Below, piece by piece: positions 1 to 64,000 of a stretch of 64,000 nucleotides of DNA; within the stretch, counting starts at the first letter, position 1; each line of letters begins with the position of its first letter. The stretch covers positions 1 to 64,000 of IMG/VR virus record IMGVR_UViG_3300025840_000032; one strand, written 5' to 3'. The stretch is from a virus. The notes beneath the pieces are model-generated. The model searched no databases. It was not told the origin of the DNA and saw only the letters and a list, made by a program, of their open reading frames with translations. The translations under genes were made by a program, and so were the position numbers.

Positions 1-6
1 AATAAA

Positions 7-252
7 ATGTATTCAGAAAAAATATTATCAAAAACGAGTAATGGATTTATTACCTGGCAAAATGGTGGAAATAATGGGGCTTATCCAATCGAATTATGCA
101 GCAACATAACAAGAAAAAATATAAAAAATGTAGAGGAAGAAAAACCACAAACAGATGCGGGATATGGTATATATAAAAATTATTTTGTAAAGATAATCTT
201 TCTGGTGTTTGTTCATGAACGTGAGGTGTTTCAGGTTCTAAATAATCTTTAG
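7..252 (+). CDS. Hypothetical protein at left window edge
   Basis: An 81-residue reading frame whose first ~55 residues (Asn/Gly/Lys-rich, hydrophilic) look like a real protein, while the last ~25 are hydrophobic and look like read-through. It overlaps the 3' half of the minus-strand gene at 50-478 tail to tail, so one of the two is probably truncated or frameshifted here. No family recognised and no clear promoter. An upstream start outside the window cannot be excluded. Confidence 0.35.
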   Translation: MYSEKILSKTSNGFITWQNGGNNGAYPIELCSNITRKNIKNVEEEKPQTDAGYGIYKNYFVKIIFLVFVHEREVFQVLNNL

Positions 253-478
253 CTTTCAACTCAATACGATGACGGTCCCACTTTCCGTGGATATGACCTA
301 AAAATACTATCTCACTAATAGGTTCTGAGAATGTGTCGGATATAGGTTCACTCGTATATGGTATGTCCTTGCGTTTGACGAGTCTACCAACGCTTTCATA
401 CCCGATAAAGATGAAATCATATTCTTTTCGTGAGAAAATTTCAGGTATTTTAACTGTATATGTAAATAACTTATTCAT
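50..478 (-). CDS. Hypothetical protein, C-terminus doubtful
   Basis: The 142-residue product starts at the ATG at 478 (ATGAATAA overlap with the stop of the upstream gene), rather than at the TTG six bases earlier. Residues 1 to ~95 look like ordinary protein. The last ~45 residues (rich in Phe, Leu, His and Cys) look like the antisense of the plus-strand frame at 7-252, so the natural end may have been lost by a frameshift or deletion. It is the last gene of the queE operon and is translationally coupled. Function unknown. Confidence 0.5.
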   Translation of the reverse strand: MNKLFTYTVKIPEIFSRKEYDFIFIGYESVGRLVKRKDIPYTSEPISDTFSEPISEIVFLGHIHGKWDRHRIELKAKDYLEPETPHVHEQTPERLSLQNNFYIYHIPHLFVVFLPLHFLYFFLLCCCIIRLDKPHYFHHFAR

Positions 479-1301
479 TATCAATGTTTCTTACTAACGT
501 TTTCTCTTCAAACCCATACGGTAATTCAAAATCTTGAACATCTGATAACCTAATAAACCTGTTAATACAACTAATAATTGAATTACCCTCAACACGAACC
601 TTCCCTGGATCTACCAATATTGGCGTGATGTTTTTATCCTTCCATCCGTATTGTTCAGTATACATGAATTGCATAGCTTGTTGGTGTTGCTCCTCTCCAG
701 GCGGTAATACAAATTTATCATAGTCAATCCGACCGTTTTCATCCCAATCAAGTTCTTCCCATCCTGTTCTTTTTTGGTAAATATACATGATGTGAAATTT
801 ATCATTCATGTATTGTTCTTTGAGTATTTGAGATAACTTCTCCAATACTTTCATGTCATGCAATAAATCAGTTCCATCCGATTGAGATTCATGGTCCCAT
901 TTATGCCAATAGTCTGTATACTTATGACGTATAAAAAGTAATCTCCGCTTATTCTCCTTAAGGAGCTTAACTAATCTCTTCGATCGTCTATCGAATTGTG
1001 CTTTCGTCTTTTCAATATCAATCTCCCCATCTTGCCCATCAATTTGTTTATGTAAAACATGTACAAATTGCACACCAGAATCCGGATAAAAATCTTTAAA
1101 TTCTGTTTCGAAGATTTTTGGTAGTAAATCAATAGGTGTTATTTGCCAATCAAATGGGAAAGATGATTTTCTCATGTAATTTAGTGATTGACCCACACAA
1201 CATCTATGTCCTAAACTAACAAAATAGTCAAATTCTTGATCAAAAACAGAATCTAATGGGGTTTTGTGAAAATTTGGTACTATCCAATCGTCTAAACTCA
1301 T
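471..1301 (-). CDS. DUF1796-type putative papain-like cysteine peptidase
   Basis: A 276-residue protein. Near the N-terminus is a segment FVSLGHRCCVGQSL followed by SSFPFDWQ, the signature of the DUF1796 family (putative papain-like cysteine peptidases; the Cys after SLG is the candidate nucleophile). Such genes often sit with glycan genes in bacteria and phages, but the substrate is unknown. The ATG at 1301 is preferred to a TTG at 1310, leaving a 1-nt gap after queE, so the two genes form an operon. The family call rests on the motif; the peptidase activity is only a family prediction. Confidence 0.7.
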   Translation of the reverse strand: MSLDDWIVPNFHKTPLDSVFDQEFDYFVSLGHRCCVGQSLNYMRKSSFPFDWQITPIDLLPKIFETEFKDFYPDSGVQFVHVLHKQIDGQDGEIDIEKTKAQFDRRSKRLVKLLKENKRRLLFIRHKYTDYWHKWDHESQSDGTDLLHDMKVLEKLSQILKEQYMNDKFHIMYIYQKRTGWEELDWDENGRIDYDKFVLPPGEEQHQQAMQFMYTEQYGWKDKNITPILVDPGKVRVEGNSIISCINRFIRLSDVQDFELPYGFEEKTLVRNIDNE

Positions 1302-1302
1302 A

Positions 1303-2052
1303 TTATACAAGAAGTGCTTTATCCCAAATTAATAAGTGTAATCTAGGACTAAAATTAAAATTATACTCTTTTGCAAGTTCTGCAACCTGTTTAGCAACAT
1401 TAATATGTTCTTGCCTACTACCAGCACATGGCATTAACCATACACGACCTGTTGGAATATCAAATTTATCAACATATTCGGATATAATTTCTTTCATGTC
1501 ATGTCTACCTTGAACTACAAACTTAAAACCTGAATTGTTCATAGCATGCCATTCAAGTACTTCTTCAACATATCTTTTATGTCGTGGATCTCCATTGGTT
1601 TTTAATTTAGGAGAGGTTGTGAACGTCGCTTGGAAATCTTTAACCCAACGTTCATCTGGCATAAGAGTTGCGTTGGTTTCAAAATCAATTCGTGGTACCC
1701 AACCCCATTCTTCCTTAAGATAATCCATCAATTTCAAGAGTTTACCTTGCTGAATTAAAGGTTCTCCACCAGTTAATTTTAAAATTGCTCCATTTAAGAG
1801 ATGTTCTTTATATCCCTCATCTTCCATGAGACACTTAATATGGTAAAATGTCATCTTATTTTTAACGCTCCAGGATATGTAACTATCACAACCATATGGA
1901 GCATCATCAGATTTGAATCCAATACATGTAAGGGTACACATTGCGGTTCTTAAGAATACGCTTGGTTGCCCAATGTATTCTCCTTCCCCTTCAATAGTAT
2001 GGAAGACTTTATCGTTACTGAGAAACATTGTTTCGTCTTTGAGATCACTCAT
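1303..2052 (-). CDS. queE: 7-carboxy-7-deazaguanine synthase (radical SAM)
   Basis: QueE converts 6-carboxy-tetrahydropterin to 7-carboxy-7-deazaguanine, the third step to preQ0. The 249-residue protein has the N-terminal GEGEYIGQPSVFLR segment, a cluster-binding Cys set spaced CX3CX11C (unlike the CX3CX2C of most radical SAM enzymes but within the variation known for QueE), and KLTGGEPLIQ for SAM binding. With queD (3028-3684), folE (4463) and queC (38452) it completes a GTP-to-preQ0 route. A sigma70-like promoter at 2059-2086 ends 6 nt before the ATG. Confidence 0.9.
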   Translation of the reverse strand: MSDLKDETMFLSNDKVFHTIEGEGEYIGQPSVFLRTAMCTLTCIGFKSDDAPYGCDSYISWSVKNKMTFYHIKCLMEDEGYKEHLLNGAILKLTGGEPLIQQGKLLKLMDYLKEEWGWVPRIDFETNATLMPDERWVKDFQATFTTSPKLKTNGDPRHKRYVEEVLEWHAMNNSGFKFVVQGRHDMKEIISEYVDKFDIPTGRVWLMPCAGSRQEHINVAKQVAELAKEYNFNFSPRLHLLIWDKALLV

Positions 2053-2058
2053 ATATTT

Positions 2059-2086
2059 ATTATATGATGTACTTTTATGTAATCAA
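2059..2086 (-). promoter_or_regulatory. Early promoter of queE, leaderless geometry
   Basis: On the minus strand: TTGATT (2086-2081), 16-nt spacer, TATAAT (2064-2059), then 6 nt to the queE ATG. A normal sigma70 start site would fall on the start codon. Confidence 0.75.
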
Positions 2087-2087
2087 G

Positions 2088-2095
2088 CATAAATA
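2088..2095 (+). promoter_or_regulatory. Late promoter box of phoH
   Basis: CATAAATA, one base from the T4 gp55-dependent consensus TATAAATA, 7 nt before the phoH start codon. It lies directly beside the -35 box of the divergent queE promoter. Confidence 0.65.
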
Positions 2096-2102
2096 ATGGT
2101 AT

Positions 2103-2849
2103 ATGGCAAGAAAAAATTCGCGCTTATGCGCTGTTTTCGACCCGGAACCAACTAATGGTAAACGTATTACAGATACACATAATGGTTGGGATTTAAACTT
2201 AAACATCAAAAATAAGTTCAGATTCTCTGATAAACATAATGAATTTCTGACGACATTACTTGATCAAAATACTAAAATGGTATTCGCTGATGGGTGCGCT
2301 GGGACAGCAAAAACGTATTTATCTGTTCGGGGAGCACTAACATTATTGAATAATAGAAGTGTTGATCAAATAATATATCTTAGAAGTGTAGTTGAATCTG
2401 CAGCTCAAAAGATTGGTCACCTTCCTGGGGAATTAGATCAAAAATTCTTACCATATTCTTTACCGATGTTGGATAAACTTGATGAGCTATTACCTAAAAA
2501 TGTGGGAGAAAAACTCATAAAAGATGAATATATTAAATGTATTCCAGTTAATTTTACAAGAGGTCTTACTTTCCATAAGTCAGTTGTAATAATTGATGAA
2601 GCTCAAAACTTAACTAAACAAGAATTAGTTACATTATTAACTAGATTTGGTGAAGATTCTAAATATATCATTATCGGTGATACAAATCAATCCGATATTA
2701 CCGGTAAATCTGGATTTAAACCAATTTTAGAATCATTTACTAATCTTGGAGCTGAAAATAATGGTATATTTACATTCTTGTTTGATGAAACCGAAATAGT
2801 TAGAAGCAAAATATTGAAATATATCGTTAAAGTGTTAAACAGAATTTAA
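2103..2849 (+). CDS. phoH: PhoH-like ATPase
   Basis: A 248-residue P-loop protein of the PhoH family, common in marine phages. Walker A is GCAGTAKT (residues ~64-71), Walker B is VVIIDEAQN (~residue 162), and the family segment RSVVESAAQKIGHLPGEL is present. PhoH proteins are related to superfamily 1 helicase cores; the role in phage infection is not settled. The CATAAATA box 7 nt upstream suggests late expression. It converges on and overlaps the end of the gene at 2846-3031 by 4 nt. Confidence 0.9.
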   Translation: MARKNSRLCAVFDPEPTNGKRITDTHNGWDLNLNIKNKFRFSDKHNEFLTTLLDQNTKMVFADGCAGTAKTYLSVRGALTLLNNRSVDQIIYLRSVVESAAQKIGHLPGELDQKFLPYSLPMLDKLDELLPKNVGEKLIKDEYIKCIPVNFTRGLTFHKSVVIIDEAQNLTKQELVTLLTRFGEDSKYIIIGDTNQSDITGKSGFKPILESFTNLGAENNGIFTFLFDETEIVRSKILKYIVKVLNRI

Positions 2850-3031
2850 TTCTGTTCCATATCAAGTAGTTCTTTAAGAGCTTCCTCAGGAGAAATGTGT
2901 GTAACATTATTGTGAGGAAGCTCTTGTTGTTCGCCTGGCTCTGGCTTAATTAGTTCAGCCATTCTTCCAAAAACATCGTTTTGAAGTTTATTAATAGATG
3001 GGTCTTTATCTATGTTAACTCCGTGTATCAT
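2846..3031 (-). CDS. Small hypothetical protein
   Basis: A 61-residue protein starting in an ATGA overlap with the queD stop, so probably translationally coupled to queD. Acidic C-terminal half ending LKELLDMEQN; no recognised family. Confidence 0.6.
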   Translation of the reverse strand: MIHGVNIDKDPSINKLQNDVFGRMAELIKPEPGEQQELPHNNVTHISPEEALKELLDMEQN

Positions 3032-3684
3032 CTCATACTATCACCGTTACTAGCACTCCATGACGTTCCTCCAAATGGATTACCTAATCCGGTGGATATT
3101 GGATTTCCAACAGATGCTGGAATTGGATCGTTTGATGATTTTGGTTCTGGTTCTGGTTGTTCTACGATCTCCTCGAGTTCCTTTTCAGCTTCAGCTAACT
3201 CTTCCGGATCAAATAAGGGTTTGTACATATTATTAAACGTTTTTTGTTCGCTATAAACTACACTATTTTTTTCGTGTTCCCAGACTTCAACTTTGTTAAC
3301 CCAACAACGACCAGATGTTTCCTTTTCAATGAATTCACTAGCAGCTTTAAAACACCACTCTGCAATACGTTCTATACCCGTACCGTTAGGCATAATACGT
3401 AAATCACATGCTCCTACTTTCGTTAACTCTTGAAAATATGGAAGAGCTGGATCATCAGCTGCAATACATGTAGTATGATCAAATTGATTTTCTAGTTGTG
3501 ATTTAAGTGGTTTTAAAGCTCCAAAATCGACACACCAATGATTTTCATCTAATGTATTACAACTAAACCAAAATTTAGCTGTTAACCTGTACCCATGGAG
3601 GAACTTGCAATGACTCTCCGCTCTTGGTTGTCTAAATGCACAGCTACCTAGTTCAATAATTTTCGTACTTTCGAATGTTGACAT
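3028..3684 (-). CDS. queD: 6-carboxytetrahydropterin synthase, phage type
   Basis: QueD turns dihydroneopterin triphosphate into 6-carboxy-tetrahydropterin. The 218-residue protein contains SHCKFLHGYRL, matching the C-x3-H-G-H catalytic and zinc segment of QueD except that the last His is Tyr, as in a divergent phage-type branch. It also has HWCVDFGALKPLK and a late VWEHE glutamate. The ATG at 3684 is chosen because homology begins there; the frame stays open ~100 nt further upstream. A Pro/Glu/Ser-rich tail of ~60 residues follows the catalytic core and is unusual. Operon with the genes on both sides. Confidence 0.82.
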   Translation of the reverse strand: MSTFESTKIIELGSCAFRQPRAESHCKFLHGYRLTAKFWFSCNTLDENHWCVDFGALKPLKSQLENQFDHTTCIAADDPALPYFQELTKVGACDLRIMPNGTGIERIAEWCFKAASEFIEKETSGRCWVNKVEVWEHEKNSVVYSEQKTFNNMYKPLFDPEELAEAEKELEEIVEQPEPEPKSSNDPIPASVGNPISTGLGNPFGGTSWSASNGDSMR

Positions 3685-3715
3685 ATAATTGATTGTATCG
3701 ATACACCAACAATAA

Positions 3716-3958
3716 TCAACGTTTTTGTGTAGATTCTTTGAGAATGTTTGCAATACGAGGGTTGATGAATTTACATACAGTTTCATCCATCTTTGACTTA
3801 CCTGCAGATTGTAACGCTATAGCTACTGATTGTTTCTGAGCTTTCTTTTTCGATTGAGGTTTACTAGTACCTATCTTACCGTCGTCCTTATAGGATCCCA
3901 TAAGCTCCTTAATGTTCTTCCTAATAATCTTATCTGTTTTTCCTTTTTTAAGCGGCAT
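3716..3958 (-). CDS. Small basic protein (MPLKKGK.. family)
   Basis: 80 residues, Lys-rich, with an N-terminal MPLKKGKTDKIIRKNIKELM and a central QSVAIALQSAGKSKM. This is a widespread small phage protein (the DUF6496-like pattern of MPLKKGKS plus QAVAIALSKAGKS). Function unknown; the charge suggests nucleic-acid contact. It overlaps the end of the upstream gene by 11 nt. Confidence 0.75.
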   Translation of the reverse strand: MPLKKGKTDKIIRKNIKELMGSYKDDGKIGTSKPQSKKKAQKQSVAIALQSAGKSKMDETVCKFINPRIANILKESTQKR

Positions 3959-4403
3959 GTGTTAAAACTTTCTTGTAAAGGTTGGTAATATCTGTGTCGG
4001 ATAATCCTGCTTGCTTTAAATATAATTCAATATCATTTATATTATCCGTATTTTTAATTTGGGTAATTTCTTTATTATCAAGTTGTTCAGATAGTTTTTT
4101 GATAACAAATTTTTTAAAAACTTCAATAGCTTTTGGTTTATTTGGTGTTATAACTGGTTCTTTAATATCGTAAATACCAGGCATGGAACCACCAGGCATT
4201 AAAACCTTAAGCATTGGAGGTATGCCGTTGATCATTGGTCCTCCACAAGCTTCGCTAGTCAATTCATGAAGAATAAATCCTTCATAACTATCACTCTCTT
4301 CAAAACCTGCATTTAATGTTGGATCTACTTTGAACCGGATATATCTTAACCCTTTACCCTTAAGGCAGTCGGTCAAAATCTCATCAAAGTTTTTCATTTT
4401 CAT
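3948..4403 (-). CDS. Hypothetical late protein with N-terminal tag
   Basis: 151 residues, unknown family. Starts MKMKNFDEILTDCL, one of the tagged N-termini found on many late genes here. The centre is Gly/Pro-rich (GGPMINGIPPMLKVLMPGG) and the C-terminal third is Lys/Asp-rich and probably helical. Preceded by a late box (ATTAAATA on the minus strand, 4416-4409) exactly 5 nt before the ATG. Possibly a virion or packaged protein. Confidence 0.65.
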   Translation of the reverse strand: MKMKNFDEILTDCLKGKGLRYIRFKVDPTLNAGFEESDSYEGFILHELTSEACGGPMINGIPPMLKVLMPGGSMPGIYDIKEPVITPNKPKAIEVFKKFVIKKLSEQLDNKEITQIKNTDNINDIELYLKQAGLSDTDITNLYKKVLTHAA

Positions 4404-4408
4404 GATAA

Positions 4409-4416
4409 TATTTAAT
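4409..4416 (-). promoter_or_regulatory. Late promoter box
   Basis: ATTAAATA on the minus strand, 5 nt before the ATG at 4403; same spacing as the boxes of the tail genes. Confidence 0.55.
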
Positions 4417-4426
4417 CAAAATCGTA

Positions 4427-4454
4427 TTGATTATAATTGTCGTGCGCGTATAAT
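4427..4454 (+). promoter_or_regulatory. Early promoter of folE
   Basis: TTGATT (4427-4432), 16-nt spacer, TATAAT (4449-4454), 8 nt to the folE ATG. Confidence 0.75.
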
Positions 4455-4462
4455 TAATACAT

Positions 4463-5107
4463 ATGAATAATAATCGCGGAAAAGAATTTTTGTTACCGGT
4501 AGCTAATAGCTCAGTTCACCTTACAGATGAGAAAAAACTACAGATTATCGATAATGCAGCTGAAGCTTATGAAAAATTTCTGGATGCACTTGGATTTGAT
4601 TGGAGAGCTGATCCAAATTCAAATAATACCCCTAAACGTGTTGCAAAATCATTTGTTAATGATTTGATTTCTGGTTGTTATGCAGAACCCCCACGAATTA
4701 CATCATTTCCAGCCGATGGGTATGATGGGATTATAGCTCAAACAAATATCCCAGTTAAAAGTTTGTGTAGTCATCATCATTTAAATTTTACCGGGAAAGC
4801 TCATGTAGCTTATATACCTTCATTGAATGGGAGGGTTATTGGATTGAGTAAGCTTAATCGAATTGTTGAATATTATGCGCGAAGACCTCAAGTGCAAGAA
4901 TCACTTACTATGCAAATTGCTAATGCAATCAATGAAAGTTGTGAACAGAATAAAGGTGTTGCGGTTGTTCTTGAATGTACCCATACTTGTGCTTGCCTCA
5001 GAGGTGTTAAACATGACGGGTGTGTTATGAAAACCTCCAAATTAACCGGGGATTTCATGTATGATCGTGGTACCCGCCAAGAGTTTTATGAATTTATCCG
5101 AGGGTAA
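4463..5107 (+). CDS. folE: GTP cyclohydrolase I
   Basis: Opens GTP to dihydroneopterin triphosphate, the first step toward preQ0 (and folate). The 214-residue protein has [13 protein letters not shown], the zinc segment [39 protein letters not shown] and the second zinc Cys in [11 protein letters not shown]. Full length for the bacterial family. Its own early promoter lies directly upstream. Divergent from the queD/queE block, so the pathway is transcribed from at least two promoters. Confidence 0.93.
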
Positions 5108-5111
5108 TTAT

Positions 5112-5660
5112 ATGGCAGTTCAAGATAATTCATATTACGCATTTGAGAAAGCTATTTTAAAAGCGAGTACTCTCCGTGAAAAAAATTTGTATGGCCCGGC
5201 TAGTAAAGCTGCAGAGGATCCGGAAATTGGCATTGTTATTAAACAAAAACCAGCTTACTTCGTAATTAAAGATTGTGCTAATATTACAAAACGATATCTG
5301 TTTATTATGTGTTATGGATCATTAACTGATCCAATACAACAACTTAAAGGTACAGTAAATGCTAAAGATATTAAAGATTTTGTTAAGAGAAGTAAAAATA
5401 AAGATAATCCCGAAACACTTCAACTGCTAAAATTGGTTATTCATGATATTCAAAATTATATTACACCTCCAGATCCGGATATTCAAGAATTGGATATTAG
5501 TTTTGATATAATTGACGGGGAAAACGTTTATGGGGATTATGAGGAATTGAACAACGAACGGTTAATAGCAATTGAAAAAATTGAAGCCTTTCAAAAGGCA
5601 AGAATTGATTTAAATAACGAGAAAGCTGTGGTTGATCGATTAACCGAGATATTTGTTTAA
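5112..5660 (+). CDS. Hypothetical protein downstream of folE
   Basis: 182 residues starting MAVQDNSYYAFEKAI at the ATG 4 nt after the folE stop; the longer frame from 5061 overlaps folE and is not preferred. Acidic, with a long helical C-terminal segment rich in Glu, Lys and Asn. Co-transcribed with folE. No family recognised; probably an early accessory protein. Confidence 0.7.
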   Translation: MAVQDNSYYAFEKAILKASTLREKNLYGPASKAAEDPEIGIVIKQKPAYFVIKDCANITKRYLFIMCYGSLTDPIQQLKGTVNAKDIKDFVKRSKNKDNPETLQLLKLVIHDIQNYITPPDPDIQELDISFDIIDGENVYGDYEELNNERLIAIEKIEAFQKARIDLNNEKAVVDRLTEIFV

Positions 5661-6091
5661 TCCTCTTTATCAACATCGATGAGTTTGTCTATCTTTGAGA
5701 CAAACTCTTTCCCTATTAATACGGGGTATTCATTTTCACTTCTATCTGCTATTGAAAATGGTACGTCTGTGTATTTTTGATCATCAAAGATTATATCAAA
5801 TAATACAACCGGACGTTCTTCTTTATTTCCTGATCCAATATGGATTATAATTGTATCGACAATTTGTTTTTTAACACGTTTGTTATTTACAGTTGAGAAA
5901 ATTATGTTCTTTCCTCGGGTTTCAAAATTAACTCCATGTAACACGTTATAAGCTCCATTTCCAGAATCCACCTTTGCATCTACATCACCAATGTCTTTGA
6001 TTTTTATGGGTTCAACTAGACCGATAACATCATCATCAGTTGTTATTTCGTTTAGATAATATGTTCTATATATAGAGTTAAATGTTTTCAT
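5657..6091 (-). CDS. RimB/DUF785-like retropepsin-fold protein, tagged
   Basis: 144 residues. The segment AKVDSGNGAYNVLHG resembles the (R/K)xDTGA..S.LH motif of the ATP-dependent zinc protease/RimB (DUF785) family, with Asp in DSG as candidate catalytic residue. RPVVLFDIIFDD and IADRSENEYPVLIGKEFV match the family's later strand and its YPVLLGR motif. The first ~20 residues (MKTFNSIYRTYYLNE) are an added tag like those of other late genes. Starts in an ATGA overlap with the gene at 6088-6276. Activity unproven. Confidence 0.6.
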   Translation of the reverse strand: MKTFNSIYRTYYLNEITTDDDVIGLVEPIKIKDIGDVDAKVDSGNGAYNVLHGVNFETRGKNIIFSTVNNKRVKKQIVDTIIIHIGSGNKEERPVVLFDIIFDDQKYTDVPFSIADRSENEYPVLIGKEFVSKIDKLIDVDKED

Positions 6092-6276
6092 CGACCTTTG
6101 TGTGTAATCCTGTGTTCTAATATTCGCTTCCGCTCTTGTCTAGCTAATGGAATAATATCCGCAAGTGCTTGCCTAGCTCTTCGTGAAGAAGCTATTGTAC
6201 CACTTGTAATATACTTTTCAAGGTTATTGACATATGATCGAACTAAATCTAATATCTCTCCCCTATTTGTGTCCAT
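6088..6276 (-). CDS. Histone H1/Hc1-like small basic protein
   Basis: 62 residues: a helix LVRSYVNNLEKYITSGT followed by SSRRARQALADIIPLARQER and a basic end. The layout matches the Hc1-like bacterial histone H1 family (..KFY.KGNKAAGTRARKALQELK..). A DNA-binding role is inferred from this resemblance. A CATAAATA late box lies 9 nt upstream. First gene of a two-gene late unit with the retropepsin-like gene. Confidence 0.55.
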   Translation of the reverse strand: MDTNRGEILDLVRSYVNNLEKYITSGTIASSRRARQALADIIPLARQERKRILEHRITHKGR

Positions 6277-6285
6277 AACATCAAT

Positions 6286-6293
6286 TATTTATG
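6286..6293 (-). promoter_or_regulatory. Late promoter box
   Basis: CATAAATA on the minus strand, 9 nt before the ATG at 6276. Confidence 0.6.
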
Positions 6294-6326
6294 GTTTTTA
6301 TGGTAAATTAACATAAATTATGGTGT

Positions 6327-7004
6327 ATGAAAAAAATTATAGTAACACTTATCACATTGCTAACTTGCGTATCCGCATATGCTCAAGTTAATTTAGAATC
6401 TGGATATGCAACCGATTTTACAATCCGGGGTACTTCTAGAGCAACCAATACAGCCGTAGTGGGTATAACTGGAATTAAAGACGTATCTGATAAAATGTAT
6501 GTCTACGGATTTAATTATTTTGTCCCAACTAAACGGCAAACAGCACAAAACCATACAGGTTTAGGATTATCCTATTATGCTGATCTTGATGAATGGTCAT
6601 TTATGGCTGATTTTCAAGGCAATTATCATCTAACTCAAACACCGACCGGTAATTCGATTGAGTTTGGAACTGGGCTTACGTTCTATAATTTACCGTATAT
6701 CAACAAATTTGCAAATATTTCGTTGTATTATTGGGATGATATCGATCTCAATAGTAGAGGTATTGAAGTGAGTGTTAGTAAACGATTTGCAAACGTTGGT
6801 CTCAATTATTTGAACGTAATACCAAAAGCTAGTGTATATGTGTTTAATACACATACAGCATATGCTGCTCAAATTAAGGTTGATTATAGTAAATTTATTA
6901 TCAGACCGTTTGCTGAACTATCATATATGAATAACGATGCGATTGGCTCATTAGCTCTAGATAACGATTACCAAGCATATGTTGGTTTATCTTATAAGTT
7001 TTAA
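6327..7004 (+). CDS. Outer-membrane beta-barrel protein with signal peptide
   Basis: 225 residues. N-terminus MKKIIVTLITLLTCVSAYAQ is a clear Sec signal peptide with cleavage expected after AYA. The rest is alternating hydrophobic/polar strands rich in Tyr and Gly, ending in AYVGLSYKF with the C-terminal Phe typical of BAM-inserted barrels. This predicts export to the outer membrane of a Gram-negative host. Stands alone, with a hairpin terminator just after the stop. A role in surface remodelling or superinfection exclusion is inference; it could be a captured host gene. Confidence 0.8.
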   Translation: MKKIIVTLITLLTCVSAYAQVNLESGYATDFTIRGTSRATNTAVVGITGIKDVSDKMYVYGFNYFVPTKRQTAQNHTGLGLSYYADLDEWSFMADFQGNYHLTQTPTGNSIEFGTGLTFYNLPYINKFANISLYYWDDIDLNSRGIEVSVSKRFANVGLNYLNVIPKASVYVFNTHTAYAAQIKVDYSKFIIRPFAELSYMNNDAIGSLALDNDYQAYVGLSYKF

Positions 7005-7021
7005 TATAATTTAAGTTTTAA

Positions 7022-7052
7022 AGCCTACCATATATGGTAGGCTTATTTTTTC
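7022..7052. terminator. Bidirectional hairpin terminator
   Basis: AGCCTACC and GGTAGGCT arms around a short AT loop, followed by a T-run on the plus strand. It lies between the convergent ends of the barrel gene and the minus-strand late block. Confidence 0.8.
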
Positions 7053-7306
7053 TTCCAATTTACTCTTTTTGAACTTTTCTTTTGATACATCTTACCTTTA
7101 ATTGAATTACATGCTGATTTAGTTGGTCTACATGCTGGGTAACTTCCTCCGGATTTTTTAGATTTTCTGCCACACGGACCACCCGTTTTACAATTTACCC
7201 AACCAGAAAATTTCTTCCCGGTTTTTGGATCTTTACCACCACGTTTAAACCATTGATGTAAGTTATCTGAGGCTTCGTAAAATTGTTTAAAGTTTATATT
7301 ATTCAT
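7043..7306 (-). CDS. DUF5872-like Cys/Lys-rich small protein, tagged
   Basis: 87 residues. Tag-like start MNNINFKQFYEASDN, then FKRGGKDPKTGKKFSGWVNC, GGPCGRKSKK, YPACRPTKSAC and a Lys-rich end. The W-V-x-C, PCGR and YPxCRP blocks match DUF5872, a small family of phages and large viruses. Cysteines could bind metal. Overlaps the end of the virion gene by 8 nt, so co-expressed with it. Function unknown. Confidence 0.75.
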   Translation of the reverse strand: MNNINFKQFYEASDNLHQWFKRGGKDPKTGKKFSGWVNCKTGGPCGRKSKKSGGSYPACRPTKSACNSIKGKMYQKKSSKRVNWKKK

Positions 7307-8714
7307 TTTCTAACCAATCCATTGATGCAAAATATAATCCACTACCACCACCACCGGATTTTATAGGTGTTACAAATACATGTAAAATATTAGGTGTACC
7401 ATTTATATTATGTCCTAGCGAAAAGAAACTATCTTGTAAAGAGCTAATTACACTAGCATTATCTTTTGATACCAATACAGTGCTTATAACGTTACCGCCA
7501 GATAGATATTGTATGCCAGATCCTCCTACCCCCCAAGATACCGCTGAATTTGGCACACTAGATAACGATACTGAACCGGTATGAGCTGGATCAATTATTA
7601 ATCGTACCCTTGTGTCTATATTACTATCTGAATTAAGAATATTAAATATTTCCGGTGATATAACACCCTGTAATCTTGTTGAAGATAATGCAATCTGTAA
7701 TAATGAACATTCGGTTCCCACCGCAATACTAACTGGTGTATTAATTCCTGTATATGCCATTGTATCTACTGAACGTAATGTGCCTTGTTTTTGTACACCA
7801 CCTTCAGAATTAACATTAGCGCATATATGAAGTAAATTACCGGGGGTGCTACCGGTTTGTCTAATTTCAGCTCTTAATGGTAAATTTGGATTAGTAATAT
7901 AAACAGATTCTATATTATTAGAATTTAAAACTTCATGACAGTAATAGATTATCCCGTCTATTACAAACCCGAAACGAACTCTACCAACCCCTAACCATTC
8001 ATAATCAATTGTAAATATTTGAACTTTAGTCATATCAAGGGTAACACCGCTTGACCCGGTCCCGTTTAATGGATCAATATTCCACGCACTTTGAGGTACA
8101 TATACAGATGACGTGTTACCAGTCGAATTGCCAATATTAACAGATAATACATTATTTTCGTTTTTAAAATACATACCGGTATATTGATCATATGGAGCTG
8201 AAATGTTAGATTCAAAAAATCCGTATTTCATATCTAAACCATCTCCTCCAGATAAAATACCTGTAAACATATATTGTTGAGATTTACCAGGTTGATATGC
8301 AAATGATTGTTTAGTTTGTCTTATCACATAATCTCCACTTAAAGTGGTAGATAATAAAGTACCGGCATCGCCAGATTTAAATTGAACTATTCCGGACCCA
8401 TTAATAACTTCATTAAAAATAAATTCTCTTTTACTGAATAATTGTTTAACGGAAAAAATAGTTTGAGGTTGACTAACTCTTAATCGACCAAATGCATCCA
8501 CAGCACCATTATCACCAAAAGGTGTTGAGTTAGTAATTGATTGCCCTATATCATAAGTCAGTATAGCTGTTTTAGGAAATACTTGAGATTTAATACTCAA
8601 ATCGTTTTCCCAATATGCTGTTACTGGAGGAAATTTGCTATCATCTAATATTTCAACAAACTTCTGATATTCTAAAGTTTGAAACCCTGTGTTTAATGTT
8701 GTTCTCAATGACAT
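7299..8714 (-). CDS. FGRLRVS-type virion structural protein
   Basis: 471 residues, Gly/Ser/Asn-rich and mostly beta by appearance, with the segment DAFGRLRVSQPQTIFSVKQL near residue ~75 that marks a family of phage structural proteins often annotated as virion or tail proteins. No signal peptide or catalytic motif seen. It sits between small late proteins in the minus-strand block. Exact virion location unknown. Confidence 0.7.
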   Translation of the reverse strand: MSLRTTLNTGFQTLEYQKFVEILDDSKFPPVTAYWENDLSIKSQVFPKTAILTYDIGQSITNSTPFGDNGAVDAFGRLRVSQPQTIFSVKQLFSKREFIFNEVINGSGIVQFKSGDAGTLLSTTLSGDYVIRQTKQSFAYQPGKSQQYMFTGILSGGDGLDMKYGFFESNISAPYDQYTGMYFKNENNVLSVNIGNSTGNTSSVYVPQSAWNIDPLNGTGSSGVTLDMTKVQIFTIDYEWLGVGRVRFGFVIDGIIYYCHEVLNSNNIESVYITNPNLPLRAEIRQTGSTPGNLLHICANVNSEGGVQKQGTLRSVDTMAYTGINTPVSIAVGTECSLLQIALSSTRLQGVISPEIFNILNSDSNIDTRVRLIIDPAHTGSVSLSSVPNSAVSWGVGGSGIQYLSGGNVISTVLVSKDNASVISSLQDSFFSLGHNINGTPNILHVFVTPIKSGGGGSGLYFASMDWLENE

Positions 8715-8717
8715 ATG

Positions 8718-8948
8718 TTACTTTTTCTTCCAGATTTTACCTTTTCTACACCGGACTATAGCCCCGGATTTATATGCAGATGTTTTATTTCCATATACAG
8801 AATCTGCTTTTCGTTTACACCTGTCTTCTGCATCTTCTGATTTGATTTTTTTTCTTTTCTTTGTATTGTCGTTTAATCCTGTTTCTATTTTTGTAGAACC
8901 ACTATAAACTTCAAGAATCCTGTTAATTTTATCGTTAAATATTTTCAT
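8718..8948 (-). CDS. Small Lys-rich phage protein, tagged
   Basis: 76 residues. Starts MKIFNDKINRILEVYSG (tag-like) and ends with CKRKADSVYGNKTSAYKSGA and VRCRKGKIWKKK, a block common to many small phage proteins. Very basic; possible nucleic-acid binding. Ends 3 nt before the virion gene, so same operon. Confidence 0.7.
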   Translation of the reverse strand: MKIFNDKINRILEVYSGSTKIETGLNDNTKKRKKIKSEDAEDRCKRKADSVYGNKTSAYKSGAIVRCRKGKIWKKK

Positions 8949-8957
8949 ATTATTAAG

Positions 8958-9260
8958 TTACCAATTTTGACATGAGGCGTGACGAGCAGTACCTGGTTTA
9001 GCTGTTGAACATTTATGTCTAGCTCTAAAGCTTTTACGACGTTTAGGGTTACTCTTTTTAATGCGCAGATTAGGGTCTCCGTAGTGTATCCGTTTGTATC
9101 CCTTACCGGAAGGGTTTTTAACACACTTCATATATTTCTTATTTTTAAGGTAGGAGCTGGCTTGTTTTGTTGCTTTTGTACATCTAGCTCCTTTTTTCTC
9201 CAATATTTTAAAAAAATCAATATCTTCTTGTAAAAGATTGTATAAAGAATTAAAATCCAT
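8958..9260 (-). CDS. Small basic protein with ARHKC motif, tagged
   Basis: 100 residues. Tag-like start MDFNSLYNLLQEDIDFF; then a basic region with GYKRIHYGDPNLRIKK and KSFRARHKCSTAKPGTARH, a conserved block of small phage and large-virus proteins. The conserved Cys/His residues could coordinate metal. If the tag is cleaved after the Glu (LLQE), the mature product would be a ~85-residue basic protein. Divergent from the late gene at 9283. Confidence 0.7.
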   Translation of the reverse strand: MDFNSLYNLLQEDIDFFKILEKKGARCTKATKQASSYLKNKKYMKCVKNPSGKGYKRIHYGDPNLRIKKSNPKRRKSFRARHKCSTAKPGTARHASCQNW

Positions 9261-9269
9261 ACATTTATT

Positions 9270-9277
9270 TATAAATA
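9270..9277 (+). promoter_or_regulatory. Late promoter box (perfect consensus)
   Basis: TATAAATA, identical to the T4 late consensus, 5 nt before the ATG at 9283. Confidence 0.8.
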
Positions 9278-9282
9278 TTGGT

Positions 9283-9732
9283 ATGAATAAAGATGAAATC
9301 GTTTTACAACAGCTTTATATGGAATCTACCGGAGCTACTTTTAACCCTTCTTTAGGTCCTAACGCTAATTCCCCTATGCAAGACCCAATATTAACTAAAA
9401 TTGATATCGAAGATGTTAATACAGAAGATGAAGAACATGATAAAATTGATGACCACGAAGTTGATATGGCTCAATCAGAATTATACAAATTAGCCGAATA
9501 TGCTCCTAAATTATTGGATATGATCGGTAATTATAACGAACTCGAAGGGTGGGTTCAAGCTAAAATTACTAAAGCTAGTGACTATGTTTCAGATATTTAC
9601 CATTATTTGAAATATGAACAAGAAGGTCCAGGGCAAGACGTGGAAATGGATGTTGAAATTCAAGATGAAATGCCTGATGAAAACCAGGCATTAAATGATG
9701 AAATTGTTAAAAATTTAATGAGCCGGTTTTAA
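9283..9732 (+). CDS. Conserved virion-type protein
   Basis: 149 residues starting at the ATG 5 nt after a perfect late box; the upstream in-frame ATG at 9238 would lie before the promoter. Acidic linker followed by KLAEYAPKLLDMI, LEGWVQAKITKASDYVSDIYHYL, a block I recognise as recurring in T4-like marine phages, usually annotated as hypothetical or structural. Probably helical. Converges on the HxGH nucleotidyltransferase. Confidence 0.7.
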   Translation: MNKDEIVLQQLYMESTGATFNPSLGPNANSPMQDPILTKIDIEDVNTEDEEHDKIDDHEVDMAQSELYKLAEYAPKLLDMIGNYNELEGWVQAKITKASDYVSDIYHYLKYEQEGPGQDVEMDVEIQDEMPDENQALNDEIVKNLMSRF

Positions 9733-9736
9733 TCCG

Positions 9737-10339
9737 TTACTCTAAATTCTTTAAAATATTGTATACCGACATCACTACATTCCGGTTGTCTTTAAATTCA
9801 TCTGGAATGTAAGGCATTAATTTTTCTATCGTCAAATCGTCTAATATCTCACGGAAATCCGTAGCACTTAACTTGGATCCAGGCTCTCCAGGTGTCATTG
9901 GTGCTTCACTTATATTAAACGTTACCCCTTCTGGTGTGTATTTATCTGCCATGGCAAATCGCTTTGCATCATCCCCAACACCTCCAACCCCTAATAATAC
10001 CTGATCACCCGGGTTGGTTTGTTCCTTTAAAAAATCTAAAACATACTTAACTGGTTGAGGGTTAACTATTACTTGAACATTTTTAAGTGGTAATTTATCA
10101 ATATACTGTTCTAATACTTCAGCAGCTTTCTTTCCAGTAACCTTTTTACCTGCTGGAGTCTTTCTTGCACTCTTTTCAGATGGTTCACTTACTATAACAT
10201 ATAAATCATCAACCTGATCTGCAAAATATTTGATGTTGTTGAAATGCCCTTTATGTGGTGGTTTAAATGATCCAGGAAATAACCCAATCTTTCGTCCAGT
10301 TTGTTCTTTTAAATAGAAATCTTTAAATGTCTTGGCCAT
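9737..10339 (-). CDS. HxGH-type nucleotidyltransferase, tagged
   Basis: 200 residues. After the tag-like MAKTFKDFYLKEQTGRK comes IGLFPGSFKPPHKGHFNNI, the (T/H)xGH active site of the cytidylyltransferase/NMN-adenylyltransferase superfamily, and later GSKLSATDFREIL, matching the ISxTxxR nucleotide-binding motif. Such enzymes transfer AMP or CMP to a phosphate acceptor (NMN, phosphopantetheine, glycerol-P); the substrate here is unknown. Last gene of the 15.3-9.7 kb late operon with a ligase-like and a nuclease-like protein. Confidence 0.8.
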   Translation of the reverse strand: MAKTFKDFYLKEQTGRKIGLFPGSFKPPHKGHFNNIKYFADQVDDLYVIVSEPSEKSARKTPAGKKVTGKKAAEVLEQYIDKLPLKNVQVIVNPQPVKYVLDFLKEQTNPGDQVLLGVGGVGDDAKRFAMADKYTPEGVTFNISEAPMTPGEPGSKLSATDFREILDDLTIEKLMPYIPDEFKDNRNVVMSVYNILKNLE

Positions 10340-11606
10340 TATTTGTATTTAATGAAACCCAATTGTTATATAATTGTTTGAAATGTGAAGTAAATCGATT
10401 ATGTAACATATCCAGAAATTCTGTTTGTATGTTCATGTTGGTATCTAAAACTTCTGGGCTCGCTATCATTGAAAAAATAGATAAATCAACATCCATATCT
10501 AAAGTGTCAATGAATTCTTGCATATGTTCGTTAAACAATATATCGTAAACAAAAAATTCTATACTATGATACTTTTGCAATAATGTGATAAAAAATTGAT
10601 ACCGAATCTGCTTCAATGTAGCATCATAACTATATAAATCTGTAGACATATACTCATCGTATTTGTTCTTTATTTGTTTGTATATAGTCGGCAAATTATA
10701 CTCATCAATATCGGTGTCATCTACATGTAATACAGATCGTGATCCGAAAAGATCTAAATTGTTACCTGTGATAATATTGTTATCTGCAGAAGTGATTTTA
10801 ATATTAGGAACACCATACATACTTAATTCTGTATCACGTATAGTATGATAAACTAGCCCGTCAATTGATAATCCAATACCATTTCGATTAAGAACCCAAT
10901 CTAATAAATTTTCATCACCGTAATGATGTTGTTCTATGTAAAGATCTGTATCATGTAATGATTTAAATACAACTTCTCTAATGCTTGTCCCTGGGTTACC
11001 ATACCAAACAAACTTACCATATTCATAATTTGTTTGTTTTCGATGATCGTATATTTTATCTATGGTTAGGTCTTTTAGAAAATATAGTTTCCGAAAGGAT
11101 TCACATAAAAACCCTTGTTTACATAGTGTAAATCCTTTATATAATGATTTATCTGGTTCGGATTTAGGTTCATTATATCCAATTGAATGATATACCATAT
11201 TCTTATACTTTATTGGTTGTTTAAAAAACCAATCAGAAACATCTTCTGGTCTGTTATAATAATACTTTTGTTCTTTTTGTATAAAAACCAATAATTTATC
11301 ACTATTGTACCCTAAATCTTTAATTGTTGTTTCGTATAACTGTTTTACTTCTGGATAATAATTATTAACAACACATTCCGGGATAATTAATTTTAATGGT
11401 TTAAGTTCTTTTATTGCTTCAACATAAATATCCCAATTTGGTGGGTTAAACGTTCCACCATAATTAGGGTCAATATACCCACCAATACTACAATCGAACA
11501 AAACCGGGCCATCTTTACAAAGAAGAACGTAAATATCGTAATTAAATATGGTGCAAGACGGGTTGGGTTTATGGTTTAAGGTAGGATGATATTGTAGAAA
11601 TTCCAT
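10323..11606 (-). CDS. Unknown protein, glycosyltransferase-like C-terminus
   Basis: About 427 residues from the ATG at 11606 (a GTG at 11642 would overlap the upstream gene). Aromatic-rich. The part around WYGNPGTSIREVVF, HYGDENLLDWVLNRNGIGLS and IRDTELSMYGVPNIKI is reminiscent of the nucleotide-binding half of GT-B glycosyltransferases, but no diagnostic motif is present. Its position between a ligase-like protein and an HxGH nucleotidyltransferase suggests a shared pathway. Function uncertain. Confidence 0.6.
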   Translation of the reverse strand: MEFLQYHPTLNHKPNPSCTIFNYDIYVLLCKDGPVLFDCSIGGYIDPNYGGTFNPPNWDIYVEAIKELKPLKLIIPECVVNNYYPEVKQLYETTIKDLGYNSDKLLVFIQKEQKYYYNRPEDVSDWFFKQPIKYKNMVYHSIGYNEPKSEPDKSLYKGFTLCKQGFLCESFRKLYFLKDLTIDKIYDHRKQTNYEYGKFVWYGNPGTSIREVVFKSLHDTDLYIEQHHYGDENLLDWVLNRNGIGLSIDGLVYHTIRDTELSMYGVPNIKITSADNNIITGNNLDLFGSRSVLHVDDTDIDEYNLPTIYKQIKNKYDEYMSTDLYSYDATLKQIRYQFFITLLQKYHSIEFFVYDILFNEHMQEFIDTLDMDVDLSIFSMIASPEVLDTNMNIQTEFLDMLHNRFTSHFKQLYNNWVSLNTNNGQDI

Positions 11607-11616
11607 GCATATTATT

Positions 11617-13011
11617 TTATCTTCGATTATATCCAGATCCACCGGGATCTTTCATACTTCTAGGATTGTTAAAATATGACGAGAAATCCATCTTACCACC
11701 ACCGTAATTTACCATCGGAGCTGATTGATCATCTTCTTCACTAGCAGCTAATTTTTGTCTAGCTGGTGATGCAAAGGCACCTCCCATACCATCAACAATA
11801 AAATCTCCAGTGATTTTAATTGAATTTGGATTACCGTGGGCATCTTTACCATAATCTTGATCAGTTATAACTATACCTTCATGCGATGATGTATCTCCGT
11901 ATTTATCTGTTGTATAGTTATTAAGAACTTCATTACCTAAAACTCGAGTAATATGATACGTTAACGCTCCATTGACTGCGGTTTGAATATCTTCTTCCTT
12001 ATATACTTCATCTAATGGTTGCTGACCATTTAAAACTGTCATGTAATTGTTCTTACTAACAGCTCCTAAAATTTTACCATCCAATGTTTGAATCTTATCA
12101 GTTTTAGGTATTTTTACCATCCGGTTAAACCATTGATCTAGTGGTTGTTCAACGGTTTCATTACGTGAATAAACCACGGTAAATGGTTGACCTAAAACGT
12201 GTTCAAAATTAACTACACCACGTTTTGTAACATATATCCCGGTAATCACATCAAAACCAAATTCTTCTGCAAAGGGTTTTACCTTTTCTCTGAGGGATTC
12301 TAATACTTCAGGATCGAATTGAATTTTTCTAGATACTGTTTTATCTATTACCATTTTACCAGAAACAGGGTCTTTATAAGTTGACGGTTTAAGGCCCGGT
12401 CTAGTTTCTTCACCTTGTCGATTTCGCTTTTGATAAAACTGATTAACACCATGAAATGCTATTAATTTAGCTGACCCATAATCGACGACATTTTCTTTAC
12501 CATCGATATATTCAGTATTAATAAATTTTGTTGGATCGGTATATAATCCTAGATCCATTAATTCATCTTTTATTGAAGGTAATGCTGCATTCATAATCTC
12601 CAATATCATTTTACCTTTACGAATCATCCCATGAGCTTTACCAGTTACTGGGTCGGGTTGAAATCTAGTTTGAAGATTATCGATGGTTATACCCCTAACA
12701 TCAATTTCTTTTTGTGAACCACGATCTAATGCAAATTGTTTTGGATTATTTGGATCGTGTTCGTCGCCAACTACCTTTAATGATAGGTTCACACCATCTA
12801 ATTTAACGGTTGCGGTTCCGTGGTCTAATTTTTCAACTGCATCATAAAATGTAGAAACGATATCATCAAGAGTTTTAACAGATGGTACATCAAACGGGTG
12901 CCACATATGCCCTCCCGCTCCGCCGGAAAGTAATAATTGTTCATCGGTTTGTTGTAATGTACCGATTTTATACAAGTTAAAAATATTATCGTTTTCGTTT
13001 AATAATTTCAT
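11617..13011 (-). CDS. ATP-dependent ligase-like nucleotidyltransferase
   Basis: 464 residues. TATVKLDGVNLSLK carries the KxDG motif I (Lys as AMP acceptor) of covalent nucleotidyltransferases. EYIDGKENVVDYG and KLIAFHG resemble motif III, SSHEGIVI is motif IV and SIKITGDFIV fits motif V (K-x-K, partly changed). This places it with DNA/RNA ligases, without a recognised OB domain. Tag-like N-terminus MKLLNENDNIFNLYKI. Ends with a Gly/Asn-rich tail. Starts 4 nt inside the nuclease-like gene. Substrate unknown. Confidence 0.7.
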   Translation of the reverse strand: MKLLNENDNIFNLYKIGTLQQTDEQLLLSGGAGGHMWHPFDVPSVKTLDDIVSTFYDAVEKLDHGTATVKLDGVNLSLKVVGDEHDPNNPKQFALDRGSQKEIDVRGITIDNLQTRFQPDPVTGKAHGMIRKGKMILEIMNAALPSIKDELMDLGLYTDPTKFINTEYIDGKENVVDYGSAKLIAFHGVNQFYQKRNRQGEETRPGLKPSTYKDPVSGKMVIDKTVSRKIQFDPEVLESLREKVKPFAEEFGFDVITGIYVTKRGVVNFEHVLGQPFTVVYSRNETVEQPLDQWFNRMVKIPKTDKIQTLDGKILGAVSKNNYMTVLNGQQPLDEVYKEEDIQTAVNGALTYHITRVLGNEVLNNYTTDKYGDTSSHEGIVITDQDYGKDAHGNPNSIKITGDFIVDGMGGAFASPARQKLAASEEDDQSAPMVNYGGGKMDFSSYFNNPRSMKDPGGSGYNRR

Positions 13012-14456
13012 GTTAAAATAATTCTAGGTGATCTAGCAAATACTGTTTGTGATTTAAATCCACTACCTTCAAATACATCAATATATACGTCAAACTGTAC
13101 TTCTGGTACTTTTTCTAATTGGGAATATATTTTTTGAATACTAGGTTCTTTACAATTAATTACAACACATGTAAATTTATTATCATTCCCAGCTGTTAAG
13201 TAATCAAAACCTATGTGTTCTTGATAACATACAATTGCAATAGCTCCAACTAATCGTTGAAAGTTATCATAATTGACACGAGGGTTAAATTGTGTAAAAT
13301 CTCTCTCTTTAAAGAAATGTTGGAGATCCTTTCGGAGATTATGTTTTATGTGTTCATACGTCTTGAGTTCGGAAAACACTTTAACGTAATTCCCCACATC
13401 ATCTCCTTCGTCGCTGAAAAGGGATGCTATTTGTGATGGTAAGTTGGTTTGTTTTTTACCAGCAGTAGCCATTTTTTGATTAAGTTTGTCAATAATAGCT
13501 GTATAATATGTTAATTGTGTCCCACCTCTAGATGATGGTGTAAAACTTTTAGTGATATATGTATTGAAAAATTCGCGTATATCTGCTTTATCAATACCGG
13601 CTTTTAAATTAGTTGGAATAGACACACCGGAGTTGTTAAGTATTGCTTTTGCTTTTTCATATGCCTGTTCAGCTAATTCGAATTTTTGTTGATCAGCGTA
13701 ATCTTTAACCAATTGAAAATAATTGATTAATTTTTGGAACTTTTCATATTGTAAATCGGTATATACACTTTGAGCAACTAATCTGCTACTAATTTTGTTC
13801 ATATTACCATCTCCACCTAATACTGCACCGGATCCTCCAACACCGTTTGTTTTGATCTCAACTTCTTCTCCAGACCATTGTAAATCCCCACTTTTCCCTT
13901 TCTTTGCAGTTCCAAATATTGAAAATGTTGCTTCTCCTAACCCAACATTAGTGGATGCCCCTGGTTTGATATTTAAATGAATCTCTTTGATTAAATTTTC
14001 TAACCCTCCCCTGTCGTTTTCTTTGAATTGTCTAGGAAGTTTGTCAATAATTGCATCAACAAAATTTGTAACCTTAAGAACTCCAAGATCTTCTAAAGAT
14101 AATAACCTATCTTTAAATTTTGCCAGATAATTTATTAATTCCACTGCATGGTTATAGCCAGAATTAATAATGATAGACTGCATTTGATCAACTGCTGGTT
14201 TACTACCTTTTCCGGACCAATCACCATTTTTAAAAATGGTTTGTATAGCCTCTTCTATATCATTTTCAGCTTCTATCCGGATTCTATTACGGATTTTTTT
14301 GGCATATACATCTGTTAATGTATAATTTTCCGCATCACCGTCTTTGAAATCAAATGACACGGTTACATCTTCTCCAAGAATTTGCTGTCTTGGTAATTTA
14401 GGAACAGATTTATACGCAACTTGAGCGTAAATGTCTTGTAATGATCGGTAGTTCAT
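13008..14456 (-). CDS. PD-(D/E)XK-like nuclease candidate
   Basis: 482 residues. A glycine-rich region around residues ~190-215 reads KKGKSGDLQW then EEVEIKTNG: Asp, a short gap and E-x-K as in the PD-(D/E)XK nuclease core. The rest is helical with no recognised domain. Coupled (ATGA-type overlap) to the ligase-like gene downstream. A nuclease next to a ligase-like enzyme suggests coupled cutting and sealing, but that is inference from context. Confidence 0.6.
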   Translation of the reverse strand: MNYRSLQDIYAQVAYKSVPKLPRQQILGEDVTVSFDFKDGDAENYTLTDVYAKKIRNRIRIEAENDIEEAIQTIFKNGDWSGKGSKPAVDQMQSIIINSGYNHAVELINYLAKFKDRLLSLEDLGVLKVTNFVDAIIDKLPRQFKENDRGGLENLIKEIHLNIKPGASTNVGLGEATFSIFGTAKKGKSGDLQWSGEEVEIKTNGVGGSGAVLGGDGNMNKISSRLVAQSVYTDLQYEKFQKLINYFQLVKDYADQQKFELAEQAYEKAKAILNNSGVSIPTNLKAGIDKADIREFFNTYITKSFTPSSRGGTQLTYYTAIIDKLNQKMATAGKKQTNLPSQIASLFSDEGDDVGNYVKVFSELKTYEHIKHNLRKDLQHFFKERDFTQFNPRVNYDNFQRLVGAIAIVCYQEHIGFDYLTAGNDNKFTCVVINCKEPSIQKIYSQLEKVPEVQFDVYIDVFEGSGFKSQTVFARSPRIILT

Positions 14457-14459
14457 AAT

Positions 14460-14828
14460 TTAATAGTCTATATCTGGATCGTCGGAATATGTTGAAATAT
14501 ACCGTTTTATCTTTGATAACATTTCGCGACCGTTTTCTTCATTAATCTCTCCTTCTAAAATTTCACTTGGAATATCCCCATCAGTATTAATTTGTAATGC
14601 TTTCCTAATCAACCGGATTAATTCAACTTCACCTTCGGATGATAATTGTTGTACTTCAGGTTCTCCTTGGGGTTCAGCAGGGGGTTGAGGGGGCATAGGA
14701 TCGATAGGTTCGCCTGGTTGCTGAGGCATTTGAGCTGGATTGAACAACGGGTTAGGTCCTTGTTCATTAATCGCTTGGTGTCTAGAGTTCACCAGTTTAA
14801 AAAATTTGCTTTTAGTTGAAACGTTCAT
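14460..14828 (-). CDS. Pro/Gln-rich small late protein
   Basis: 122 residues. N-terminal ~22 residues contain FFKLVNSRHQAINEQ (tag-like), followed by a Pro/Gln/Glu linker of ~40 residues and a C-terminal helical part with EGEVELIRLIRKALQI. No family recognised. Sits 3 nt upstream of the nuclease-like gene in the same operon. Confidence 0.65.
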   Translation of the reverse strand: MNVSTKSKFFKLVNSRHQAINEQGPNPLFNPAQMPQQPGEPIDPMPPQPPAEPQGEPEVQQLSSEGEVELIRLIRKALQINTDGDIPSEILEGEINEENGREMLSKIKRYISTYSDDPDIDY

Positions 14829-14833
14829 AAGAT

Positions 14834-15295
14834 TTAAGATTGTAAAGCTTTCTTGAGGTTATTAGTATTGTCTTCATACTTTTTGACAGCTAATTTACTA
14901 ACATTTACCCTATTTTTTACTGCTCTATTAGCCTGATATGCTGATGTACCGACACCAAACGCACCTAATTGTTTAGTGGGTTTTTGAGCTAACCGTTCAA
15001 CTGCGTCATCAACATCATATTTGCTGCTAGAATCCTTTGAGCCTCTACCTGTAATAGCAAATTCGTCTTCATCCTCAGCTGAAGGAGTTGGATTTTTAAT
15101 GAGTTCATTAACTTTAAAATAGGTTCTAATTAAATTCTTGTACACGTCTGGGTTTTCATCGTGAGTAATTTTGGATGATGCAAATTCCAATACAACCGAA
15201 ATTTTTTCTAATAAATCTTTACTGATTTGTACTTTATCGGAGGTATCAGATACATATTTCTCAAACCCTTCGTTGATGGCTTGGTCAAATTTCAT
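14834..15295 (-). CDS. Hypothetical late protein, tagged; operon head
   Basis: 153 residues starting MKFDQAINEGFEKYV. Mostly helical, with an acidic centre (SAEDEDEF) and a basic C-terminal third. First gene of the late operon that runs down to 9737, with a late box exactly 5 nt before the ATG. Function unknown. Confidence 0.65.
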   Translation of the reverse strand: MKFDQAINEGFEKYVSDTSDKVQISKDLLEKISVVLEFASSKITHDENPDVYKNLIRTYFKVNELIKNPTPSAEDEDEFAITGRGSKDSSSKYDVDDAVERLAQKPTKQLGAFGVGTSAYQANRAVKNRVNVSKLAVKKYEDNTNNLKKALQS

Positions 15296-15300
15296 ATATC

Positions 15301-15308
15301 TATTTAAT
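15301..15308 (-). promoter_or_regulatory. Late promoter box
   Basis: ATTAAATA on the minus strand, 5 nt before the ATG at 15295. Confidence 0.55.
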
Positions 15309-15864
15309 GAAAAACAATTTGTTTAGTCTTAATGTCATTGAAATATTCTCCTGATAAAAACGTTAATCCATTGTTTTTCGCATATTTTTTGATCTTCTCA
15401 AATGTAAATCGTTCAATATTGAACTTATCAACAGCGGATTTTATCTTTAATAGCGTACCATGAGCTCTCCCGTCACCACGCGTGATTAGTTCTTTGAAGA
15501 ATTCTAACGATTTATATGAAATTACTATTTTAATTGGTAATAGTAACCTCATGCGCAATAATATGTTCGTTAAAATATGCAAATAATCTTGTTCATCAAC
15601 AAATTCAAGTATTGGGCTATCATAAAATTGAGTATTACAAAAATATACAACGGGTTTTGATGTATATTGTTTATTGTTAATGAAATCAATGGTTTCTTTA
15701 ATAGTAAAATGAATTAATATCCGGTGAATATCTTTATTTTTTGTAAAATTATCCTGTAGAAGTCCTAAATCATGCAGATGGTTAATCAAAGATATTTCAT
15801 AAGATTTGTGTATCTCATGAAAATCTTGTAAAAAGATATTAAATTCCGGAAATTCAAGATCCAT
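15304..15864 (-). CDS. Hypothetical protein
   Basis: 186 residues, aromatic and Ile-rich, with an internal RGDGRAHGTLLKIK segment; no family recognised. Its 3' end overlaps the late box of the next gene, so read-through and a separate late start may both feed the downstream operon. Confidence 0.65.
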   Translation of the reverse strand: MDLEFPEFNIFLQDFHEIHKSYEISLINHLHDLGLLQDNFTKNKDIHRILIHFTIKETIDFINNKQYTSKPVVYFCNTQFYDSPILEFVDEQDYLHILTNILLRMRLLLPIKIVISYKSLEFFKELITRGDGRAHGTLLKIKSAVDKFNIERFTFEKIKKYAKNNGLTFLSGEYFNDIKTKQIVFH

Positions 15865-15869
15865 ATCAT

Positions 15870-16094
15870 TTAGTATTCATTTTCTTGTTCATAATACTTT
15901 ACTATCAGAACAACACCAGTTATTACCAATATTAACCCAGTTAACGTTAATGTAACAGATAACGGTAACTCATACCACAGATCTTCAAATGGTTTAGTTT
16001 CCGGTACAAATGACCATATATAAAACGGTACCCAAATACCGATCCAGATAGGAATTGATCGAATAATCACATTTAATAAGTGTATCACTAACAT
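15870..16094 (-). CDS. Small two-helix membrane protein
   Basis: 74 residues with two hydrophobic segments (about residues 4-29 and 44-66), a short polar loop with ETKPFEDLWYE between them and a charged end KYYEQENEY. Size and topology fit a holin- or spanin-like membrane protein, but no lysis gene is adjacent, so function is open. The 131 nt upstream are non-coding and contain an RNA-like fold. Confidence 0.65.
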   Translation of the reverse strand: MLVIHLLNVIIRSIPIWIGIWVPFYIWSFVPETKPFEDLWYELPLSVTLTLTGLILVITGVVLIVKYYEQENEY

Positions 16095-16138
16095 GTGTGC
16101 ATGATAAAAACGATCTTAATTTAATCAACCATTTTTAT

Positions 16139-16214
16139 CGGAACGGATAGAAGGGTGAGATGTTTAATCCGGTGGAGGCAGGGGCCTGATAATAAAATAT
16201 TAACGTTCCGCCCA
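16139..16214. ncRNA. Structured intergenic element with tRNA-like closing stem
   Basis: CGGAACG (16139-16145) pairs perfectly with CGTTCCG (16204-16210), followed on the plus strand by CCCA. The 76-nt span is tRNA-sized. Inside are smaller possible stems (GGAT/ATCC, AGGC/GCCT, TAATA/TATTA) and a micro-frame MFNPVEAGA (16160-16186) ending in three consecutive in-frame stops. T-arm and anticodon arm of a normal tRNA are absent. Strand and role are unknown. Confidence 0.4.
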
Positions 16215-16225
16215 AAAGAAATCAA

Positions 16226-16636
16226 CTAACTTTTTTTGATTTTATTCAATCTAACGTTAATTATCCCGTTATAATAATCTTCTCTCAATAATACATCATG
16301 AGCTAATTGCAATTTAAGTTCTTCGTATGCAAGCTCACTCTTACTACAACAAAATTGAACTATTTCAAAAATAAATTTATCTTTACCATATTCAATTAAA
16401 TCGTGATTCACTTTATCCGACGATGATGTGTAAACTTTCCAATCAGTTTCCTTAACAATATGTCGTCTTCGGTTTTTACCTTTTAGTGGTGGGAGTTTAA
16501 CAATTTTTCTTGCTTGTTTTTTGCCAATGTATCTCTTACCGTTTACTGTGTTGGTTATAAGATACACAAAACCAAAAAAGTCTTCAGGGATAGGTAAAGC
16601 TCCGTTATATATCCAATGTCCTAGGTCGGTTGTCAT
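16226..16636 (-). CDS. GIY-YIG-type endonuclease domain protein
   Basis: 136 residues. FGFVYLITNTVNGKRYIGKK is the GIY-YIG core (here VYL..YIG) of the Seg/homing endonuclease superfamily, followed by a Tyr/Ser/Asp-rich segment (WKVYTSSSD, LIEYGKDKFIFEIV) typical of small free-standing phage versions. No separate DNA-binding module is visible. Could be a homing nuclease or a phage nuclease with another task. Unlike the copy in gene 43, it does not interrupt a gene. Confidence 0.75.
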   Translation of the reverse strand: MTTDLGHWIYNGALPIPEDFFGFVYLITNTVNGKRYIGKKQARKIVKLPPLKGKNRRRHIVKETDWKVYTSSSDKVNHDLIEYGKDKFIFEIVQFCCSKSELAYEELKLQLAHDVLLREDYYNGIINVRLNKIKKS

Positions 16637-16655
16637 ATAAGAGATTTAAGAACTA

Positions 16656-16847
16656 TTATTTTTTCTTCAATCTCTTCTTTTTCTTTTTATTCCGTCGTTG
16701 AACAGACCCTAAAGCTTTTGGAGCTCTATAATCACCAGTTGCATATGAATCACTAGAAAACTGTCCTGATGAAAAATCTCCAAATACACCACCAGTACCA
16801 GCCGTCATGTCTTCATCTAAAATCTTTTTAAAAAATTTGTTAAACAT
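16656..16847 (-). CDS. Small tagged protein with Lys-rich tail
   Basis: 63 residues: MFNKFFKKILDEDMTAGTGG, then VFGDFSSGQFSSDSYATGD, APKALGSVQRRNK and a poly-Lys end. This layout (DEDMTAGTGGVFG..YATGD..RRN) recurs in T4-like marine phages as a small unannotated protein. The start is one of the clearest examples of the shared N-terminal tag. Divergent from the uvsY-like gene. Confidence 0.75.
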   Translation of the reverse strand: MFNKFFKKILDEDMTAGTGGVFGDFSSGQFSSDSYATGDYRAPKALGSVQRRNKKKKKRLKKK

Positions 16848-16877
16848 TTGATTACTTTAGTATTTATCATATTATAC
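16848..16877 (+). promoter_or_regulatory. Probable early promoter of the uvsY-like operon
   Basis: TTGATT (16848-16853), 17-18 nt, then ATTATA or TTATAC (16871-16877), 6-7 nt before the ATG at 16884. The -10 match is weaker than at other sites. Confidence 0.45.
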
Positions 16878-16883
16878 CAATAT

Positions 16884-17282
16884 ATGTCGGATATAATTGA
16901 AAAATATGACGCTGAACTTAAAGAACACGTCACTGTTGATAGTCTGAATCTAAAAGATAGAACTAGACAATTACCAGCGTATAAACATATTTGGGTTGGC
17001 CGACTCATAAGACATAAAATTGAGTTGAATAAGCTTAAAGATACAAAATATGAAAAATTAGAAGAGTTAAAACAACGAATCCGAGCAGAACATCTCACTA
17101 CATTATCCGCACCTGCAGCTGAAAAATATGCCAATAATACAGCTGTTATGAAAGAAATCAATAAAAAAATCGTTGACCAAGAGCTGATAATTGAATATCT
17201 TGAAAAGGTCGAGAAAATTATGCACTCTTATGGCTTTGATTTGAAAAATATGATTGAAATTGAAAAATTGGAAACAATGTAA
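16884..17282 (+). CDS. uvsY: UvsY-like recombination mediator
   Basis: 132 residues, all helical and charged, with LKEHVTVDSLNLKDRTRQLP near the start and HSYGFDLKNMIEIEKLE at the end. Size and layout match T4 UvsY (137 residues, ELKKDVFIDSTKL..., ending SRGFAIKHIQDMRAFE), which loads UvsX on gp32-covered ssDNA. The ATG at 16884 is preferred to 16848. UvsX, UvsW and gp32 are all in this window. Followed directly by a sugar-phosphatase gene (TAATG overlap). Confidence 0.65.
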   Translation: MSDIIEKYDAELKEHVTVDSLNLKDRTRQLPAYKHIWVGRLIRHKIELNKLKDTKYEKLEELKQRIRAEHLTTLSAPAAEKYANNTAVMKEINKKIVDQELIIEYLEKVEKIMHSYGFDLKNMIEIEKLETM

Positions 17283-17764
17283 TGATTAAACTAATACTTT
17301 TTGATATAGATGGTGTTCTAACAGATGGAACAGCAACATACGACTCTGAAGGAGTTGCTGTTGGTAAAAATTTTAACCATAAAGATATTTCAGCTCTTCG
17401 GAGATTTCAACCGGAACTTGGTATTGATGTTGCGTTATGCACATGTAGTAAGGAAATTAACTTGAATTATGCTAACCGTAAGAACTTATCATGTTACTAT
17501 ATTCCATACGATCCTGGTAGGACAGAAAAACAACACCTGTTACCGGAAATTATTGCGAGATATAATTACGATCTTGATGAAATAGGGTTTGTTGGAGATG
17601 ATATCCAAGATGTAGAAATTATGAAACTAGTTGGATATAGATGGTGCCCGAAAGATGCAATATCAGATGTTCAGATTTTATGTGAGACACAAAACAGATT
17701 GAATATTAAAGGTGGTCGTGGTGTTGCAAATTATTTATTTCAACAGCTAGCTAGCAAATATTAA
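17282..17764 (+). CDS. KdsC-like HAD sugar phosphatase
   Basis: 160 residues of the HAD superfamily, type C0. LILFDIDGVLTDGT carries the DxDxxxTD nucleophile motif, NHKDISALRR follows, and GFVGDDIQDVEIMK is the motif IV Asp pair. Closest in layout to KDO-8-phosphate phosphatase KdsC and the phosphatase half of CMP-sialic acid synthetases. Coupled to the upstream uvsY-like gene and followed by a sugar nucleotidyltransferase, suggesting sugar-P processing and activation. Confidence 0.82.
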   Translation: MIKLILFDIDGVLTDGTATYDSEGVAVGKNFNHKDISALRRFQPELGIDVALCTCSKEINLNYANRKNLSCYYIPYDPGRTEKQHLLPEIIARYNYDLDEIGFVGDDIQDVEIMKLVGYRWCPKDAISDVQILCETQNRLNIKGGRGVANYLFQQLASKY

Positions 17765-17774
17765 GGATAAAATT

Positions 17775-18542
17775 ATGGCAACGTTTGCAAATTTAGTTAT
17801 ACCAATGGCTGGTCAAAGTTCATCCTTTTCTAATAAAGGGATTAAAACACCAAAACCATTCATTGATATATTTGGGAAACCGATGGTGCAACATGCATTT
17901 GAAAGTCTTGATTTAATGCCGTATGTTACACCAATTTTTGTTATAACAAAAAATCATGATGATTGTTATAACGCATGTAATGTTATTAAAGAATTTTGTC
18001 CAGGCGCAAAATTTGTGGTGTTAGATAGCACAACATCTTGTCCAGCTGAATCTTTGTATAAGGCTAAACCATACATTAACAGCGATAAACCGTTAATACA
18101 ATCCAATGTAGATCAAATTTTACAGTGGGATTCAGATCGATTTTTATCTGTTATTAATAGAAACGATCCAGATGGTGCTGTAATTACAGTAAAAACTACA
18201 GACCCTCATTATAGCTATATTAAGGTTGATTATACCGGTAAAGCTATCAAACTTACCGAAAAAGAAGTTATATCCAATAGAGGTTTAATTGGCACACATT
18301 ATTGGAAACGTGGTGATGATTTTATATGGAGTTATGAAGTTGCAAAGCAACAAGGAATTAATTATAATGGCGAATTATATATTTCACAAACTTATAATCC
18401 TTTGATAGAAGCTGGTCACACTATTAATGATTATAGACTTTTAGATGATGAAAAACAATACCCGGTAGGTGATCCCAAACAATTAAATGAATACACTAAC
18501 AAATTCCCATTTATTAACAATCTTGGTGTTGTCGTCAGATAA
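17775..18542 (+). CDS. Sugar-phosphate nucleotidyltransferase
   Basis: 255 residues with the Rossmann-like nucleotidyltransferase start NLVIPMAGQSSSFSNKGIKT-PKPFIDIFGKPMV (G-x-G-x-R-type loop followed by PKP), an IQSNVDQI metal-site segment, and NGELYISQTYNPLIEAG near the end. Family: RmlA/GlmU-like enzymes that make NDP-sugars from sugar-1-P. The nucleotide and sugar cannot be told from sequence. A weak ribosome binding site (AAGGA) precedes the ATG. Confidence 0.8.
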   Translation: MATFANLVIPMAGQSSSFSNKGIKTPKPFIDIFGKPMVQHAFESLDLMPYVTPIFVITKNHDDCYNACNVIKEFCPGAKFVVLDSTTSCPAESLYKAKPYINSDKPLIQSNVDQILQWDSDRFLSVINRNDPDGAVITVKTTDPHYSYIKVDYTGKAIKLTEKEVISNRGLIGTHYWKRGDDFIWSYEVAKQQGINYNGELYISQTYNPLIEAGHTINDYRLLDDEKQYPVGDPKQLNEYTNKFPFINNLGVVVR

Positions 18543-19305
18543 ATACCAACCAATTTTAAAATTGTGGTCCCACTACTTTAATAAACATTGGAAGGATTGC
18601 CCATATAAAACTTACACCGTTTCAAATACTAAACCAATATCGTTACCTAATATTGAATGTTTAGTGACTAATGTACCTGTAATGGATAATGCCGATCATT
18701 TCAAACAAATGATGTTACATGCATTAAATCACATAACAACACCATATGTGTTATGTGTTGTTGAGGATCAAATTATTGTTAAGGATGTTATTTCCGAAAA
18801 TTTTGATCACGTTGTTAACTATATGGATAATAATGACATTACAAAAGTACGTTGTTTATCCATGCCATGTGGTGATCATCCATTAGAAGTTGAAGATGGT
18901 TTTATAAATTCTGAAAATTTTGGAATTATTGACAACAACAATGAATATAGAAATTCACTTCAAGCTGCAATATGGAATCGATCTAGATTAATAGAACTTT
19001 TAAATGTTTATACAACCGATTTTTCTGGTTGGGTATTTGAATGTGATGAGCAATTCCGTAATAAATCCAAAGATTGGACATATATAGCATGTAACCACGG
19101 AAAAGGTGGTCATTTATTAGATCGACCTGAAGGAAAGGGTGATTCACCATTATTACAGTACGTTGAGTTGGTACGTTGGGGATTGTTTGATAGGATTTAT
19201 ATTGATTTCTTCCGGGATATGGTTAAGAAGGATGGATTATCAATTGACACACCTGAATATAAGCCATTTGGGGCAGGATTAAAAAAGGAAGAATTACCAT
19301 TATAG
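18487..19305 (+). CDS. Glycosyltransferase-like protein
   Basis: 272 residues; overlaps the preceding gene by 56 nt. LTILVLSSDKYQPILKLWSH and a later VLCVVEDQIIVKD (DxD-like ED region) look like a GT-A type glycosyltransferase. GWVFECDEQFRNKSKD and NHGKGGHLLDRPEGKG are distinctive. Co-transcribed with sugar phosphatase and nucleotidyltransferase genes, so probably the transferase of that pathway. Acceptor unknown. Confidence 0.6.
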   Translation: MNTLTNSHLLTILVLSSDKYQPILKLWSHYFNKHWKDCPYKTYTVSNTKPISLPNIECLVTNVPVMDNADHFKQMMLHALNHITTPYVLCVVEDQIIVKDVISENFDHVVNYMDNNDITKVRCLSMPCGDHPLEVEDGFINSENFGIIDNNNEYRNSLQAAIWNRSRLIELLNVYTTDFSGWVFECDEQFRNKSKDWTYIACNHGKGGHLLDRPEGKGDSPLLQYVELVRWGLFDRIYIDFFRDMVKKDGLSIDTPEYKPFGAGLKKEELPL

Positions 19306-19308
19306 TAG

Positions 19309-19336
19309 TTGAATAGTAATGACTTGGTAATACTAT
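19309..19336 (+). promoter_or_regulatory. Early promoter of uvsW
   Basis: TTGAAT (19309-19314), 16 nt, TACTAT (19331-19336), 6 nt to the ATG. Confidence 0.7.
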
Positions 19337-19342
19337 TTAACT

Positions 19343-20785
19343 ATGACCAAGTTCACATACTGTAATAAAAAACGAGTAGGATTTTTAGTATCCGATCACT
19401 TCGATTTAATACGTGAACATTTTTCATACGAAAATACCGGGGCTGTTTTTGCTAGAAAACGTGGAGCATGGTATGCAAAATCTAGAAAATATGTAATAAC
19501 ACCAGGTGGTAAATTTGATGTTGGATTAACATTTGAAATTGCCAAATTTGTTCGTAAAGAGCTACCGGGAGAAGAAATTACATATGATGATTCAATTTTA
19601 TCCCAACTTAAACCCCATATTTCGAACACTGACCTTGAATTATCATTACCTCTTCGTGATTACCAAAAAGAAATTGTTGATACATGTTTTAAATTTGGAA
19701 GAGGTACTGTAGTTTTAGCAACAGCTGGTGGTAAAACACTAGTAATGGCCAACTTACTTGAACGATTATATAAAGCAACTAAAGACAAACCTACTTGGAA
19801 AGTATTATTAATGGTTCCGGATTTGGGGTTAGTAAATCAAACATACAATGACTTCAAAAAATATGGTTGTAGTTTTCAATACGGTAAATGGACTGGTAAT
19901 TCCCCAGTAAATTTAGGAGACAATGTAATTATTGCAAATTTAGGAATACTTCAAAGCGGATGTAGTGATATTGAGTGGATTAAGTACATTGATGTATTGA
20001 TAGTTGATGAAGTTCATAAAGTCCGGTGCAAAAATAAGGTTAATAAAATACTTAAAACCATTGAAACACCAATTAAATTCGGATTTACCGGTACTCTCCC
20101 CGACACCAACGAAGATATATGGAACATATATGGGAAAATCGGTCCAAAAATATACGAGAAAGGTAGTTACGAATTACGACAAGAAAATTACGTGAGTAAT
20201 TTGTTAATCCATGTTTTAAAGTTGGAATATCGACAAAAACCGTTTTATCCCGATGAAATCAACGATCCTGGTGAGCGATATAGGTTAGAATTTGATTTTT
20301 TGTTTACAAACACGTTCAGAAACAACATATTAAAGAAAATAACAACAGAAGTTAACAATAACGTATTATTATTGGTTGACTACATTCGTCATGGAGAAGA
20401 ATTATACAACGTATTAAAGGACAACGATCAAGGAAAGCAAGTATTTTTTATACAAGGTGATGTTGATGTAGAAGAACGAGAGAATGTTAAGCAACTTATT
20501 GAAACCAATGATAATATTATTTGTATAGCAATAAGTAAGATATTCAGTACAGGTATTAGTATTAACAATTTACATTATATAATATTTGGTTCTGGAGGGA
20601 AGGCAAAGATCAAAATTTTACAATCAATAGGTCGTGGTTTACGATTACATAAGAACAAAGAAAAGCTAGTAATATTTGACATAGCAGATCAACTTCGATA
20701 CGGTAAGAGTCACGCGGACGGTCGTGCAAAACTATATGAAAAAGAAAAAATACCTGTTAAATATTCGACTATAACTCAAAAATAG
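19343..20785 (+). CDS. uvsW: UvsW-like superfamily 2 helicase
   Basis: 480 residues (T4 UvsW is 502). An N-terminal ~100-residue domain precedes LRDYQKEIVDTCFKFGRG, Walker A ATAGGKT (~residue 130), DEVH box (~residue 222), GFTGT motif III and the C-terminal QSIGRGLRLHKNKEK motif VI. UvsW unwinds branched DNA and R-loops and helps shift T4 from origin to recombination-dependent replication. Own promoter; gene 55 follows. Confidence 0.92.
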   Translation: MTKFTYCNKKRVGFLVSDHFDLIREHFSYENTGAVFARKRGAWYAKSRKYVITPGGKFDVGLTFEIAKFVRKELPGEEITYDDSILSQLKPHISNTDLELSLPLRDYQKEIVDTCFKFGRGTVVLATAGGKTLVMANLLERLYKATKDKPTWKVLLMVPDLGLVNQTYNDFKKYGCSFQYGKWTGNSPVNLGDNVIIANLGILQSGCSDIEWIKYIDVLIVDEVHKVRCKNKVNKILKTIETPIKFGFTGTLPDTNEDIWNIYGKIGPKIYEKGSYELRQENYVSNLLIHVLKLEYRQKPFYPDEINDPGERYRLEFDFLFTNTFRNNILKKITTEVNNNVLLLVDYIRHGEELYNVLKDNDQGKQVFFIQGDVDVEERENVKQLIETNDNIICIAISKIFSTGISINNLHYIIFGSGGKAKIKILQSIGRGLRLHKNKEKLVIFDIADQLRYGKSHADGRAKLYEKEKIPVKYSTITQK

Positions 20786-20819
20786 TGGATTAAACTTAAC
20801 CTGAATATACAATTAACAT

Positions 20820-21302
20820 ATGCAAGCTAAAAAGCCTAAAAACGGTAAAAAAATCAAACCCAAGAGTAAAGAACATTATGTAAATTCTGGTGAATTTAAA
20901 GCTGCAATCAAAGAATATTACCAAACTGATGAATGTTCAAATGAATTAGGAGAAATGATAACTAAAATCGCTTATGGTTTAAGTTATGCTCCCAATTTTA
21001 TGAATTATTCATTTAAGGATGAAATGATAGGTGATGCTATTGTAAAAATGTTTACAGCATTACACAATAAAAACTTTGATTTAGATGCAAGGGACAATAA
21101 AGGTAATAAATACAACCCATTTTCATATTTCACTACAATTGCATTCAGAGCATTTATTAATAGGATTAAACGAGAGAAACGGCAATATGATGCTATTAAT
21201 GAATATAAAGAGCGGGTATATGAAGATTTAATGAATAATGAAGAGGTAGAACAAAAAGTTTATGTTAGACCTCAACATGAAGAGGAAGAATTACAGTATT
21301 AA
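20820..21302 (+). CDS. 55: Late-transcription sigma factor gp55
   Basis: 160 residues with a Lys-rich N-terminus and the divergent sigma region-2-like segment NPFSYFTTIAFRAFINRIKRE, typical of T4 gp55 (185 residues). gp55 directs host RNA polymerase to TATAAATA late promoters; boxes of exactly this type precede many genes in the window, which supports the call. The acidic C-terminus (HEEEELQY) could carry the clamp-binding tail. Lies between uvsW and the LRR genes. Confidence 0.88.
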   Translation: MQAKKPKNGKKIKPKSKEHYVNSGEFKAAIKEYYQTDECSNELGEMITKIAYGLSYAPNFMNYSFKDEMIGDAIVKMFTALHNKNFDLDARDNKGNKYNPFSYFTTIAFRAFINRIKREKRQYDAINEYKERVYEDLMNNEEVEQKVYVRPQHEEEELQY

Positions 21303-21308
21303 TAAATA
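21301..21308 (+). promoter_or_regulatory. Late-like box before first LRR gene
   Basis: AATAAATA directly after the gene 55 stop, 6 nt before the GTG start at 21315; a variant of the late box. Confidence 0.45.
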
Positions 21309-21314
21309 CTAATA

Positions 21315-21938
21315 GTGGAATTCAACCAATTAGTAAAATTACTTGAACAAGACGAATCAATCTTCAAACCAAGAAAGACTGAAGGTAGAAGAGAACGGTT
21401 TAATCAAATAATTCAACGTCAAATACAAGACTATATCAAGAACGGATCTAAAGGTGATTTAAGTTTACCCGGAACACCAATTACATCGTTACCAGATAAT
21501 TTAAAGTATGTAGGTGGTATTTTAGACCTTTCGAATACATTAATTACATCATTACCTGCTGGATTAAAGGTTGGTGGTTGTTGTTTAGATCTTTCACGTA
21601 CACCAATTACAACGTTACCGGATAATTTAACGGTTGTTGGAAATTTATATGTTGATCGTACGCAAATTACATCATTACCGGGTAATTTAAAGGTTGGTGG
21701 TTTATATATTCACGACACACAAATTGCATCATTACCAGACAATTTATCGGTTGATGAATTGGATGCTCATTCAACTCTAATACAGGAATTCCCGGATAGT
21801 TTGAAAATTAGAAATTGGCTAGATATCAGAAACACACCACTAGCAGAAAAATATAGAAAAGGTGTATTAACACTAGCTCAAAGATTAGAACAATTTAAAA
21901 AAACATACCCGGGAGTTAATGGGCAGATTTACCTATGA
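21315..21938 (+). CDS. LRR protein with packaging-type tag (paralogue 1)
   Basis: 207 residues, GTG start. N-terminus MEFNQLVKLLEQDESIFKPR, then a helical linker, then ~6 leucine-rich repeats of about 20 residues (ITSLPDNLKxVGGxLxL..TxI), then a short cap ending NGQIYL. The repeats predict a curved LRR solenoid for protein binding; no catalytic motif. Four more full paralogues lie at 21935, 23713, 24309 and 34100. Overlaps the next paralogue by 4 nt (ATGA). Target unknown. Confidence 0.8.
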   Translation: MEFNQLVKLLEQDESIFKPRKTEGRRERFNQIIQRQIQDYIKNGSKGDLSLPGTPITSLPDNLKYVGGILDLSNTLITSLPAGLKVGGCCLDLSRTPITTLPDNLTVVGNLYVDRTQITSLPGNLKVGGLYIHDTQIASLPDNLSVDELDAHSTLIQEFPDSLKIRNWLDIRNTPLAEKYRKGVLTLAQRLEQFKKTYPGVNGQIYL

Positions 21939-21984
21939 AATTTCAAGATTTAACAACATTACTTGAACAAGATGAATCGATCTT
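21935..21984 (+). repeat. LRR-gene 5' direct repeat, copy 1
   Basis: First ~50 nt of paralogue 2, almost identical in DNA to 23713-23762 and 24309-24358, while downstream DNA has diverged. Shows recent duplication or conversion of the tag-encoding end. Confidence 0.85.
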
Positions 21985-22654
21985 TAAGCCAAGACGGGTT
22001 GAAGATCGACTAGAACGTCAACAGCAAGAACAACTACGGCAAGTGTATGACTATATTAAGAACGGTTCTAGAGGTGATTTAGATTTAAGAAAAACCGTAC
22101 TTACCACTTTACCAGAAGGGTTACATATAGGCGACAGTTTAATGTTATTGGGATCAAAAATCACACACTTACCGGATGATATTAAAATTAATGGTGTGTT
22201 ATATTTAGCAAAATCACAAATTACACGTTTGCCGGATAATTTAAAAATAGATGATTTGGTGTTATCTATGACACAAAATATTACTCAACTACCTCGTGGA
22301 TTATCAGTTAATCGGAGAATTTTATGCGATTATTCACGCATAACATATATTCCTGATGATATACAGGTGGGTGAAGAGCTGAATTTGATGAAAACACCGA
22401 TTGAACATCTCCCGGATAATTTAACAGTAGATAAACTGAATATCAATTACACAAGAATTAAATCTTTACCTAACAATTTAACAGCGGATTTTGTTTCAGC
22501 TAGTATGAGTTATATCAACCATATACCACCGAACAATAAAATTAAAAGGTTAATTATCTATAACACTTTATTAAGTAAAGACCCAGATATAATGTCTGCT
22601 AGAAGTGGTGAACACAACCCTAAATATCCAAATATTGGTACAATATATTATTAA
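21935..22654 (+). CDS. LRR protein with tag (paralogue 2)
   Basis: 239 residues, start in ATGA overlap with paralogue 1. The N-terminus MKFQDLTTLLEQDESIFKPR is nearly identical to paralogues 3 and 4, while its repeats (LPDDIKINGVLYLAKSQIT and so on, ~8 units) have diverged strongly, as expected if the tag is constrained and the binding face varies. Ends convergent with the HtrL-like gene (4-nt overlap). Confidence 0.8.
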   Translation: MKFQDLTTLLEQDESIFKPRRVEDRLERQQQEQLRQVYDYIKNGSRGDLDLRKTVLTTLPEGLHIGDSLMLLGSKITHLPDDIKINGVLYLAKSQITRLPDNLKIDDLVLSMTQNITQLPRGLSVNRRILCDYSRITYIPDDIQVGEELNLMKTPIEHLPDNLTVDKLNINYTRIKSLPNNLTADFVSASMSYINHIPPNNKIKRLIIYNTLLSKDPDIMSARSGEHNPKYPNIGTIYY

Positions 22655-23661
22655 TATTTTTTGACCACATTCCAAACCTTATAAAACAACAGCTTACTTT
22701 TACGTTCTTCGTTTAAATCTCCAAAATCAACAAACCCAGGATCTTGTTCTGAATCATGAGGCCATTCTTCGAAATGAATACAATAGTGGTTCCTTAATTT
22801 ATAGTAAGCACTTAATATAATTTCTTCTGTGAAAAAATCTGTATGTGGAGGGTGCACACTAGATAATAACACCAAAGCATGTTCATAAAAATCAATTAAT
22901 GCATCAAACTCCGATGGGTGTATACCAATAACACCACCAACTAATTGTTCGGTCATATCCGTATCTTCGTATTTCATCCCATACTTATCTTCTAATAATC
23001 TCCGTAATAACTGGACATGACTTGTATGATACCAAATATTTCCATGTTTAAATTGGATAAGTTTATGGTCGGATATTAATCGATCTAATCCTGGACCTAT
23101 TTCTGGTGTGTATATATTATTTGGATTTAAAGGGTAATAGTGGGTTTTATCAAAGAAATTATTAATTTCCACACCACCTTTTGTGTATGGTGTTAATGAC
23201 CAATGAGTAATACCAGCATCAACCCAGCAAAAATTATCGGTATTATATGGATTAAAATGCGCTGTATTCTTAAGAAAATAGATTTTTTGATGGCACAATA
23301 TTTCACATCTAGTATGGAACAATCCCGGTTCATTAGGATTTGTTTTCCGGATTTCTTCAATTTGGTCTTTAAAGTACTTGATGCATCGTTGGCGATGTGA
23401 TAATATATTATCAGCATATTTGAAATCACCTAATTCAGACACAATAACTGACCATTTTTGTTGTTCTCCTAACGTATCCAAATATTCTAAATATGCTTTA
23501 ATCTTATGGTAACCCGAACCACTACAATAAATTACCATTGGCAATCCAAAGTTATATAAGTTTTGTAATGAAGAAAAATAATATTGTTCATGCCAATCAC
23601 GACCACCAAATTTGCCTTCGCGTTCTCCATGATATATTGCAGTGACTAATGTTGTACTCAT
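22651..23661 (-). CDS. HtrL/YibB-like glycosyltransferase-fold protein
   Basis: 336 residues from the ATG at 23661 (a TTG three bases earlier is not preferred). TTLVTAIYHGERE.., Y..SLQNLYNFGLPMVIYCSG, FLKNTAHFNPYNTDNFCWVDAGI match the HtrL/YibB (WlaTC) family found in LPS and capsule loci, thought to be glycosyltransferases. VDAGI is the DxD-like site. It separates the two LRR pairs on the opposite strand. Acceptor unknown. Confidence 0.75.
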   Translation of the reverse strand: MSTTLVTAIYHGEREGKFGGRDWHEQYYFSSLQNLYNFGLPMVIYCSGSGYHKIKAYLEYLDTLGEQQKWSVIVSELGDFKYADNILSHRQRCIKYFKDQIEEIRKTNPNEPGLFHTRCEILCHQKIYFLKNTAHFNPYNTDNFCWVDAGITHWSLTPYTKGGVEINNFFDKTHYYPLNPNNIYTPEIGPGLDRLISDHKLIQFKHGNIWYHTSHVQLLRRLLEDKYGMKYEDTDMTEQLVGGVIGIHPSEFDALIDFYEHALVLLSSVHPPHTDFFTEEIILSAYYKLRNHYCIHFEEWPHDSEQDPGFVDFGDLNEERKSKLLFYKVWNVVKKY

Positions 23662-23702
23662 CAATAACCTATTTAGCGTATATTAATTAAGAATCTACCA
23701 TA

Positions 23703-23710
23703 AATAATCA
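23703..23710 (+). promoter_or_regulatory. Late promoter box of LRR paralogue 3
   Basis: CATAAATA a few nt (about 5-6) before the GTG start at 23713; marks the LRR genes as late. Confidence 0.65.
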
Positions 23711-23712
23711 TA

Positions 23713-23762
23713 GTGAAATTTCAAGACTTAACAACATTACTTGAACAAGATGAATCGATCTT
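23713..23762 (+). repeat. LRR-gene 5' direct repeat, copy 2
   Basis: Near-identical to 21935-21984 and 24309-24358; encodes the N-terminal tag. Confidence 0.85.
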
Positions 23763-24312
23763 CATACCAAGAAATCTAGACACCCGGCAAGATCGTTATG
23801 AGCAACAAATTCAACAGCAAATTCAACACTACATTAAAAATGGGTCTAAGGGGAAATTATATTTATCCTATAAACCAATTAAATCGTTACCAGATAATTT
23901 AAAGTATGTAGGTGGTACTTTATATCTCGTCAAAACCAAAATTAAATCACTACCGGAAAATTTGACAGTTAGGGGTAATTTAGAGCTAGACGGAACACAA
24001 ATTGAATCATTACCAGCTGGGTTAAAAGTTTATGGAGCATTATTTATGAACTTCACTCACCTTAAATCATTACCACCGGGATTTGAAATAGGTAACGGAT
24101 TATATATCAAACATACACCAATTACGTCATTACCAGCTGGTCTAAGGGTTGGAGGTAATTTCGACCTTCGGGGATCACAAATTGAATCATTACCAGCTGA
24201 TTTATATGTTAGAAACTGGTTAGATATCAAGGATACACCACTAGCAAAAAAATACACGGTAGAACAATTAAAAAAGATGTTACCTGACGTTGGAGGGGAA
24301 ATATATATATGA
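23713..24312 (+). CDS. LRR protein with tag (paralogue 3)
   Basis: 199 residues, GTG start. Tag MKFQDLTTLLEQDESIFIPR, linker with DRYEQQIQQQIQHYIKNG, then ~6 repeats of the LPxNLxVxGxLxLxxTxI type and a cap ending GGEIYI. Preceded by a CATAAATA late box and overlapping paralogue 4 by 4 nt (ATGA). Same domain plan as paralogue 1, with which it shares the IKSLPDNLKYVGGxL repeat. Confidence 0.82.
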   Translation: MKFQDLTTLLEQDESIFIPRNLDTRQDRYEQQIQQQIQHYIKNGSKGKLYLSYKPIKSLPDNLKYVGGTLYLVKTKIKSLPENLTVRGNLELDGTQIESLPAGLKVYGALFMNFTHLKSLPPGFEIGNGLYIKHTPITSLPAGLRVGGNFDLRGSQIESLPADLYVRNWLDIKDTPLAKKYTVEQLKKMLPDVGGEIYI

Positions 24313-24358
24313 AATTTCAAGACTTAACAACATTACTTGAACAAGATGAATCTATCTT
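24309..24358 (+). repeat. LRR-gene 5' direct repeat, copy 3
   Basis: Near-identical to 21935-21984 and 23713-23762. A degenerate fourth start (ATGAAATTTACACATGAG) follows the last LRR stop at 24784. Confidence 0.8.
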
Positions 24359-24787
24359 CAAACCGAGAAGGATACAAGACCGGGATGAAAGACATGAAAA
24401 CTTAATACAGCAAAGAATTCAAGAATATATCAAAGGTGGTTCAATTGACCATTTGGTTTTAGCTCATCAGAATATTAAATCATTACCGGATAATCTTAAA
24501 AAAGTTGGAGGGTGGTTAATGTTGTCTTACAGTCAAATAAAATCATTACCAGAAGGATTACATGTTGTAGGTGCATTAGTTTTATCTGATACTCAAATTG
24601 AATCATTGCCAAAGGGGTTGAAAGTTGGTGGTCATTATTTTTAGATTATAGTCTAATTAAAACACTTCCGGAAGATATACGAGTTGGAGGTAATGTGGTA
24701 GCTGACAATACACCTCTTTCGCAAATCTATAATGTAAAACAACTACGACAGATGTGCCCGGGTATTAAAGGTAAAATATATTTATGA
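24309..24787 (+). pseudogene. LRR paralogue 4, frameshifted
   Basis: The frame from 24309 encodes tag MKFQDLTTLLEQDESIFKPR and four repeats, then stops after GGHYF at 24644. The next frame continues the family pattern without a break (LDYSLIKTLPEDIRVGG ... MCPGIKGKIYL) to the TGA at 24787. The break is at a T5 run (24637-24642 region), so one added T would restore a ~158-residue LRR protein. Either a recent inactivating indel, a sequencing error or programmed frameshifting. Confidence 0.75.
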
Positions 24788-24801
24788 AATTTACACATGA
24801 G

Positions 24802-24829
24802 TTGAATATTAATGTTCAACCACTATACT
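24802..24829 (+). promoter_or_regulatory. Early promoter of gene 47
   Basis: TTGAAT (24802-24807), 16 nt, TATACT (24824-24829), 7 nt to the GTG start. Confidence 0.7.
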
Positions 24830-24836
24830 ACTAGTA

Positions 24837-25892
24837 GTGAAACAGCCTCATTTTAAACAATCGAAAATTTGTTGTATTTCAGATATACATCTTGGAGTAC
24901 ACCAAAATAGTGCTAATTGGCATAAAATTTTATTAGATTGGACAAGATGGTTAAATACCGAACTAAAAAGTCATGGTATCCAAGATATTATGATTAGTGG
25001 CGATCTATTCCACTCTAGAAATGAAATAGCTGTCAATAGTTTACATGTTGCAACAGAATTTTTACAAATACTCCAAGATTATAACATTGTTATGATCACC
25101 GGGAATCATGATTGTTATTATAAAGACAACAGTTTAATTAATTCTCTATCGATTCTCAAAGGATGGTCTAATATCACTGTATTAGATACACCATATGATG
25201 ATATATTTTTCGGAACACACATACAATTTGCTCCGTGGGGAACACAGATTAAGGATATAACCAAATGTGATTTAATTTTTGGTCATTTTGAATTGATTGA
25301 TTTTAAAATGAACAACTTTAAAGTTTGTGATCATGGTGATGATCCAACATCTTTATTACAAAAAGCTAGAAAAATCATAACTGGTCACTTCCATTTAAGA
25401 GAACACAGAAAATATAGTGAAGGTGAAGTGATATATCTTGGCAATCCCTATCAAATGGACTTTGGAGATGCAGGGAGCACAAAGGGTTGGTATGAATTAG
25501 ATATACAAACGTTAAAAACAGTATTTCATGAGAATACCATTTCTCCGAAACATATTAAACTACCAATAAGTCGGTTAATTACATATGACCCAGGAAATTC
25601 ACAGTTAACTAACCTAATTAAAGATAATATTGTTAAATTAGTTGTTGATAAGAACGTTGAATCAGATGATTTAGATATTTTAACAACATATATCAATAGT
25701 TTAAAGCCATATATCTACAATGTTGATTATGATATAAACTACAATAAATTTACAGTAGATGAGCTTGACTATCAATATTCTGGTGTTGATTATGAAACAG
25801 CAATAACAGATTTTGTTGAAATGTTACAAATCAACAATAAAAAAGAAGTCATCGACTACACAATTAATCTATATAAATCATGCATAACGTAG
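24837..25892 (+). CDS. 47: gp47 recombination nuclease subunit (Mre11/SbcD-like)
   Basis: 351 residues, GTG start. Metallophosphoesterase motifs in order: ISDIHLG, SGDLFHSRNE, TGNHDCYY, FGHFELID and ITGHFHLREH. T4 gp47 (339 residues) pairs with gp46 to resect DNA ends for UvsX-driven recombination and to degrade host DNA. Separated from gene 46 by a glycosyltransferase-like gene, unlike T4 where 47 and 46 are close. Confidence 0.93.
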   Translation: MKQPHFKQSKICCISDIHLGVHQNSANWHKILLDWTRWLNTELKSHGIQDIMISGDLFHSRNEIAVNSLHVATEFLQILQDYNIVMITGNHDCYYKDNSLINSLSILKGWSNITVLDTPYDDIFFGTHIQFAPWGTQIKDITKCDLIFGHFELIDFKMNNFKVCDHGDDPTSLLQKARKIITGHFHLREHRKYSEGEVIYLGNPYQMDFGDAGSTKGWYELDIQTLKTVFHENTISPKHIKLPISRLITYDPGNSQLTNLIKDNIVKLVVDKNVESDDLDILTTYINSLKPYIYNVDYDINYNKFTVDELDYQYSGVDYETAITDFVEMLQINNKKEVIDYTINLYKSCIT

Positions 25893-26674
25893 GAATTGTA
25901 TTATATACAACAGGTATCAATGAAAAAAATCTTAAAACATCACTGAAATCTTTTAATCATATTAAAGATAATGTGGTAATTATAAGTGACGGTGAATTGG
26001 TTAATAAAGAACTGGTTAAAGGATATAACTTTAAAGAATTTAAACGGTGTTTATATCCATCTGCATGTTATAACTATGGAATTCGCGAACATCTTAAGAA
26101 TGACAACATTGAATACATTTTCATCATTAATGATAATATTTCTATATTAGATGATTCCGTTTACACAGATTATATTAACGCAGCAAAACAAACAAACATA
26201 GGTTTATTTGTATCTTGTACTAATGAAGACGACCCATATGGTAAATCCGACAATTTACGGTTAACTATCGCTATTAAAGACGGGTATAGTCTAACTTTAA
26301 ACAAAGGATTCAACGGTAATTTAATTATGCTCAACAAAAAAACAATTGAACTAGCTGGATTTTTTGATGAGAGATATAAAGGAGCATTTGAAGTAGGAGA
26401 TTATTACAAAAAATGTTCAGATGTTGGTATAACTGTACCATATGGCTGGTTTGTTGATGTTAAAAATGTTGAGGATAATTTATTGTATCAAACAAATCTT
26501 CCAACCAAAACCCATGAAACAATGAATCAACAGACCCTTGAAGATCGTATGATTCGTGGCATGAAAGTATTTCATATGAAGTATAAAGCTCAATTTAACG
26601 AGTTACTTAACATATACACAGCAAATGATGTTATATCTAAAATAAAATCGCTTGCAAGTAGATCTTTTGAGTAA
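25880..26674 (+). CDS. GT2/GT-A-like glycosyltransferase inserted in the 47-46 operon
   Basis: 264 residues. VGIVLYTTGINEKNLKTSLKSF and YIFIINDNISILDD resemble the nucleotide-sugar and D-x-D region of GT2-type transferases; GAFEVGDYYKKCSDVG fits the later acidic motif. Overlaps the end of gene 47 by 13 nt. Likely captured with the recombination genes; acceptor unknown. The acidic motif is imperfect, so only the fold is suggested. Confidence 0.55.
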   Translation: MHNVGIVLYTTGINEKNLKTSLKSFNHIKDNVVIISDGELVNKELVKGYNFKEFKRCLYPSACYNYGIREHLKNDNIEYIFIINDNISILDDSVYTDYINAAKQTNIGLFVSCTNEDDPYGKSDNLRLTIAIKDGYSLTLNKGFNGNLIMLNKKTIELAGFFDERYKGAFEVGDYYKKCSDVGITVPYGWFVDVKNVEDNLLYQTNLPTKTHETMNQQTLEDRMIRGMKVFHMKYKAQFNELLNIYTANDVISKIKSLASRSFE

Positions 26675-26694
26675 TGTTATTACAATCTTGATAT

Positions 26695-28500
26695 ATGAAG
26701 CAGGTTGTATTTAAAGATATTGAAATACAAAATTTTTTATCTGTTGGTGATGAACCGGTACGAGTAGATTTTCGTCCGGGATTCCATATTATAACAGGTA
26801 TTAATAGGGATAAACAAGACCGGAGAAATGGTATTGGGAAATCAACGATATCGGATGGAATTTATTTTGCAATTTTCGGAACTACCCTTCGTGAACTTAA
26901 AAAAGATTTAATTCCCAATAATATCACTAACAATACATGTAAAGTACAATTAAGATTTAATGTAATTACAGAACAATCTGTTGATTCTTATACAATTGTC
27001 CGGACTTTAACACCAACAAAGTGTTATATTTACAAAAACGACGTAGATATAACACGCGATTCAATTGGTAACAACACAAATTACATTCAAGATTTAATTA
27101 AATGTACTGGAGAAGTATTTCAAAACACGGTAATTATGACCGTAAATAATACTGTTCCTTTCATGGCTAAAAGAAAGGTTGAGAAACGTAAATTCATTGA
27201 AGGTATTTTCAATCTAGAAATTTTTAGTGAAATGATTGCAAATTTACGGGTTGATAGTAATGAAACAAAGAAAATGTTTGATATTGAAAGTACTGTGTAT
27301 ACAGAAGCCAACAATGTCTTAACAAACTATAAAAATCAACACGAAAATGTCTTGCAGGATAGGAGAGATAAACTACAAAAATATAAAGCCCGGCAAGAAA
27401 CCAATAAACAAACATTAGCTGAACTTCAATCTAAATTACAATCAATAAGTCACGACATTATCGATGAAAATATTTTAACAATATCCAAGCTAGAAAGTAA
27501 AATACCAGAGCTTAACACCAAACGAGATGCATGTTTAAAACAAATTACAATCTTAGATATTAAAACTCAAGATATTCAAAAGAAATTTAACAATATCAAT
27601 GCCGGTCTTGGGCAAGAATGTCCGGTATGCTTACATGTAAGTGATGTAGATGACATTTTGGTTATTGATAAAGAAAAAGAGAATTTACAATCGAAGATTA
27701 AATCAAACACTGCTACTAAACAAAAGCTTGAAACTGCTGTAGATAAAATTGATGCAGGAATCACCAAAGTTAACTTAATGATTAGTAAAATTCGAACAAA
27801 GAACGATAAAGTTATTAGTCAAATAAACAATCAAAAGTTAATACAACAAAAGGTCAATCAATTAATTGAATGGCAAGAACAATTAAAAACGGATATTACG
27901 GAACTAAAAACCACCGATACCGGTCTCGAACAATTGATTATTGATTATACGGAAAAAACACAGACTAGCCGTCTTAATCTCGAAAAAGTTAAAAACAAAA
28001 TCAACATGTTAGATGTTGTAAAATACGTTGTATCTGAAGAAGGTGTTAAATCATATATTGTTAAGAAAATGCTAGCATTATTTAACAGTAGATTATCACA
28101 TTACTTGAAAAAAATGGATAGTAATTGTATCTGTATATTCAACGAATACTTCGAAGAACAAATAATTAACGAAAAGGGGAAGATTTGTTCATATTTCAAT
28201 TTTTCTGGAGCAGAACGTAAAAATATTGATTTAGCATGTCTATTTGCTTTTATGGATATTAGGAGATTGCAAGGAGATGTAACGTTTAATTTCAGTCTAT
28301 ATGATGAATTATTTGATAGTAGTTTAGATGAACGTGGTGTTGAGTTAGTAAGTAACATCCTCAAAGAACGTGTTGATCAATATAATGAATCGGTCATGGT
28401 AATTAGTCATCGAAAAGAGAGTGTTAAAGCAGCTCAAGGAGACGTCATTTATCTAGAAAAAATCAACGGTATCACTAGAAGAATTAATGCACCAGAGTAA
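26695..28500 (+). CDS. 46: gp46 recombination nuclease subunit (Rad50/SbcC-like)
   Basis: 601 residues (T4 gp46 is 560). N-terminal ATPase half with Walker A in RRNGIGKSTISDG, long coiled-coil arms with a zinc hook CPVC at ~residue 308, then the C-terminal half with FSGAERKNIDLACLFAFMD (signature) and YDELFDSSLDERG (Walker B). Works with gp47. In genome order it follows the inserted glycosyltransferase gene by 20 nt. Confidence 0.93.
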   Translation: MKQVVFKDIEIQNFLSVGDEPVRVDFRPGFHIITGINRDKQDRRNGIGKSTISDGIYFAIFGTTLRELKKDLIPNNITNNTCKVQLRFNVITEQSVDSYTIVRTLTPTKCYIYKNDVDITRDSIGNNTNYIQDLIKCTGEVFQNTVIMTVNNTVPFMAKRKVEKRKFIEGIFNLEIFSEMIANLRVDSNETKKMFDIESTVYTEANNVLTNYKNQHENVLQDRRDKLQKYKARQETNKQTLAELQSKLQSISHDIIDENILTISKLESKIPELNTKRDACLKQITILDIKTQDIQKKFNNINAGLGQECPVCLHVSDVDDILVIDKEKENLQSKIKSNTATKQKLETAVDKIDAGITKVNLMISKIRTKNDKVISQINNQKLIQQKVNQLIEWQEQLKTDITELKTTDTGLEQLIIDYTEKTQTSRLNLEKVKNKINMLDVVKYVVSEEGVKSYIVKKMLALFNSRLSHYLKKMDSNCICIFNEYFEEQIINEKGKICSYFNFSGAERKNIDLACLFAFMDIRRLQGDVTFNFSLYDELFDSSLDERGVELVSNILKERVDQYNESVMVISHRKESVKAAQGDVIYLEKINGITRRINAPE

Positions 28501-28509
28501 ATAATAATA

Positions 28510-29715
28510 ATGTTTACAGGTCAACCGCCATATGCAAATTCACCATTCGGTACACAATTTAATTCACCGTTTGGAGCTCCTATACAAATTCACCAAACAC
28601 CACCAAAACAACCTCAAAAATCTGGTCTCCCAAGATTTTTGAATTATGCAGCTGACTTTGGTGGTTGCGCTTTTTGGAGGATGTTGTGGCCTGAGTCGTT
28701 ACTCAACTCGAATGATAAGTGTATTGTGCATACATCTACTGTAATGCATAAGGATGCTAACTTTTTTAGACATTTTCAAGCTATAAAATTTCAACGACAA
28801 GCAGCTCCACATCAACGTGAATTTATTAAGTTTGTTAAAAATATATCCAATCAATTAGGTATCCGGTTAATTTACGAAATCGATGATATCCCGTTTAGAG
28901 AAGATATACCACATTACAATAAACATAAACCATCTTTTTCATCGGATGAAATAAGACAGAGTGTTCAAGAAATTATGGAAATATGTGGCAATATGTCAGT
29001 TACATGTAATTTCATGAAAGAATATTTTCAAAGTAAATTAGATCCAAACGTTAAAATTGATGTGATACCAAATTATATTCCAAAATTTTGGATAGGTAAT
29101 TTTTACAATCAAGATCAAATTCAAAATAACTATGAACGATCAAAACAAAGACCACGGGTATGTTGGTCTGGATCTGGAGCTCATTTTGATGTTGATCGTC
29201 GAATTAAAGGTAAAGATGATTTTTATCATATTAATGATGTTGTTAGAAAAACAGTAAACGACTTTAGATGGGTATTTTATGGTGGTATATCCCATGAATT
29301 GGTTGATTTGGTTCGGTCTGGGAAAGTTGAATATGTGCCGTGGGCTAATTTATATGAATATCCAGGAAAGCTACATGGTTTGAATATCAATATGTTTATT
29401 GCACCACTATCAGATAACAATTTCAACAAATCAAAAAGTGACTTAAAATATCTCGAAGCGTCTGCATTAGGTATACCAATTGCATGTCAAGATTTATGTA
29501 CGTATGAAAACGCTCCAATTAAGTTTAAAACTGGAGATGAGATGATTGACCGAATTAAAGAAACCTTAAAAGATGAAAGACAATATATTAAACAATCTGT
29601 CCATGCAAGAAAATTTGCTGAAACCAGATTTTTAGAAACCGAAACCAATTACATGAAATTTTACGACAATTATATGTATGCAAAAGGATCACCGGAGAGA
29701 AAATATTTGAAATGA
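28510..29715 (+). CDS. GT-B (GT4-like) glycosyltransferase
   Basis: 401 residues. A Pro/Gln-rich leader of ~40 residues precedes the enzyme. RLIYEIDDIPFRE, IDVIPNYIP, RVCWSGSGAHFD and KSKSDLKYLEASALGIPIACQD are the GT4-like motifs; the last matches the E-x7-E nucleotide-sugar site in reduced form. Similar proteins occur in T4-like marine phages. Starts 9 nt after gene 46. Acceptor unknown: DNA base, virion protein and host glycan are all possible. Confidence 0.72.
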   Translation: MFTGQPPYANSPFGTQFNSPFGAPIQIHQTPPKQPQKSGLPRFLNYAADFGGCAFWRMLWPESLLNSNDKCIVHTSTVMHKDANFFRHFQAIKFQRQAAPHQREFIKFVKNISNQLGIRLIYEIDDIPFREDIPHYNKHKPSFSSDEIRQSVQEIMEICGNMSVTCNFMKEYFQSKLDPNVKIDVIPNYIPKFWIGNFYNQDQIQNNYERSKQRPRVCWSGSGAHFDVDRRIKGKDDFYHINDVVRKTVNDFRWVFYGGISHELVDLVRSGKVEYVPWANLYEYPGKLHGLNINMFIAPLSDNNFNKSKSDLKYLEASALGIPIACQDLCTYENAPIKFKTGDEMIDRIKETLKDERQYIKQSVHARKFAETRFLETETNYMKFYDNYMYAKGSPERKYLK

Positions 29716-29888
29716 AAGATTTATTTTTTACATACGATATAGACGGGTATACAAAAGCAAAAGAATGGATTAAACAGTATAATCTCGAAAATGAGATAGA
29801 AGAGGCCATTAATGAACAAAATGGTCCTGTTAATTCATACACATATGTGGCTTTGGCTAATAGTTTACGTATTCGAAAAACATGTTGA
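29712..29888 (+). CDS. Small hypothetical protein between GT and gene 43
   Basis: 58 residues starting MKDLFFTYDIDGYTKAKEWI in an ATGA overlap with the glycosyltransferase stop and ending LRIRKTC. Acidic helical centre. The overlap and typical composition support it; no family recognised. Its stop lies just within the -35 box of the polymerase promoter. Confidence 0.6.
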   Translation: MKDLFFTYDIDGYTKAKEWIKQYNLENEIEEAINEQNGPVNSYTYVALANSLRIRKTC

Positions 29889-29912
29889 TGTTTTGTAGCA
29901 TGTTAATATATT
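29885..29912 (+). promoter_or_regulatory. Early promoter of gene 43
   Basis: TTGATG (29885-29890), 16 nt, TATATT (29907-29912), 6 nt to the ATG of the polymerase. Confidence 0.7.
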
Positions 29913-29918
29913 AATTGC

Positions 29919-31445
29919 ATGTATAGAAATATTGTATATGATCAATTTAACCAACAAATTAGATTATACACTTGGGATGAAGTTGGTAACCGGATCGAAT
30001 TAGTTGAAAAATACAACCCATACCTTTATATTGAACCTCACAATAACCAACATGCAACAGCTGAATCAATTTATAAGACCCCATTACGTAAAATCACATT
30101 TCAACGTGATTCTGATCGACGCCAATTTATCAAAAATAATAGCATTAAGCGATTATTTGAAAATTTACCTATAAAACAACAATATCTTATCGATAAATTC
30201 TGGGAAGTTAATGAAACCCCAGAATTTACCCAATTTGATATCAAAATGTTACTACTTGATATCGAAACCTATTCACCAGCTACTGAGGGATTTCCGGATA
30301 TTGAAAAAGCAAACCATCCGATTAATGTTATTACCGTATATGATAATTTAACTGCTCAATTCTATACATGGGGCACGAAACCATATACGGGTAAATTAAA
30401 GAAAAATGTTGTGTATACATATTGTCAAACAGAACGACAATTGTTTGATCAATTTTTAAACTATCTCGAACAAGACTATCCAGATATTTTATCCGGTTGG
30501 AATAGTGAGTTTTTTGATATTCCATATATCATTAACCGTATGAAAAGGGTCATAGGGGAGAACGAAATGAAACGTTTATCTCCAGTAAGGCAAGTCTATT
30601 ATCGTAACATGATGGGAGCGTTTGGTGCTCAACAAACTCGATATTATATTGAAGGTATAGCACTTCTAGACTATCTCGATATTTACAAGAAATTTGCTCC
30701 AGAACGTGAGTCTTACAAACTTGATGTTATCGGTGAAATTGAACTTAATGAACGAAAAGTCGATTTCGGAGACATGGATTTAGCAACATTATCAGATGTT
30801 GATTGGAATAAATTCATTGATTACAACGTTCAAGACGTAAACCTATTGGCTAGACTTGATGAAAATTTACAATACTTGAGTTTAGTCAGGATGTTAGCAT
30901 ATGTGGGTTGTACTACTATTGAATCTGCAATGGGAGCATTATCTGTAATCAATGGTGCATTTGCAGTTCGAGCTAGACACAGAAATCAAATTATTCCGAC
31001 GTTTATTCGGGGCGAAGATACTGGTAAAAATCCAGGGGCATATGTAAGCGAACCTAAACAAGGTTTTCAAAATTATATCATGTCGTTTGATGCTAATAGT
31101 CTATATCCGAATGTTATGATATCTTTAAACATGTCACCTGAAACGAAAGTTGGTAAAATAATAGAAAAATCAGCTGATAATATTACGGTTGAAATGGTTT
31201 CTGGTAAGGTAAAAGATTATAAACTTCCAGTATTTGCAAAAATGGTTAAAGATTATAAGTTAACCGCATCAAAGGCTAACATTTTATTCCATCAGAACGA
31301 AAAAGGTGTGATACCGGAAATTGTTGATTACTATTACAATAAACGTAAAAAGGTAAAAGATGAATACGTTGAATTAAAGAAACAACATGCGGAGATTGTT
31401 AATCAAATAAAAATCCTCGAAAATCAATTAGAAGAACTTGGTTGA
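29919..31445 (+). CDS. 43: DNA polymerase, N-terminal part (gp43A)
   Basis: 508 residues of a family B polymerase: exonuclease motif I LLLDIETYSP (Asp114, Glu116), motif II LSGWNSEFFD (~residue 191), motif III DYNVQDVNLL (~residue 301), and polymerase motif A SFDANSLYPNVM (Asp391). It stops in the fingers region after LENQLEELG. The rest of the enzyme is encoded at 32298-33683, with a homing-endonuclease gene between. Together 508 + 381 = 889 residues, close to T4 gp43 (898). The two chains probably assemble. Confidence 0.92.
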   Translation: MYRNIVYDQFNQQIRLYTWDEVGNRIELVEKYNPYLYIEPHNNQHATAESIYKTPLRKITFQRDSDRRQFIKNNSIKRLFENLPIKQQYLIDKFWEVNETPEFTQFDIKMLLLDIETYSPATEGFPDIEKANHPINVITVYDNLTAQFYTWGTKPYTGKLKKNVVYTYCQTERQLFDQFLNYLEQDYPDILSGWNSEFFDIPYIINRMKRVIGENEMKRLSPVRQVYYRNMMGAFGAQQTRYYIEGIALLDYLDIYKKFAPERESYKLDVIGEIELNERKVDFGDMDLATLSDVDWNKFIDYNVQDVNLLARLDENLQYLSLVRMLAYVGCTTIESAMGALSVINGAFAVRARHRNQIIPTFIRGEDTGKNPGAYVSEPKQGFQNYIMSFDANSLYPNVMISLNMSPETKVGKIIEKSADNITVEMVSGKVKDYKLPVFAKMVKDYKLTASKANILFHQNEKGVIPEIVDYYYNKRKKVKDEYVELKKQHAEIVNQIKILENQLEELG

Positions 31446-32269
31446 TATTGTTTCTTTTCAAATTTCTGGATTGATATGATGTTACCTGTTGTTCGTGATT
31501 TAAATGGTTTATGTAATTGAACTTTACCGGCAATCCTATACATAATACCATCTCTTGCATACCCAGATAATATCATATCTTTTAAAAAATCTGATTTAAC
31601 AGTACCGTTTTCTGTATACGTTAGATAATACATTAAACGTTTTAATGAAGCGGTTTTACATTTTTCGGAGGTTATTTGTTTTTCTTTTTTGGTTCTTGCA
31701 TAATATTTTTTTTCCCACTTTAGCCTTCGTTTACGTTCAATTTGAGCTTTACGTTCATCCGACCAGTTTAATTTTGTAATTTTACCTTTATTTGTTCCTT
31801 CATACACGTTTTTCGGGTCCCTCCCTTTAAGGCTTTTCATACCATGTTGTTTTAATTCTTCTTTTGTTCTTGTACGAAAATATGTGGTAATATTTTTCCG
31901 GTGTTTTTCTCTACGTTCCGGTGTAAAAATAACACCGCTTGTTCCTTCCCCACCTTCTGTTAAATTATATAGAGGCCCTGTTTTTAAATCACACCGACCG
32001 ATTTCAGTTATTAACTTCATTTCCATATCCAACGCTTCTTTTTCATTATCGGTTATAAAAACAGTTTTTAAAACCGGATCTATACCGGTTTTAAGTAGCT
32101 TATTAATTTTTCTTCCCAATCTCGTGTTTTTGTTTTTATAGTGTTTATATTTCCGTTTTTGTTGAATATTACCTTTACCGACATATATAGGTAAATATTG
32201 ATATTCCTGGGATAATATGTTATAATTAGAAGGAACGGTAGGATCAAAATATATGTAGACTTCAAACAT
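31424..32269 (-). CDS. GIY-YIG homing endonuclease splitting gene 43
   Basis: 281 residues on the strand opposite to gene 43. VYIYFDPT...LPIYVGKGN is the GIY-YIG core (here VYI..YVG), with ALDMEMKLITEIGR carrying the catalytic Glu region. EGGEGTSGV, FTPERREKHRKN and repeated basic blocks form the DNA-binding part typical of phage homing nucleases. It fills the gap between the two polymerase parts and overlaps the end of the first by 22 nt. It probably cuts intact gene 43 of relatives and drives its own spread. Confidence 0.88.
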   Translation of the reverse strand: MFEVYIYFDPTVPSNYNILSQEYQYLPIYVGKGNIQQKRKYKHYKNKNTRLGRKINKLLKTGIDPVLKTVFITDNEKEALDMEMKLITEIGRCDLKTGPLYNLTEGGEGTSGVIFTPERREKHRKNITTYFRTRTKEELKQHGMKSLKGRDPKNVYEGTNKGKITKLNWSDERKAQIERKRRLKWEKKYYARTKKEKQITSEKCKTASLKRLMYYLTYTENGTVKSDFLKDMILSGYARDGIMYRIAGKVQLHKPFKSRTTGNIISIQKFEKKQYQPSSSN

Positions 32270-32297
32270 ATCAATATTTATACCAAACTAACGATAT

Positions 32298-33683
32298 ATG
32301 AACAAAAAACAATTATTAGATAAAATTGCAGGTCTTAAACGACAGCGTGATGATATTAATATCAAATTACAACAAGCTGGAACAAAACAGCTAACTATTA
32401 AAATTCTTATTAATTCCATTTATGGTTGAAAACGACCCTTTATATAGCAATATATAAAGAAAATCCCTTTAATTGCTGGAAACTCTTATAGTAAGACAAT
32501 CAGCAGCCAAGCTCAATTGAGAAGGTTCAACGACTATCCGAAAGGAGTACACTTAAGTAAGTGGAAATGGGGGAGATCTCTATGAGATCATGATATAGTC
32601 TCATCTTTACAGTGATGTAAAGCAGCGAAAGCGGGTGTTAATTAACGACTAACATCGAAGATATATGATTTTGGAAATAAAAACGCTCCAATTGGAGATG
32701 ATGATATTGCAGCATCTGTTACATTAACCGGGCAAGCTGTAATCAAACAAAGTAATAAAATTATCCGAGACTTCATTAAACTTAAGACCGGATTAACAGA
32801 TGAACAGATTGAAAAGAATGACCCAATTATATACAACGATACCGATTCAAGTTATGCATCAATTGAATTGCTTATAAAACATTTAGGGCTCAAGTTTACT
32901 AATGAAGATGGGGAAATTCATGATGATGTCTATAAAATTGAAACTGAATTGGTCGATTATTTAAATGATGAGATATATACATGGGGAACAAAAACCTTTA
33001 ATAGTAAAGATTGTAGATTTGTTTTTAAACGTGAAAGTATTGGACAAGTCGGGCTATTTTTACAGAAAAAACGGTATGTACTACATGTTCGAGATGATGA
33101 AGGTGCAAAAGTTAATAAGATAAAATACACTGGAGTTGAAGTAGTTAGAACAACACTACCGAGTTCATTAAAACCGTACATGAAAAACGTAATTGAGATT
33201 ATGTTATCGTCTCAAGATTACCAACAAACCAATGAAGCTCTTAAGGCTGTGTATGATAAGTTCAAACAATTGAGTATAAATGAAGTTGCTTCGGTAATGG
33301 GTATTAAAAACTATAGTAAATATGCAAGTTTGTGTACAGGGTTTAAGACATGTAAAGGTATGCCAGTGCATTGTAAAGCAGCTTATTACTATAACGAAAT
33401 ACTCAAAACATTAAATTTAACTGGTAAATATGAACCTATTGGATCTGGAGATAAAATCAGATACTTTTACGTTAACAAACCAAACAGGTATAACATTAAT
33501 GTGATTGGGTTTAAATATGATTGGCCTGTAGAATTTAACGAAATAGTTACACCAAATTACGATAAAATCTTCACAAAGTTGATTTACAAGCCAATTGAAC
33601 GGTTTTATAATTGTGTTAAGTGGAAATGTTATTTACCAAATCAAGCAGTAAAATGTGATTTATTTAGTTTATTGGCAGAATAG
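32298..33683 (+). CDS. 43: DNA polymerase, C-terminal part (gp43B), interrupted by a group I intron
   Basis: Exons 32298-32427 and 32668-33683 join in frame to 381 residues. Exon 1 (MNKKQLLDKIAGLKRQR...) ends in polymerase motif B KILINSIYG; the join reads NSIYG-Y-FGNKNAPIGDDD, as in other family B polymerases. Exon 2 carries motif C IIYNDTDSSY. Without splicing, translation stops one codon after the motif B glycine. The product should pair with gp43A. The ATG at 32298 follows the end of the endonuclease gene. Confidence 0.85.
32428..32667 (+). mobile_element. ORF-less group I intron in gene 43
   Basis: 240 nt. P1 forms between exon GGTT (32424-32427) and intron GACC (32434-32437) with a U-G pair at the 5' splice site. 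Core elements: P at 32471-32485 (AATTGCTGGAAAC), Q at 32498-32512 (AATCAGCAGCCAAGC), R at 32525-32536 (GTTCAACGACTA), S at 32591-32600 (TGATATAGTC). P4 pairs TGCTG/CAGCA, P7 pairs GACTA/TAGTC, P5 is CTTA/TAAG. The last base is G. No reading frame inside. Confidence 0.88.
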
Positions 33684-33711
33684 TTGAACTATCAAGTTTA
33701 AAACATAATAT
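33684..33711 (+). promoter_or_regulatory. Early promoter of the gene at 33718
   Basis: TTGAAC (33684-33689), 16 nt, TAATAT (33706-33711), 6 nt to the ATG. Confidence 0.65.
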
Positions 33712-33717
33712 ATAAAG

Positions 33718-34095
33718 ATGGAAGAAACAAAACTTAAAATTATTATCGATCAAGTAGGCAGAATCATTATTGGAGAACAGGTAGATCTAACCGATGAACG
33801 GTTGGTCCTTAAAAATCCATGTAATATTTTTATTCAACCAAATGAACACGGTCAACTACAAGTTCAAACAATTCCGTTGTTTTTCCGGGAATTTTTAACT
33901 CAAGCCGGTCGTGAAGCTGGAGTTAGTTTTGAATACAAAACCGGTCAATATAATGCAACAACCGCTGGAGATCATTTGGATGAAAAGCTTGTAAACCAAT
34001 ACTACCAGGTAATGGAAAATTTTAAACAACAAGATCCTGTTGTACAACCAGCTGAACCAGCCCCAGGAGAAGTCGTTCAATTGTTTAACGAATAA
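33718..34095 (+). CDS. Conserved small phage protein
   Basis: 125 residues. VGRIIIGEQVDLTDERLVLKN, GQLQVQTIPLFFREFL and a C-terminal Pro/Gln tail. I recognise the VQ..P.FF.EFL pattern from unannotated T4-like marine phage proteins. Own early promoter just downstream of gene 43, convergent with LRR paralogue 5. Function unknown. Confidence 0.7.
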   Translation: MEETKLKIIIDQVGRIIIGEQVDLTDERLVLKNPCNIFIQPNEHGQLQVQTIPLFFREFLTQAGREAGVSFEYKTGQYNATTAGDHLDEKLVNQYYQVMENFKQQDPVVQPAEPAPGEVVQLFNE

Positions 34096-34099
34096 CAAA

Positions 34100-34879
34100 T
34101 TACCTTAAAAATCGAAAACTTGGATACATTTTATGAATTTGTGTCCAAGTTTTCGCCCGTCTTTCTAAAGGGGTACTAGTAATATCAATTGATCCACCTA
34201 CTATCAAATCTTTTGGTAATGCACTAATTTCTGTATCATATAAATGTAAAGACCCACCAATAACCATCTTTGGAGATAGAGATTTTAAACCACCACATTC
34301 TTCAAATAAACAATCTCTAACAACTTGTAATCCTGGACCGATTTTTGATATGAGAGACCCAACAAATGATGCATTACCGGTAACTTTAAATCCCGGGGGT
34401 GTTGATATCACATTAGAAAAGTCAACTTGCAAATCACCGTTAATTCTTTTGAGGTTGTTGAAAGAATTAAAATTCCCTTCCATCGCTAAAAAACTACCAT
34501 TAATTTCAGTCCACTTAGATGGAACGGTTTTTATTAGAGTGTAGCTTATATCTAGAGTTCCACCAACAATCAAATCTTCCGGTAATACCTTAATCTCACT
34601 TGCTGAAACTGTTAAATCGCCTTTTACATGTAACCCTTTTGGTAATTGAGTAATACCAGAACATTCATCTAACATTAAATTGTTGACAGTCAAATTATCT
34701 GGAAGCGAGCCTTGTGGAACCAGCATACCACTCAGAATAAGATCTCCGGTCTTTTGACTTTCCCGGATCTTTGCATTTATCATCATTTGTACCCGTTCTA
34801 ACCGATCACCTAATCGTCTAGGAGTAAATATTGATGGTTGATCATTTTCAACTAATAATGCTAAATCATGGAATTTCAT
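34100..34879 (-). CDS. LRR protein with tag (paralogue 5, distant)
   Basis: 259 residues: tag MKFHDLALLVENDQPSIFTP-RRLGDRLERVQ, then ~9 repeats of ~20 residues (LPKGLHVKGDLTVSASEI and so on), ending MYPSFRFLR. The most diverged paralogue and the only one on the minus strand, 10 kb from the cluster. The start overlaps the stop of the upstream gene (ATGA), so it is expressed with that late gene. Confidence 0.8.
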   Translation of the reverse strand: MKFHDLALLVENDQPSIFTPRRLGDRLERVQMMINAKIRESQKTGDLILSGMLVPQGSLPDNLTVNNLMLDECSGITQLPKGLHVKGDLTVSASEIKVLPEDLIVGGTLDISYTLIKTVPSKWTEINGSFLAMEGNFNSFNNLKRINGDLQVDFSNVISTPPGFKVTGNASFVGSLISKIGPGLQVVRDCLFEECGGLKSLSPKMVIGGSLHLYDTEISALPKDLIVGGSIDITSTPLERRAKTWTQIHKMYPSFRFLR

Positions 34880-35622
34880 TTTAAGCCGATAATTTGAAGA
34901 TATTGCATGATTTTCTTTCTATCTTTAGTCACTGCATCATCACTATCATACACTTCTTTAAGAGTCCCGTCTTCTTCAACTAAAAGAGCGACTGTTTTCC
35001 ATGTACGCGGGAAACCAGCTTCCAATAGTTGGTTAAGCAATTGTTCAGATTTAATAAGAATGAGATAAAATGTATATCTCTTATTGAAATAATAATCATT
35101 CCAATGATCCGGATTTTTGTAAGTAATACACCATTTTGCATCTTCATCCCCCAGACCGCATGATCTTCTTGAAAACAATGATACCCCTAATTTCCTTGCA
35201 GCTGCATGACTATGTGGTACCACCACATATAAATCATCTGTATCAACAATAACTTCAAAATCTGATTGGTCTTGTTTATTAGAAATGTTACTACCCGTTG
35301 AATTAAGAGTGTTAATTTCGTCTTGTAATTCTTGAAATGTTTGATATTCGGCTAAATTCGACTTTGAGGTTAACCGTCTTTGCAAAAAGGTATGAAATTC
35401 CTCAACGGTATTACGTAAGTCATCTAAATTATTAACATCAACATTGCCTTGCATTATTTGCCGGGCCATCCAACCTGAATAGGTTTTCTTCGGATGCGGG
35501 TCCGCTTCAATAATTTTTTGTGCTGTTTCCGGATCTAATTTACCACTAGCAACATATTGTTTAGTTTCTTTTCTGGTTTCATTTAAATATGCTTCAAAAA
35601 TCAGGTATGAATCATGCGTCAT
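34876..35622 (-). CDS. Late protein with WCITY block, tagged
   Basis: 248 residues from the ATG at 35622, 5 nt after a perfect late box; the longer frame from 35643 would begin upstream of the box. Start MTHDSYLIFEAYLNETRK is tag-like. Later segments DDLYVVVPHSHAAARKLG, GDEDAKWCITYKNPDHWNDY and YTFYLILIKS form a block I have seen in unannotated phage proteins; fold unknown. Candidate packaged protein. Coupled to LRR paralogue 5. Confidence 0.65.
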   Translation of the reverse strand: MTHDSYLIFEAYLNETRKETKQYVASGKLDPETAQKIIEADPHPKKTYSGWMARQIMQGNVDVNNLDDLRNTVEEFHTFLQRRLTSKSNLAEYQTFQELQDEINTLNSTGSNISNKQDQSDFEVIVDTDDLYVVVPHSHAAARKLGVSLFSRRSCGLGDEDAKWCITYKNPDHWNDYYFNKRYTFYLILIKSEQLLNQLLEAGFPRTWKTVALLVEEDGTLKEVYDSDDAVTKDRKKIMQYLQIIGLK

Positions 35623-35627
35623 ACATA

Positions 35628-35635
35628 TATTTATA
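35628..35635 (-). promoter_or_regulatory. Late promoter box (perfect consensus)
   Basis: TATAAATA on the minus strand, 5 nt before the ATG at 35622. Confidence 0.8.
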
Positions 35636-35662
35636 ATATTCAATATTTTTTAATAACTGATA

Positions 35663-35690
35663 TTGATAAAAACTAAACATATTATATAAT
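35663..35690 (+). promoter_or_regulatory. Early promoter of uvsX
   Basis: TTGATA (35663-35668), 16 nt, TATAAT (35685-35690), 6 nt to the ATG. One of the strongest sigma70 matches in the window. Confidence 0.8.
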
Positions 35691-35696
35691 ATACAC

Positions 35697-36785
35697 ATGA
35701 GTAAGAAAAATGATTTTAATGACGTGTTTGCATCATTGGATAAGTTAAACCCGGAATCGACGTTCTTGAGTGAGAACGCTTTATCTAATGTTGATACTTG
35801 GTACGATACCGGTTGTTATGCATTAAATGCAATATTAGGCGGAACATGTAGACATGGTGGTGTACCTAAAGGTAGATTAACCGGATTTGCTGGACCTTCC
35901 CAATCTGGTAAAACTTACATCATTAATAAAGTACTAGGAAATGCACAAAAACGTGGTGTTCATCCAGTTATTTTTGATACAGAGTTTGCTGTCGATAAAG
36001 ATTCTACGATCGGTGTCGGATTGGATCCTACAACCACTAAATATGTACCGGTTTATACTGTTGAACAGTGTCGTAATCAATTAGTTACATTCCTCGATTC
36101 AATTGTTGAGAAAGGAATGCAAGGAAAATTCATAGTATCTGTAGATTCACTAGGTAATCTAGCATCACAAAAGGAAGTAGATGATGCTGCAAAAGACAAA
36201 TCAGCTATGGACATGGGATTACGAGCTAAACAGCTAAAATCAATGATGAGGATATTAACCTATAAAGCTGGATTATCCGGAACATCAATTTTGTTTAGTA
36301 ACCATACATATGACGACCCATCTGCATTATTTCCATCATTAGTCAAACAAGCTGCTGGTGGTAGTGGACCACAATATATGGCATCAATTTTATGTCAATT
36401 AGCTAAAAAGAACGAAAAGCAAGATGCAAATAACGATGATGATGAAATTTTAGCTGAAGCACGTAATTATTCCGGGAGTACCCTTAAGTTTTTAACAACT
36501 AAAAATCGATTTGTCCCACCATTCTTGACTGCTGAAATTTATTTGAATTTCAAAACTGGTTTAGACAAATATAGTGGGTTGAAAGATATGGCAGTAAATC
36601 ATGGTGTGTTAGTTCAAACTGGTTCTACCTTCCAACTCGGCGTTACAAGCGATGATGGTAAATATAAAGCTAACGACAAAATCGGATATTACAAAAATTT
36701 CCGAAAAGATGTAGACTTGTTTGAAAATTACATCATTCCGGAATTAGATAAGAAGTTGATCTCTGCGTACAAGTATGGGAAGTAA
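35697..36785 (+). CDS. uvsX: UvsX RecA-like recombinase
   Basis: 362 residues (T4 UvsX is 391). Walker A GPSQSGKT at residues 66-73, Walker B-type FIVSVDSLGNLAS, and the L2/ATPase region ILFSNHTYDDP...GGSGPQYMASILCQL. Forms the strand-exchange filament loaded by UvsY and used with gp46/47, UvsW and gp32. Own strong promoter whose -10 box ends 6 nt before the ATG. Confidence 0.94.
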   Translation: MSKKNDFNDVFASLDKLNPESTFLSENALSNVDTWYDTGCYALNAILGGTCRHGGVPKGRLTGFAGPSQSGKTYIINKVLGNAQKRGVHPVIFDTEFAVDKDSTIGVGLDPTTTKYVPVYTVEQCRNQLVTFLDSIVEKGMQGKFIVSVDSLGNLASQKEVDDAAKDKSAMDMGLRAKQLKSMMRILTYKAGLSGTSILFSNHTYDDPSALFPSLVKQAAGGSGPQYMASILCQLAKKNEKQDANNDDDEILAEARNYSGSTLKFLTTKNRFVPPFLTAEIYLNFKTGLDKYSGLKDMAVNHGVLVQTGSTFQLGVTSDDGKYKANDKIGYYKNFRKDVDLFENYIIPELDKKLISAYKYGK

Positions 36786-36793
36786 TTTATCTG

Positions 36794-36822
36794 TTGATCT
36801 CCCTGTAGTTGAATAGTAAATA
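36794..36822 (+). promoter_or_regulatory. Early promoter of the carbamoyltransferase gene
   Basis: TTGATC (36794-36799), 17 nt, TAAATA (36817-36822), 6 nt to the ATG. Confidence 0.6.
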
Positions 36823-36828
36823 ACTACA

Positions 36829-38430
36829 ATGGCTAACATAGCGTTTTACGGCTCACATAACGGTGGGGTTGTGGTTGAGGAACAAGGCACATATTATGTT
36901 ATTGAATTTGAACGATTCTTTAACGTAAAAAATATGGGCCTTGCTCAGTATAAATCACTTAAGTATCGAGATGAAGGTATTAGAAGTGTTCTTCAATATA
37001 TTGAAAAGGAACTACGGATAAAACCACCGTTTGATAATCTTTTACACATTAATACTGAATGTTCACATGACGATATATGTACTAGCTATAAAGATTACAT
37101 ACCAGCGTTGAATGTATATGAAGGGTTTCACCACCATTCACATGCATGTGGGTCGTTTTACCAATCACCATTCGATAAAGCTCTAATTTTTAGTTTTGAT
37201 GGTGGTGGTAATGATTGTTTTTTCAACATTTTCCTTGCAGATCGTAAAACAGGAGCAACATATATAGGGAAAACAAACCCAACCCAACCAGCTCCATTTG
37301 ATTGTGACTTGGGTTTTCCCTACATGTGTTTTGCTCATTTTTGTAATGATATAAACCAAGAGTGGATTGCGGATGGTAATTTGGTTTATAGTGGGAAAAT
37401 AATGGGGTTATGTAATTATGGGGAGGTTAGACCAGAATGGTTACCGTATTTTAGACAATTTTATAAATCCCACCCAGAGGGTACAAATTATATCGATAAA
37501 CTTAATAATATCATTGGTGTAAATTGTGGTTTAGTATTTGACGAAAACAATAGATTTAGTGGTCAATTAAGTTGGGATATAGCTGCAACATCCCAACAAG
37601 CATTTGAAGATTGTTTTTTTGAAATTGCAGACCCTTATATACAAACATATGACAAATTACCTATTATTCTTACTGGTGGCTGTGCTCTTAACATTTTGCT
37701 TAACACTAAAGTTTCAACACGTTATCCTGGACGCGATATTTTCGTGGCTCCTAATAGTAATGATTGTGGTATTGCATTTGGACTACTCGCAGGTTTTAAT
37801 AAACCCAGTACCCCGGTTGATATCACATATGCTGGAATGGATATTTTAGATTCCAATGCATATCCAAGTTGGATTGAAAGTAATGATACATATCGTGTAA
37901 CATTTGATGATATTACAGATAAATTAAAAGATGGTAAAATATTTGGTGTTGTTCGTGGTAGATGTGAACATGGTCCAAGAGCATTAGGGAACAGATCAAT
38001 TTTGTGTGACCCATCATACCCACAAATGAAAGACATTCTCAATCAAAAAGTAAAACACCGGGAATGGTACAGACCATTTGCCCCGGTAGTTCGACTTGAA
38101 GATGTATCAAAATATTTTGAATGGGATAAGGAATCACAACATATGTTGTTTTGTCCCAATGTAAGACCAGAATGGCGTGATCGACTATCATCTATCACAC
38201 ATGTTGATGGTACAGCTCGTGTACAAACCGTTACAAGAGAACAGAACAAATGGTTATATGATTTATTAACTGAATTTGAGAAGAAATCTGGTCATGGAGT
38301 ATTACTTAACACATCATTTAATATAGCCGGAAAACCGATTTTGAATACTATTGCGGATGCCATGCATGTTTTGAATAATTCGGAGATGGACTATTTAATA
38401 ATCAATGATTTTTATTGTGGTAAATATTAG
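36829..38430 (+). CDS. NodU/CmcH/TobZ-family O-carbamoyltransferase
   Basis: 533 residues. N-terminal Kae1-like ATPase half with HHHSHACGSFYQSPFDKALIF-type His motif (FHHHSHACG) and FSFDGGGND; then ILTGGCALNILLNTK, VAPNSNDCGIAFGLLAG; C-terminal half RCEHGPRALGNRSILCDP and KHREWYRPFAPVVR. Enzymes of this family move a carbamoyl group from carbamoyl phosphate via carbamoyl-AMP to a hydroxyl of a sugar or antibiotic. In a phage the acceptor may be a modified base or glycan; unknown here. Followed by queC. Confidence 0.9.
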   Translation: MANIAFYGSHNGGVVVEEQGTYYVIEFERFFNVKNMGLAQYKSLKYRDEGIRSVLQYIEKELRIKPPFDNLLHINTECSHDDICTSYKDYIPALNVYEGFHHHSHACGSFYQSPFDKALIFSFDGGGNDCFFNIFLADRKTGATYIGKTNPTQPAPFDCDLGFPYMCFAHFCNDINQEWIADGNLVYSGKIMGLCNYGEVRPEWLPYFRQFYKSHPEGTNYIDKLNNIIGVNCGLVFDENNRFSGQLSWDIAATSQQAFEDCFFEIADPYIQTYDKLPIILTGGCALNILLNTKVSTRYPGRDIFVAPNSNDCGIAFGLLAGFNKPSTPVDITYAGMDILDSNAYPSWIESNDTYRVTFDDITDKLKDGKIFGVVRGRCEHGPRALGNRSILCDPSYPQMKDILNQKVKHREWYRPFAPVVRLEDVSKYFEWDKESQHMLFCPNVRPEWRDRLSSITHVDGTARVQTVTREQNKWLYDLLTEFEKKSGHGVLLNTSFNIAGKPILNTIADAMHVLNNSEMDYLIINDFYCGKY

Positions 38431-38451
38431 GATCTCTCATAATATAGTTAT

Positions 38452-39246
38452 ATGAGTACAACTAAAGCTGTTATGCCATTTTCTGGTGGAATGGATTCAT
38501 CAGTAATGTTAAGAATGGTACAATTCCACCATGATGAAATCCATTTAATTACATTTGATTACGGTCAAAGACATATCCGGGAAATTGAGTGTGCTAAAAG
38601 ACAAATTGAACAAGCTAAATTAATTGCATTTAGCCGAGGTCGATTTAGTGAATCAATTATTCACAAAATTATTGATGTTTCATTCATAAAAGATATTGCT
38701 CCAACTAGTTCACTTACAAATCTGAATATTGATAACCCGGATGTTAAGGATATGGTTGGAGAAGCTCAACCTGTAAGTTATGTACCATTTAGAAATCAAT
38801 TGTTTCTTTCAATTGCATGTGCTTATGCAGAGGGTATTGGTGCTAATACCGTTTATCATGGGGCTACTAAAGTTGATAGTTTAGCAGGGTATTGGGACGG
38901 TAGTCCAGAATTCTTGGATGCGCTTAATCAGCTTGTTGCTCTCAATAGGAAAAATCAAATCAATGTAGTGTGTCCACTGCTTGCTTACGATAAGAGAGAC
39001 ATTGTTCTCCAAGGTATTAAATCACATGTAGATTTCGCAAACACCTATACGTGTTATAGTGGGGATGAAATAGCTAGTGTAACCACACCAAGTTCATCAT
39101 TAAGAATCAAAGGATTTGCAGAAGCTGGTTATATTGACCCACAACCATATAAAGAAAATTTAAAGGATTTTTGGGAAAAACATAATTGTAAGCCTTGCCC
39201 AACAAATCCTTTATACACTAAAGAAGGAACACGAGGAGCTTATTAA
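38452..39246 (+). CDS. queC: QueC, preQ0 synthase
   Basis: 264 residues. PP-loop SGGMDSS at residues 11-17, THY-type signature FDYGQRHIREIECAK, then VPFRNQLFLSIACAYAEG and YWDGSPEFLDALNQL. QueC amidates 7-carboxy-7-deazaguanine to preQ0. The zinc loop is unusual: TYTCYSGDE has its Cys, then about 40 inserted residues, then CKPC; one of the usual four Cys is not seen. Completes folE-queD-queE. A class II amidotransferase gene lies 560 nt downstream. Confidence 0.88.
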   Translation: MSTTKAVMPFSGGMDSSVMLRMVQFHHDEIHLITFDYGQRHIREIECAKRQIEQAKLIAFSRGRFSESIIHKIIDVSFIKDIAPTSSLTNLNIDNPDVKDMVGEAQPVSYVPFRNQLFLSIACAYAEGIGANTVYHGATKVDSLAGYWDGSPEFLDALNQLVALNRKNQINVVCPLLAYDKRDIVLQGIKSHVDFANTYTCYSGDEIASVTTPSSSLRIKGFAEAGYIDPQPYKENLKDFWEKHNCKPCPTNPLYTKEGTRGAY

Positions 39247-39788
39247 TAATCTTCAAAATCATCTTCTACACCATATTCCGTATCTAACATAGCTGTAGGT
39301 TCAATTGAATCTACAGGTCCTTCTGTATAGTCAGTGGAATCTCCGTCAGATTCAAAATATTCATCCAATAATCCACTAACAACCATATCTTCTACAACCT
39401 TTTTTGCCATATCCTTATCAATATATTCAGAGGCAAAAGCTATAATTTCTTTACTAGTTGCTGGTTCAGTTTCAACATATCTAATAATATCCTTTTGAAC
39501 ACCTTTTAATGGAACATTATATGCATTTTCACCAGGTTTAAATGTTCTTCCAGTTAATTTAACTTTTTGGCTAGTTTTTTCTTTTCTGGCTCGGGTTTCT
39601 CTTGATCTGGGACCCTCTCCTTTACCTTTTAACCTCATCATCATTTCATAATATGATTCTGTACGTTTTTCACCAGTGTTAGGATCCGTTATCTCTTTTC
39701 TTACACGTTCACCGTATTTTTTCTTCCGGCCTTCTTCAAGAGATTGGATATATGATTCAAAAAGAAATTGATTATCGCGGTCTTTCAT
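39243..39788 (-). CDS. Tagged protein with winged-helix-like C-terminus
   Basis: 181 residues. Start MKDRDNQFLFESYIQSLEEG is tag-like. A basic middle (Lys/Arg/Gly/Glu) is followed by KGVQKDIIRYVETEPATSKE and KKVVEDMVVSGLLDEYFE, which reads like a winged-helix domain, and an acidic tail. Late box TATAAATA 7 nt upstream. Candidate packaged DNA-binding protein; function unknown. Lies antisense between queC and the amidotransferase gene. Confidence 0.6.
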   Translation of the reverse strand: MKDRDNQFLFESYIQSLEEGRKKKYGERVRKEITDPNTGEKRTESYYEMMMRLKGKGEGPRSRETRARKEKTSQKVKLTGRTFKPGENAYNVPLKGVQKDIIRYVETEPATSKEIIAFASEYIDKDMAKKVVEDMVVSGLLDEYFESDGDSTDYTEGPVDSIEPTAMLDTEYGVEDDFEDY

Positions 39789-39795
39789 TTATCAT

Positions 39796-39803
39796 TATTT
39801 ATA
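39796..39803 (-). promoter_or_regulatory. Late promoter box
   Basis: TATAAATA on the minus strand, about 7 nt before the ATG at 39788. Confidence 0.6.
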
Positions 39804-39807
39804 AATT

Positions 39808-40461
39808 ATGTGTGCTATATTTGGAACATCTAATAAAGAAGAGATCAACACTCTTTTTGAAGCTAACCATGATCGTGGTGGTTTTGCGGTAGGTTCATTA
39901 TGTGTAATGAAGAATAATGAATATGCTGTTAAAAAACAAGGCGGGAAAGAAATAGAAAGTCTAATTCCATACCCGTATTCGTTCGCATTTAATGAAAAAT
40001 TCGTCAAATATTACATGTTTCATGACCAAGCACCCACTAGCTCTGTTCGAGAATTTACAATATCAACATCCCACCCATTCCAATACGGTCCTTGGATTGT
40101 AGCACATAACGGAGTCTTACATGATTATAAACATCTACTTGAAGATCATGACTGTAAAGTAGATAGTAGCTATATTCCAGCTATGTTAGCCCGTGAAACT
40201 GGTTTTGATGAAGTGACCGCAATTCGAAATGTTTGTAATTTACTTCATGGAACGTTTTCATGTTGGATATTTAACGCAGAGTCGGGTAGAATTTATCTTG
40301 TTAAACAAGGTAGTACGTTGTTTTGTAAGAATACATCATTTTCGTCCGTTAAACTTCCAGATTGGGAGTCTTTAACAGATGGGGTAATTTATGAAATAAA
40401 GGATTCAATTGAATGTGTTGGTTATTTTAATAGCAATAATCCATTTATGGTATTGATTTAA
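39808..40461 (+). CDS. Class II glutamine amidotransferase (Ntn hydrolase)
   Basis: 217 residues. Starts MCAIFG, so Cys2 would be the N-terminal nucleophile after Met removal. HDQAPTSS, STSHPFQYGPWIVAHNGVL (with the conserved N-G) and LLHGTFSCWIFNAESGRI match the GATase_7/GlmS-type domain. It releases ammonia from glutamine but has no synthase domain of its own. Near queC: phage Gat-QueC fusions convert preQ0 to a dG+ base, and this may be the split form. Alternatively it serves sugar amination. Confidence 0.82.
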   Translation: MCAIFGTSNKEEINTLFEANHDRGGFAVGSLCVMKNNEYAVKKQGGKEIESLIPYPYSFAFNEKFVKYYMFHDQAPTSSVREFTISTSHPFQYGPWIVAHNGVLHDYKHLLEDHDCKVDSSYIPAMLARETGFDEVTAIRNVCNLLHGTFSCWIFNAESGRIYLVKQGSTLFCKNTSFSSVKLPDWESLTDGVIYEIKDSIECVGYFNSNNPFMVLI

Positions 40462-40479
40462 TAAGAGCAACTATAATAT
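40453..40479 (+). promoter_or_regulatory. Probable early promoter of the epimerase gene
   Basis: TTGATT (40453-40458), 15 nt, TAATAT (40474-40479), 6 nt to the ATG; a TATAAT overlaps it two bases upstream. Confidence 0.5.
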
Positions 40480-40485
40480 TGGTAT

Positions 40486-41550
40486 ATGAAAACAGCTTTA
40501 GTATGTGGAGCCGGTGGGTTTATTGGTAGCCACCTAGTTACACAATTAAAAAAAGAAGGATATTGGGTTCGTGGTGTTGATTTAAAAGAACCGGAGTTTG
40601 CTAAAACAGATGCGGATGAATTTGTTGTTGGTGATCTAACAGATTTTGGATTTGTCAATAGAATTATTCGAACTGGTAGTTTTTACACTAGTACCCCGGT
40701 GCAATATCAAGAACAATTTGATGAAATCTACCAACTTGCTGCAGATATGGGAGGAGCTGGTTATATCTTTACCGGAGAAAACGATGCAAATGTAATGCAA
40801 AATTCCGCTTCAATTAACCTTAATATTCTTAAAGCGATGGTTGATTTGAATGAATTTGTTCAAACTGAATGGTATAATAATGCAAGAAATTTCGAAACCA
40901 AGTATGTTCCACGAAATACAAAAATATTCTACAGTAGTTCTGCATGTATGTACCCGGAACACAATCAATTAGACCCAAATAATCCTAATTGTGCTGAAGA
41001 TAGTGCATACCCAGCTAATCCTGATAGTGAATATGGATGGGAAAAACTATTTAGTGAACGGCTATATTTAGCTTACAATAGAAATCACGGAATTCCTGTT
41101 CGAATCGCACGATTCCATAACATTTACGGCCCGGGTGGCACCTTTGATGGTGGGAGAGAAAAGGCTCCAGCTGCATTATGTCGAAAATTTGCTATTGCAA
41201 ATAACAATGACGAACTTGAAGTATGGGGAGACGGTGAGCAAACCAGGTCATTTCTATATATCTATGAATGTATTAAAGGGATCCGAAAATTAATGGATTC
41301 CGACTTTCAAGGACCGGTTAATATTGGGTCTGATGAAATGGTTTCTATTAATCAAATGATAAAAATGTTAAAATCCATTTCTGGTAAACGGGTTATAGTT
41401 AAACACAAGTTAGATGCCCCGACCGGTGTTCGTGGACGTAACAGTGATAACACTTTAATCAAGGAAAAACTAGGGTGGGAACCCAAATTCCCATTAAAAG
41501 AAGGTTTACAGTTGACCTATCGATGGATCCTTAACGAATTGAATTCTTGA
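40486..41550 (+). CDS. GDP-mannose 3,5-epimerase-like SDR
   Basis: 354 residues of the extended SDR family. GAGGFIGSH nucleotide-binding loop, LAADMGGAGYIFTGE, SSSACMYPE with the catalytic Cys typical of GDP-mannose 3,5-epimerase, YGWEK (YxxxK), RFHNIYGPGGTFDGGREKAPAA and the C-terminal VKHKLDAPTGVRGRNSDN. The pattern is close to plant-type GME, which makes GDP-L-galactose. In the phage the product probably feeds a glycosyltransferase. Confidence 0.85.
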   Translation: MKTALVCGAGGFIGSHLVTQLKKEGYWVRGVDLKEPEFAKTDADEFVVGDLTDFGFVNRIIRTGSFYTSTPVQYQEQFDEIYQLAADMGGAGYIFTGENDANVMQNSASINLNILKAMVDLNEFVQTEWYNNARNFETKYVPRNTKIFYSSSACMYPEHNQLDPNNPNCAEDSAYPANPDSEYGWEKLFSERLYLAYNRNHGIPVRIARFHNIYGPGGTFDGGREKAPAALCRKFAIANNNDELEVWGDGEQTRSFLYIYECIKGIRKLMDSDFQGPVNIGSDEMVSINQMIKMLKSISGKRVIVKHKLDAPTGVRGRNSDNTLIKEKLGWEPKFPLKEGLQLTYRWILNELNS

Positions 41551-41574
41551 TTATATGTGTTAGTGTTATATAAT
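41547..41574 (+). promoter_or_regulatory. Early promoter of gene 41
   Basis: TTGATT (41547-41552), 16 nt, TATAAT (41569-41574), 8 nt to the ATG. Confidence 0.75.
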
Positions 41575-41582
41575 CAATTTTA

Positions 41583-42911
41583 ATGACTAAACACCAACTA
41601 GATCTTGATTTTTTCGAAAAGGTCGTGGTTCACAAATGTTTAACCGATTCACGTTATCTATCTTCGGTTATTGAACATGCTGAACCACGGTTTTTTAATG
41701 ATAAAAACATAACTACTGTTTACCAACTAATAAAAGGATTTTTTAACCGGAGATCGACGGTTCCTACCAATACCGAAATATTAGCATTATGTAATACACC
41801 AGAACTCCGGGCTTCTTTTAAGAATGTACTTAAATCGATTAAAAATATAGATACATCTATTAATGAAGATGAACTAATAAGCAATACAGAACGGTTTCTC
41901 AAGGAAAAAGCGGTATATCATACAATGATGGATGTAGCAAATGATTGCTCAGCTGGAAACATAGACCCATCATTAATTTACGAAAAATTTGAACGGTGTA
42001 CCGGTATTGATCTAACGTTAAATATGGGATACGACTTTCTACAAGACGTTAACCCATTAATTAACGATTTAACACAAATAGAACCTGTAATATCGACTGG
42101 TTTAGAGTGGTTGGATCACCAACTTGATGGTGGTTTTCTAGCTAATGGTAGGGCAATGTATATTTTTGCCGGTGAAACCAATATCGGTAAATCGATTGTT
42201 CTAGGTAATATAGCTTGCAATATAGCTAAACAAGGTAAAACAGTATTATTGATATCATTAGAGATGTCAGAAATGATGTATGCAAGGCGATTAGCAAGTA
42301 ATATATCAGGGATTGAAGTTAATTCCTTAAAACATGAAACGGATGCATTAAGAATAAGTTTACAACAATTTAAAGATAACAACCCTAAAAGCCGGTTATT
42401 AATTAAAGAATTTCCACCAAGTACCATTACAGTTCCTCAACTTCGTTCGTTTATTAGTAAAATTGCTCAAGCTGGAGTTAAAATTGATGCTATTGTTGTA
42501 GATTATCTTAATTTGATTTATTCACCTATTGGCAATAACAGTTATGAACGTGTCAAGTATGTTGGTGAACAATCAAGAGCTCTTACATATACTTATTCAT
42601 GCCCTCTTATATCGGCAACCCAGTTAAACCGGACTGGTTATGATACGCAAAACCCTAGTTTGGATACAATCAGTGAAAGTATGGGGTTAGCTATGACAGC
42701 AGATGCAATTTTTTCGGTGTTCCAATCACCTGAAGATAAAGATTTAGATATTATTCGTATGGGTAAGATGAAGAACCGATTTGGTTCCAATCACGGCACA
42801 CATGAATTCAGTATCAACTATCCAACTTTAACAATCACAGACGGTAACATGCAAAACATTAATGATTTATCGTATAATGTTGTTAACGCTATTGAATTTT
42901 TAGTAAACTAG
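41583..42911 (+). CDS. 41: gp41 DnaB-like replicative helicase
   Basis: 442 residues (T4 gp41 is 475). DnaB-type N-terminal domain, then the RecA core: GLEWLDHQLDGGFLANGRAM, Walker A GETNIGKS, LLISLEMSEMMYARRLAS, Walker B region DAIVVDYLNLI and SATQLNRTGYD. The fork helicase, partner of gp61 primase and the gp59-like loader in this window. Own promoter. Confidence 0.93.
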   Translation: MTKHQLDLDFFEKVVVHKCLTDSRYLSSVIEHAEPRFFNDKNITTVYQLIKGFFNRRSTVPTNTEILALCNTPELRASFKNVLKSIKNIDTSINEDELISNTERFLKEKAVYHTMMDVANDCSAGNIDPSLIYEKFERCTGIDLTLNMGYDFLQDVNPLINDLTQIEPVISTGLEWLDHQLDGGFLANGRAMYIFAGETNIGKSIVLGNIACNIAKQGKTVLLISLEMSEMMYARRLASNISGIEVNSLKHETDALRISLQQFKDNNPKSRLLIKEFPPSTITVPQLRSFISKIAQAGVKIDAIVVDYLNLIYSPIGNNSYERVKYVGEQSRALTYTYSCPLISATQLNRTGYDTQNPSLDTISESMGLAMTADAIFSVFQSPEDKDLDIIRMGKMKNRFGSNHGTHEFSINYPTLTITDGNMQNINDLSYNVVNAIEFLVN

Positions 42912-42939
42912 TTGAATCTACAATAAAACAAGTTAATTA
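42912..42939 (+). promoter_or_regulatory. Early promoter of the DHH gene
   Basis: TTGAAT (42912-42917), 16 nt, TAATTA (42934-42939), 6 nt to the ATG. Confidence 0.6.
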
Positions 42940-42945
42940 ATAATA

Positions 42946-43851
42946 ATGTCCGAAAGAAATTTCATTTTTACAGATGCTGATTTAGACGGTATAGGTTGTT
43001 TGATGTTGGCTAAATGGTGTCTTGGATCAAAAACACCATATATTACAACTACAGTTACAAATTTTAGGGAAAACCTGTTAACCTGGTTACAAAACCATAA
43101 ACTAACTGATTACGATAATGTTTATATTACGGATCTTGATGTATCCCAACATGCTGATTTGTTAGATCATAAAAATGTTACCATTATTGATCATCATTTG
43201 GAGAGTTACGATGAGAAATATAAGAACGCTAAGATTGTAATAGATGTAACATGCACATCAGCGACCAAATTAACTTTCCAACATTTTATTGCCATAAACC
43301 CTCTATTAAGGGCAGAATTTACCAAACCACAATTAAAGTTTATAACATTAGTTGACGACTATGATAGTTATACATTAAAACATTCAGAAACGGTCGGGTT
43401 GAATGTTGTATTATGGAGTATGACTGGTGATAGGGTTCAAAAATTTACCGAATTATATCAAAACGGGTTTGTCCCCTTTAACAGAGAACAAATCAACATG
43501 ATTAATATTGCTCAAAAACGTATTAACGATGCAATTAGTCCAGAAAACATATATATTGCATCATTACCAATTGGAAAAAAACAAGCAAAGGTAATGAGTG
43601 TATTTTGCGACCACAATATTAATGAAGTTGGTTATGAAGTTATTAATCGATATGGAGTTGACATATGTTTTATTGTAAACTTACGGACAAAATCTGTAAG
43701 TTTTAGGAGATCGAAAGAATGTGATATAAATGTTGCAAAACTAGCAAAGGTATTATGTAATGGAGGAGGTCATGCAAGTGCAGCTGGTGGTAAATTAACG
43801 GATGAATTTCTATCCTTATCAAAAAGGTTTACGAATTATGAAGTTAAATAG
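42946..43851 (+). CDS. DHH-family phosphoesterase/exonuclease
   Basis: 301 residues. FTDADLDGIGCLML (motif I), YITDLDVSQ (motif II), VTIIDHHLES (DHH) and the C-terminal DHHA1 motif NGGGHASAAGG. Family members are RecJ-like ssDNA exonucleases or NrnA-like nanoRNases; size favours the small NrnA-like form. Overlaps the next gene by 14 nt, so co-transcribed with the gp59-like and gp32 genes. Confidence 0.85.
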   Translation: MSERNFIFTDADLDGIGCLMLAKWCLGSKTPYITTTVTNFRENLLTWLQNHKLTDYDNVYITDLDVSQHADLLDHKNVTIIDHHLESYDEKYKNAKIVIDVTCTSATKLTFQHFIAINPLLRAEFTKPQLKFITLVDDYDSYTLKHSETVGLNVVLWSMTGDRVQKFTELYQNGFVPFNREQINMINIAQKRINDAISPENIYIASLPIGKKQAKVMSVFCDHNINEVGYEVINRYGVDICFIVNLRTKSVSFRRSKECDINVAKLAKVLCNGGGHASAAGGKLTDEFLSLSKRFTNYEVK

Positions 43852-44131
43852 TACAAACCCAGTTGAATCAACATATACCAAAGAAGTTGCATATACCTTT
43901 ATGGGATTTTGTTCATTCGTGTCAATTTTACACAATAAAAAGGTTAATATTCCAAATATCTTTATTATGATTTTGCAAGACCCAAAGCTTCGAGGGTTTT
44001 TCAAAGACTTGCTTGATATAGACACAGATTACCAATGTGTTCAGTTATTTTTATTTTTTGAGCCAACCTTATATAAGAGTAAATACATAATGAAATATAT
44101 CAACAGCAAAAAACGCACGTTGATAACGTAA
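43838..44131 (+). CDS. Small protein, positional candidate for gp33
   Basis: 97 residues, starting MKLNSTNPVESTYTKEVAY. Sequence is not recognisably like T4 gp33, but it occupies the gp33 place in the T4 order 33-59-32 and has a similar size (T4 gp33 is 112 residues). gp33 links RNA polymerase to the gp45 clamp in late transcription. Assignment by synteny only. Confidence 0.5.
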   Translation: MKLNSTNPVESTYTKEVAYTFMGFCSFVSILHNKKVNIPNIFIMILQDPKLRGFFKDLLDIDTDYQCVQLFLFFEPTLYKSKYIMKYINSKKRTLIT

Positions 44132-44148
44132 AGATTTTCAATTATACT
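44120..44148 (+). promoter_or_regulatory. Early promoter of the gp59-like gene
   Basis: TTGATA (44120-44125), 17 nt, TATACT (44143-44148), 7 nt to the GTG start. Confidence 0.7.
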
Positions 44149-44155
44149 TTATCCT

Positions 44156-44791
44156 GTGAACGATTTTGAACAAACAATATACAACAAGCATCTAGCTAGT
44201 TATAAAAAACATCAGAACAAACCATTTAAGTTCAGAAAAAACTTTACCAATCTAGATGAATCTACCAAAACAATATTACTCAAGCTAGCTAACTTTTTCA
44301 AACAACATAACAAGATAAATATTGACATATTTTTTGCTGCACCGTATTACATTTACACAGATGCAGTTAAATTTGATCTACAATTTTATACATCCTTAAA
44401 AGCTGTTAAATTATACAGAGAATATATCAAGAAATTAAACAGACAAGACATTAATTCGGATGATATTAAAAATCATTTTTTAGAATCCACTAAATTCATC
44501 TTAAAATTCTGTAAAGAGCACAAAATTAAATTTTTATCATATCCAAGTTACAAGGAAGGGTATATAAATGCATTTTTTGAACATTTAAAACACGGGAATG
44601 TATCAATTTATGTAATGTTTATGTTTCCAGATTTTGAAACACAATTTAAATCTGTTGATAAAGAAATGAGAGAACATTTAATATCCGATACTTATGATGA
44701 TATTGACAGGAACCGCGTTAAATTCTATAATGCTGACAAGAAAACGAAGGAATATTTTGATAAAATATTTAATTTGTGTAAGACCCATTGA
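44156..44791 (+). CDS. 59: gp59-like helicase loader
   Basis: 211 residues, GTG start (T4 gp59 is 217). Mostly helical and basic. LKAVKLYREYIKKLNRQD resembles T4 gp59 ALVFYREYIGRLKQIKF, and the later FFEHLKHGNVSIYVMF.. PDFE fits its C-terminal domain. Position directly before gene 32 is as in T4. Loads gp41 on gp32-covered forks. Identity is by weak similarity plus synteny. Confidence 0.65.
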   Translation: MNDFEQTIYNKHLASYKKHQNKPFKFRKNFTNLDESTKTILLKLANFFKQHNKINIDIFFAAPYYIYTDAVKFDLQFYTSLKAVKLYREYIKKLNRQDINSDDIKNHFLESTKFILKFCKEHKIKFLSYPSYKEGYINAFFEHLKHGNVSIYVMFMFPDFETQFKSVDKEMREHLISDTYDDIDRNRVKFYNADKKTKEYFDKIFNLCKTH

Positions 44792-44816
44792 TAAAACAAG
44801 CAGCGAAGCATAATTA
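44788..44816 (+). promoter_or_regulatory. Promoter of gene 32
   Basis: TTGATA (44788-44793), 17 nt, TAATTA (44811-44816). Predicted start near 44823, so gene 32 has a leader of about 50 nt, unlike most genes here. Confidence 0.55.
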
Positions 44817-44820
44817 ATAT

Positions 44821-44874
44821 ATGTATAACGACGAGCGTTGTTGTGCAAATAACGAAAAATAACGAAACAAAACT
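44821..44874 (+). promoter_or_regulatory. Gene 32 leader: hairpin, repeats and small uORF
   Basis: ACGAC-gagc-GTTGT can form a hairpin near the 5' end, followed by two ATAACGAAA repeats. ATG at 44821 opens a 13-codon frame (MYNDERCCANNEK). In T4, gp32 represses its own translation by binding an AU-rich leader with a 5' pseudoknot; this leader has the same general plan. Confidence 0.5.
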
Positions 44875-45726
44875 ATGGCAAATATTAACGACATGTTCGA
44901 AAGCATTAAAAATGCAATGACACAAGATTCTGGCTCTTCTTCAAGAGGTCAGTTTTTAAGAACCGAAGTTGGCAACACATATGTTGTTCGGCTTATTCCA
45001 AATATTGAAAACCCATCGAAAACATTTTACCATTATTACACACATGGATGGAATTCGTTTTCAACAGGACAATATTTGAGTCTTATCAGTCCTAATACAT
45101 GGGGTGAAAGGGATCCAATCTCAGAAACTCGGTATCGTTTGTCAAAGACCGGGACAGATGAAGAAAAGGAAAGGGCGAGTAAGATCTTGAGGCGTGAAAA
45201 TTGGGTGGCCAACGTGTACGTGGTGAATGATCCAGTTAACCCTGAAAATAATGGAACGATCAAGTTGTTACGCTTTGGTCGACAATTGCATAAAATCATT
45301 ATGGATGCTATGCAAGGCGATGAAGCTGAAGAACTCGGTCCTCGTATTTTCGATCTAACGAAAAATGGATGCGATTTCCGGATTAAAGTTGAAAAACAAG
45401 GAGATTATCCAACATACGTTTCATCGAAGTTCGGGATGCCTAAAAAGCTCAACATCGAATACGAAGGAGGTATTGATGCAATTCATAAAAATATTCATGA
45501 CCTGGAATCTGTTTTCTCGGTTAAAACATATGATGAATTGAAAGCAATCCTCGATGAACACTTCTTTTGTGATGATGTTACAAAAGAAACTCAAGCAGGA
45601 GATGTGAAAAAAACAACTGCGGTGGTTGAAAAAGTGACAGAAACTACCACTGTACCAGAGACTGTAACCGATGATGATGACGATATTAATGAGTTGTTGG
45701 CCAGTCTTGATGAAGTGGACAAATAA
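44875..45726 (+). CDS. 32: gp32 single-stranded DNA binding protein
   Basis: 283 residues (T4 gp32 is 301). Core RENWVANVYVVNDPVNPENNG and KLLRFGRQLHKII aligns with T4 SYWANILVVKDPAAPENEG..RFGKKIWDKI. The T4 zinc-finger cysteines (HGDYDSCPVC region) are replaced by SPNTWGERDPISE, so no zinc site is visible. C-terminus is the usual acidic tail (VTDDDDDINELLASLDEVDK) for partner binding. A structured leader precedes it. Confidence 0.92.
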   Translation: MANINDMFESIKNAMTQDSGSSSRGQFLRTEVGNTYVVRLIPNIENPSKTFYHYYTHGWNSFSTGQYLSLISPNTWGERDPISETRYRLSKTGTDEEKERASKILRRENWVANVYVVNDPVNPENNGTIKLLRFGRQLHKIIMDAMQGDEAEELGPRIFDLTKNGCDFRIKVEKQGDYPTYVSSKFGMPKKLNIEYEGGIDAIHKNIHDLESVFSVKTYDELKAILDEHFFCDDVTKETQAGDVKKTTAVVEKVTETTTVPETVTDDDDDINELLASLDEVDK

Positions 45727-45727
45727 T

Positions 45728-46285
45728 ATGGAAAATAATACATCAAATGTAAATTATGATGAATTACGCTTGGATCCTCAGGGTCCAAGCGACCCTTATG
45801 ATGATGCTCTTGCATTTCGATCATTATTGGGGGCTGTTCATAATGAATTTAATACAATCGTTAACAATAATATTACGGGTGCATCGTCATCTTTACATAG
45901 AATTGACGCGAGACCGATACTTGAAAAGGGAGTTAAAGAATTAATCTCCAAACAACCTCCTGCCCCGCTTCCAATCGAAATCCCGGAGAAGCACAATCAA
46001 ACTGAAACGGTGAATAATTCAAATAACATTTTTGTCCCCCTGGCAGAAGTAGTACCTCCACCAGCACCTGCAGAATGGTGTAAAAAGGACGACGATCAAT
46101 TAGAATTTAATTTTGACAACACTGCAACAGCCCAAAAGATATATGATGCGTTGGAAAATCTTGACATTAAAATAGATACTATTGAATCTAAATTGGATAA
46201 AATTCTTAATGCTCTAGAAAGCGTAAATATTAAGAAAAAACGCGTGCCATCACAACCAAAAACCACAAATACCAAAAAAAAGTAA
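45728..46285 (+). CDS. Hypothetical protein after gene 32
   Basis: 185 residues from the ATG 1 nt after the gene 32 stop. N-terminal helix DDALAFRSLLGAVHNEF, a Pro/Gln linker (KQPPAPLPIEIPEK, VVPPPAPAEW), a coiled-coil-like segment ALENLDIKIDTIESKLDKIL and a Lys-rich end. Co-transcribed with gene 32. The earlier in-frame ATGs lie inside gene 32 and are not preferred. Function unknown. Confidence 0.65.
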   Translation: MENNTSNVNYDELRLDPQGPSDPYDDALAFRSLLGAVHNEFNTIVNNNITGASSSLHRIDARPILEKGVKELISKQPPAPLPIEIPEKHNQTETVNNSNNIFVPLAEVVPPPAPAEWCKKDDDQLEFNFDNTATAQKIYDALENLDIKIDTIESKLDKILNALESVNIKKKRVPSQPKTTNTKKK

Positions 46286-46319
46286 TTGGTAATTCAATTG
46301 ATGGTATATATCATAAGGT

Positions 46320-47039
46320 ATGGTCATTACTATCAAAAATAAAAATCATTTCATTGCAAGATTTATAAAGCCTTTAAGCTCATTGACCGAATCCGTTGTT
46401 ATTAAATCTGATGACAACGGATTTAATTGTCTAGCTAATAACGAACTCGGGGTAATTTTATATGCAACGTATAAGACCGATGTAAATGCAAGTATTCAAC
46501 TTAATATTCCGGATATAAAACGTCTTGAGAAAATTATTTCATATATAAATCAAGATCAAATTGAGTTGCAATTTAAATCTAATTCATTATCATATAAAGA
46601 TAACAACATCCGCTTTAAATATCACTTTCTTGAAGATGGATTAATTGAAACACCAAAGTTAAGCATCCAAAAAATTCAAAATATTACAACTGATATTGAT
46701 TTTCAAATTGAATATAGTAAAATAGTTGAATTAGCTAAAGGAGCTTCGTTTGTTGGAGAGTCAGAAAAATTGTATTTCACAATTGATAGTAATGGGGTTT
46801 TTGGAGAAATAACGGATAAAACTAATTCATCTGTTGATAGTTATGGAGTTAAGTTATTAGACCAAGAATTTGATCGATCGATTACATTCCCGGTGAATTT
46901 TGATATTGTCCGATTACTTGCAAGTGTTACTACAGATAAAATTACAGTCAGACTTAATACAGAAGTTGGATTGAGTGTATTTGAAATTGAAACACCGGAA
47001 TCAACTCTTAAATATATTGTCTCAGGATTACAATCATGA
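46320..47039 (+). CDS. 45: gp45 sliding clamp
   Basis: 239 residues (T4 gp45 is 228), beta-rich with two repeated PCNA-like domains: SSLTESVVIKSDDNGFNCLANNE at the start of domain 1 and FPVNFDIVRLLASVTTDKITVRL in domain 2. Processivity factor for gp43; in T4 it also activates late promoters with gp33 and gp55. Separate 44/62 clamp-loader genes are not in the window. Followed by an ATGA-coupled small gene. Confidence 0.88.
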   Translation: MVITIKNKNHFIARFIKPLSSLTESVVIKSDDNGFNCLANNELGVILYATYKTDVNASIQLNIPDIKRLEKIISYINQDQIELQFKSNSLSYKDNNIRFKYHFLEDGLIETPKLSIQKIQNITTDIDFQIEYSKIVELAKGASFVGESEKLYFTIDSNGVFGEITDKTNSSVDSYGVKLLDQEFDRSITFPVNFDIVRLLASVTTDKITVRLNTEVGLSVFEIETPESTLKYIVSGLQS

Positions 47040-47362
47040 ATAAAATCTCAACATTAGGGTATTTCAAAAAAAGATTACGTGATAATGGATTTATCGTAAT
47101 TGATTTGTTTAAAAATTATAGTTCTAGCGATAAACGCAAATGGACTATTATGATTAACCCCGGAGTTGAAAGTATACACATCACATGCAGTATTTCAGAT
47201 GAATTTGATACACCTGTTTTTGAAATTTCAGATGATGGCCAAAAAATTAGATTAAAATACGTTCAAATCACCACAGCATCAATGGAAGTAGTGATTAGTC
47301 GATTACTAGACTGGGGAGTAGTAAATAATAACAAAACATCTCCATATTTTAAAGAACATTAA
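47036..47362 (+). CDS. Hypothetical protein coupled to gp45
   Basis: 108 residues, start in ATGA overlap with gene 45. Beta/alpha composition, LGYFKKRLRDNGFIVIDLFKNY near the start. No family recognised. The coupling suggests a function in replication or late transcription, but this is inference. Confidence 0.65.
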   Translation: MNKISTLGYFKKRLRDNGFIVIDLFKNYSSSDKRKWTIMINPGVESIHITCSISDEFDTPVFEISDDGQKIRLKYVQITTASMEVVISRLLDWGVVNNNKTSPYFKEH

Positions 47363-47364
47363 AC

Positions 47365-48354
47365 ATGAATAAAAATATTATTGACATTACACCAAAACGT
47401 CGAGTTTTAATTATAGGTAAGGGTTATATTGGTAGTAATTTATCTACTTTTTTAGCTGAGGATAATGCCCTTGAAGTATATAACATCGAAAGAGTTCAAC
47501 TTAATTATTTAGATAAAAGCGAATTACATCAATTTTTTGAAACATACAAAGATTTGGGTATTGTTTTTGATTATGTTGTTAACGCGGTAGGATTTACTGG
47601 TGATAACAACATTGACGATGCTCTAGATAATAAAGAATTGTGTTATATCCTTAATACAGTCTTTCCAGTCATGTTGAGCAATACTATCAAAACAACTACC
47701 CCGGATTGTAAATTGATTAATATTAGTTCTGGTTGTATCTATAATGGACCAGCACCATCCCCAACCGGGTGGACCGAAAATGATGTGCCTAATTTTGGTA
47801 TTTGTGATGATGTATCGTCATTTTATAGTAAAACCAAACACAGCGCTGAATTATTGTTGAGTTATGCATGTGATAATACATATAATTTGAGAATTCGTAT
47901 GCCTTTTGGTGAAATTCCTTCTAATCGTAACCTCTTTCAAAAATTATTTAAATACACAACGCTCCTTAACGCGAGCAACAGTATCACATACGTGTATGAT
48001 CTATTTAATGTGATTTATAATATAGTTATCTCCGATGTTCTCACAACGGGAGTTTATAATATTGTAAATGATGGTCATTTCAACATGGAAATGTTCATAG
48101 AAGCTGTTAAACGAAACGAAAAAGAGTTAATTAAGAGCAAGTTTATAACAAACAAATACTTAAAAAATATAAAACTGGTTGATGAACAACAATTCTGTGA
48201 AATGAACATCACAAAAGAAAATCGATCATCAACTATATTGGATAATTCAGTTATTAAATCAGCTTTAAACACTAAATTCCAAAATATAACGGTAGACTTT
48301 ATTGATACCGTTATAAAAGACTTAATTGAAAATGCAACTACCTCAATTGAATAA
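47365..48354 (+). CDS. RmlD-like NDP-sugar reductase/epimerase (SDR)
   Basis: 329 residues. VLIIGKGYIGSNLSTFL nucleotide-binding loop, VVNAVGFTGDNNID, INISSGCIYNGPAPSPTGW and YSKTKHSAE (YxxxK). Pattern resembles dTDP-4-dehydrorhamnose reductase and the plant NRS/ER epimerase-reductase. With the RmlB-like gene that follows it could complete a deoxysugar route. Overlaps the next gene by a few codons. Confidence 0.75.
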   Translation: MNKNIIDITPKRRVLIIGKGYIGSNLSTFLAEDNALEVYNIERVQLNYLDKSELHQFFETYKDLGIVFDYVVNAVGFTGDNNIDDALDNKELCYILNTVFPVMLSNTIKTTTPDCKLINISSGCIYNGPAPSPTGWTENDVPNFGICDDVSSFYSKTKHSAELLLSYACDNTYNLRIRMPFGEIPSNRNLFQKLFKYTTLLNASNSITYVYDLFNVIYNIVISDVLTTGVYNIVNDGHFNMEMFIEAVKRNEKELIKSKFITNKYLKNIKLVDEQQFCEMNITKENRSSTILDNSVIKSALNTKFQNITVDFIDTVIKDLIENATTSIE

Positions 48355-49303
48355 AACAGCAGTTGTTACCGGAGGATTAGGATTTATCGGTAGTTATTTG
48401 TGTGAATTGTTATCTAGCCGTGGCTACGATGTAATAATTTTTGATAAAAATACTTATGCAACCAAATATTCGGATAAAACTAAAACAAAACATGCAAGAT
48501 TATATGAAGTTGATATTGTAAACCAGAAGGGGATTGAGGAAGTTTTTGATGGTATCCGAAATATTGATGTAATATTTCATTTAGCTGCTGAAAGCCATGT
48601 TGATAATAGTTTAGAAACACCAAATATATTTGTTCAAACCAATATTATTGGTACTCACAATATATTAGAACTGTGTAGAAAGAGAAATATACCATTAGTT
48701 TATGTATCGACTGATGAAATATATGGTTCCTTTACTCCAGAAAATGTATTTTCCGATGAATTTAACAATGGATGGACTGAAACATATCCAATCGATCCGA
48801 CATCTCCATATTCAACATCTAAAGCCTGTGGAGACCTATTAGCAATAACATATCATAAGAGTTATGATATGGATATTAAAATTACTCGCTGTTGTAATAA
48901 TTTTGGAGTCGGTCAACACATTGAAAAAATGATACCAAAATCGATTACAACAGCTCTCAACGAGCAAATTGTTAATATTTACGGTAGTGGGGTAAATATT
49001 CGACAATGGATACATGCCTCTGATCATTGTGAAGGACTTTTATTAGTTAATGAAAAGGGTAGACCCGGAGAAATTTATAATATCGGGACCAAAGATCGTT
49101 TAACAAACAACAAGCTTATCGATTTGATTGAACAGTGTGTAGATGAAACAATCGTTAGGTACCATATACCGGATCGTATTAATCATGATTTTGCATACAA
49201 CGTGAACTTTGATAAAATAGCTAAATTGGGATTTAATCCAAAAAGATCAATCTTAAACCGGAAGGAAATAAATGAAATGGTGGAATACTACAAAAGATAT
49301 TAA
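48332..49303 (+). CDS. RmlB-like NDP-glucose 4,6-dehydratase (SDR)
   Basis: 323 residues from the ATG at 48332 (TTG at 48326 also in frame). VVTGGLGFIGSYLCELL, FHLAAESHVDNSLETP (classic RmlB), VYVSTDEIYGSF with catalytic Thr-Asp-Glu, YSTSKACGD (YxxxK) and CCNNFGVGQHIEKMIPK. Makes an NDP-4-keto-6-deoxysugar, the substrate for the RmlD-like enzyme upstream. Strong assignment to the dehydratase group; nucleotide not determined. Confidence 0.85.
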   Translation: MQLPQLNKTAVVTGGLGFIGSYLCELLSSRGYDVIIFDKNTYATKYSDKTKTKHARLYEVDIVNQKGIEEVFDGIRNIDVIFHLAAESHVDNSLETPNIFVQTNIIGTHNILELCRKRNIPLVYVSTDEIYGSFTPENVFSDEFNNGWTETYPIDPTSPYSTSKACGDLLAITYHKSYDMDIKITRCCNNFGVGQHIEKMIPKSITTALNEQIVNIYGSGVNIRQWIHASDHCEGLLLVNEKGRPGEIYNIGTKDRLTNNKLIDLIEQCVDETIVRYHIPDRINHDFAYNVNFDKIAKLGFNPKRSILNRKEINEMVEYYKRY

Positions 49304-49538
49304 AAAGCCACGATGCCGGAATTTATATGCTGTTAAGCACGGAGATCACGCTGGAAAATTCCTTGCATATATTCAATCTAGCAAAGACACTCATCATTTT
49401 TTAACCATTCCCGGGAATGAGTGTTTAGAAGTACCTATAGCAGATTTTGAAAACGGTATTAACAATAAAATTGTTGATTTCGTTGAAATTCTACCACGAT
49501 CTGTGTTTAAAGTTGTAAAAGCTCAATATTTTTCTTGA
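49272..49538 (+). CDS. Small hypothetical protein
   Basis: 88 residues starting MKWWNTTKDIKKPRCRNLYA, with a good ribosome binding site (GGAAGGA) 5 nt before the ATG inside the rmlB-like gene. FLAYIQSSKDTHHFLTIPGNE suggests a small beta domain. Function unknown. Confidence 0.65.
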   Translation: MKWWNTTKDIKKPRCRNLYAVKHGDHAGKFLAYIQSSKDTHHFLTIPGNECLEVPIADFENGINNKIVDFVEILPRSVFKVVKAQYFS

Positions 49539-49619
49539 TAATTATATGGCAGTTCATATCATATATGATATGAAATCGTTTAATTCAACGAAACCACAAG
49601 TTGCAACGAAAGGATCTAA

Positions 49620-50519
49620 ATGAACACCCTGATTTTAGATGCAAACAATTTGCTTTACCGGACTTTTTGGGTAAACAAACAACATATTAATGATGATGAT
49701 GCAACTTCGTTAATGTTTATACGTGCAGTTAAGTCCTACTGCGAAAAGTTTAATCCAGATCGGACTTATGCTGTTTGGGACAAAAAACTCACATACCCCT
49801 CGACAAATTTCCGGAAAAACATGTCAAGCGGTGCTTATAAAAGTAATCGAGACAATACAGTTGTGAAAGAAGCTCATAAAAATGATGATTCGTTAAAAGA
49901 ACTATTAGAGCATCTTGGAATCAAAAGTTTATATCCGAATGTTATGGAAGCAGATGATGTAATTGCATATTTGTGCCATAATCTCACCGGGAAAAAATAT
50001 GTTGTTACTGTTGATAAAGATTTATATCAATTAATCAACGACGAAACATATATTTACAATCCGATTCAAAAAATAACTGTAACACCGGATAATTTTACTA
50101 CCTATACAAAGGGGGTTGAATTAACATGGTTTCTGGATTACAAAGCTCTTGTTGGGGACAACAGCGATAACATCAAAGGGTTGCATAAAGTTGGTCATAA
50201 ACGAGCTATCACATTAATTGAGAAGTTCAAAAAAGCTGAAGCTGCTGAAGTTCTCAACGAACATCAATATCAAATATACAAAGGTAATAAAGATATGATG
50301 GATTTATCGATGGGATATTCTTTTTATGAAGAAGAAGTACCAACATATCAAAAACAACTTGAAGAAGGCATGCCAGAAAAAAATATGGATGCATTTTTTG
50401 AAAAATGTAAAGAGTTAAATCTTAATTCGATTGTCAATCAAAAGGATAAATGGCGTACAACATTTAATTTTAATGAATCTCTTGTTGCTACTATAAACAA
50501 ACTAAATACTAGCATATGA
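49620..50519 (+). CDS. rnh: RNase H (FEN-type 5' nuclease)
   Basis: 299 residues (T4 RNase H is 305). LILDANNLLYRTFW with the first metal Asp, VMEADDVIAYL, KYVVTVDKDLYQLI, and KALVGDNSDNIKGLHKVGHK (metal Asp set plus helix-hairpin-helix DNA clamp). Removes RNA primers and adjacent DNA on lagging strands. A clear ribosome binding site AAAGGATCTAAATG precedes it; ~80 nt of AT-rich DNA with a small inverted repeat (TCATATCATATATGATATGA) lies upstream. Confidence 0.9.
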   Translation: MNTLILDANNLLYRTFWVNKQHINDDDATSLMFIRAVKSYCEKFNPDRTYAVWDKKLTYPSTNFRKNMSSGAYKSNRDNTVVKEAHKNDDSLKELLEHLGIKSLYPNVMEADDVIAYLCHNLTGKKYVVTVDKDLYQLINDETYIYNPIQKITVTPDNFTTYTKGVELTWFLDYKALVGDNSDNIKGLHKVGHKRAITLIEKFKKAEAAEVLNEHQYQIYKGNKDMMDLSMGYSFYEEEVPTYQKQLEEGMPEKNMDAFFEKCKELNLNSIVNQKDKWRTTFNFNESLVATINKLNTSI

Positions 50520-50713
50520 ATAACAACATTAATAATATGCAAATGGTGCGACCTATATCGATTGCAAGTCCAATCTCTGGGCAACAAGTCCATCCACGTA
50601 TCCATAAATTTGAACGGAATGGCGAACTCGTAACAGAAGCACACTGGATTGATCCAGCTAGTGGAGCCTTTATAAGAAAAGGTATTGTTTCTATTGAAAA
50701 AATACAGAAATGA
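50516..50713 (+). CDS. Conserved small phage protein (EAHWIDPASG)
   Basis: 65 residues, start in ATGA overlap with rnh. ISGQQVHPRIHKFERNGE and TEAHWIDPASGAFIRKGIVS match a short conserved protein of T4-like marine phages, function unknown. Its 3' end contains the -35 box of the primase promoter. Confidence 0.7.
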   Translation: MNNNINNMQMVRPISIASPISGQQVHPRIHKFERNGELVTEAHWIDPASGAFIRKGIVSIEKIQK

Positions 50714-50722
50714 TCATATAAT
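50694..50722 (+). promoter_or_regulatory. Early promoter of gene 61
   Basis: TTGAAA (50694-50699), 17 nt, TATAAT (50717-50722), 9 nt to the ATG. Confidence 0.75.
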
Positions 50723-50731
50723 CCTTGGTAT

Positions 50732-51772
50732 ATGATTTTACCTGAAGCTTACATTGTACAAAAATTTTATCAATATGCAGGTAAACCGAAGTATAATACT
50801 TTAGCTAAAACGTACCAAGGATCTTGCCCTATTTGTAGAGAAGGTAAATCTTGGGGTAGAAAACAAAGATTATTTTATATTGTTACAGATAATTACCTTC
50901 ATTGCCATAATTGTGGCGGGCATTGGTCACCACTTAATTGGATAAAAGAGGTTTCTGGGTTATCTGCCAAAGAAATCTACAACGAATCAGAAGAATATGA
51001 TGTAATTCCATCAGATATATCAAATAAACCACAGATTCAAGACACCGTCCAACGAATTCTTACCGGATCATTACCGGATGATTGTATTAATTTATTCAAT
51101 TCAACGCAAACAAGTTATTATCAGTCAAATCCTGTTGTACAAACGTGTTTATCCTATATCAAAAATAGAAAACTTGATGTAGCAATCAACAAACCAAAAG
51201 CTTTATATGTTACACTTAAAGACTTTACCCACAAAAACCGATTAATCATACCATTTTACGATAGTTCTGGTAAAATTATCTTTTATCAGAGTAGGGATTT
51301 AGGTATAACCCCAAATTCTTTACCGAAATACGTAGGAAAGGTTGGAGGACATCGGAGTGTGTTCAATATCAACCAAATAGATGAAAATATCAACCAAATA
51401 TACATTTTAGAAGGGCCAATTGACGCATTTTTCATAAAAAACGGTATAGCATTAGCGGGAATCAATGATCACACAGCTGGAAACCTATTTACATCATTAC
51501 AACAACAACAATTTCAAAAATTTCCCTTACATAAAAAGGTATTTGTATTAGATTCCCAGTGGTTAGATAAGACATCATACCGGACATCGAAGGTTTTATT
51601 GAATAATGGCTGTAATATATTTATTTGGCCAAAGAAATTCGGTAAAAAGTTCAAAGATTTGAACGAAATGTGTGTAAGATTAAACATCAACAAAGTGCCG
51701 GAAACCTTTATAAATGAGAACACCTATAAAGGTTTACCGGGTATAATAAAACTAACTCAAATCAGCCATTAA
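50732..51772 (+). CDS. 61: gp61 DNA primase
   Basis: 346 residues (T4 gp61 is 342). Zinc ribbon Cys32-x2-Cys35 (SCPICREGKS) and Cys58-x2-Cys61 (HCHNCGGHW), then a Toprim domain with QIYILEGPIDAFFIKNGI and VFVLDSQW. Makes lagging-strand primers with gp41. Own early promoter. Convergent with a late gene (4-nt overlap). Confidence 0.92.
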   Translation: MILPEAYIVQKFYQYAGKPKYNTLAKTYQGSCPICREGKSWGRKQRLFYIVTDNYLHCHNCGGHWSPLNWIKEVSGLSAKEIYNESEEYDVIPSDISNKPQIQDTVQRILTGSLPDDCINLFNSTQTSYYQSNPVVQTCLSYIKNRKLDVAINKPKALYVTLKDFTHKNRLIIPFYDSSGKIIFYQSRDLGITPNSLPKYVGKVGGHRSVFNINQIDENINQIYILEGPIDAFFIKNGIALAGINDHTAGNLFTSLQQQQFQKFPLHKKVFVLDSQWLDKTSYRTSKVLLNNGCNIFIWPKKFGKKFKDLNEMCVRLNINKVPETFINENTYKGLPGIIKLTQISH

Positions 51773-52164
51773 ATATTAGCTGAGTGTAAATAGCCCTTAA
51801 AATTTTGCACTAAAGCACTTAAATCCATTGCAACACGAGCAATTTTCTTCGTTTCAGCGCTAGCAATTTTATCAAATAATGTATCGCATGATGCATCATG
51901 TAATTGGGTTTGAATTGATCCAGACTCTCCATTAAGAAATGATACAAAATTATCCATTTCATCAATCCATTTGGTAAGTTCTTTAGCTTGAGCTGCATCA
52001 TTTGCTTTGGCTAACTGTTCTGGTGATTGTTGGGGGGCATCAACCTTAAGATCATCACCAGAAAGACCGTCGCCCAATTGGGTTTCCATAGCTTCGGCAT
52101 CGGTCAACCCTAGGGTTTCATCTTGTTCTAATAAGGTTTTAAAACGTTTCTTAAAAAAGCTCAT
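51769..52164 (-). CDS. Tagged late protein, head-type candidate
   Basis: 131 residues. Start MSFFKKRFKTLLEQDETLGL shares LLEQDE with the LRR proteins. The C-terminal two thirds, ELTKWIDEMDNFVSFLNG and KKIARVAMDLSALVQNFKG, is helical and recurs in unannotated T4-like phage proteins. Late box ATTAAATA 5 nt upstream. Possibly an internal or core head protein. Confidence 0.65.
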   Translation of the reverse strand: MSFFKKRFKTLLEQDETLGLTDAEAMETQLGDGLSGDDLKVDAPQQSPEQLAKANDAAQAKELTKWIDEMDNFVSFLNGESGSIQTQLHDASCDTLFDKIASAETKKIARVAMDLSALVQNFKGYLHSANI

Positions 52165-52169
52165 AACTT

Positions 52170-52177
52170 TATTTAAT
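52170..52177 (-). promoter_or_regulatory. Late promoter box
   Basis: ATTAAATA on the minus strand, 5 nt before the ATG at 52164. Confidence 0.55.
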
Positions 52178-52184
52178 CTTTTTG

Positions 52185-52192
52185 CATAAATA
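52185..52192 (+). promoter_or_regulatory. Late promoter box
   Basis: CATAAATA, 5 nt before the ATG at 52198; divergent from the box at 52170-52177 with only 7 nt between them. Confidence 0.7.
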
Positions 52193-52197
52193 TTAAC

Positions 52198-52602
52198 ATG
52201 CCCGGCACTAAAATACTAGAAGAAGATCAAATTGCTATATATAACAAATGGGTTAGAGGTATCGCAACGAGAGAACAAAAGCCATCCCACGTGACTGTTG
52301 GGGATTTAATGCAAGCTTCTGGTAGAAATGATAACGACAAAGCTCCGCTTGAGCTCCCTTACCCGTTAACTCATATAATAGAAGATATGGGCGCATTATT
52401 TCTAGCAGCGGATAACATTGAATCCAAAGCGAGAAAAGCTAAAGACAACCCATTGGTTACGGAGAGTGAAGATGCATCGGTTAATTTGGAAAAATTCATT
52501 GGTCGATGTGAAAAAATCAAAAATATATTACAAAACATGACAAAAAATTTAGATGTAATAGTTCAACGTAAGCCATTTCAGAGTGGTAACGCGGAAGTTT
52601 AA
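52198..52602 (+). CDS. Late hypothetical protein
   Basis: 134 residues, start 5 nt after a late box. Helical, with YPLTHIIEDMGALFLAADNIES and GRCEKIKNILQNMTKNL. Probably a virion component by promoter class and position; no family recognised. First gene of a late unit of five small genes to 53988. Confidence 0.65.
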   Translation: MPGTKILEEDQIAIYNKWVRGIATREQKPSHVTVGDLMQASGRNDNDKAPLELPYPLTHIIEDMGALFLAADNIESKARKAKDNPLVTESEDASVNLEKFIGRCEKIKNILQNMTKNLDVIVQRKPFQSGNAEV

Positions 52603-52638
52603 GTGGATTTTTAATGTTTTGTTGTTATTTTATTGTTA

Positions 52639-53067
52639 ATGCGTGAAATAATCGAATCAATAGCAAAGTTACTATCAATCAGCACCGTAATTGCAATTTG
52701 TTGTTATTATTTAGGATACAAATTTATACCATGTTTTGTTTTAGCAACTGTTTTGCAATTTATTTCATGGTCGTTTTACCAGTATTGGATTGATAGCCGA
52801 ACACAAATACAACTTGAAGAGTTAGTTAATGAACGTGTTAAAGAATTTCGATACCAATCTTTAGATTGTACATGCCCTGACGAAAATTGTAATTTTGTTG
52901 CTTCTGTACCTATTATGTTAAACGGTCCAAACACTTACGAATGCCCAAAATGTAAAAAAGAGGTAAAAGTTTATATCGGAAACAAAACATTTTTAACCAC
53001 AACACCAATCGATCCGGATCCATTTAAAGAGTTTAACTTTGTAGAAAATAAAGACTATGACAACTAA
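52639..53067 (+). CDS. Membrane protein with zinc-ribbon-like C-terminus
   Basis: 142 residues from the ATG at 52639. Two hydrophobic segments (about residues 8-28 and 30-50), then a cytoplasmic-looking part with CTCPDENC and YECPKCKKEV, a likely four-Cys metal site. No recognised family. Could anchor a partner at the membrane; purpose unknown. Confidence 0.6.
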   Translation: MREIIESIAKLLSISTVIAICCYYLGYKFIPCFVLATVLQFISWSFYQYWIDSRTQIQLEELVNERVKEFRYQSLDCTCPDENCNFVASVPIMLNGPNTYECPKCKKEVKVYIGNKTFLTTTPIDPDPFKEFNFVENKDYDN

Positions 53068-53449
53068 TAATTCCATGGAAATTAACGAACAACCATCACA
53101 ATCAATCCCACCTGAACCAGAAATTAAAGTTAAAGAACGGTATTATGGTACAGAATACTACGATTCATATCATAAAGGATTAACCGGTGCATTAATGACA
53201 TTAGACGAATCTAATAAAGATAAGATTCTCGAAAATTTAATTATTGTTGTGTTAAATGATGTTATCGAACAAAATTTAAATAGTAATTCGGTTAATACCG
53301 GTGTAATTAAAAACGTTGGGGACAGTATTGTGACGCTATTAAAAACCCTACGGTTATATAATTTTAAATTTGACGTTAAACGGATTGCTTCTATAATAGA
53401 GGGGTATGGAAAACAAATCGAACAAAAAAACTACCTCTCAAATGACTGA
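53057..53449 (+). CDS. Late hypothetical protein
   Basis: 130 residues, overlapping the preceding gene by 11 nt. Pro/Glu-rich start, then KERYYGTEYYDSYHKGLTGA and a helical C-terminal part. No family recognised. Confidence 0.6.
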   Translation: MTTNNSMEINEQPSQSIPPEPEIKVKERYYGTEYYDSYHKGLTGALMTLDESNKDKILENLIIVVLNDVIEQNLNSNSVNTGVIKNVGDSIVTLLKTLRLYNFKFDVKRIASIIEGYGKQIEQKNYLSND

Positions 53450-53687
53450 TGAGGAAATTGCAAGATGGTTGTGTTTATTTGATGCAGTTAATTATGTAGC
53501 AGGTAAAGCAGAAAATCTAGGATTAAATATTGCAAAAGATGCATCATGGATTAAACCTATTGCATTTAAAAATTATATACAAGAAATGTATCAAAGTATA
53601 TTAATAAATTACAAAATGGGAGATGTTGAGTGTGAACCAATGTCAGTCAAACAATACATTTATCAAGATCATGCATTACATTCTTAA
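53406..53687 (+). CDS. Late hypothetical protein
   Basis: 93 residues, overlapping the preceding gene by 44 nt in another frame; a GAGGGG stretch lies just before the ATG. MTDEEIARWLCLFDAVNYVAG and WIKPIAFKNYIQEMYQSIL look like a compact helical protein. Function unknown. Confidence 0.6.
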   Translation: MENKSNKKTTSQMTDEEIARWLCLFDAVNYVAGKAENLGLNIAKDASWIKPIAFKNYIQEMYQSILINYKMGDVECEPMSVKQYIYQDHALHS

Positions 53688-53988
53688 TACTTCATTTATC
53701 GTTCAAGAAAATCCAAAATCAACTGTTAAAATTGGAGGTCCAACTAGGTTTAATATAAACACCGACGCTCCGAAATTAACTCAATCAAAATTTGTTCCAG
53801 GGCAAATGTATACACTTACATACATTAAAAAAGTACCTGATGGTGTTGAATATACATTCAAATCATCATCAGGAGAAGTAATTGTAGAAAAATTTGCTAG
53901 TTGTAATGATGCAGATAATTTTATCGCCGCAACAAAAGGAGAAAAATTACCTAATTACAATCAAATATATAGCAAACTTCGCGCTTAA
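53671..53988 (+). CDS. Late hypothetical protein
   Basis: 105 residues from the ATG at 53671 (the longer frame from 53623 lies inside the previous gene). Beta-rich, with PGQMYTLTYIKKVPDGVEYTF. Convergent with the neck gene (4-nt overlap). Confidence 0.6.
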   Translation: MHYILNTSFIVQENPKSTVKIGGPTRFNINTDAPKLTQSKFVPGQMYTLTYIKKVPDGVEYTFKSSSGEVIVEKFASCNDADNFIAATKGEKLPNYNQIYSKLRA

Positions 53989-54809
53989 GGTCCAAATAAT
54001 CCTGTTTCGGGGGTTTCGGTGTTACCATAACCTCCGTAGACATTATCATAATCAAATCCTGAGTAGTCAAAAATAACTTTAGATAATTCTTCAACATTCC
54101 CATCATAACTCTTTGGAGCAGATCGATCGCTAGTGCCGCCATCTAAATATCCAGAAAATTTATCATCATAAACTTGATCACTTCCACCTTCAGCACTTAA
54201 TCCAGGCTCAAAACTATAATCATATCGTTTTGCTTTTATTTGCCATACATAATGACCCATCAATGGATTAATACGAGCAACATCTTCATCTAATCGCTCA
54301 GTCACTTCAAATTTCTTCCCGGTTCTTGGATATGGTCTATCGGATCCAAACTCAGATAACTCAATGATATCTCCCGCTTTTGGTTCTTCCAACCAACCAA
54401 ACGTATTATAAAATGCACTTATATGAATAAACGCTGTAAATTCATCTCCAGAATCAAAACCATATTTTTGTAATATAACTGCATTTTCTTGCAATTCAGC
54501 GGCAATAATAATCTGTTGTGGATTAACAAAAACTTTTGTAGGTTCTTCACCGTAAATGTTACCAGGCCCACCACCAGCTATACCATCAGCTGATAATGTA
54601 TTATATGGGTTTTGCCAATATGTAACACGTTGACCATAAAGACAAATTAATTCAAACCAATAATTGGAGATTAATATCCGTTCACAATTATTATTACTTT
54701 TATCGGTAAATCTAAAACATGGGTTGCAGTTTTTAGGTGCTGGATAAATTGACCCATCAGAATTCCCCGGTAAAATCGTATTTGTTCCTGTATACCATGC
54801 TAATGACAT
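53985..54809 (-). CDS. 14: Neck protein, gp14-like
   Basis: 274 residues (T4 gp14 is 256). ELICLYGQRVTYWQNPYN, GEEPTKVFV, a strand-rich centre with GFDSGDEFTAFIHISAF, then PKAGDIIELSEFG..GKKFEVTERLDED and VWQIKAKRYDYSFEPG. This follows the layout of T4-like gp14 (EGDLIFLP...FEIN...QLGKLYVYKLQCERFEYSNE). Joins head and tail. Assignment by pattern, not alignment. Confidence 0.6.
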   Translation of the reverse strand: MSLAWYTGTNTILPGNSDGSIYPAPKNCNPCFRFTDKSNNNCERILISNYWFELICLYGQRVTYWQNPYNTLSADGIAGGGPGNIYGEEPTKVFVNPQQIIIAAELQENAVILQKYGFDSGDEFTAFIHISAFYNTFGWLEEPKAGDIIELSEFGSDRPYPRTGKKFEVTERLDEDVARINPLMGHYVWQIKAKRYDYSFEPGLSAEGGSDQVYDDKFSGYLDGGTSDRSAPKSYDGNVEELSKVIFDYSGFDYDNVYGGYGNTETPETGLFGP

Positions 54810-55843
54810 TAGTTTAGATAATCTCCTTTATTCTTTTTTGTTCTCATTAAATAAAACCTTCCAGATGGTTTCATTCCAAGAGCGACTCCGGATTTTTTTA
54901 ATCCTTTCGGCCGGTTTAAATTTTGTACTCCAAAATGTTTTGCTAACTTATACGCATCTTGAGGATTTATAAATAAAAATTTCGGTCCCCCAGGTCTTTG
55001 CATTACTTTAAAACAGTTTGGTAAATGTAAATCTGTCTCTAAATATTTTGGAACTGTTCTTGCATGTTTTCTTGTTCCTGGATCACGAACAACGGCATGT
55101 TGTTGTCTATGATTTGTTTTAGTTGTATTAAAAAGAGATTCGGATAAGTGTAGATCATATGATTTGTTCACCAAATTTAACAATTTTTCTAAATAATCTG
55201 TATTTCTCAAAAATTTGAAGACCATATTACCTACAGAAAATTCACCAATATCATCTAACCCCTCATCACGTTGTTTTTTAATTTTCTTAAACAATTTCTT
55301 ACCATATTCATGTAATTGAAGTAATTTAGATTTATGATCCGCAAATCTATCCACAAGTTCATATAAACAGTCAATATCATCTTTAAATGCACTTACCTTA
55401 GCTTTAATATCTTCATCGTTTAACGAAGGTGGGTTATATTCAGGTTTGACCACCCACTTATTATTGGATACCGAGTATAAACCAGAGGATACATGAGGCT
55501 CATTAACGTCCTGGACATATATTTCAACATCATGCCCTTTTAATGTAATATCATGTTTTGTATTCCAAACAAATCTTAATCCGTTAAAGGCTTGTTTAAC
55601 TAAATCTAAATTTTCATTTACTTCTTGAAAATCTAATAAAATATGTAAGTCAATATCGCTATAGTTAGTGTAATTATAATTCGCAATACTACCTGTTAAT
55701 TGAATATCATCAATTTTTGGTATCTTAAAATCGATAGTAGCTAAAAAATCGTCAGCAATCGTTAATAATTTCTTACGAATTTCTGGTTTGAGCTTGTTTT
55801 TATCGAAAAATTTAGGATTTAAATTTTCGTTATATATTCTCAC
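54809..55843 (-). CDS. Pol-beta-like (MNT) nucleotidyltransferase fold protein
   Basis: 344 residues, GTG start 5 nt after a late box. QLTGSIANYNYTNYSDIDLHILLDF is the GSxA...(S)DxD motif of the polymerase-beta nucleotidyltransferase superfamily; a third Asp could be in HDVEIYVQD. The C-terminal half is basic, with HRQQHAVVRDPGTRKHARTV, and may be a separate domain. Family members add nucleotides to proteins, RNA or drugs, and include antitoxins. Candidate packaged effector. Shares one base with the neck gene end. Confidence 0.7.
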   Translation of the reverse strand: MRIYNENLNPKFFDKNKLKPEIRKKLLTIADDFLATIDFKIPKIDDIQLTGSIANYNYTNYSDIDLHILLDFQEVNENLDLVKQAFNGLRFVWNTKHDITLKGHDVEIYVQDVNEPHVSSGLYSVSNNKWVVKPEYNPPSLNDEDIKAKVSAFKDDIDCLYELVDRFADHKSKLLQLHEYGKKLFKKIKKQRDEGLDDIGEFSVGNMVFKFLRNTDYLEKLLNLVNKSYDLHLSESLFNTTKTNHRQQHAVVRDPGTRKHARTVPKYLETDLHLPNCFKVMQRPGGPKFLFINPQDAYKLAKHFGVQNLNRPKGLKKSGVALGMKPSGRFYLMRTKKNKGDYLN

Positions 55844-55848
55844 AATTA

Positions 55849-55856
55849 TATTTATG
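55849..55856 (-). promoter_or_regulatory. Late promoter box
   Basis: CATAAATA on the minus strand, 5 nt before the GTG at 55843, directly after the T-run of the terminator at 55858-55885. Confidence 0.75.
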
Positions 55857-55857
55857 C

Positions 55858-55885
55858 AAAAAAAATGCCTGCGTAAACAGGCATT
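55858..55885 (-). terminator. Rho-independent terminator
   Basis: On the minus strand AATGCCTG and CAGGCATT arms around a 6-nt loop, followed by a run of 8 T. Ends the unit of the two MNRKKDL genes. Confidence 0.85.
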
Positions 55886-55914
55886 GTTGATTTAATTTGA
55901 TTTAAGATAACTGG

Positions 55915-56919
55915 TTAGCTATTCTTCTGGATGAACTCTTGGTTACCTCCTTTGACCTTGCTATTTACAACATTAGCGCGGCCTTTTGGAGATGTTGGTT
56001 GACCTTTTCGTTGTCCTGTAATTGGAGTACCGAGATCACCGTCATTACCAACTTTGTCAGTAACTTTACCATCACCACCTTTACTTCCAACACTAGAGGT
56101 ATGAGCTGTCTTTACAACGTTGTCTTTACCAGATGGTTTTGCTGGGTTACCTTTCTTCTGGTTATGTAAAGGATGTCCAAGATCTTCAGCTTCAATTTCT
56201 TCTCCGAAATAATTGAACTCTTCATCTTCGTCTTCAGCATCCTTATCGGCGTCGTCTTCTTCCATTTCTTCGAAATCCCCACCACCGTCGTCTTCACCGA
56301 AATCATCTCCTTCAACATCAAGGTCTTCTTCACCACCGAGGTCTTCCTCGCTGTCAAGAACTCCCATTAACGCATCGTGAAGTTTTTGTGCTAAATCTCT
56401 ATCAATAGATATCGTAACTTGATCTTCAGATTCACCCATGTCGTCAGCTATGTCATCATCGCCTTCACCGACACCAAGCTCTACTGCGTCAAACTGTTCG
56501 TCATCCATTACTTCCTCATATAAACGATCAAAAATAGACTTATTCTTTGCCATACTAGTATTTATATTCTCTCTTGCAATTTTCTTGTTTTCAGCTTTGA
56601 AATATGTATCTGCACCAGCAGATGATGATTGTTTTACAGAATATGCATTATCATCTTTAATTTCTTCGTTTTCGGGATCCAATTTTGCACTTGCAAAATT
56701 ATCTGCTCCTTTTGGTCCAGAATTATCATGAACAAACCCTTTAGTCGTCTTATCATTACCAATTGGAATGTCTTTGATATTCTTGCATGCAGCTGCCCAT
56801 GTTTTATCTTTTGGCTTACCGGGCTTGATTTGCTGTTTAGCTGCTTTTAATCCTGGTGGGTTACCTAATACAGCTTCATATGCTTCTTCAATTTGAATTA
56901 AATCTTTTTTTCTGTTCAT
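55915..56919 (-). CDS. Acidic late protein, scaffold or core candidate
   Basis: 334 residues. Starts MNRKKDLIQIEEAYEAVLG, sharing MNRKKDL with the gene upstream. KNKSIFDRLYEEVMDDE (~residue 125) begins a very acidic stretch with VTISIDRDLAQKLHDALMG, and the C-terminus is Gly/Lys-rich with repeats of the type KKGNPAKPSGKDNVV and RKGQPTSPKGRANVV. Highly charged and low-complexity, as expected of prohead core or internal head proteins. Coupled to the upstream gene (ATGA). Confidence 0.65.
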   Translation of the reverse strand: MNRKKDLIQIEEAYEAVLGNPPGLKAAKQQIKPGKPKDKTWAAACKNIKDIPIGNDKTTKGFVHDNSGPKGADNFASAKLDPENEEIKDDNAYSVKQSSSAGADTYFKAENKKIARENINTSMAKNKSIFDRLYEEVMDDEQFDAVELGVGEGDDDIADDMGESEDQVTISIDRDLAQKLHDALMGVLDSEEDLGGEEDLDVEGDDFGEDDGGGDFEEMEEDDADKDAEDEDEEFNYFGEEIEAEDLGHPLHNQKKGNPAKPSGKDNVVKTAHTSSVGSKGGDGKVTDKVGNDGDLGTPITGQRKGQPTSPKGRANVVNSKVKGGNQEFIQKNS

Positions 56920-57488
56920 GATTTTCGAATATTTAAGTAACTTTCAGCTAATATTGACCAATCCCTATCAGCTTTTGAATGATAAGATTCTTTTTTAGGC
57001 TCTTGCTCATCTTGATCAAACCGATTGGCTGTTATACCTGAGGTCTCGTCGTCCATCGCTTCGTCTCCCCAGCCTTCCGGCTGTTGATTTGGTCCTAAAT
57101 CTTCATTATCCTCATAATTTTCAATAGGATCCATATTAAGTTCGCTATCTTGTAATTCTTGACCAAAACTACTAGATTCTTCACCTTCATCTAAATCCGC
57201 TAATGCAGATTCATAAGGTTGGCCATCAATACTACCATCTGCATCAATTCTCAATGTAACTTCAGCCTCTTCTCGACTACCCGGGCTGTTTTTACTCATA
57301 TGAATAACATTTTCAACCGGGTCAGCTACTGTTCGAATTTTATTAACGTGGTATCCTATACCTTCTAGCTTGTTAACCACCATTTTTTGAACATCCGTGA
57401 AAGTTTTAACATCATTTTCTTCATCTGCATCTAAAAAGGCAGATTCATAAAGTAAACCAATGTTCTCTAAATCTTTTTTACGATTCAT
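56916..57488 (-). CDS. Acidic late protein sharing MNRKKDL start
   Basis: 190 residues from the second ATG (57488), which lies 5 nt after the late box and matches the MNRKKDL start of the downstream gene; the first ATG at 57494 overlaps the box. A folded N-terminal half (VQKMVVNKLEGIGYHVNKIR) is followed by a long acidic tail. Probably an internal head or core component. Confidence 0.65.
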   Translation of the reverse strand: MNRKKDLENIGLLYESAFLDADEENDVKTFTDVQKMVVNKLEGIGYHVNKIRTVADPVENVIHMSKNSPGSREEAEVTLRIDADGSIDGQPYESALADLDEGEESSSFGQELQDSELNMDPIENYEDNEDLGPNQQPEGWGDEAMDDETSGITANRFDQDEQEPKKESYHSKADRDWSILAESYLNIRKS

Positions 57489-57493
57489 ATACA

Positions 57494-57501
57494 TATTTAT
57501 G
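57494..57501 (-). promoter_or_regulatory. Late promoter box
   Basis: CATAAATA on the minus strand, 5 nt before the ATG at 57488. Confidence 0.75.
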
Positions 57502-57526
57502 CATTTCCCGTTAAATACTTAATATT

Positions 57527-59263
57527 ATGAAAAATACCAGAGAATTTTATCTAGGTAATCCAAATCTCCCAACCAATAAAGCATTATTTGATTGGACACC
57601 TAAAATGGTTGCCGAACTTAAAAAATGTAAAAAGGATTTACTATACTTTGCGGAAAATTTCTTTCACATTATTAATCTAGATCATGGTCGTCAAAAAATC
57701 AAATTACATAAATGCCAAAAGCGTGTGTTAAAAAAGATGACTAAAGATAGGTTCTTTATCCTTCTCGCTTCTAGACAGGTGGGAAAAACTACACTGATGA
57801 CTATTTATACGTTGTGGCATGCTTGTTTTAATGACGATCAACGTATATTGGTTGTTGCTAATAAAGAAGATACAGCGAAAGAAATCTTTTCACGTATCCG
57901 AATGGCATATGAAGAGCTTCCAAATTATTTAAAGCCGGGTGTTGTTGAATATGGTAAAGAATCAATGAAATTGACGAATGGTAGTGTTATTGGTATCAGT
58001 ACCACCACCGGAACAGCTGCACGTGGTCAATCGATTAACTTGATGTTATTGGATGAGTTAGCTTTCATTGAACCTCATATCGTAGATGCGTTCTGGAAAT
58101 CTGTTTTCCCCGTAATTTCATCATCTAAAAAATCTAAAATCTTTATTGCTTCTACTGCAAATGGGACAGATAACTTGTTTTATAGAACATGGGCTGGAGC
58201 TATTGAACACCGGAATGGTTGGGGATATGATAAGATTATGTGGGATGAAATTCCTGGTCGAGATGCAATGTGGAAATATGATACCATTCGGGCAATTGGT
58301 AGTGAAGACGCTTTTAATCAAGAATTCGGGTGTCAATTTATAACTAGTTCAGATGCAGCTATTAATGACGATTTATTTGAATCATTAAAAATAAATTGTT
58401 ATAGGCCAAAAGTGGTTTTAGATGATGAAGCATATAAAATCTGGAAACAACCGGATGATGGTGGGATTTACGTTGCTGGGGTTGATGTAGCTGAGGGTAT
58501 TAATCAGAACGCATCTTGTATCCAAATATTAGACTTACGGGATTTATCAAATATTGAACAGGTTGCAACATATTGGAGTAAAACTATTGAACCTTATAAT
58601 TTCACAACAAAACTTCATGAAATATTATTACATTGGGGTTCGCCTCCTGTATTAATTGAAAGAAATAATTGCGGTGGGCAAGTTGTTGATCAATTATATA
58701 AGACATTAAGGTATTTTAACGTGGTAAATTATGATATTGGTAATAAACGTAATAATCGGTTAGGTGTTGTAGTTCACACCAATTCAAAATATAGGTGTGT
58801 TTCAAATATGCGTTACTATATCAACGAGTTACGTGCTGTAAATATTAGAGATTTAGATACATTAAGCGAAATTAAAACATTTGTTAAACTACCAAACAGT
58901 AAATGGGCAGCAACTCCAGGTAATTTAGACGATCGAGTTATGTCATTAGGTTGGGCGTTGTTAATATTAGATAATGATTTAACGAAGAAATTTTTTGAAG
59001 TTGTTGAATATGACGACAACAACAGACCTTTAAAACTCCGGAAGTATGATTTTGATTATGGTACAAAAATCGGGACAAATTTATATGGTTGGGGTGATGA
59101 TAATGCTGAAACTCATGTTGATACCATAGTTTTCAATGAAAAACATAACGACCCGTATAGTAATTCTGAACTCGATTGGATGACACAAAACGGTTGGACT
59201 AAAGCAACTGAATTCACCACCCAGAGATCTTACACTCCTGCAGCTAATTCTTGGTTAGTCTAA
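57527..59263 (+). CDS. 17: gp17 terminase large subunit
   Basis: 578 residues (T4 gp17 is 610). ATPase: LLASRQVGKTTL (Walker A, residues ~79-90), LMLLDELAFIE (Walker B, ~residue 174), IFIASTANGTDN (coupling motif). Nuclease: VAGVDVAEGINQ (~residue 318) with the first catalytic Asp, VLIERNNCGGQV, and NLDDRVMSLGWAL near the end. Packages DNA into proheads and cuts concatemers. No gp16 gene in the window. Confidence 0.94.
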   Translation: MKNTREFYLGNPNLPTNKALFDWTPKMVAELKKCKKDLLYFAENFFHIINLDHGRQKIKLHKCQKRVLKKMTKDRFFILLASRQVGKTTLMTIYTLWHACFNDDQRILVVANKEDTAKEIFSRIRMAYEELPNYLKPGVVEYGKESMKLTNGSVIGISTTTGTAARGQSINLMLLDELAFIEPHIVDAFWKSVFPVISSSKKSKIFIASTANGTDNLFYRTWAGAIEHRNGWGYDKIMWDEIPGRDAMWKYDTIRAIGSEDAFNQEFGCQFITSSDAAINDDLFESLKINCYRPKVVLDDEAYKIWKQPDDGGIYVAGVDVAEGINQNASCIQILDLRDLSNIEQVATYWSKTIEPYNFTTKLHEILLHWGSPPVLIERNNCGGQVVDQLYKTLRYFNVVNYDIGNKRNNRLGVVVHTNSKYRCVSNMRYYINELRAVNIRDLDTLSEIKTFVKLPNSKWAATPGNLDDRVMSLGWALLILDNDLTKKFFEVVEYDDNNRPLKLRKYDFDYGTKIGTNLYGWGDDNAETHVDTIVFNEKHNDPYSNSELDWMTQNGWTKATEFTTQRSYTPAANSWLV

Positions 59264-59266
59264 ATA
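59259..59266 (+). promoter_or_regulatory. Late promoter box
   Basis: TCTAAATA overlapping the gene 17 stop, 5 nt before the ATG at 59272; a weaker variant with the standard spacing. Confidence 0.5.
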
Positions 59267-59271
59267 ATCAT

Positions 59272-59853
59272 ATGACAACAAATTACACACAAAGTCCTTT
59301 TAATAAGGAACGTCAAGATAAATTTTTATTGGTTATTCCAGTTCCGGAAGTTTTAAAGGATGATGTATCCAAAACGGTTAGAAGTAATGAGTTTGTTAAT
59401 CCAGATTCAGTCCAATTTTCGATTTATGGTAGTATTATACCACCTATTGATATACCGGAAATAGAAGTTAGATATGCTGGTCAAAACCTTCATGTCACTA
59501 GCCATAACAGGCTTACATACCCTCCAATTGATGTAAATTTTACAATTGATAATAGATTTAACAATTACTGGTTTATTTACAAGTGGTTAGATAAATTGCA
59601 AGATGATTATAAGGCATATTTTGATGCGGACAACAATCTCGACATTGGAGAGGTTGTAGAACGTAAGTATATGGCAGATTTCACCATATATGGATTAGAC
59701 GAATACAACAAAAAAATTGTACAATTTAATTTCACCAAAGGATTTCCGACAAATTTAGGGGGTATTGAGTATAATTATCGGAATCCGAATGAGATAGAAA
59801 CTACCTTCCGGTTAGCTTACAGTCAATTTAAGGTTGGGCTAGTGCAAGTATAG
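59272..59853 (+). CDS. Tail tube-fold protein between gp17 and gp18
   Basis: 193 residues from the ATG at 59272. KFLLVIPVPEVLK, SVQFSIYGSIIPPIDIPEIEV, DVNFTIDNRFNNYWFIYKWL and YNKKIVQFNFTKGFPTNLGG follow the beta pattern of tube-like proteins (gp19/gp54 type). T4 has no gene at this place. Could be a tube terminator, connector or baseplate tube component. Confidence 0.65.
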   Translation: MTTNYTQSPFNKERQDKFLLVIPVPEVLKDDVSKTVRSNEFVNPDSVQFSIYGSIIPPIDIPEIEVRYAGQNLHVTSHNRLTYPPIDVNFTIDNRFNNYWFIYKWLDKLQDDYKAYFDADNNLDIGEVVERKYMADFTIYGLDEYNKKIVQFNFTKGFPTNLGGIEYNYRNPNEIETTFRLAYSQFKVGLVQV

Positions 59854-59881
59854 GTATTATTTAATATAAACATATGATTTA

Positions 59882-59903
59882 GGATTTTTATTTGTAAAAA
59901 TCC
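59882..59903. repeat. Perfect inverted repeat upstream of gene 18
   Basis: GGATTTTTA (59882-59890), TTTG loop, TAAAAATCC (59895-59903). Its last base is the first base of the gene 18 late box. Could be an end of the upstream transcript or a control site. Confidence 0.6.
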
Positions 59904-59910
59904 ATAAATA
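59903..59910 (+). promoter_or_regulatory. Late promoter box of gene 18
   Basis: CATAAATA, 5 nt before the ATG at 59916. Confidence 0.8.
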
Positions 59911-59915
59911 TACAT

Positions 59916-62462
59916 ATGGCAAGAAGAACAATACAAAGTCCGGGTGTTGAAATCAATGAAATTGATTTGTCATTGCGCGCGGCAGATAAAATTGGCACAA
60001 ATATATTTATTACAGGATTTGCTCCTCAAGGTCCAAGCGATGAAATTGTTCAAGTTTCAAGTTTGTCTGAGTTTACACAGATTTATGGTACACCAACAAA
60101 CGCAGCTGAACGATATTTTTACCATACCGTTGCTCAGTCCTTTAATAGTCGAGCAAATATTTTGGTAAATCGTTTACCATATGGTGCAAGTTTAGGTGAC
60201 GGATTTACAAACAAATATTTCGCAACAGTTTACCCTGTTATACCTGTTAATAAAACAGCATACGACACATATGCTGGTACAAGTTATCAATATTTATCTG
60301 CAAATTTTGACGTTCAATGGGATGGATATACGAGTGGAACAACCTTTACATCACAGTTTTCACCAGCATCTGCAAATAATACCATGATTTATTTCATTGG
60401 TAAACCAACATTTGTTGCATTAACCCAAGAACAATATGTAGCAATTTTAGATGATTCGGCATTTAATTGGAGTAACACACCAGCTAGAGCAACTGAATTT
60501 ACCATCGATAATAACAACACAACTTTAACAGGTCAATTTTCAGCTAGTAACTTTGCTGGAGCCGGTCTTATTGTTCTAAATACTGCGAAAACAGCTATTA
60601 ATCAAAAGCTTGAAGGATATTATATGGCAATTGCTGATAATACTAACCTTTACGCTTCAACAAATTATGACGATATTACACGATTTACCGTTTCAAAGAA
60701 CGAAACCGATGATGTTGTTCAATATAGCTCTTTAGCAACTATTCCACAGTCTAGATTAAACTTTACATTATCAGCTGATTATAACGCTGAAGCAATTGCT
60801 AGCAATATATCTCAAACCCAGGAAAGCATTCCTACATTTGAAATCAATAAAACATCGTTCGACGATACTATTGTATTTGGTTTGTATAAGTTGAGAACCT
60901 CGGTCTTTTCTCCAGAAGTAACCAAATTGGATTATGTTTTAGAAGAAGGATATACAGGTAGTATTGATTATTATCGGCAGATTAATAATTCATCTGGTGG
61001 TGCACCAGTGAGTTTTTATGTGCCTCAAATAGTAAACAATAATAGCGTTAACTTTGCAGTTAAAATTAACCCATACATCTCTGGTAGATTTGCTGGGGCG
61101 TCTCTAAATGATGATGGTACACCACAACGGCGTGTTAGAGTTATAACTGACGAATTAATCAATAATGTGTATACCGGTGAAAACCCAGCGTCGCAATATT
61201 TACAAATTGTTGGTTTATCGTCTAGCAATGTTCAAGATATCAGTGATGGTAATAGTTATTTTCAAGTATTATCAGCTGAAAATCCGGTTGATATGGTACC
61301 ATATGAATATGGAACATTATATGCTCCTGGTTTTGGTCAATCTACAGCATTACCAGCTGCTAAATATAGTACATCAAAAGCATCCAATAATGTTATCGGA
61401 GATATTCCAGGTAAATTAGATCGTGTATTTGATAGATTAGCAAATGTTGATTTATTTGATATCGATATTATGCCAGAAGCTGGGTTAGGTACTATCCATG
61501 CAACAGTTCAACATACAACAAATGCAACGAATCTTGCTAATGGTTATTTTGATGATCGGGATTCAGTAACTGGATTAAATGGATTATCTGCAACCGGGAT
61601 ATCATTGAGTACTGCTGCTACTAATTTAAGATCTTCTTGGGCTACAGTGCAATCTAAATTTATTAATTTTACACAAAATATTCGAAAGGATTTTATATAT
61701 ATTTCGGATCCATTACGACAAATCTTTATTACCGGTGATAACCAAAAGGGTATCAATGTTCCAGGACAAACATTTCCATTAAACATCTTAACACCGTTAA
61801 AACAATTGTATAGTATTATTAATACCAACTATGCATCTGCTTATGCATCGTATGTTCAAGTATATGATTCGAATGTAGGTGGTCAGGTTTGGATACCATT
61901 CTCTGGTATAGCTGCAGCAAATTATGCTAGAACAGATGCAAATTTTGCACCATGGTATGCACCAGCTGGTTTCACACGTGGATTAATTAATGTTAATGAT
62001 ATTGCATTATATCCAACACAAAAACAACGCGATCAGATTTATGATCAAGTTAATATTAACCCAGTTGCATTCTTCCCTAGCGAAGGATTTGTAATATTCG
62101 GTCAGAAAACATTACAATCACAACCTAGTGCATTCGATAGAGTTAATGTTCGTAGATTGTTCTTATATCTTGAAAAACGAACAAGAGAAACAGTTAAATA
62201 TTTTGTGTTTGAACCAAACACATTGTTTACTAGAACAAATGTTATTAACATTCTTACTCCAATCTTTGAAGATGCAAAGAATAATGAAGGGTTATATGAT
62301 TACCTCATTGTATGCGATGAGAGAAATAATACACCCGATGTGATCGATGCTAACGAGTTAGTGATAGATATATATCTTAAACCCACGAGAGCGGCAGAGT
62401 TCATTTTGGTAAATTTTTACGCTACAAGAACCGGTCAAGATTTCTCAGAAATCGTTGGTTAA
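59916..62462 (+). CDS. 18: gp18 tail sheath protein
   Basis: 848 residues, longer than T4 gp18 (659). N-terminus RTIQSPGVEINEIDLS and FITGFAPQGPSDEIVQVSSL are the classic sheath start; C-terminus RRLFLYLEKRTRETVKYFVFEPN, DYLIVCDERNNTPDVID and LVIDIYLKPTRAAEFILV is the conserved polymerising part. The extra ~190 residues lie in the outer central domains. A late box and a strong terminator frame it as a single-gene unit. Confidence 0.95.
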   Translation: MARRTIQSPGVEINEIDLSLRAADKIGTNIFITGFAPQGPSDEIVQVSSLSEFTQIYGTPTNAAERYFYHTVAQSFNSRANILVNRLPYGASLGDGFTNKYFATVYPVIPVNKTAYDTYAGTSYQYLSANFDVQWDGYTSGTTFTSQFSPASANNTMIYFIGKPTFVALTQEQYVAILDDSAFNWSNTPARATEFTIDNNNTTLTGQFSASNFAGAGLIVLNTAKTAINQKLEGYYMAIADNTNLYASTNYDDITRFTVSKNETDDVVQYSSLATIPQSRLNFTLSADYNAEAIASNISQTQESIPTFEINKTSFDDTIVFGLYKLRTSVFSPEVTKLDYVLEEGYTGSIDYYRQINNSSGGAPVSFYVPQIVNNNSVNFAVKINPYISGRFAGASLNDDGTPQRRVRVITDELINNVYTGENPASQYLQIVGLSSSNVQDISDGNSYFQVLSAENPVDMVPYEYGTLYAPGFGQSTALPAAKYSTSKASNNVIGDIPGKLDRVFDRLANVDLFDIDIMPEAGLGTIHATVQHTTNATNLANGYFDDRDSVTGLNGLSATGISLSTAATNLRSSWATVQSKFINFTQNIRKDFIYISDPLRQIFITGDNQKGINVPGQTFPLNILTPLKQLYSIINTNYASAYASYVQVYDSNVGGQVWIPFSGIAAANYARTDANFAPWYAPAGFTRGLINVNDIALYPTQKQRDQIYDQVNINPVAFFPSEGFVIFGQKTLQSQPSAFDRVNVRRLFLYLEKRTRETVKYFVFEPNTLFTRTNVINILTPIFEDAKNNEGLYDYLIVCDERNNTPDVIDANELVIDIYLKPTRAAEFILVNFYATRTGQDFSEIVG

Positions 62463-62486
62463 TAACAAATCCAATTAAATTCACAG

Positions 62487-62511
62487 GGCTAGTTCATCTA
62501 GCCCTTTTTTA
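62487..62511 (+). terminator. Rho-independent terminator after gene 18
   Basis: GGGCTAG, TTCAT loop, CTAGCCC, then six T. Confidence 0.9.
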
Positions 62512-62537
62512 TTGTTCACTTAAAACTACCTGGAGCG

Positions 62538-62545
62538 CATAAATA
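62538..62545 (+). promoter_or_regulatory. Late promoter box of gene 19
   Basis: CATAAATA, 5 nt before the ATG at 62551. Confidence 0.8.
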
Positions 62546-62550
62546 ATAAT

Positions 62551-63099
62551 ATGCCAGACGTACGTCAAACAATAGCTGATTTTTATAGAGTAGCAGTTGA
62601 ACGAGATTTTGCAAGAGATTTTCAATTTAGAGTACTGAGTATTGATTCAGGTGGATCAAGCTCCGTTACGTTTGATGAAGACGATCTCGTATATTGCACA
62701 ACTGCGAATTTACCTGCAAGACAAGTAACCAATGTTGCTGTGCCATACATGGGATTAAACTTTAATATCCCTGGGAATGCAACATATCCTGGAAGTGATA
62801 ACTATTCACTACAATTTTACTGTGATCAAAACTCTCAAATTCGACAGAAATTTGAAGATATGTCACGAGACATTTTTGATGATGCAACATCAACTGGAAA
62901 TTACTTTGCTCCAAGACAATCTGCAGTTATTGATTTAGTTCAATTAGATACCCAATTAAATGAAGTTGCTCAATATCAGTTAATCGGAGCATCAGTTCGA
63001 AATGTTGGTGAATTAAATTATAATATCTCTGCAGGATCTGGAACAATTGTTAATTTTACTGTTTCATTAGCTTACCATTACTTTAGACGACGCGAATAA
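62551..63099 (+). CDS. 19: gp19 tail tube protein
   Basis: 182 residues (T4 gp19 is 163). FYRVAVERDFARDFQFRVLSI near the start, VAVPYMGLNFNIPGNATYPG in the middle and GASVRNVGELNYNISAGSGTIVNFTVSLAYHYF at the end match T4-type tube subunits. Builds the inner tube inside gp18. Own late promoter after the gene 18 terminator, so sheath and tube are transcribed separately. Confidence 0.92.
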   Translation: MPDVRQTIADFYRVAVERDFARDFQFRVLSIDSGGSSSVTFDEDDLVYCTTANLPARQVTNVAVPYMGLNFNIPGNATYPGSDNYSLQFYCDQNSQIRQKFEDMSRDIFDDATSTGNYFAPRQSAVIDLVQLDTQLNEVAQYQLIGASVRNVGELNYNISAGSGTIVNFTVSLAYHYFRRRE

Positions 63100-63100
63100 T

Positions 63101-63460
63101 GTGAACTCCGAACAAAAATACGACTTAACCTTCGAAGAATCCCGGACGAAATCTGGGATTCAGTTTGTTATGTATGTTGTTCGAAATAATAGACGATATC
63201 GCGCTGGTAAAATATCTGTTTATATGGATGATGAAGATAGATATTTAGTAGAATCATCCTATCTAAATGAAAAATATAGAGGTAAAGGTCTTGGTAAAAA
63301 ATTGTATACCTATGCATTAGAATCGTTAGGAATATTAAAAACTAATTATTTTGAAGCAAGTGTGTTGGCTCAACATGTTTGGAGATCACTTACAAAACAA
63401 TATAAATCCAGAAAACATTTTTTTAATGGAACACTTACCCTATACAATACCCTTAAATAA
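63101..63460 (+). CDS. GNAT-fold acetyltransferase-like protein
   Basis: 119 residues, GTG start 1 nt after the gene 19 stop. LNEKYRGKGLGKKLYTYALE contains the R-G-x-G-x-G/K acetyl-CoA loop of GNAT enzymes; ASVLAQHVWRSLTKQY fits the C-terminal motif (A..W..L). Its place between tube and baseplate genes suggests either protein modification of tail components or host interference. Substrate unknown. Confidence 0.72.
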   Translation: MNSEQKYDLTFEESRTKSGIQFVMYVVRNNRRYRAGKISVYMDDEDRYLVESSYLNEKYRGKGLGKKLYTYALESLGILKTNYFEASVLAQHVWRSLTKQYKSRKHFFNGTLTLYNTLK

Positions 63461-63465
63461 TTATT

Positions 63466-64000
63466 GTGAATAACCCATTTACTAATGCAATCCGTGGTTT
63501 AGGTGAGAATGCTAGTGGTCTATTAACTGGAACTAATCCACTATCTCAACCACAAATAACTTCTGTTTTTGGATTTACTGTACCTGGTACCCCGTTAATT
63601 AGTACACGAGATTTCTTCTTATCTCAAATGGAATCGTGGTTTACTACTATACCACTCCGTACTCAATGGATGTTACTTATTCAAGGATATCCACAGTTAT
63701 TACAAACAGAAGTAGTTCAATCATTAGAAGATAGGGCTGGTAACTATAATAATTTTGATATTAACCAAGCTGTTAGTATTCTAAAATCATATCCGTTGAA
63801 TAAAGTAATCGGTTGTGTGTTTGCTCAAGGAATTGATATCCCTAGCATGCAAAAATTATCAACTAGTAAAACTAAAGTGTTTAATGATAAACAACGTGGT
63901 TTTATCCCAGGTCAAATTAGTGAGGGCAAAAATTCATTTGATAATTTAACAATTCAGTTTAGAGAAACAAATACATCCTTTGTTGATTTTGTTGTTAGAC
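63466..64000 (+). CDS. Baseplate/tail tube-initiator-like protein, cut by window end
   Basis: GTG at 63466, 5 nt after the previous stop; 178 codons visible and still open at the window end. MNNPFTNAIRGLGENASGLL, TTIPLRTQWMLLIQGYP, FAQGIDIPSMQKL, DKQRGFIPGQ and FDNLTIQFRETNTSFVDFVV resemble the tube-fold initiator proteins of T4-like baseplates (gp54/gp48 class). Which of these it is cannot be settled from the fragment. Confidence 0.65.
   Translation, partial: MNNPFTNAIRGLGENASGLLTGTNPLSQPQITSVFGFTVPGTPLISTRDFFLSQMESWFTTIPLRTQWMLLIQGYPQLLQTEVVQSLEDRAGNYNNFDINQAVSILKSYPLNKVIGCVFAQGIDIPSMQKLSTSKTKVFNDKQRGFIPGQISEGKNSFDNLTIQFRETNTSFVDFVVR

Follow-up and report, generated by a model that had tools for sequence, protein, structure and literature searches.

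Diverse late proteins encoded in the window (the whole 64,000-nucleotide stretch analysed, positions 1 to 64,000 of IMG/VR record IMGVR_UViG_3300025840_000032) open with what appears to be a T4-like capsid-targeting tag, as a first-pass annotation had proposed, and this reading is well supported. The N-termini resemble one another, the tag is limited to non-structural, mostly minus-strand genes, its orthologues stand in the T4 register, it occurs on cyanophage enzymes detected in virions, and it is associated with a gp21-type protease. The segment is most probably a T4-type capsid-targeting sequence, which would be cut by a gp21-type protease and load diverse cargo into the head for ejection; core binding, cleavage, ejection and packaging by the virus itself are expected by analogy with T4.

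The window comes from a marine T4-like virus of bacteria. It contains the T4-type core genes gp17, gp18, gp19, gp43 and gp46/47 (sheath, tube and gp46/47 assigned from ORF annotation and synteny only), which point to a T4-like phage of the Straboviridae/Kyanoviridae type, and its terminase and polymerase match those of T4-likes. The record stops before the gp20–gp24 region, which lies outside it together with gp21, gp22 and gp23. The best isolate match, judged by terminase, is HTVC008M; clear tags were expected there, and the search found no strict tag, only MKTFxxF-like starts.

Table 1. Tagged and tag-like proteins of the window, with N-termini of orthologues.
Protein	Coordinates	Strand	N-terminal segment	Other features	Orthologues
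Retropepsin-like 'ATP-dependent zinc protease' domain protein	5657..6091	-	tag MKTFNSIYRTYYLNE, 6047-6091		MTSFKQFFVEK, MITFKQFYLEK
Small basic Cys-containing protein	7043..7306	-	tag MNNINFKQFYEAS		MNFKQFYEAS (close); MTQKQLLENL (distant)
Small basic protein	8718..8948	-	weak tag MKIFNDKINRILE		MNTFNNKIEKLLEA (L556), IYEETLRE (G039)
Small basic FRARHxC-domain protein	8958..9260	-	tag MDFNSLYNLLQED, 9222-9260	late box TATAAATA ahead of start	MKSFKRFLSED, MKTFKQYVDE, MEFNNLVEGILQ
NMNAT/cytidylyltransferase-like protein	9737..10339	-	tag MAKTFKDFYLKEQ	late box	MLTFKDYFLKEQ, MITFKKFFLKEN
Ligase-like protein	11617..13011	-	MKLLNENDNIFNLYKIG, diverged or shortened tag	KLDG motif	MNEQSLIFEKYLRVVNEGG
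Small protein	14460..14828	-	MNVSTKSKFFKLVNSRHQAINE	targeting-pattern match	MKIKSKFFKIIKNKHYVLSEAAP
Protein of unknown fold	14834..15295	-	tag MKFDQAINEGFEKYV	late box	MKFDQALREGYNTYV, MNKFLKIIEE, MSKFLHLIEE
63-aa basic protein	16656..16847	-	tag MFNKFFKKILDED	exact core	MSTFKNIFLKLLDED, NEIANIYQQMLNED
LRR protein 1	21315..21938	+	tag MEFNQLVKLLEQDE, 21315-21356
LRR protein 2	21935..22654	+	tag MKFQDLTTLLEQDE, 21935-21976
LRR protein 3	23713..24312	+	tag MKFQDLTTLLEQDE, 23713-23754	box CATAAATA before start
LRR protein 4	24309..24644	+	tag MKFQDLTTLLEQDE, 24309-24350
LRR protein 5	34100..34879	-	tag MKFHDLALLVENDQ
Protein of unknown fold	34876..35622	-	tag MTHDSYLIFEAYLNE, 35578-35622	exact core; late box TATAAATA
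Protein of unknown fold	39243..39788	-	tag-like MKDRDNQFLFESYIQSLEE	late box; targeting-pattern match	MDKDNKHLFESYLSLDE (relative G077, similar N-terminus)
Acidic protein	51769..52164	-	tag MSFFKKRFKTLLEQDE, 52117-52164	late box	MNYFEKQFRVLLEE, MKYQDRFILALEQD, MTKFKKNFILALRE
Nucleotidyltransferase-like protein (phrog_36119)	54809..55843	-	no recognisable tag in window copy		MKTFSSYIKEA (L232)
Protein upstream of gp17	55915..56919	-	third tag form LIQIEEAYEAVLGN		LGEIYSDVFNKVVVTE, IGDLYGGMLN
Protein upstream of gp17	56916..57494	-	third tag form LENIGLLYESAF

The nine N-termini quoted in the first-pass annotation are all present, that at 35622 when read from its ATG start, which is correct (the longer TTG start is wrong). 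It put the membership at about 15-20; about 13-17 members of the window appear credible, 11-13 of them backed by orthologues or strong sequence support. The regular expression that it offered is too loose and mixes sub-forms. The pairwise test, in which the LRR paralogues were collapsed and the 55915/56916 pair was reduced to one member, bears out a segment shared by unrelated minus-strand proteins, whose N-termini exceed internal segments (z=+7.9) and composition-preserving shuffles (z=+4.6; 0/150 shuffles as high) in mean similarity, whereas plus-strand N-termini give no excess in the same test (z=-0.8 and +0.7, respectively). The targeting pattern [FY]xx[FYLI][hydrophobic/T], starting at residues 2-12 and picked after orthologues were seen, though identical to the published T4 targeting positions, matches 13/32 minus-strand proteins (internal rate 0.072, p=1.4e-7) and 4/48 plus-strand proteins (internal rate 0.115, p=0.82), a strand difference with a Fisher p of 7.5e-4. 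The equal frequency in late and early genes that had been named as counter-evidence was thus not found, and the described minus-strand preference stands, except that four of the five LRR genes lie on the plus strand.

By contrast with these two tests, the strict core, hydrophobic-x-x-hydrophobic-hydrophobic-x-E, in which the cleavage Glu is included, shows no enrichment when the window is taken by itself (3 observed vs 3.5 expected), so the case for the window stands on the pairwise and targeting-pattern tests and on orthologues. That lack of enrichment, along with the paralogy of all five LRR genes, is what would be expected if a few common hydrophobic residues or a single N-terminal duplication had produced the similarity without function. 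We regard such an origin as very unlikely: the tests remain significant with paralogues collapsed, other phages put distinct yet equivalent tags on the same domains, the orthologue data contradict it, and the tag is enriched among virion proteins. The tag of the window's clade instead appears to have drifted from the T4 form. Its spacing of hydrophobic/aromatic residues 4 and 7, hydrophobic 8 and Glu 10 is shifted or lengthened, while L/I-x-E within residues 5-20 is found in 16/33 minus-strand and 13/51 plus-strand proteins of the window (p=0.027). A position-weight matrix derived from the tags of T4 and S-CREM2 gives N-terminal matches above expectation in the window but shows no strand bias, since both the register and the place of the Glu have drifted in this clade. 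Motif discovery by EM, run de novo, gave output too noisy for use.

Many genes carry a late box with the core TAAATA 5-7 nt ahead of the start. Splitting genes by this box separates tag bearers less well than splitting by strand, because many tagged genes sit inside operons. The late structural genes gp17, gp18, gp19 and 7299 lack the tag, which is therefore not a mere late-gene feature. Selection on nucleotides at the starts of near-leaderless late mRNAs, favouring AAA, TTT and TTA codons with no protein signal, would fit the position of the box and the AT-rich genome, but it is the most improbable of the readings considered, as gp17, gp18 and gp19 have an identical late box and no tag, TLLEQDE in 51769 and in LRR tags (e.g. 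21935) is written with different codons, the residues and register are kept in orthologues, and S-CREM2, reported to have 48% GC, also bears the tag (PMC10665884). A pattern match in 31424 (GIY-YIG) was judged to be chance.

The LRR proteins are candidate cargo on the basis of their tag; to our knowledge, such proteins are unusual for phages. Contig L117 also has tagged LRR paralogues, and no relative of these proteins has been detected in a virion.

In T4, tag residues 4 and 7 control targeting, and 8 and 10 processing (PMC9026906). The orthologue tags keep this exact register, with F4, F/Y7, a hydrophobic residue at 8 and E10, and it recurs in many other phages in the protease-like (MKTFKQFFE) and FRARHxC (MKSFKRFLSE) families. 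The protease-like protein (PF05618, 3.5e-7; PDB 9g58, 6.7e-9) has further orthologues with MKTFKQFFEK, MKSFKQFFEK, MIKFKQYFYEK and others immediately N-terminal to the domain, and in the NMNAT-like protein (PF01467) the alignment with PDB 3nd5 begins at residue 16, the start of the enzyme domain. The tag of the 63-aa protein is followed by a stretch like the mature N-arm of gp23, with a match to gp23 of G039. In close relatives the nucleotidyltransferase bears MLTFKDYFLKE and the ligase-like protein MNEQSLIFEKYLRVVNE. The 'ligase-like' label of 11617 is based on its KxDG motif and tagged orthologues, with no Pfam match found, and BLASTP found no match between it and the DUF6267 protein L175; 'nuclease-like' cargo, also proposed, was confirmed by none of the searches. 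Tag matches peak at residue 4: relatives have seven there (with E10), where internal positions average 0.28, IMG/VR genome G030 has five against 0.17, and the FRARHxC family 13/53 against 0.10. An IMG/VR scan for a late box plus MKxFxx[FY] was judged by residues 8 and 10; the shifted-register control also held real tags with one residue inserted. Among the matches listed, 28/65 ORFs have hydrophobic-8 and Glu-10, and their products fall into roughly twelve unrelated families, zeta-toxin-like kinase, HAD phosphatase, cytidylyltransferase and DUF6267 among them.

Where mass spectrometry has catalogued the virion proteins of cyanophages, the tag marks non-structural virion enzymes. In S-CREM2, the T4-register tag is present on 5/52 virion proteins vs 1/165 others (Fisher p=0.0033, five positives only): a SAM hydrolase (MKDFDSFLEE), a kinase (MKRFDAFLTE), a cytidylyltransferase (MKNFSSFLTE), ORF13 (MKDLHSFLTE) and ORF136 (MQTFSMFFSE); residues 17-26 of a Cas9-like virion protein read LRFASFMAEA. 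The S-SCSM1 virion NMNAT opens MKSFLQFLKEA and the S-CRM01 kinase MISFDQFLSEK, a kinase of this type being reported in the S-CRM01 virion (PMC10665884). These phages of cyanobacterial hosts combine virion enzymes of NMNAT fold with an N-terminal tag as in 9737 and its orthologues; the counterparts of 9737 are the NMNATs that S-CREM2 and S-SCSM1 carry, tagged, in their virions. Two S-SCSM1 virion proteins (FNSLSEAYAAVYSN and LNDISKVYMEKV) have N-termini similar to 55915..56919, and an S-SCSM1 ORF at 44215 has the exact register (MKTFKQFMSES) and is not flagged as a virion protein. No recognisable tag was found in some other cyanophage virion proteins, including S-CREM2 ORF156, itself an orthologue of 54809..55843. 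The available text of the S-CREM2 and S-SCSM1 reports lists the proteins and does not name a targeting signal.

The S-CREM2 virions were a CsCl preparation, and membership in the list does not place a protein inside the head. Amphipathic N-terminal helices can bind membranes, the mass-spectrometry lists are silent on location within the particle, and several tagged genes lie close to structural genes, so the tag might serve virion assembly or membrane association without leading inside the head (baseplate, neck, outer capsid or host membrane). This is unlikely, given cargo of soluble enzymes and an exact T4 register at the residues governing head targeting and processing (PMC9026906). The tag also resembles the gp23 cleavage site (AFGSFLTE↓A in T4, SGSFLAEA in S-SCSM1) and is associated with the protease: a gp21-type S77 protease was found in 5/6 long tag-bearing contigs vs 3/19 controls (p=0.0055). 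The relatives G006 and G019 encode an S77 prohead protease of gp21 type.

On the favoured capsid-targeting reading, the N-terminal amphipathic stretch (an aromatic, two residues, a hydrophobic pair and a Glu a few residues on) would bind the prohead scaffolding core during head assembly and bring the attached protein into the head, where the gp21-type S77 protease would cleave after L/I-x-E, and the freed cargo would exit with the DNA on infection. The principle is already known; the cargo and tag variants are new. Like the gp21-processed T4 IPI, IPII, IPIII and Alt, the tags are N-terminal, 10-19 residues long and modular on unrelated proteins; as in T4 internal proteins (IPII/IPIII, MKTYQEFIAEA), L/I-x-E lies behind a hydrophobic pair, and the orthologues keep aromatic/hydrophobic 4 and 7, hydrophobic 8 and Glu 10. 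Unlike T4, the window's clade has many more cargo types and drifted forms, known here from sequence alone: MxFxxLxxLLEQDE, MxxFxxIYRNYFLNE (the clade form in the protease-like protein) and LIFExYLxxxNE. Ejection proteins of SPN3US and phiKZ carry prohead-protease propeptides, a diverged gp21-type protease cutting head cargo after Glu (PMC9026906, PMC5694885); their head genes are less T4-like, and they are set beside the window by description, not sequence. Injected proteins have been found through a leader before, multiple T-even internal-protein genes having been recognised by the signal sequence that they encode (Repoila et al. 1994, as cited in PMC12373910). Those belong to enterobacterial phages and are small inhibitors, T4 Ip1-3 blocking type IV restriction enzymes, whereas the window represents marine T4-likes with mostly enzyme-like cargo.

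The protein cargo of a phage is thus probably predictable from its genome, by a sequence rule for pre-made proteins delivered with DNA; such knowledge otherwise comes only from the proteomics of virions of phages in culture. The tag would explain why cyanophage virions repeatedly yield enzymes such as NMNAT-like proteins, kinases, SAM hydrolase and Cas9-like nuclease. It also points to candidate first-wave effectors, LRR proteins among them, in uncultured marine phages. We lean, by a little, towards a broader view in which T4-supergroup phages share an N-terminal 'address code' that loads enzymes into the head, its form having co-evolved with the scaffold and protease of each lineage; reading genomes would then predict the injected set of uncultured phages, and that of this clade would comprise expanded LRR, protease-like, nucleotidyltransferase, NMNAT-like and ligase-like proteins delivered at the onset of infection.

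The first-pass annotation had proposed a shared tag on many unrelated proteins, and all the N-termini that it quoted are present in the window. In a motif-free test, every pair of window proteins was compared over the first residues, with the LRR paralogues collapsed and one of two similar terminase-adjacent proteins left out. In their mutual similarity, the minus-strand N-termini far exceed internal segments taken from the same proteins (z 7.9) and also exceed shuffled versions of themselves (z 4.6, 0 of 150 shuffles); the plus-strand N-termini, mostly of replication genes, show no excess in this pairwise test (z -0.8 and 0.7). The T4 targeting pattern, aromatic-x-x-[FYLI]-hydrophobic, is found at the start of 13 of 32 minus-strand proteins (p=1.4e-7 versus the internal rate) and 4 of 48 plus-strand proteins (p=0.82), one of these four being the retained LRR gene; the late structural genes of the window are without it. 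Requiring Glu at the T4 position as well gives a strict form that the window contains no more often than expected (3 observed versus 3.5 expected). The N-terminal similarity stands; the proposed regular expression thus proves too loose, and for the window clade the strict T4 form is overly narrow.

The 64,456-base IMG/VR viral fragment (33% GC) derives from a T4-like phage, the terminase of which shares 54% identity with a set of IMG/VR relatives and 33% with Pelagibacter phage HTVC008M. The genes gp20 to gp24 lie beyond the record's limits; contig L004, the same virus with an identical terminase, extends into ribonucleotide reductase, not head genes. The late-box core TAAATA sits 5-7 nt upstream of the start codon in 19 of 24 window occurrences. 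As T4 late transcription begins a few nucleotides downstream of TATAAATA, the late mRNAs seem to have almost no leader, the box occupying the place of a Shine-Dalgarno sequence. The window encodes the DNA polymerase gp43 in two pieces, which looks like a homing-endonuclease insertion or a split gene. In most relatives examined, the gene divergently upstream of gp17 encodes a conserved protein that is acidic, seems to be disordered and carries the N-terminal motif IGxxYxxML.

Comparison of orthologue sequences shows that the tag is an exchangeable module. In other phages, MTSFKQFFVEK, MITFKQFYLEK, MKTFKQFFEK, MKSFKQFFEK, MIKFKQYFYEK or MNFKEFYIEK stands ahead of the protease-like domain, the tag directly abutting the conserved GLIE domain; close relatives have MNRSFNNIYRNYFLNE and MNKGFKTIYRNYFLNE at this place. 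The C-terminal FRARHxC domain is fused to differing upstream regions starting with MKSFKRFLSED, MKTFKQYVDE, MEFNNLVEGILQ or MQFDDLVEKLLRE; among 53 distinct N-termini of this family, the Glu-containing core is most frequent at residue 4, which is the T4 register (F4, F/Y7, hydrophobic 8, E10), with 13 versus 0.10 at internal positions. Close orthologues of the NMNAT-like protein begin with MLTFKDYFLKEQ and MITFKKFFLKEN, those of the ligase-like protein with MNEQSLIFEKYLRVVNEGG, and the L232 orthologue of the nucleotidyltransferase-like protein is tagged MKTFSSYIKEA.

Features of the window and of compared phages
Feature	Location	Remark
Protease-like domain	5657-6091	
FRARHxC domain	8958-9260	
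NMNAT-like protein	9737-10339	enzyme domain begins at residue 16 (alignment with PDB 3nd5)
Ligase-like protein	11617-13011	start ambiguous
Small basic proteins	window 16656-16847 (-); S-CREM2 ORF160; S-SCSM1 93121-93306; genome G039, L378:14154-14390	middle part mimics own phage's gp23 mature N-arm
Five LRR paralogues	21315-24644 and 34100-34879	two tandem pairs, one distant copy
gp43	29919-33683	pieces 29919-31445 and 32868-33683
GIY-YIG-like ORF	31424-32269 (-)	between gp43 pieces
gp43, close relative	L555 12877-15465	single intact gene
Nucleotidyltransferase-like protein	54809-55843	no clear tag
Two acidic gp17-upstream genes	55915-57494 (-)	
TAAATA examples	59916, 62551, 51769, 34876, 8958, 14834, 52198	
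S-CREM2 SAM hydrolase		virion; MKDFDSFLEE
S-CREM2 kinase		virion; MKRFDAFLTE
S-CREM2 cytidylyltransferase		virion; MKNFSSFLTE
S-CREM2 ORF13, hypothetical		virion; MKDLHSFLTE
S-CREM2 ORF136, hypothetical		virion; MQTFSMFFSE
S-CREM2 ORF12, Cas9-like	L062:7704-10313	virion; LRFASFMAEA at residues 17-26

A register scan of the window relatives likewise peaked at residue 4, and a 197-kb IMG/VR phage carries the exact tag at register 4 on five proteins, with almost none at other registers. Searching IMG/VR for MKxFxx[FY] behind a late box, and keeping ORFs of 50 residues or longer, yielded at least 65 ORFs; among the matches listed, 28 add hydrophobic 8 and Glu 10 and fall into about a dozen families, including a zeta-toxin-like kinase, HAD phosphatase, cytidylyltransferase and DUF6267. 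Of 6 long contigs with tags, 5 encode the S77 prohead protease, compared with 3 of 19 controls that lack tags (p=0.0055).

Homologues of such proteins occur in cyanophage virions. The published S-CREM2 virion proteome includes non-structural enzymes (PMC10665884 Table 3), and across all 217 coding sequences tested the T4-register rule picks out 5 of the 52 virion proteins versus 1 of 165 others (p=0.0033, on five positives). The window nucleotidyltransferase-like protein is orthologous to S-CREM2 ORF156, likewise a virion protein. In the Cas9-like ORF12, the tag core sits behind an odd start, MTSRWSNWSTGSDKKPLRFASFMAEA; this longer leader looks genuine, because an S-CRM01 protein begins similarly (MRQSRWAKWSRGTEVKLSLDSFIKEAA). 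The S-SCSM1 NMNAT, found in virions (PMC9602691), begins with MKSFLQFLKEA, and NMNAT-like proteins of P-SSM2, S-SSM7 and S-CRM01 with MKSFSQFLTET, MKSFGQFLTEA and MKLFNQFFKEA. The S-CRM01 kinase begins with MISFDQFLSEK, and protein kinases are reported in S-CRM01 virions (PMC10665884). S-SCSM1 also has one exact-register tagged ORF without a virion-protein flag, and HTVC008M has loose tag forms only.

The LRR paralogues of the window keep the tag and vary in their repeats, and relative L117 has at least four paralogues; the tag alone marks the LRR proteins as candidate head cargo. The small basic proteins, which are virion proteins in both S-CREM2 and S-SCSM1, are possibly capsid-lattice mimics or fillers: S-CREM2 ORF160 has GFTGAAAPEGPVAGYDP against GFTGAAAPGGPNAGFDP in its gp23, and the window protein DSYATGDYRAPK against GDTYAQGDARLPK in gp23 of genome G006.

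The IPIII leader of T4 depends on residues 4 and 7 for targeting to the head and on residues 8 and 10 for its processing; gp21 cleaves after L/I-x-E, and foreign proteins fused to the leader are packaged as well as delivered (PMC9026906). Identification of T-even internal proteins via the leader goes back to 1994 (Repoila et al. 1994, as cited in PMC12373910); in the non-subscription literature searched, no paper beyond the T4 review was found to tie capsid targeting to cyanophages. The T4 leaders are MKTYQEFIAEA and MELITELFDE, and T4 gp23 has AFGSFLTE|A where S-SCSM1 gp23 has SGSFLAEA. The tag itself, the register it keeps in orthologues and the occurrence of homologues in virions are shown here; by analogy, we infer that the mechanism of the window virus is most likely the same as that of T4: the tag would bind the scaffold core, the tagged protein would enter the prohead, the tag would be cleaved off to free the cargo, and the free cargo would be ejected.

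Follow-up and report, generated by a model that had tools for sequence, protein, structure and literature searches.

The window, which is the whole 64,000-nt stretch of DNA analyzed, comes from a virus record of 64,456 bases. The locus considered here is that of its PolB-type DNA polymerase, gene 43, which is present as two genes and an intron with the following features:

29919..31445, + strand: gene 43A, N-terminal part of PolB with the exonuclease domain and motif A, 508 aa (Pfam, PHROG, relatives)
31424..32269, - strand: free-standing GIY-YIG endonuclease gene between 43A and 43B, 281 aa (alignment with eight phage proteins)
32298..32427, + strand: 43B exon 1, 43 codons plus 1 nt, ending ...KILINSIYG-T (translation; homology to intact relatives)
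32428-32667, + strand: group I intron (IA2-like), 240 nt, without an ORF and with a terminal G (RF00028, empty site, covariation)
32668..33683, + strand: 43B exon 2, with motif C, NDTDSSY (spliced frame matches intact relatives)

The 43A product was matched by Pfam models PF03104 and PF00136 and by PHROG 262, DNA polymerase (E 9.5e-121), and spliced 43B shows a 71-75% match to the intact polymerases of its close group of relatives. By these matches 43A and 43B are identified as the halves of a T4-type PolB, and they presumably assemble into one enzyme. The tail of 43A (31380-31445) and the head of 43B (32298-32385) encode lysine- and glutamine-rich stretches that exceed the linker of intact relatives; these stretches are probably helical, and might pair and so hold the split polymerase together.

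The initial annotation had placed a 240-nt group I intron at 32428-32667, in motif B of the polymerase, and had called for a covariance-model search as a check. Such a search accepts the fold. An Rfam scan of all 64 kb returned RF00028 at 32417-32622 on the + strand (98 bits, E 4.3e-24, full model length) as the sole match above threshold, the cut-off being 50 bits. The model begins in the exon and ends at P9, and the intron continues to 32667 through two further hairpins. P1, P2-P9, the P7.1 and P7.2 hairpins and the two hairpins that follow P9 could all be placed on the sequence, the principal elements (all on the + strand) being:

32424-32437: P1, GGUU/G (32424-32428) with the internal guide CGACC (32433-32437) and an AAAA loop (sequence, fold)
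32464-32469 with 32569-32574: P3 and P3' (RF00028, covariation)
32474-32479/32500-32505: P4 (RF00028, covariation)
32484-32488/32492-32496: P5 (RF00028, covariation)
32506-32507/32525-32526: P6 (RF00028, covariation)
32532-32536 (5' strand) and 32596-32600 (3' strand): P7 (RF00028, covariation)
32537-32546: P7.1 hairpin (placed on sequence)
32550-32563: P7.2 hairpin (placed on sequence)
32575-32580/32584-32589: P8 (RF00028, covariation)
32605-32611/32616-32622: P9 (RF00028, covariation)
32625-32632: P9.1, GC-GAAA-GC (placed on sequence)
32634-32640/32650-32656: P9.2 (placed on sequence)

The minimum free energy fold was better than that of shuffled sequences (z = -2.95). Covariation was evaluated by counting the helices of the window, 34 core pairs, on an alignment of ten phage introns. 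Across the core P3-P9 pairs 99.1% of cells were standard, both sides were changed in 21 of the 34 pairs, and the covariation score was 0.594, compared to 0.209 for shuffles; sliding the partners by 1-3 columns gave no more than 0.110. The P7.1/P7.2 pattern, typical of the IA subgroups, is common to the aligned phage introns; it puts the present intron among the IA introns, in practice as IA2-like, an assignment drawn from this anatomy rather than from subgroup-specific models.

The 5' splice site is marked in P1 by the U32427.G32434 wobble and the intron ends with G32667, both read from the sequence as had been described, and this end point allows a possible 4-bp P10 between A32429-32432 of the P1 loop and U32669-32672 of the 3' exon. 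Excision of exactly 32428-32667 restores NSIYG-Y-FGNKN across motif B, giving an uninterrupted NSIYGYFGNKN frame as in all 49 distinct intact relatives checked, in which the six residues on each side of the intron site are invariant; both intron boundaries are therefore firm. The translated product of spliced 43B is 381 aa and contains ...KILINSIYGYFGNKN.... The exon DNA around the site in one related record, L005 (AATTCCATTTATGGTTATTTTGG), is identical to the joined exons of the window.

Relatives were collected by scanning viral contigs with the spliced 43B protein, which returned 80 loci. In nearly all of these 43A and 43B form one continuous gene; two of the 80 start inside 43B and are uninformative on this point. 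Among the loci covering the intron site, only L002 has an insertion there; the others present a precise empty site. L002 is a near-identical contig of the same phage (99.993% over 13,383 bases) and bears the same insertions, which are therefore not an error confined to one record. Taking the covariance-model match, the core covariation and the precise empty site together, we are highly confident that 32428-32667 is a self-splicing group I intron in polymerase motif B.

The intron has no reading frame of its own, as first noted, the first stop in the 43B frame being a TGA exactly at the exon/intron junction. Because the unspliced junction reads TGA, production of 43B would depend on splicing, and the same codon would also keep ribosomes away from the ribozyme core. 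We infer from these features that the intron does splice. In the expected reaction, a guanosine bound in P7 would attack on the 3' side of U32427, the P1 partner of G32434; the released exon, aligned by P10, would then attack after G32667, and the joined exons would encode the 381-aa C-terminal part of the polymerase.

The gene between the polymerase halves overlaps the 43A stop by 22 nt. Residues Y5, Y29, G31, R39, E83 and N102 are kept in its product and in the eight phage relatives aligned with it (nine proteins); these include the GIY-YIG tyrosines and the expected active-site Arg, Glu and Asn, which we take to be the counterparts of those in I-TevI, and by this alignment the catalytic residues of the predicted enzyme are intact. 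The endonuclease alone matches no Pfam model, and single-sequence searches of it against PHROGs and the PDB gave nothing decisive. PF22945 (LEM-3_GIY-YIG) is matched by seven of the nine aligned proteins, that of the window not being among them, and the alignment profile matches GIY-YIG structures 9u75/9u7u. A search of viral contigs for relatives of the endonuclease returned the near-identical contig alone.

Intron and endonuclease gene were found together only in this phage and in L002; the 48 other related records searched yielded no RF00028 match above the cut-off and no relative of the endonuclease. The same intron was also sought at the same site elsewhere with a motif scan of viral contigs, which required a degenerate NSIYG-T exon and, within a set distance of it, the P7 consensus of group I introns, and again only the near-identical contig was found. 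Two matches of ~19 bits, below threshold, in L003 and L004, each upstream of the polymerase, were considered as other introns and rejected, being absent on rescan at E 0.01. Within the compared stretch, conservation of the intron site lies at the 97th percentile of 30-nt windows, and that of the endonuclease insertion point at the 9th percentile; the linker at the latter point is short and hypervariable in relatives. Third-base identity beside the intron site was 0.79 versus 0.59 overall for one relative, with no rise in the others, and thus showed no clear tract of co-conversion.

The endonuclease gene and the intron interrupt one gene within 1.25 kb, in agreement with the initial annotation, and the layout is that of an intron without an ORF adjoining a free-standing endonuclease gene, as in a collaborative homing pair. 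The intron contains no endonuclease, and its mobility must therefore come from elsewhere. ORF-less introns can be moved by free-standing endonucleases that target the intron insertion site, a process termed collaborative homing (PMC3984707, PMC2814812). By analogy, insertion of the GIY-YIG gene in the variable upstream linker would have divided the polymerase into 43A and 43B, the endonuclease would cleave polymerase genes lacking the intron, in motif B or close to it, and the ensuing repair would copy endonuclease gene, linker and intron together. We infer a cut site at or near motif B, and the conserved DNA agrees with such a target, being motif B and not the endonuclease's own insertion point. 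Joint mobility, drawn from the co-occurrence of the two elements within a single lineage, is plausible, and we lean slightly towards the step, tentatively proposed in the initial annotation, in which the endonuclease mobilizes the intron.

A less probable, though substantial, alternative is that of independent arrivals without cooperation, in which the endonuclease homes to its own insertion point in the linker and the intron entered through illegitimate recombination or reverse splicing. The endonuclease gene is not within the intron and is on the opposite strand, its relatives are free-standing genes of which several are next to capsid genes, and Aeromonas phage UP87 keeps an intron at the neighboring site while lacking an endonuclease gene at the 43A/43B split, all of which would fit separate arrivals. 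Such a history is harder to reconcile with the presence of both elements together in one lineage and their absence from all other relatives searched, and the hypervariable DNA at the endonuclease insertion point would be a poor homing target.

The arrangement of 43A, a GIY-YIG gene and a 43B gene with an ORF-less intron is already known from Aeromonas phage 25, the GenBank annotation of which gives 43A, a GIY-YIG endonuclease and a 43B split by a group IA2 intron. A review (PMC2988022) gives the name of the phage 25 endonuclease gene as seg43(25) and reports that the proteins made from 43A and 43B purify together and are active as a polymerase. As in the present phage, PolB is split in phage 25, and also in Aes120 and Aes508, with the break in the fingers region; these phages likewise have a GIY-YIG gene in the gap and an ORF-less phase-1 intron in the NSxYG region. 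Splice sites read from the sequences show that in phage 25, UP87, Aes120 and Aes508 the intron follows base 1 of the leucine codon of NSLYGALGN or of the corresponding motif, which is one codon (3 nt) further downstream than in the present phage. In Aeromonas phage UP87 (L109, 2501-4028) the 43B intron is present, there is no endonuclease gene at the split, and the exons are annotated as separate genes. In Aeromonas phage Aes508 (L111, 2501-5462) the annotation of one polymerase gene includes a GIY-YIG gene, a group I intron and, downstream, a split intein with a VSR-like nuclease gene between its halves.

The two cases also differ. The present phage belongs to a T4-like lineage separate from that of Aeromonas phage 25 and known here only from environmental contigs; its endonuclease gene is on the strand opposite to the polymerase, whereas that of phage 25 is co-oriented with it. 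Descent of the present intron from a common ancestor with the phage 25 intron at this locus, with a shift of one codon, would account for the same gene, the same motif, phase 1 in both and a GIY-YIG gene at the same split. We nevertheless regard it as very improbable: core identity between the two introns is 64%, compared to 70-76% with introns in several other phage records, the introns differ in P1 and in the guide sequence, BLASTP gives no significant similarity between the endonucleases, and the polymerases are far apart, with no phage record reaching 60%. In view of the differences in site, intron and endonuclease, the best reading is that this motif was reached separately in the two cases. 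We give an even chance to the fuller proposal of an independently evolved pair, in which a LEM-3-like GIY-YIG enzyme is partnered with an IA2-like intron distinct from the Aeromonas one, and which by convergence came to motif B at a distance of one codon from the Aeromonas site. The most doubtful reading, that the locus is in decay, with weak splicing, a 43B pseudogene replaced by another polymerase and an endonuclease also decaying, would suit an arrangement carried by one lineage only, but the reading frames of the two polymerase parts are intact, as are motifs A and C, all core helices and P1/P10, and the endonuclease catalytic residues are kept.

Novelty is limited by the Aeromonas precedent, and the interest lies in convergence on one motif. 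With this locus the rare layout that partly underpins the collaborative homing idea has a second example, apparently independent and from a distant phage lineage. If convergence is the correct reading, motif B of phage PolB repeatedly recruits intron-endonuclease pairs, and comparison of the present and Aeromonas cases would bear on whether endonucleases or introns choose motif B.

Among the introns compared, the closest core sequences are those of Vibrio phage D69 (76%) and Staphylococcus phage SAP6 (75%). Both are of the same ribozyme type with P7.1 and P7.2; unlike the present intron they lie outside gene 43 according to the record annotation, and in D69 a homing endonuclease gene is annotated directly upstream. 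The PolA intron of SPO1 bears its own HNH endonuclease. The introns of Bastille and Pf-WMP3 also carry their own HNH endonuclease, whereas the present intron is ORF-less. All three phages have, as here, a group I intron in a DNA polymerase gene (PMC2814812, PMC11878797, PMC3428280), the gene being a PolA in each and a PolB in the present phage. The psbA intron of cyanophage S-PM2 with F-CphI, a case of collaborative homing, also combines an ORF-less intron with a neighboring free-standing endonuclease (PMC6083498); the host gene and endonuclease family differ from the present case. Shewanella phage 1/4 (L101, 675-1392) has three tandem group I introns within 720 nt, flanked by a tape measure gene on one side and by a gene for an HNH endonuclease on the other.

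Across the whole window, a Shine-Dalgarno-like sequence precedes only 5 of the 66 larger ORFs. TAAATA was found at 19 of these 66 (1 expected), mostly 11-13 nt before the ATG, the endonuclease gene being one example (32270-32290, - strand). This pattern was not found in Aeromonas phage 25. It recurs before the ATG in relatives at 72-75% (16/60) and more weakly at 55% (7/56). TAAATA is similar to the T4 late promoter TATAAATA, and with promoters at this distance from the ATG the mRNAs would be leaderless.
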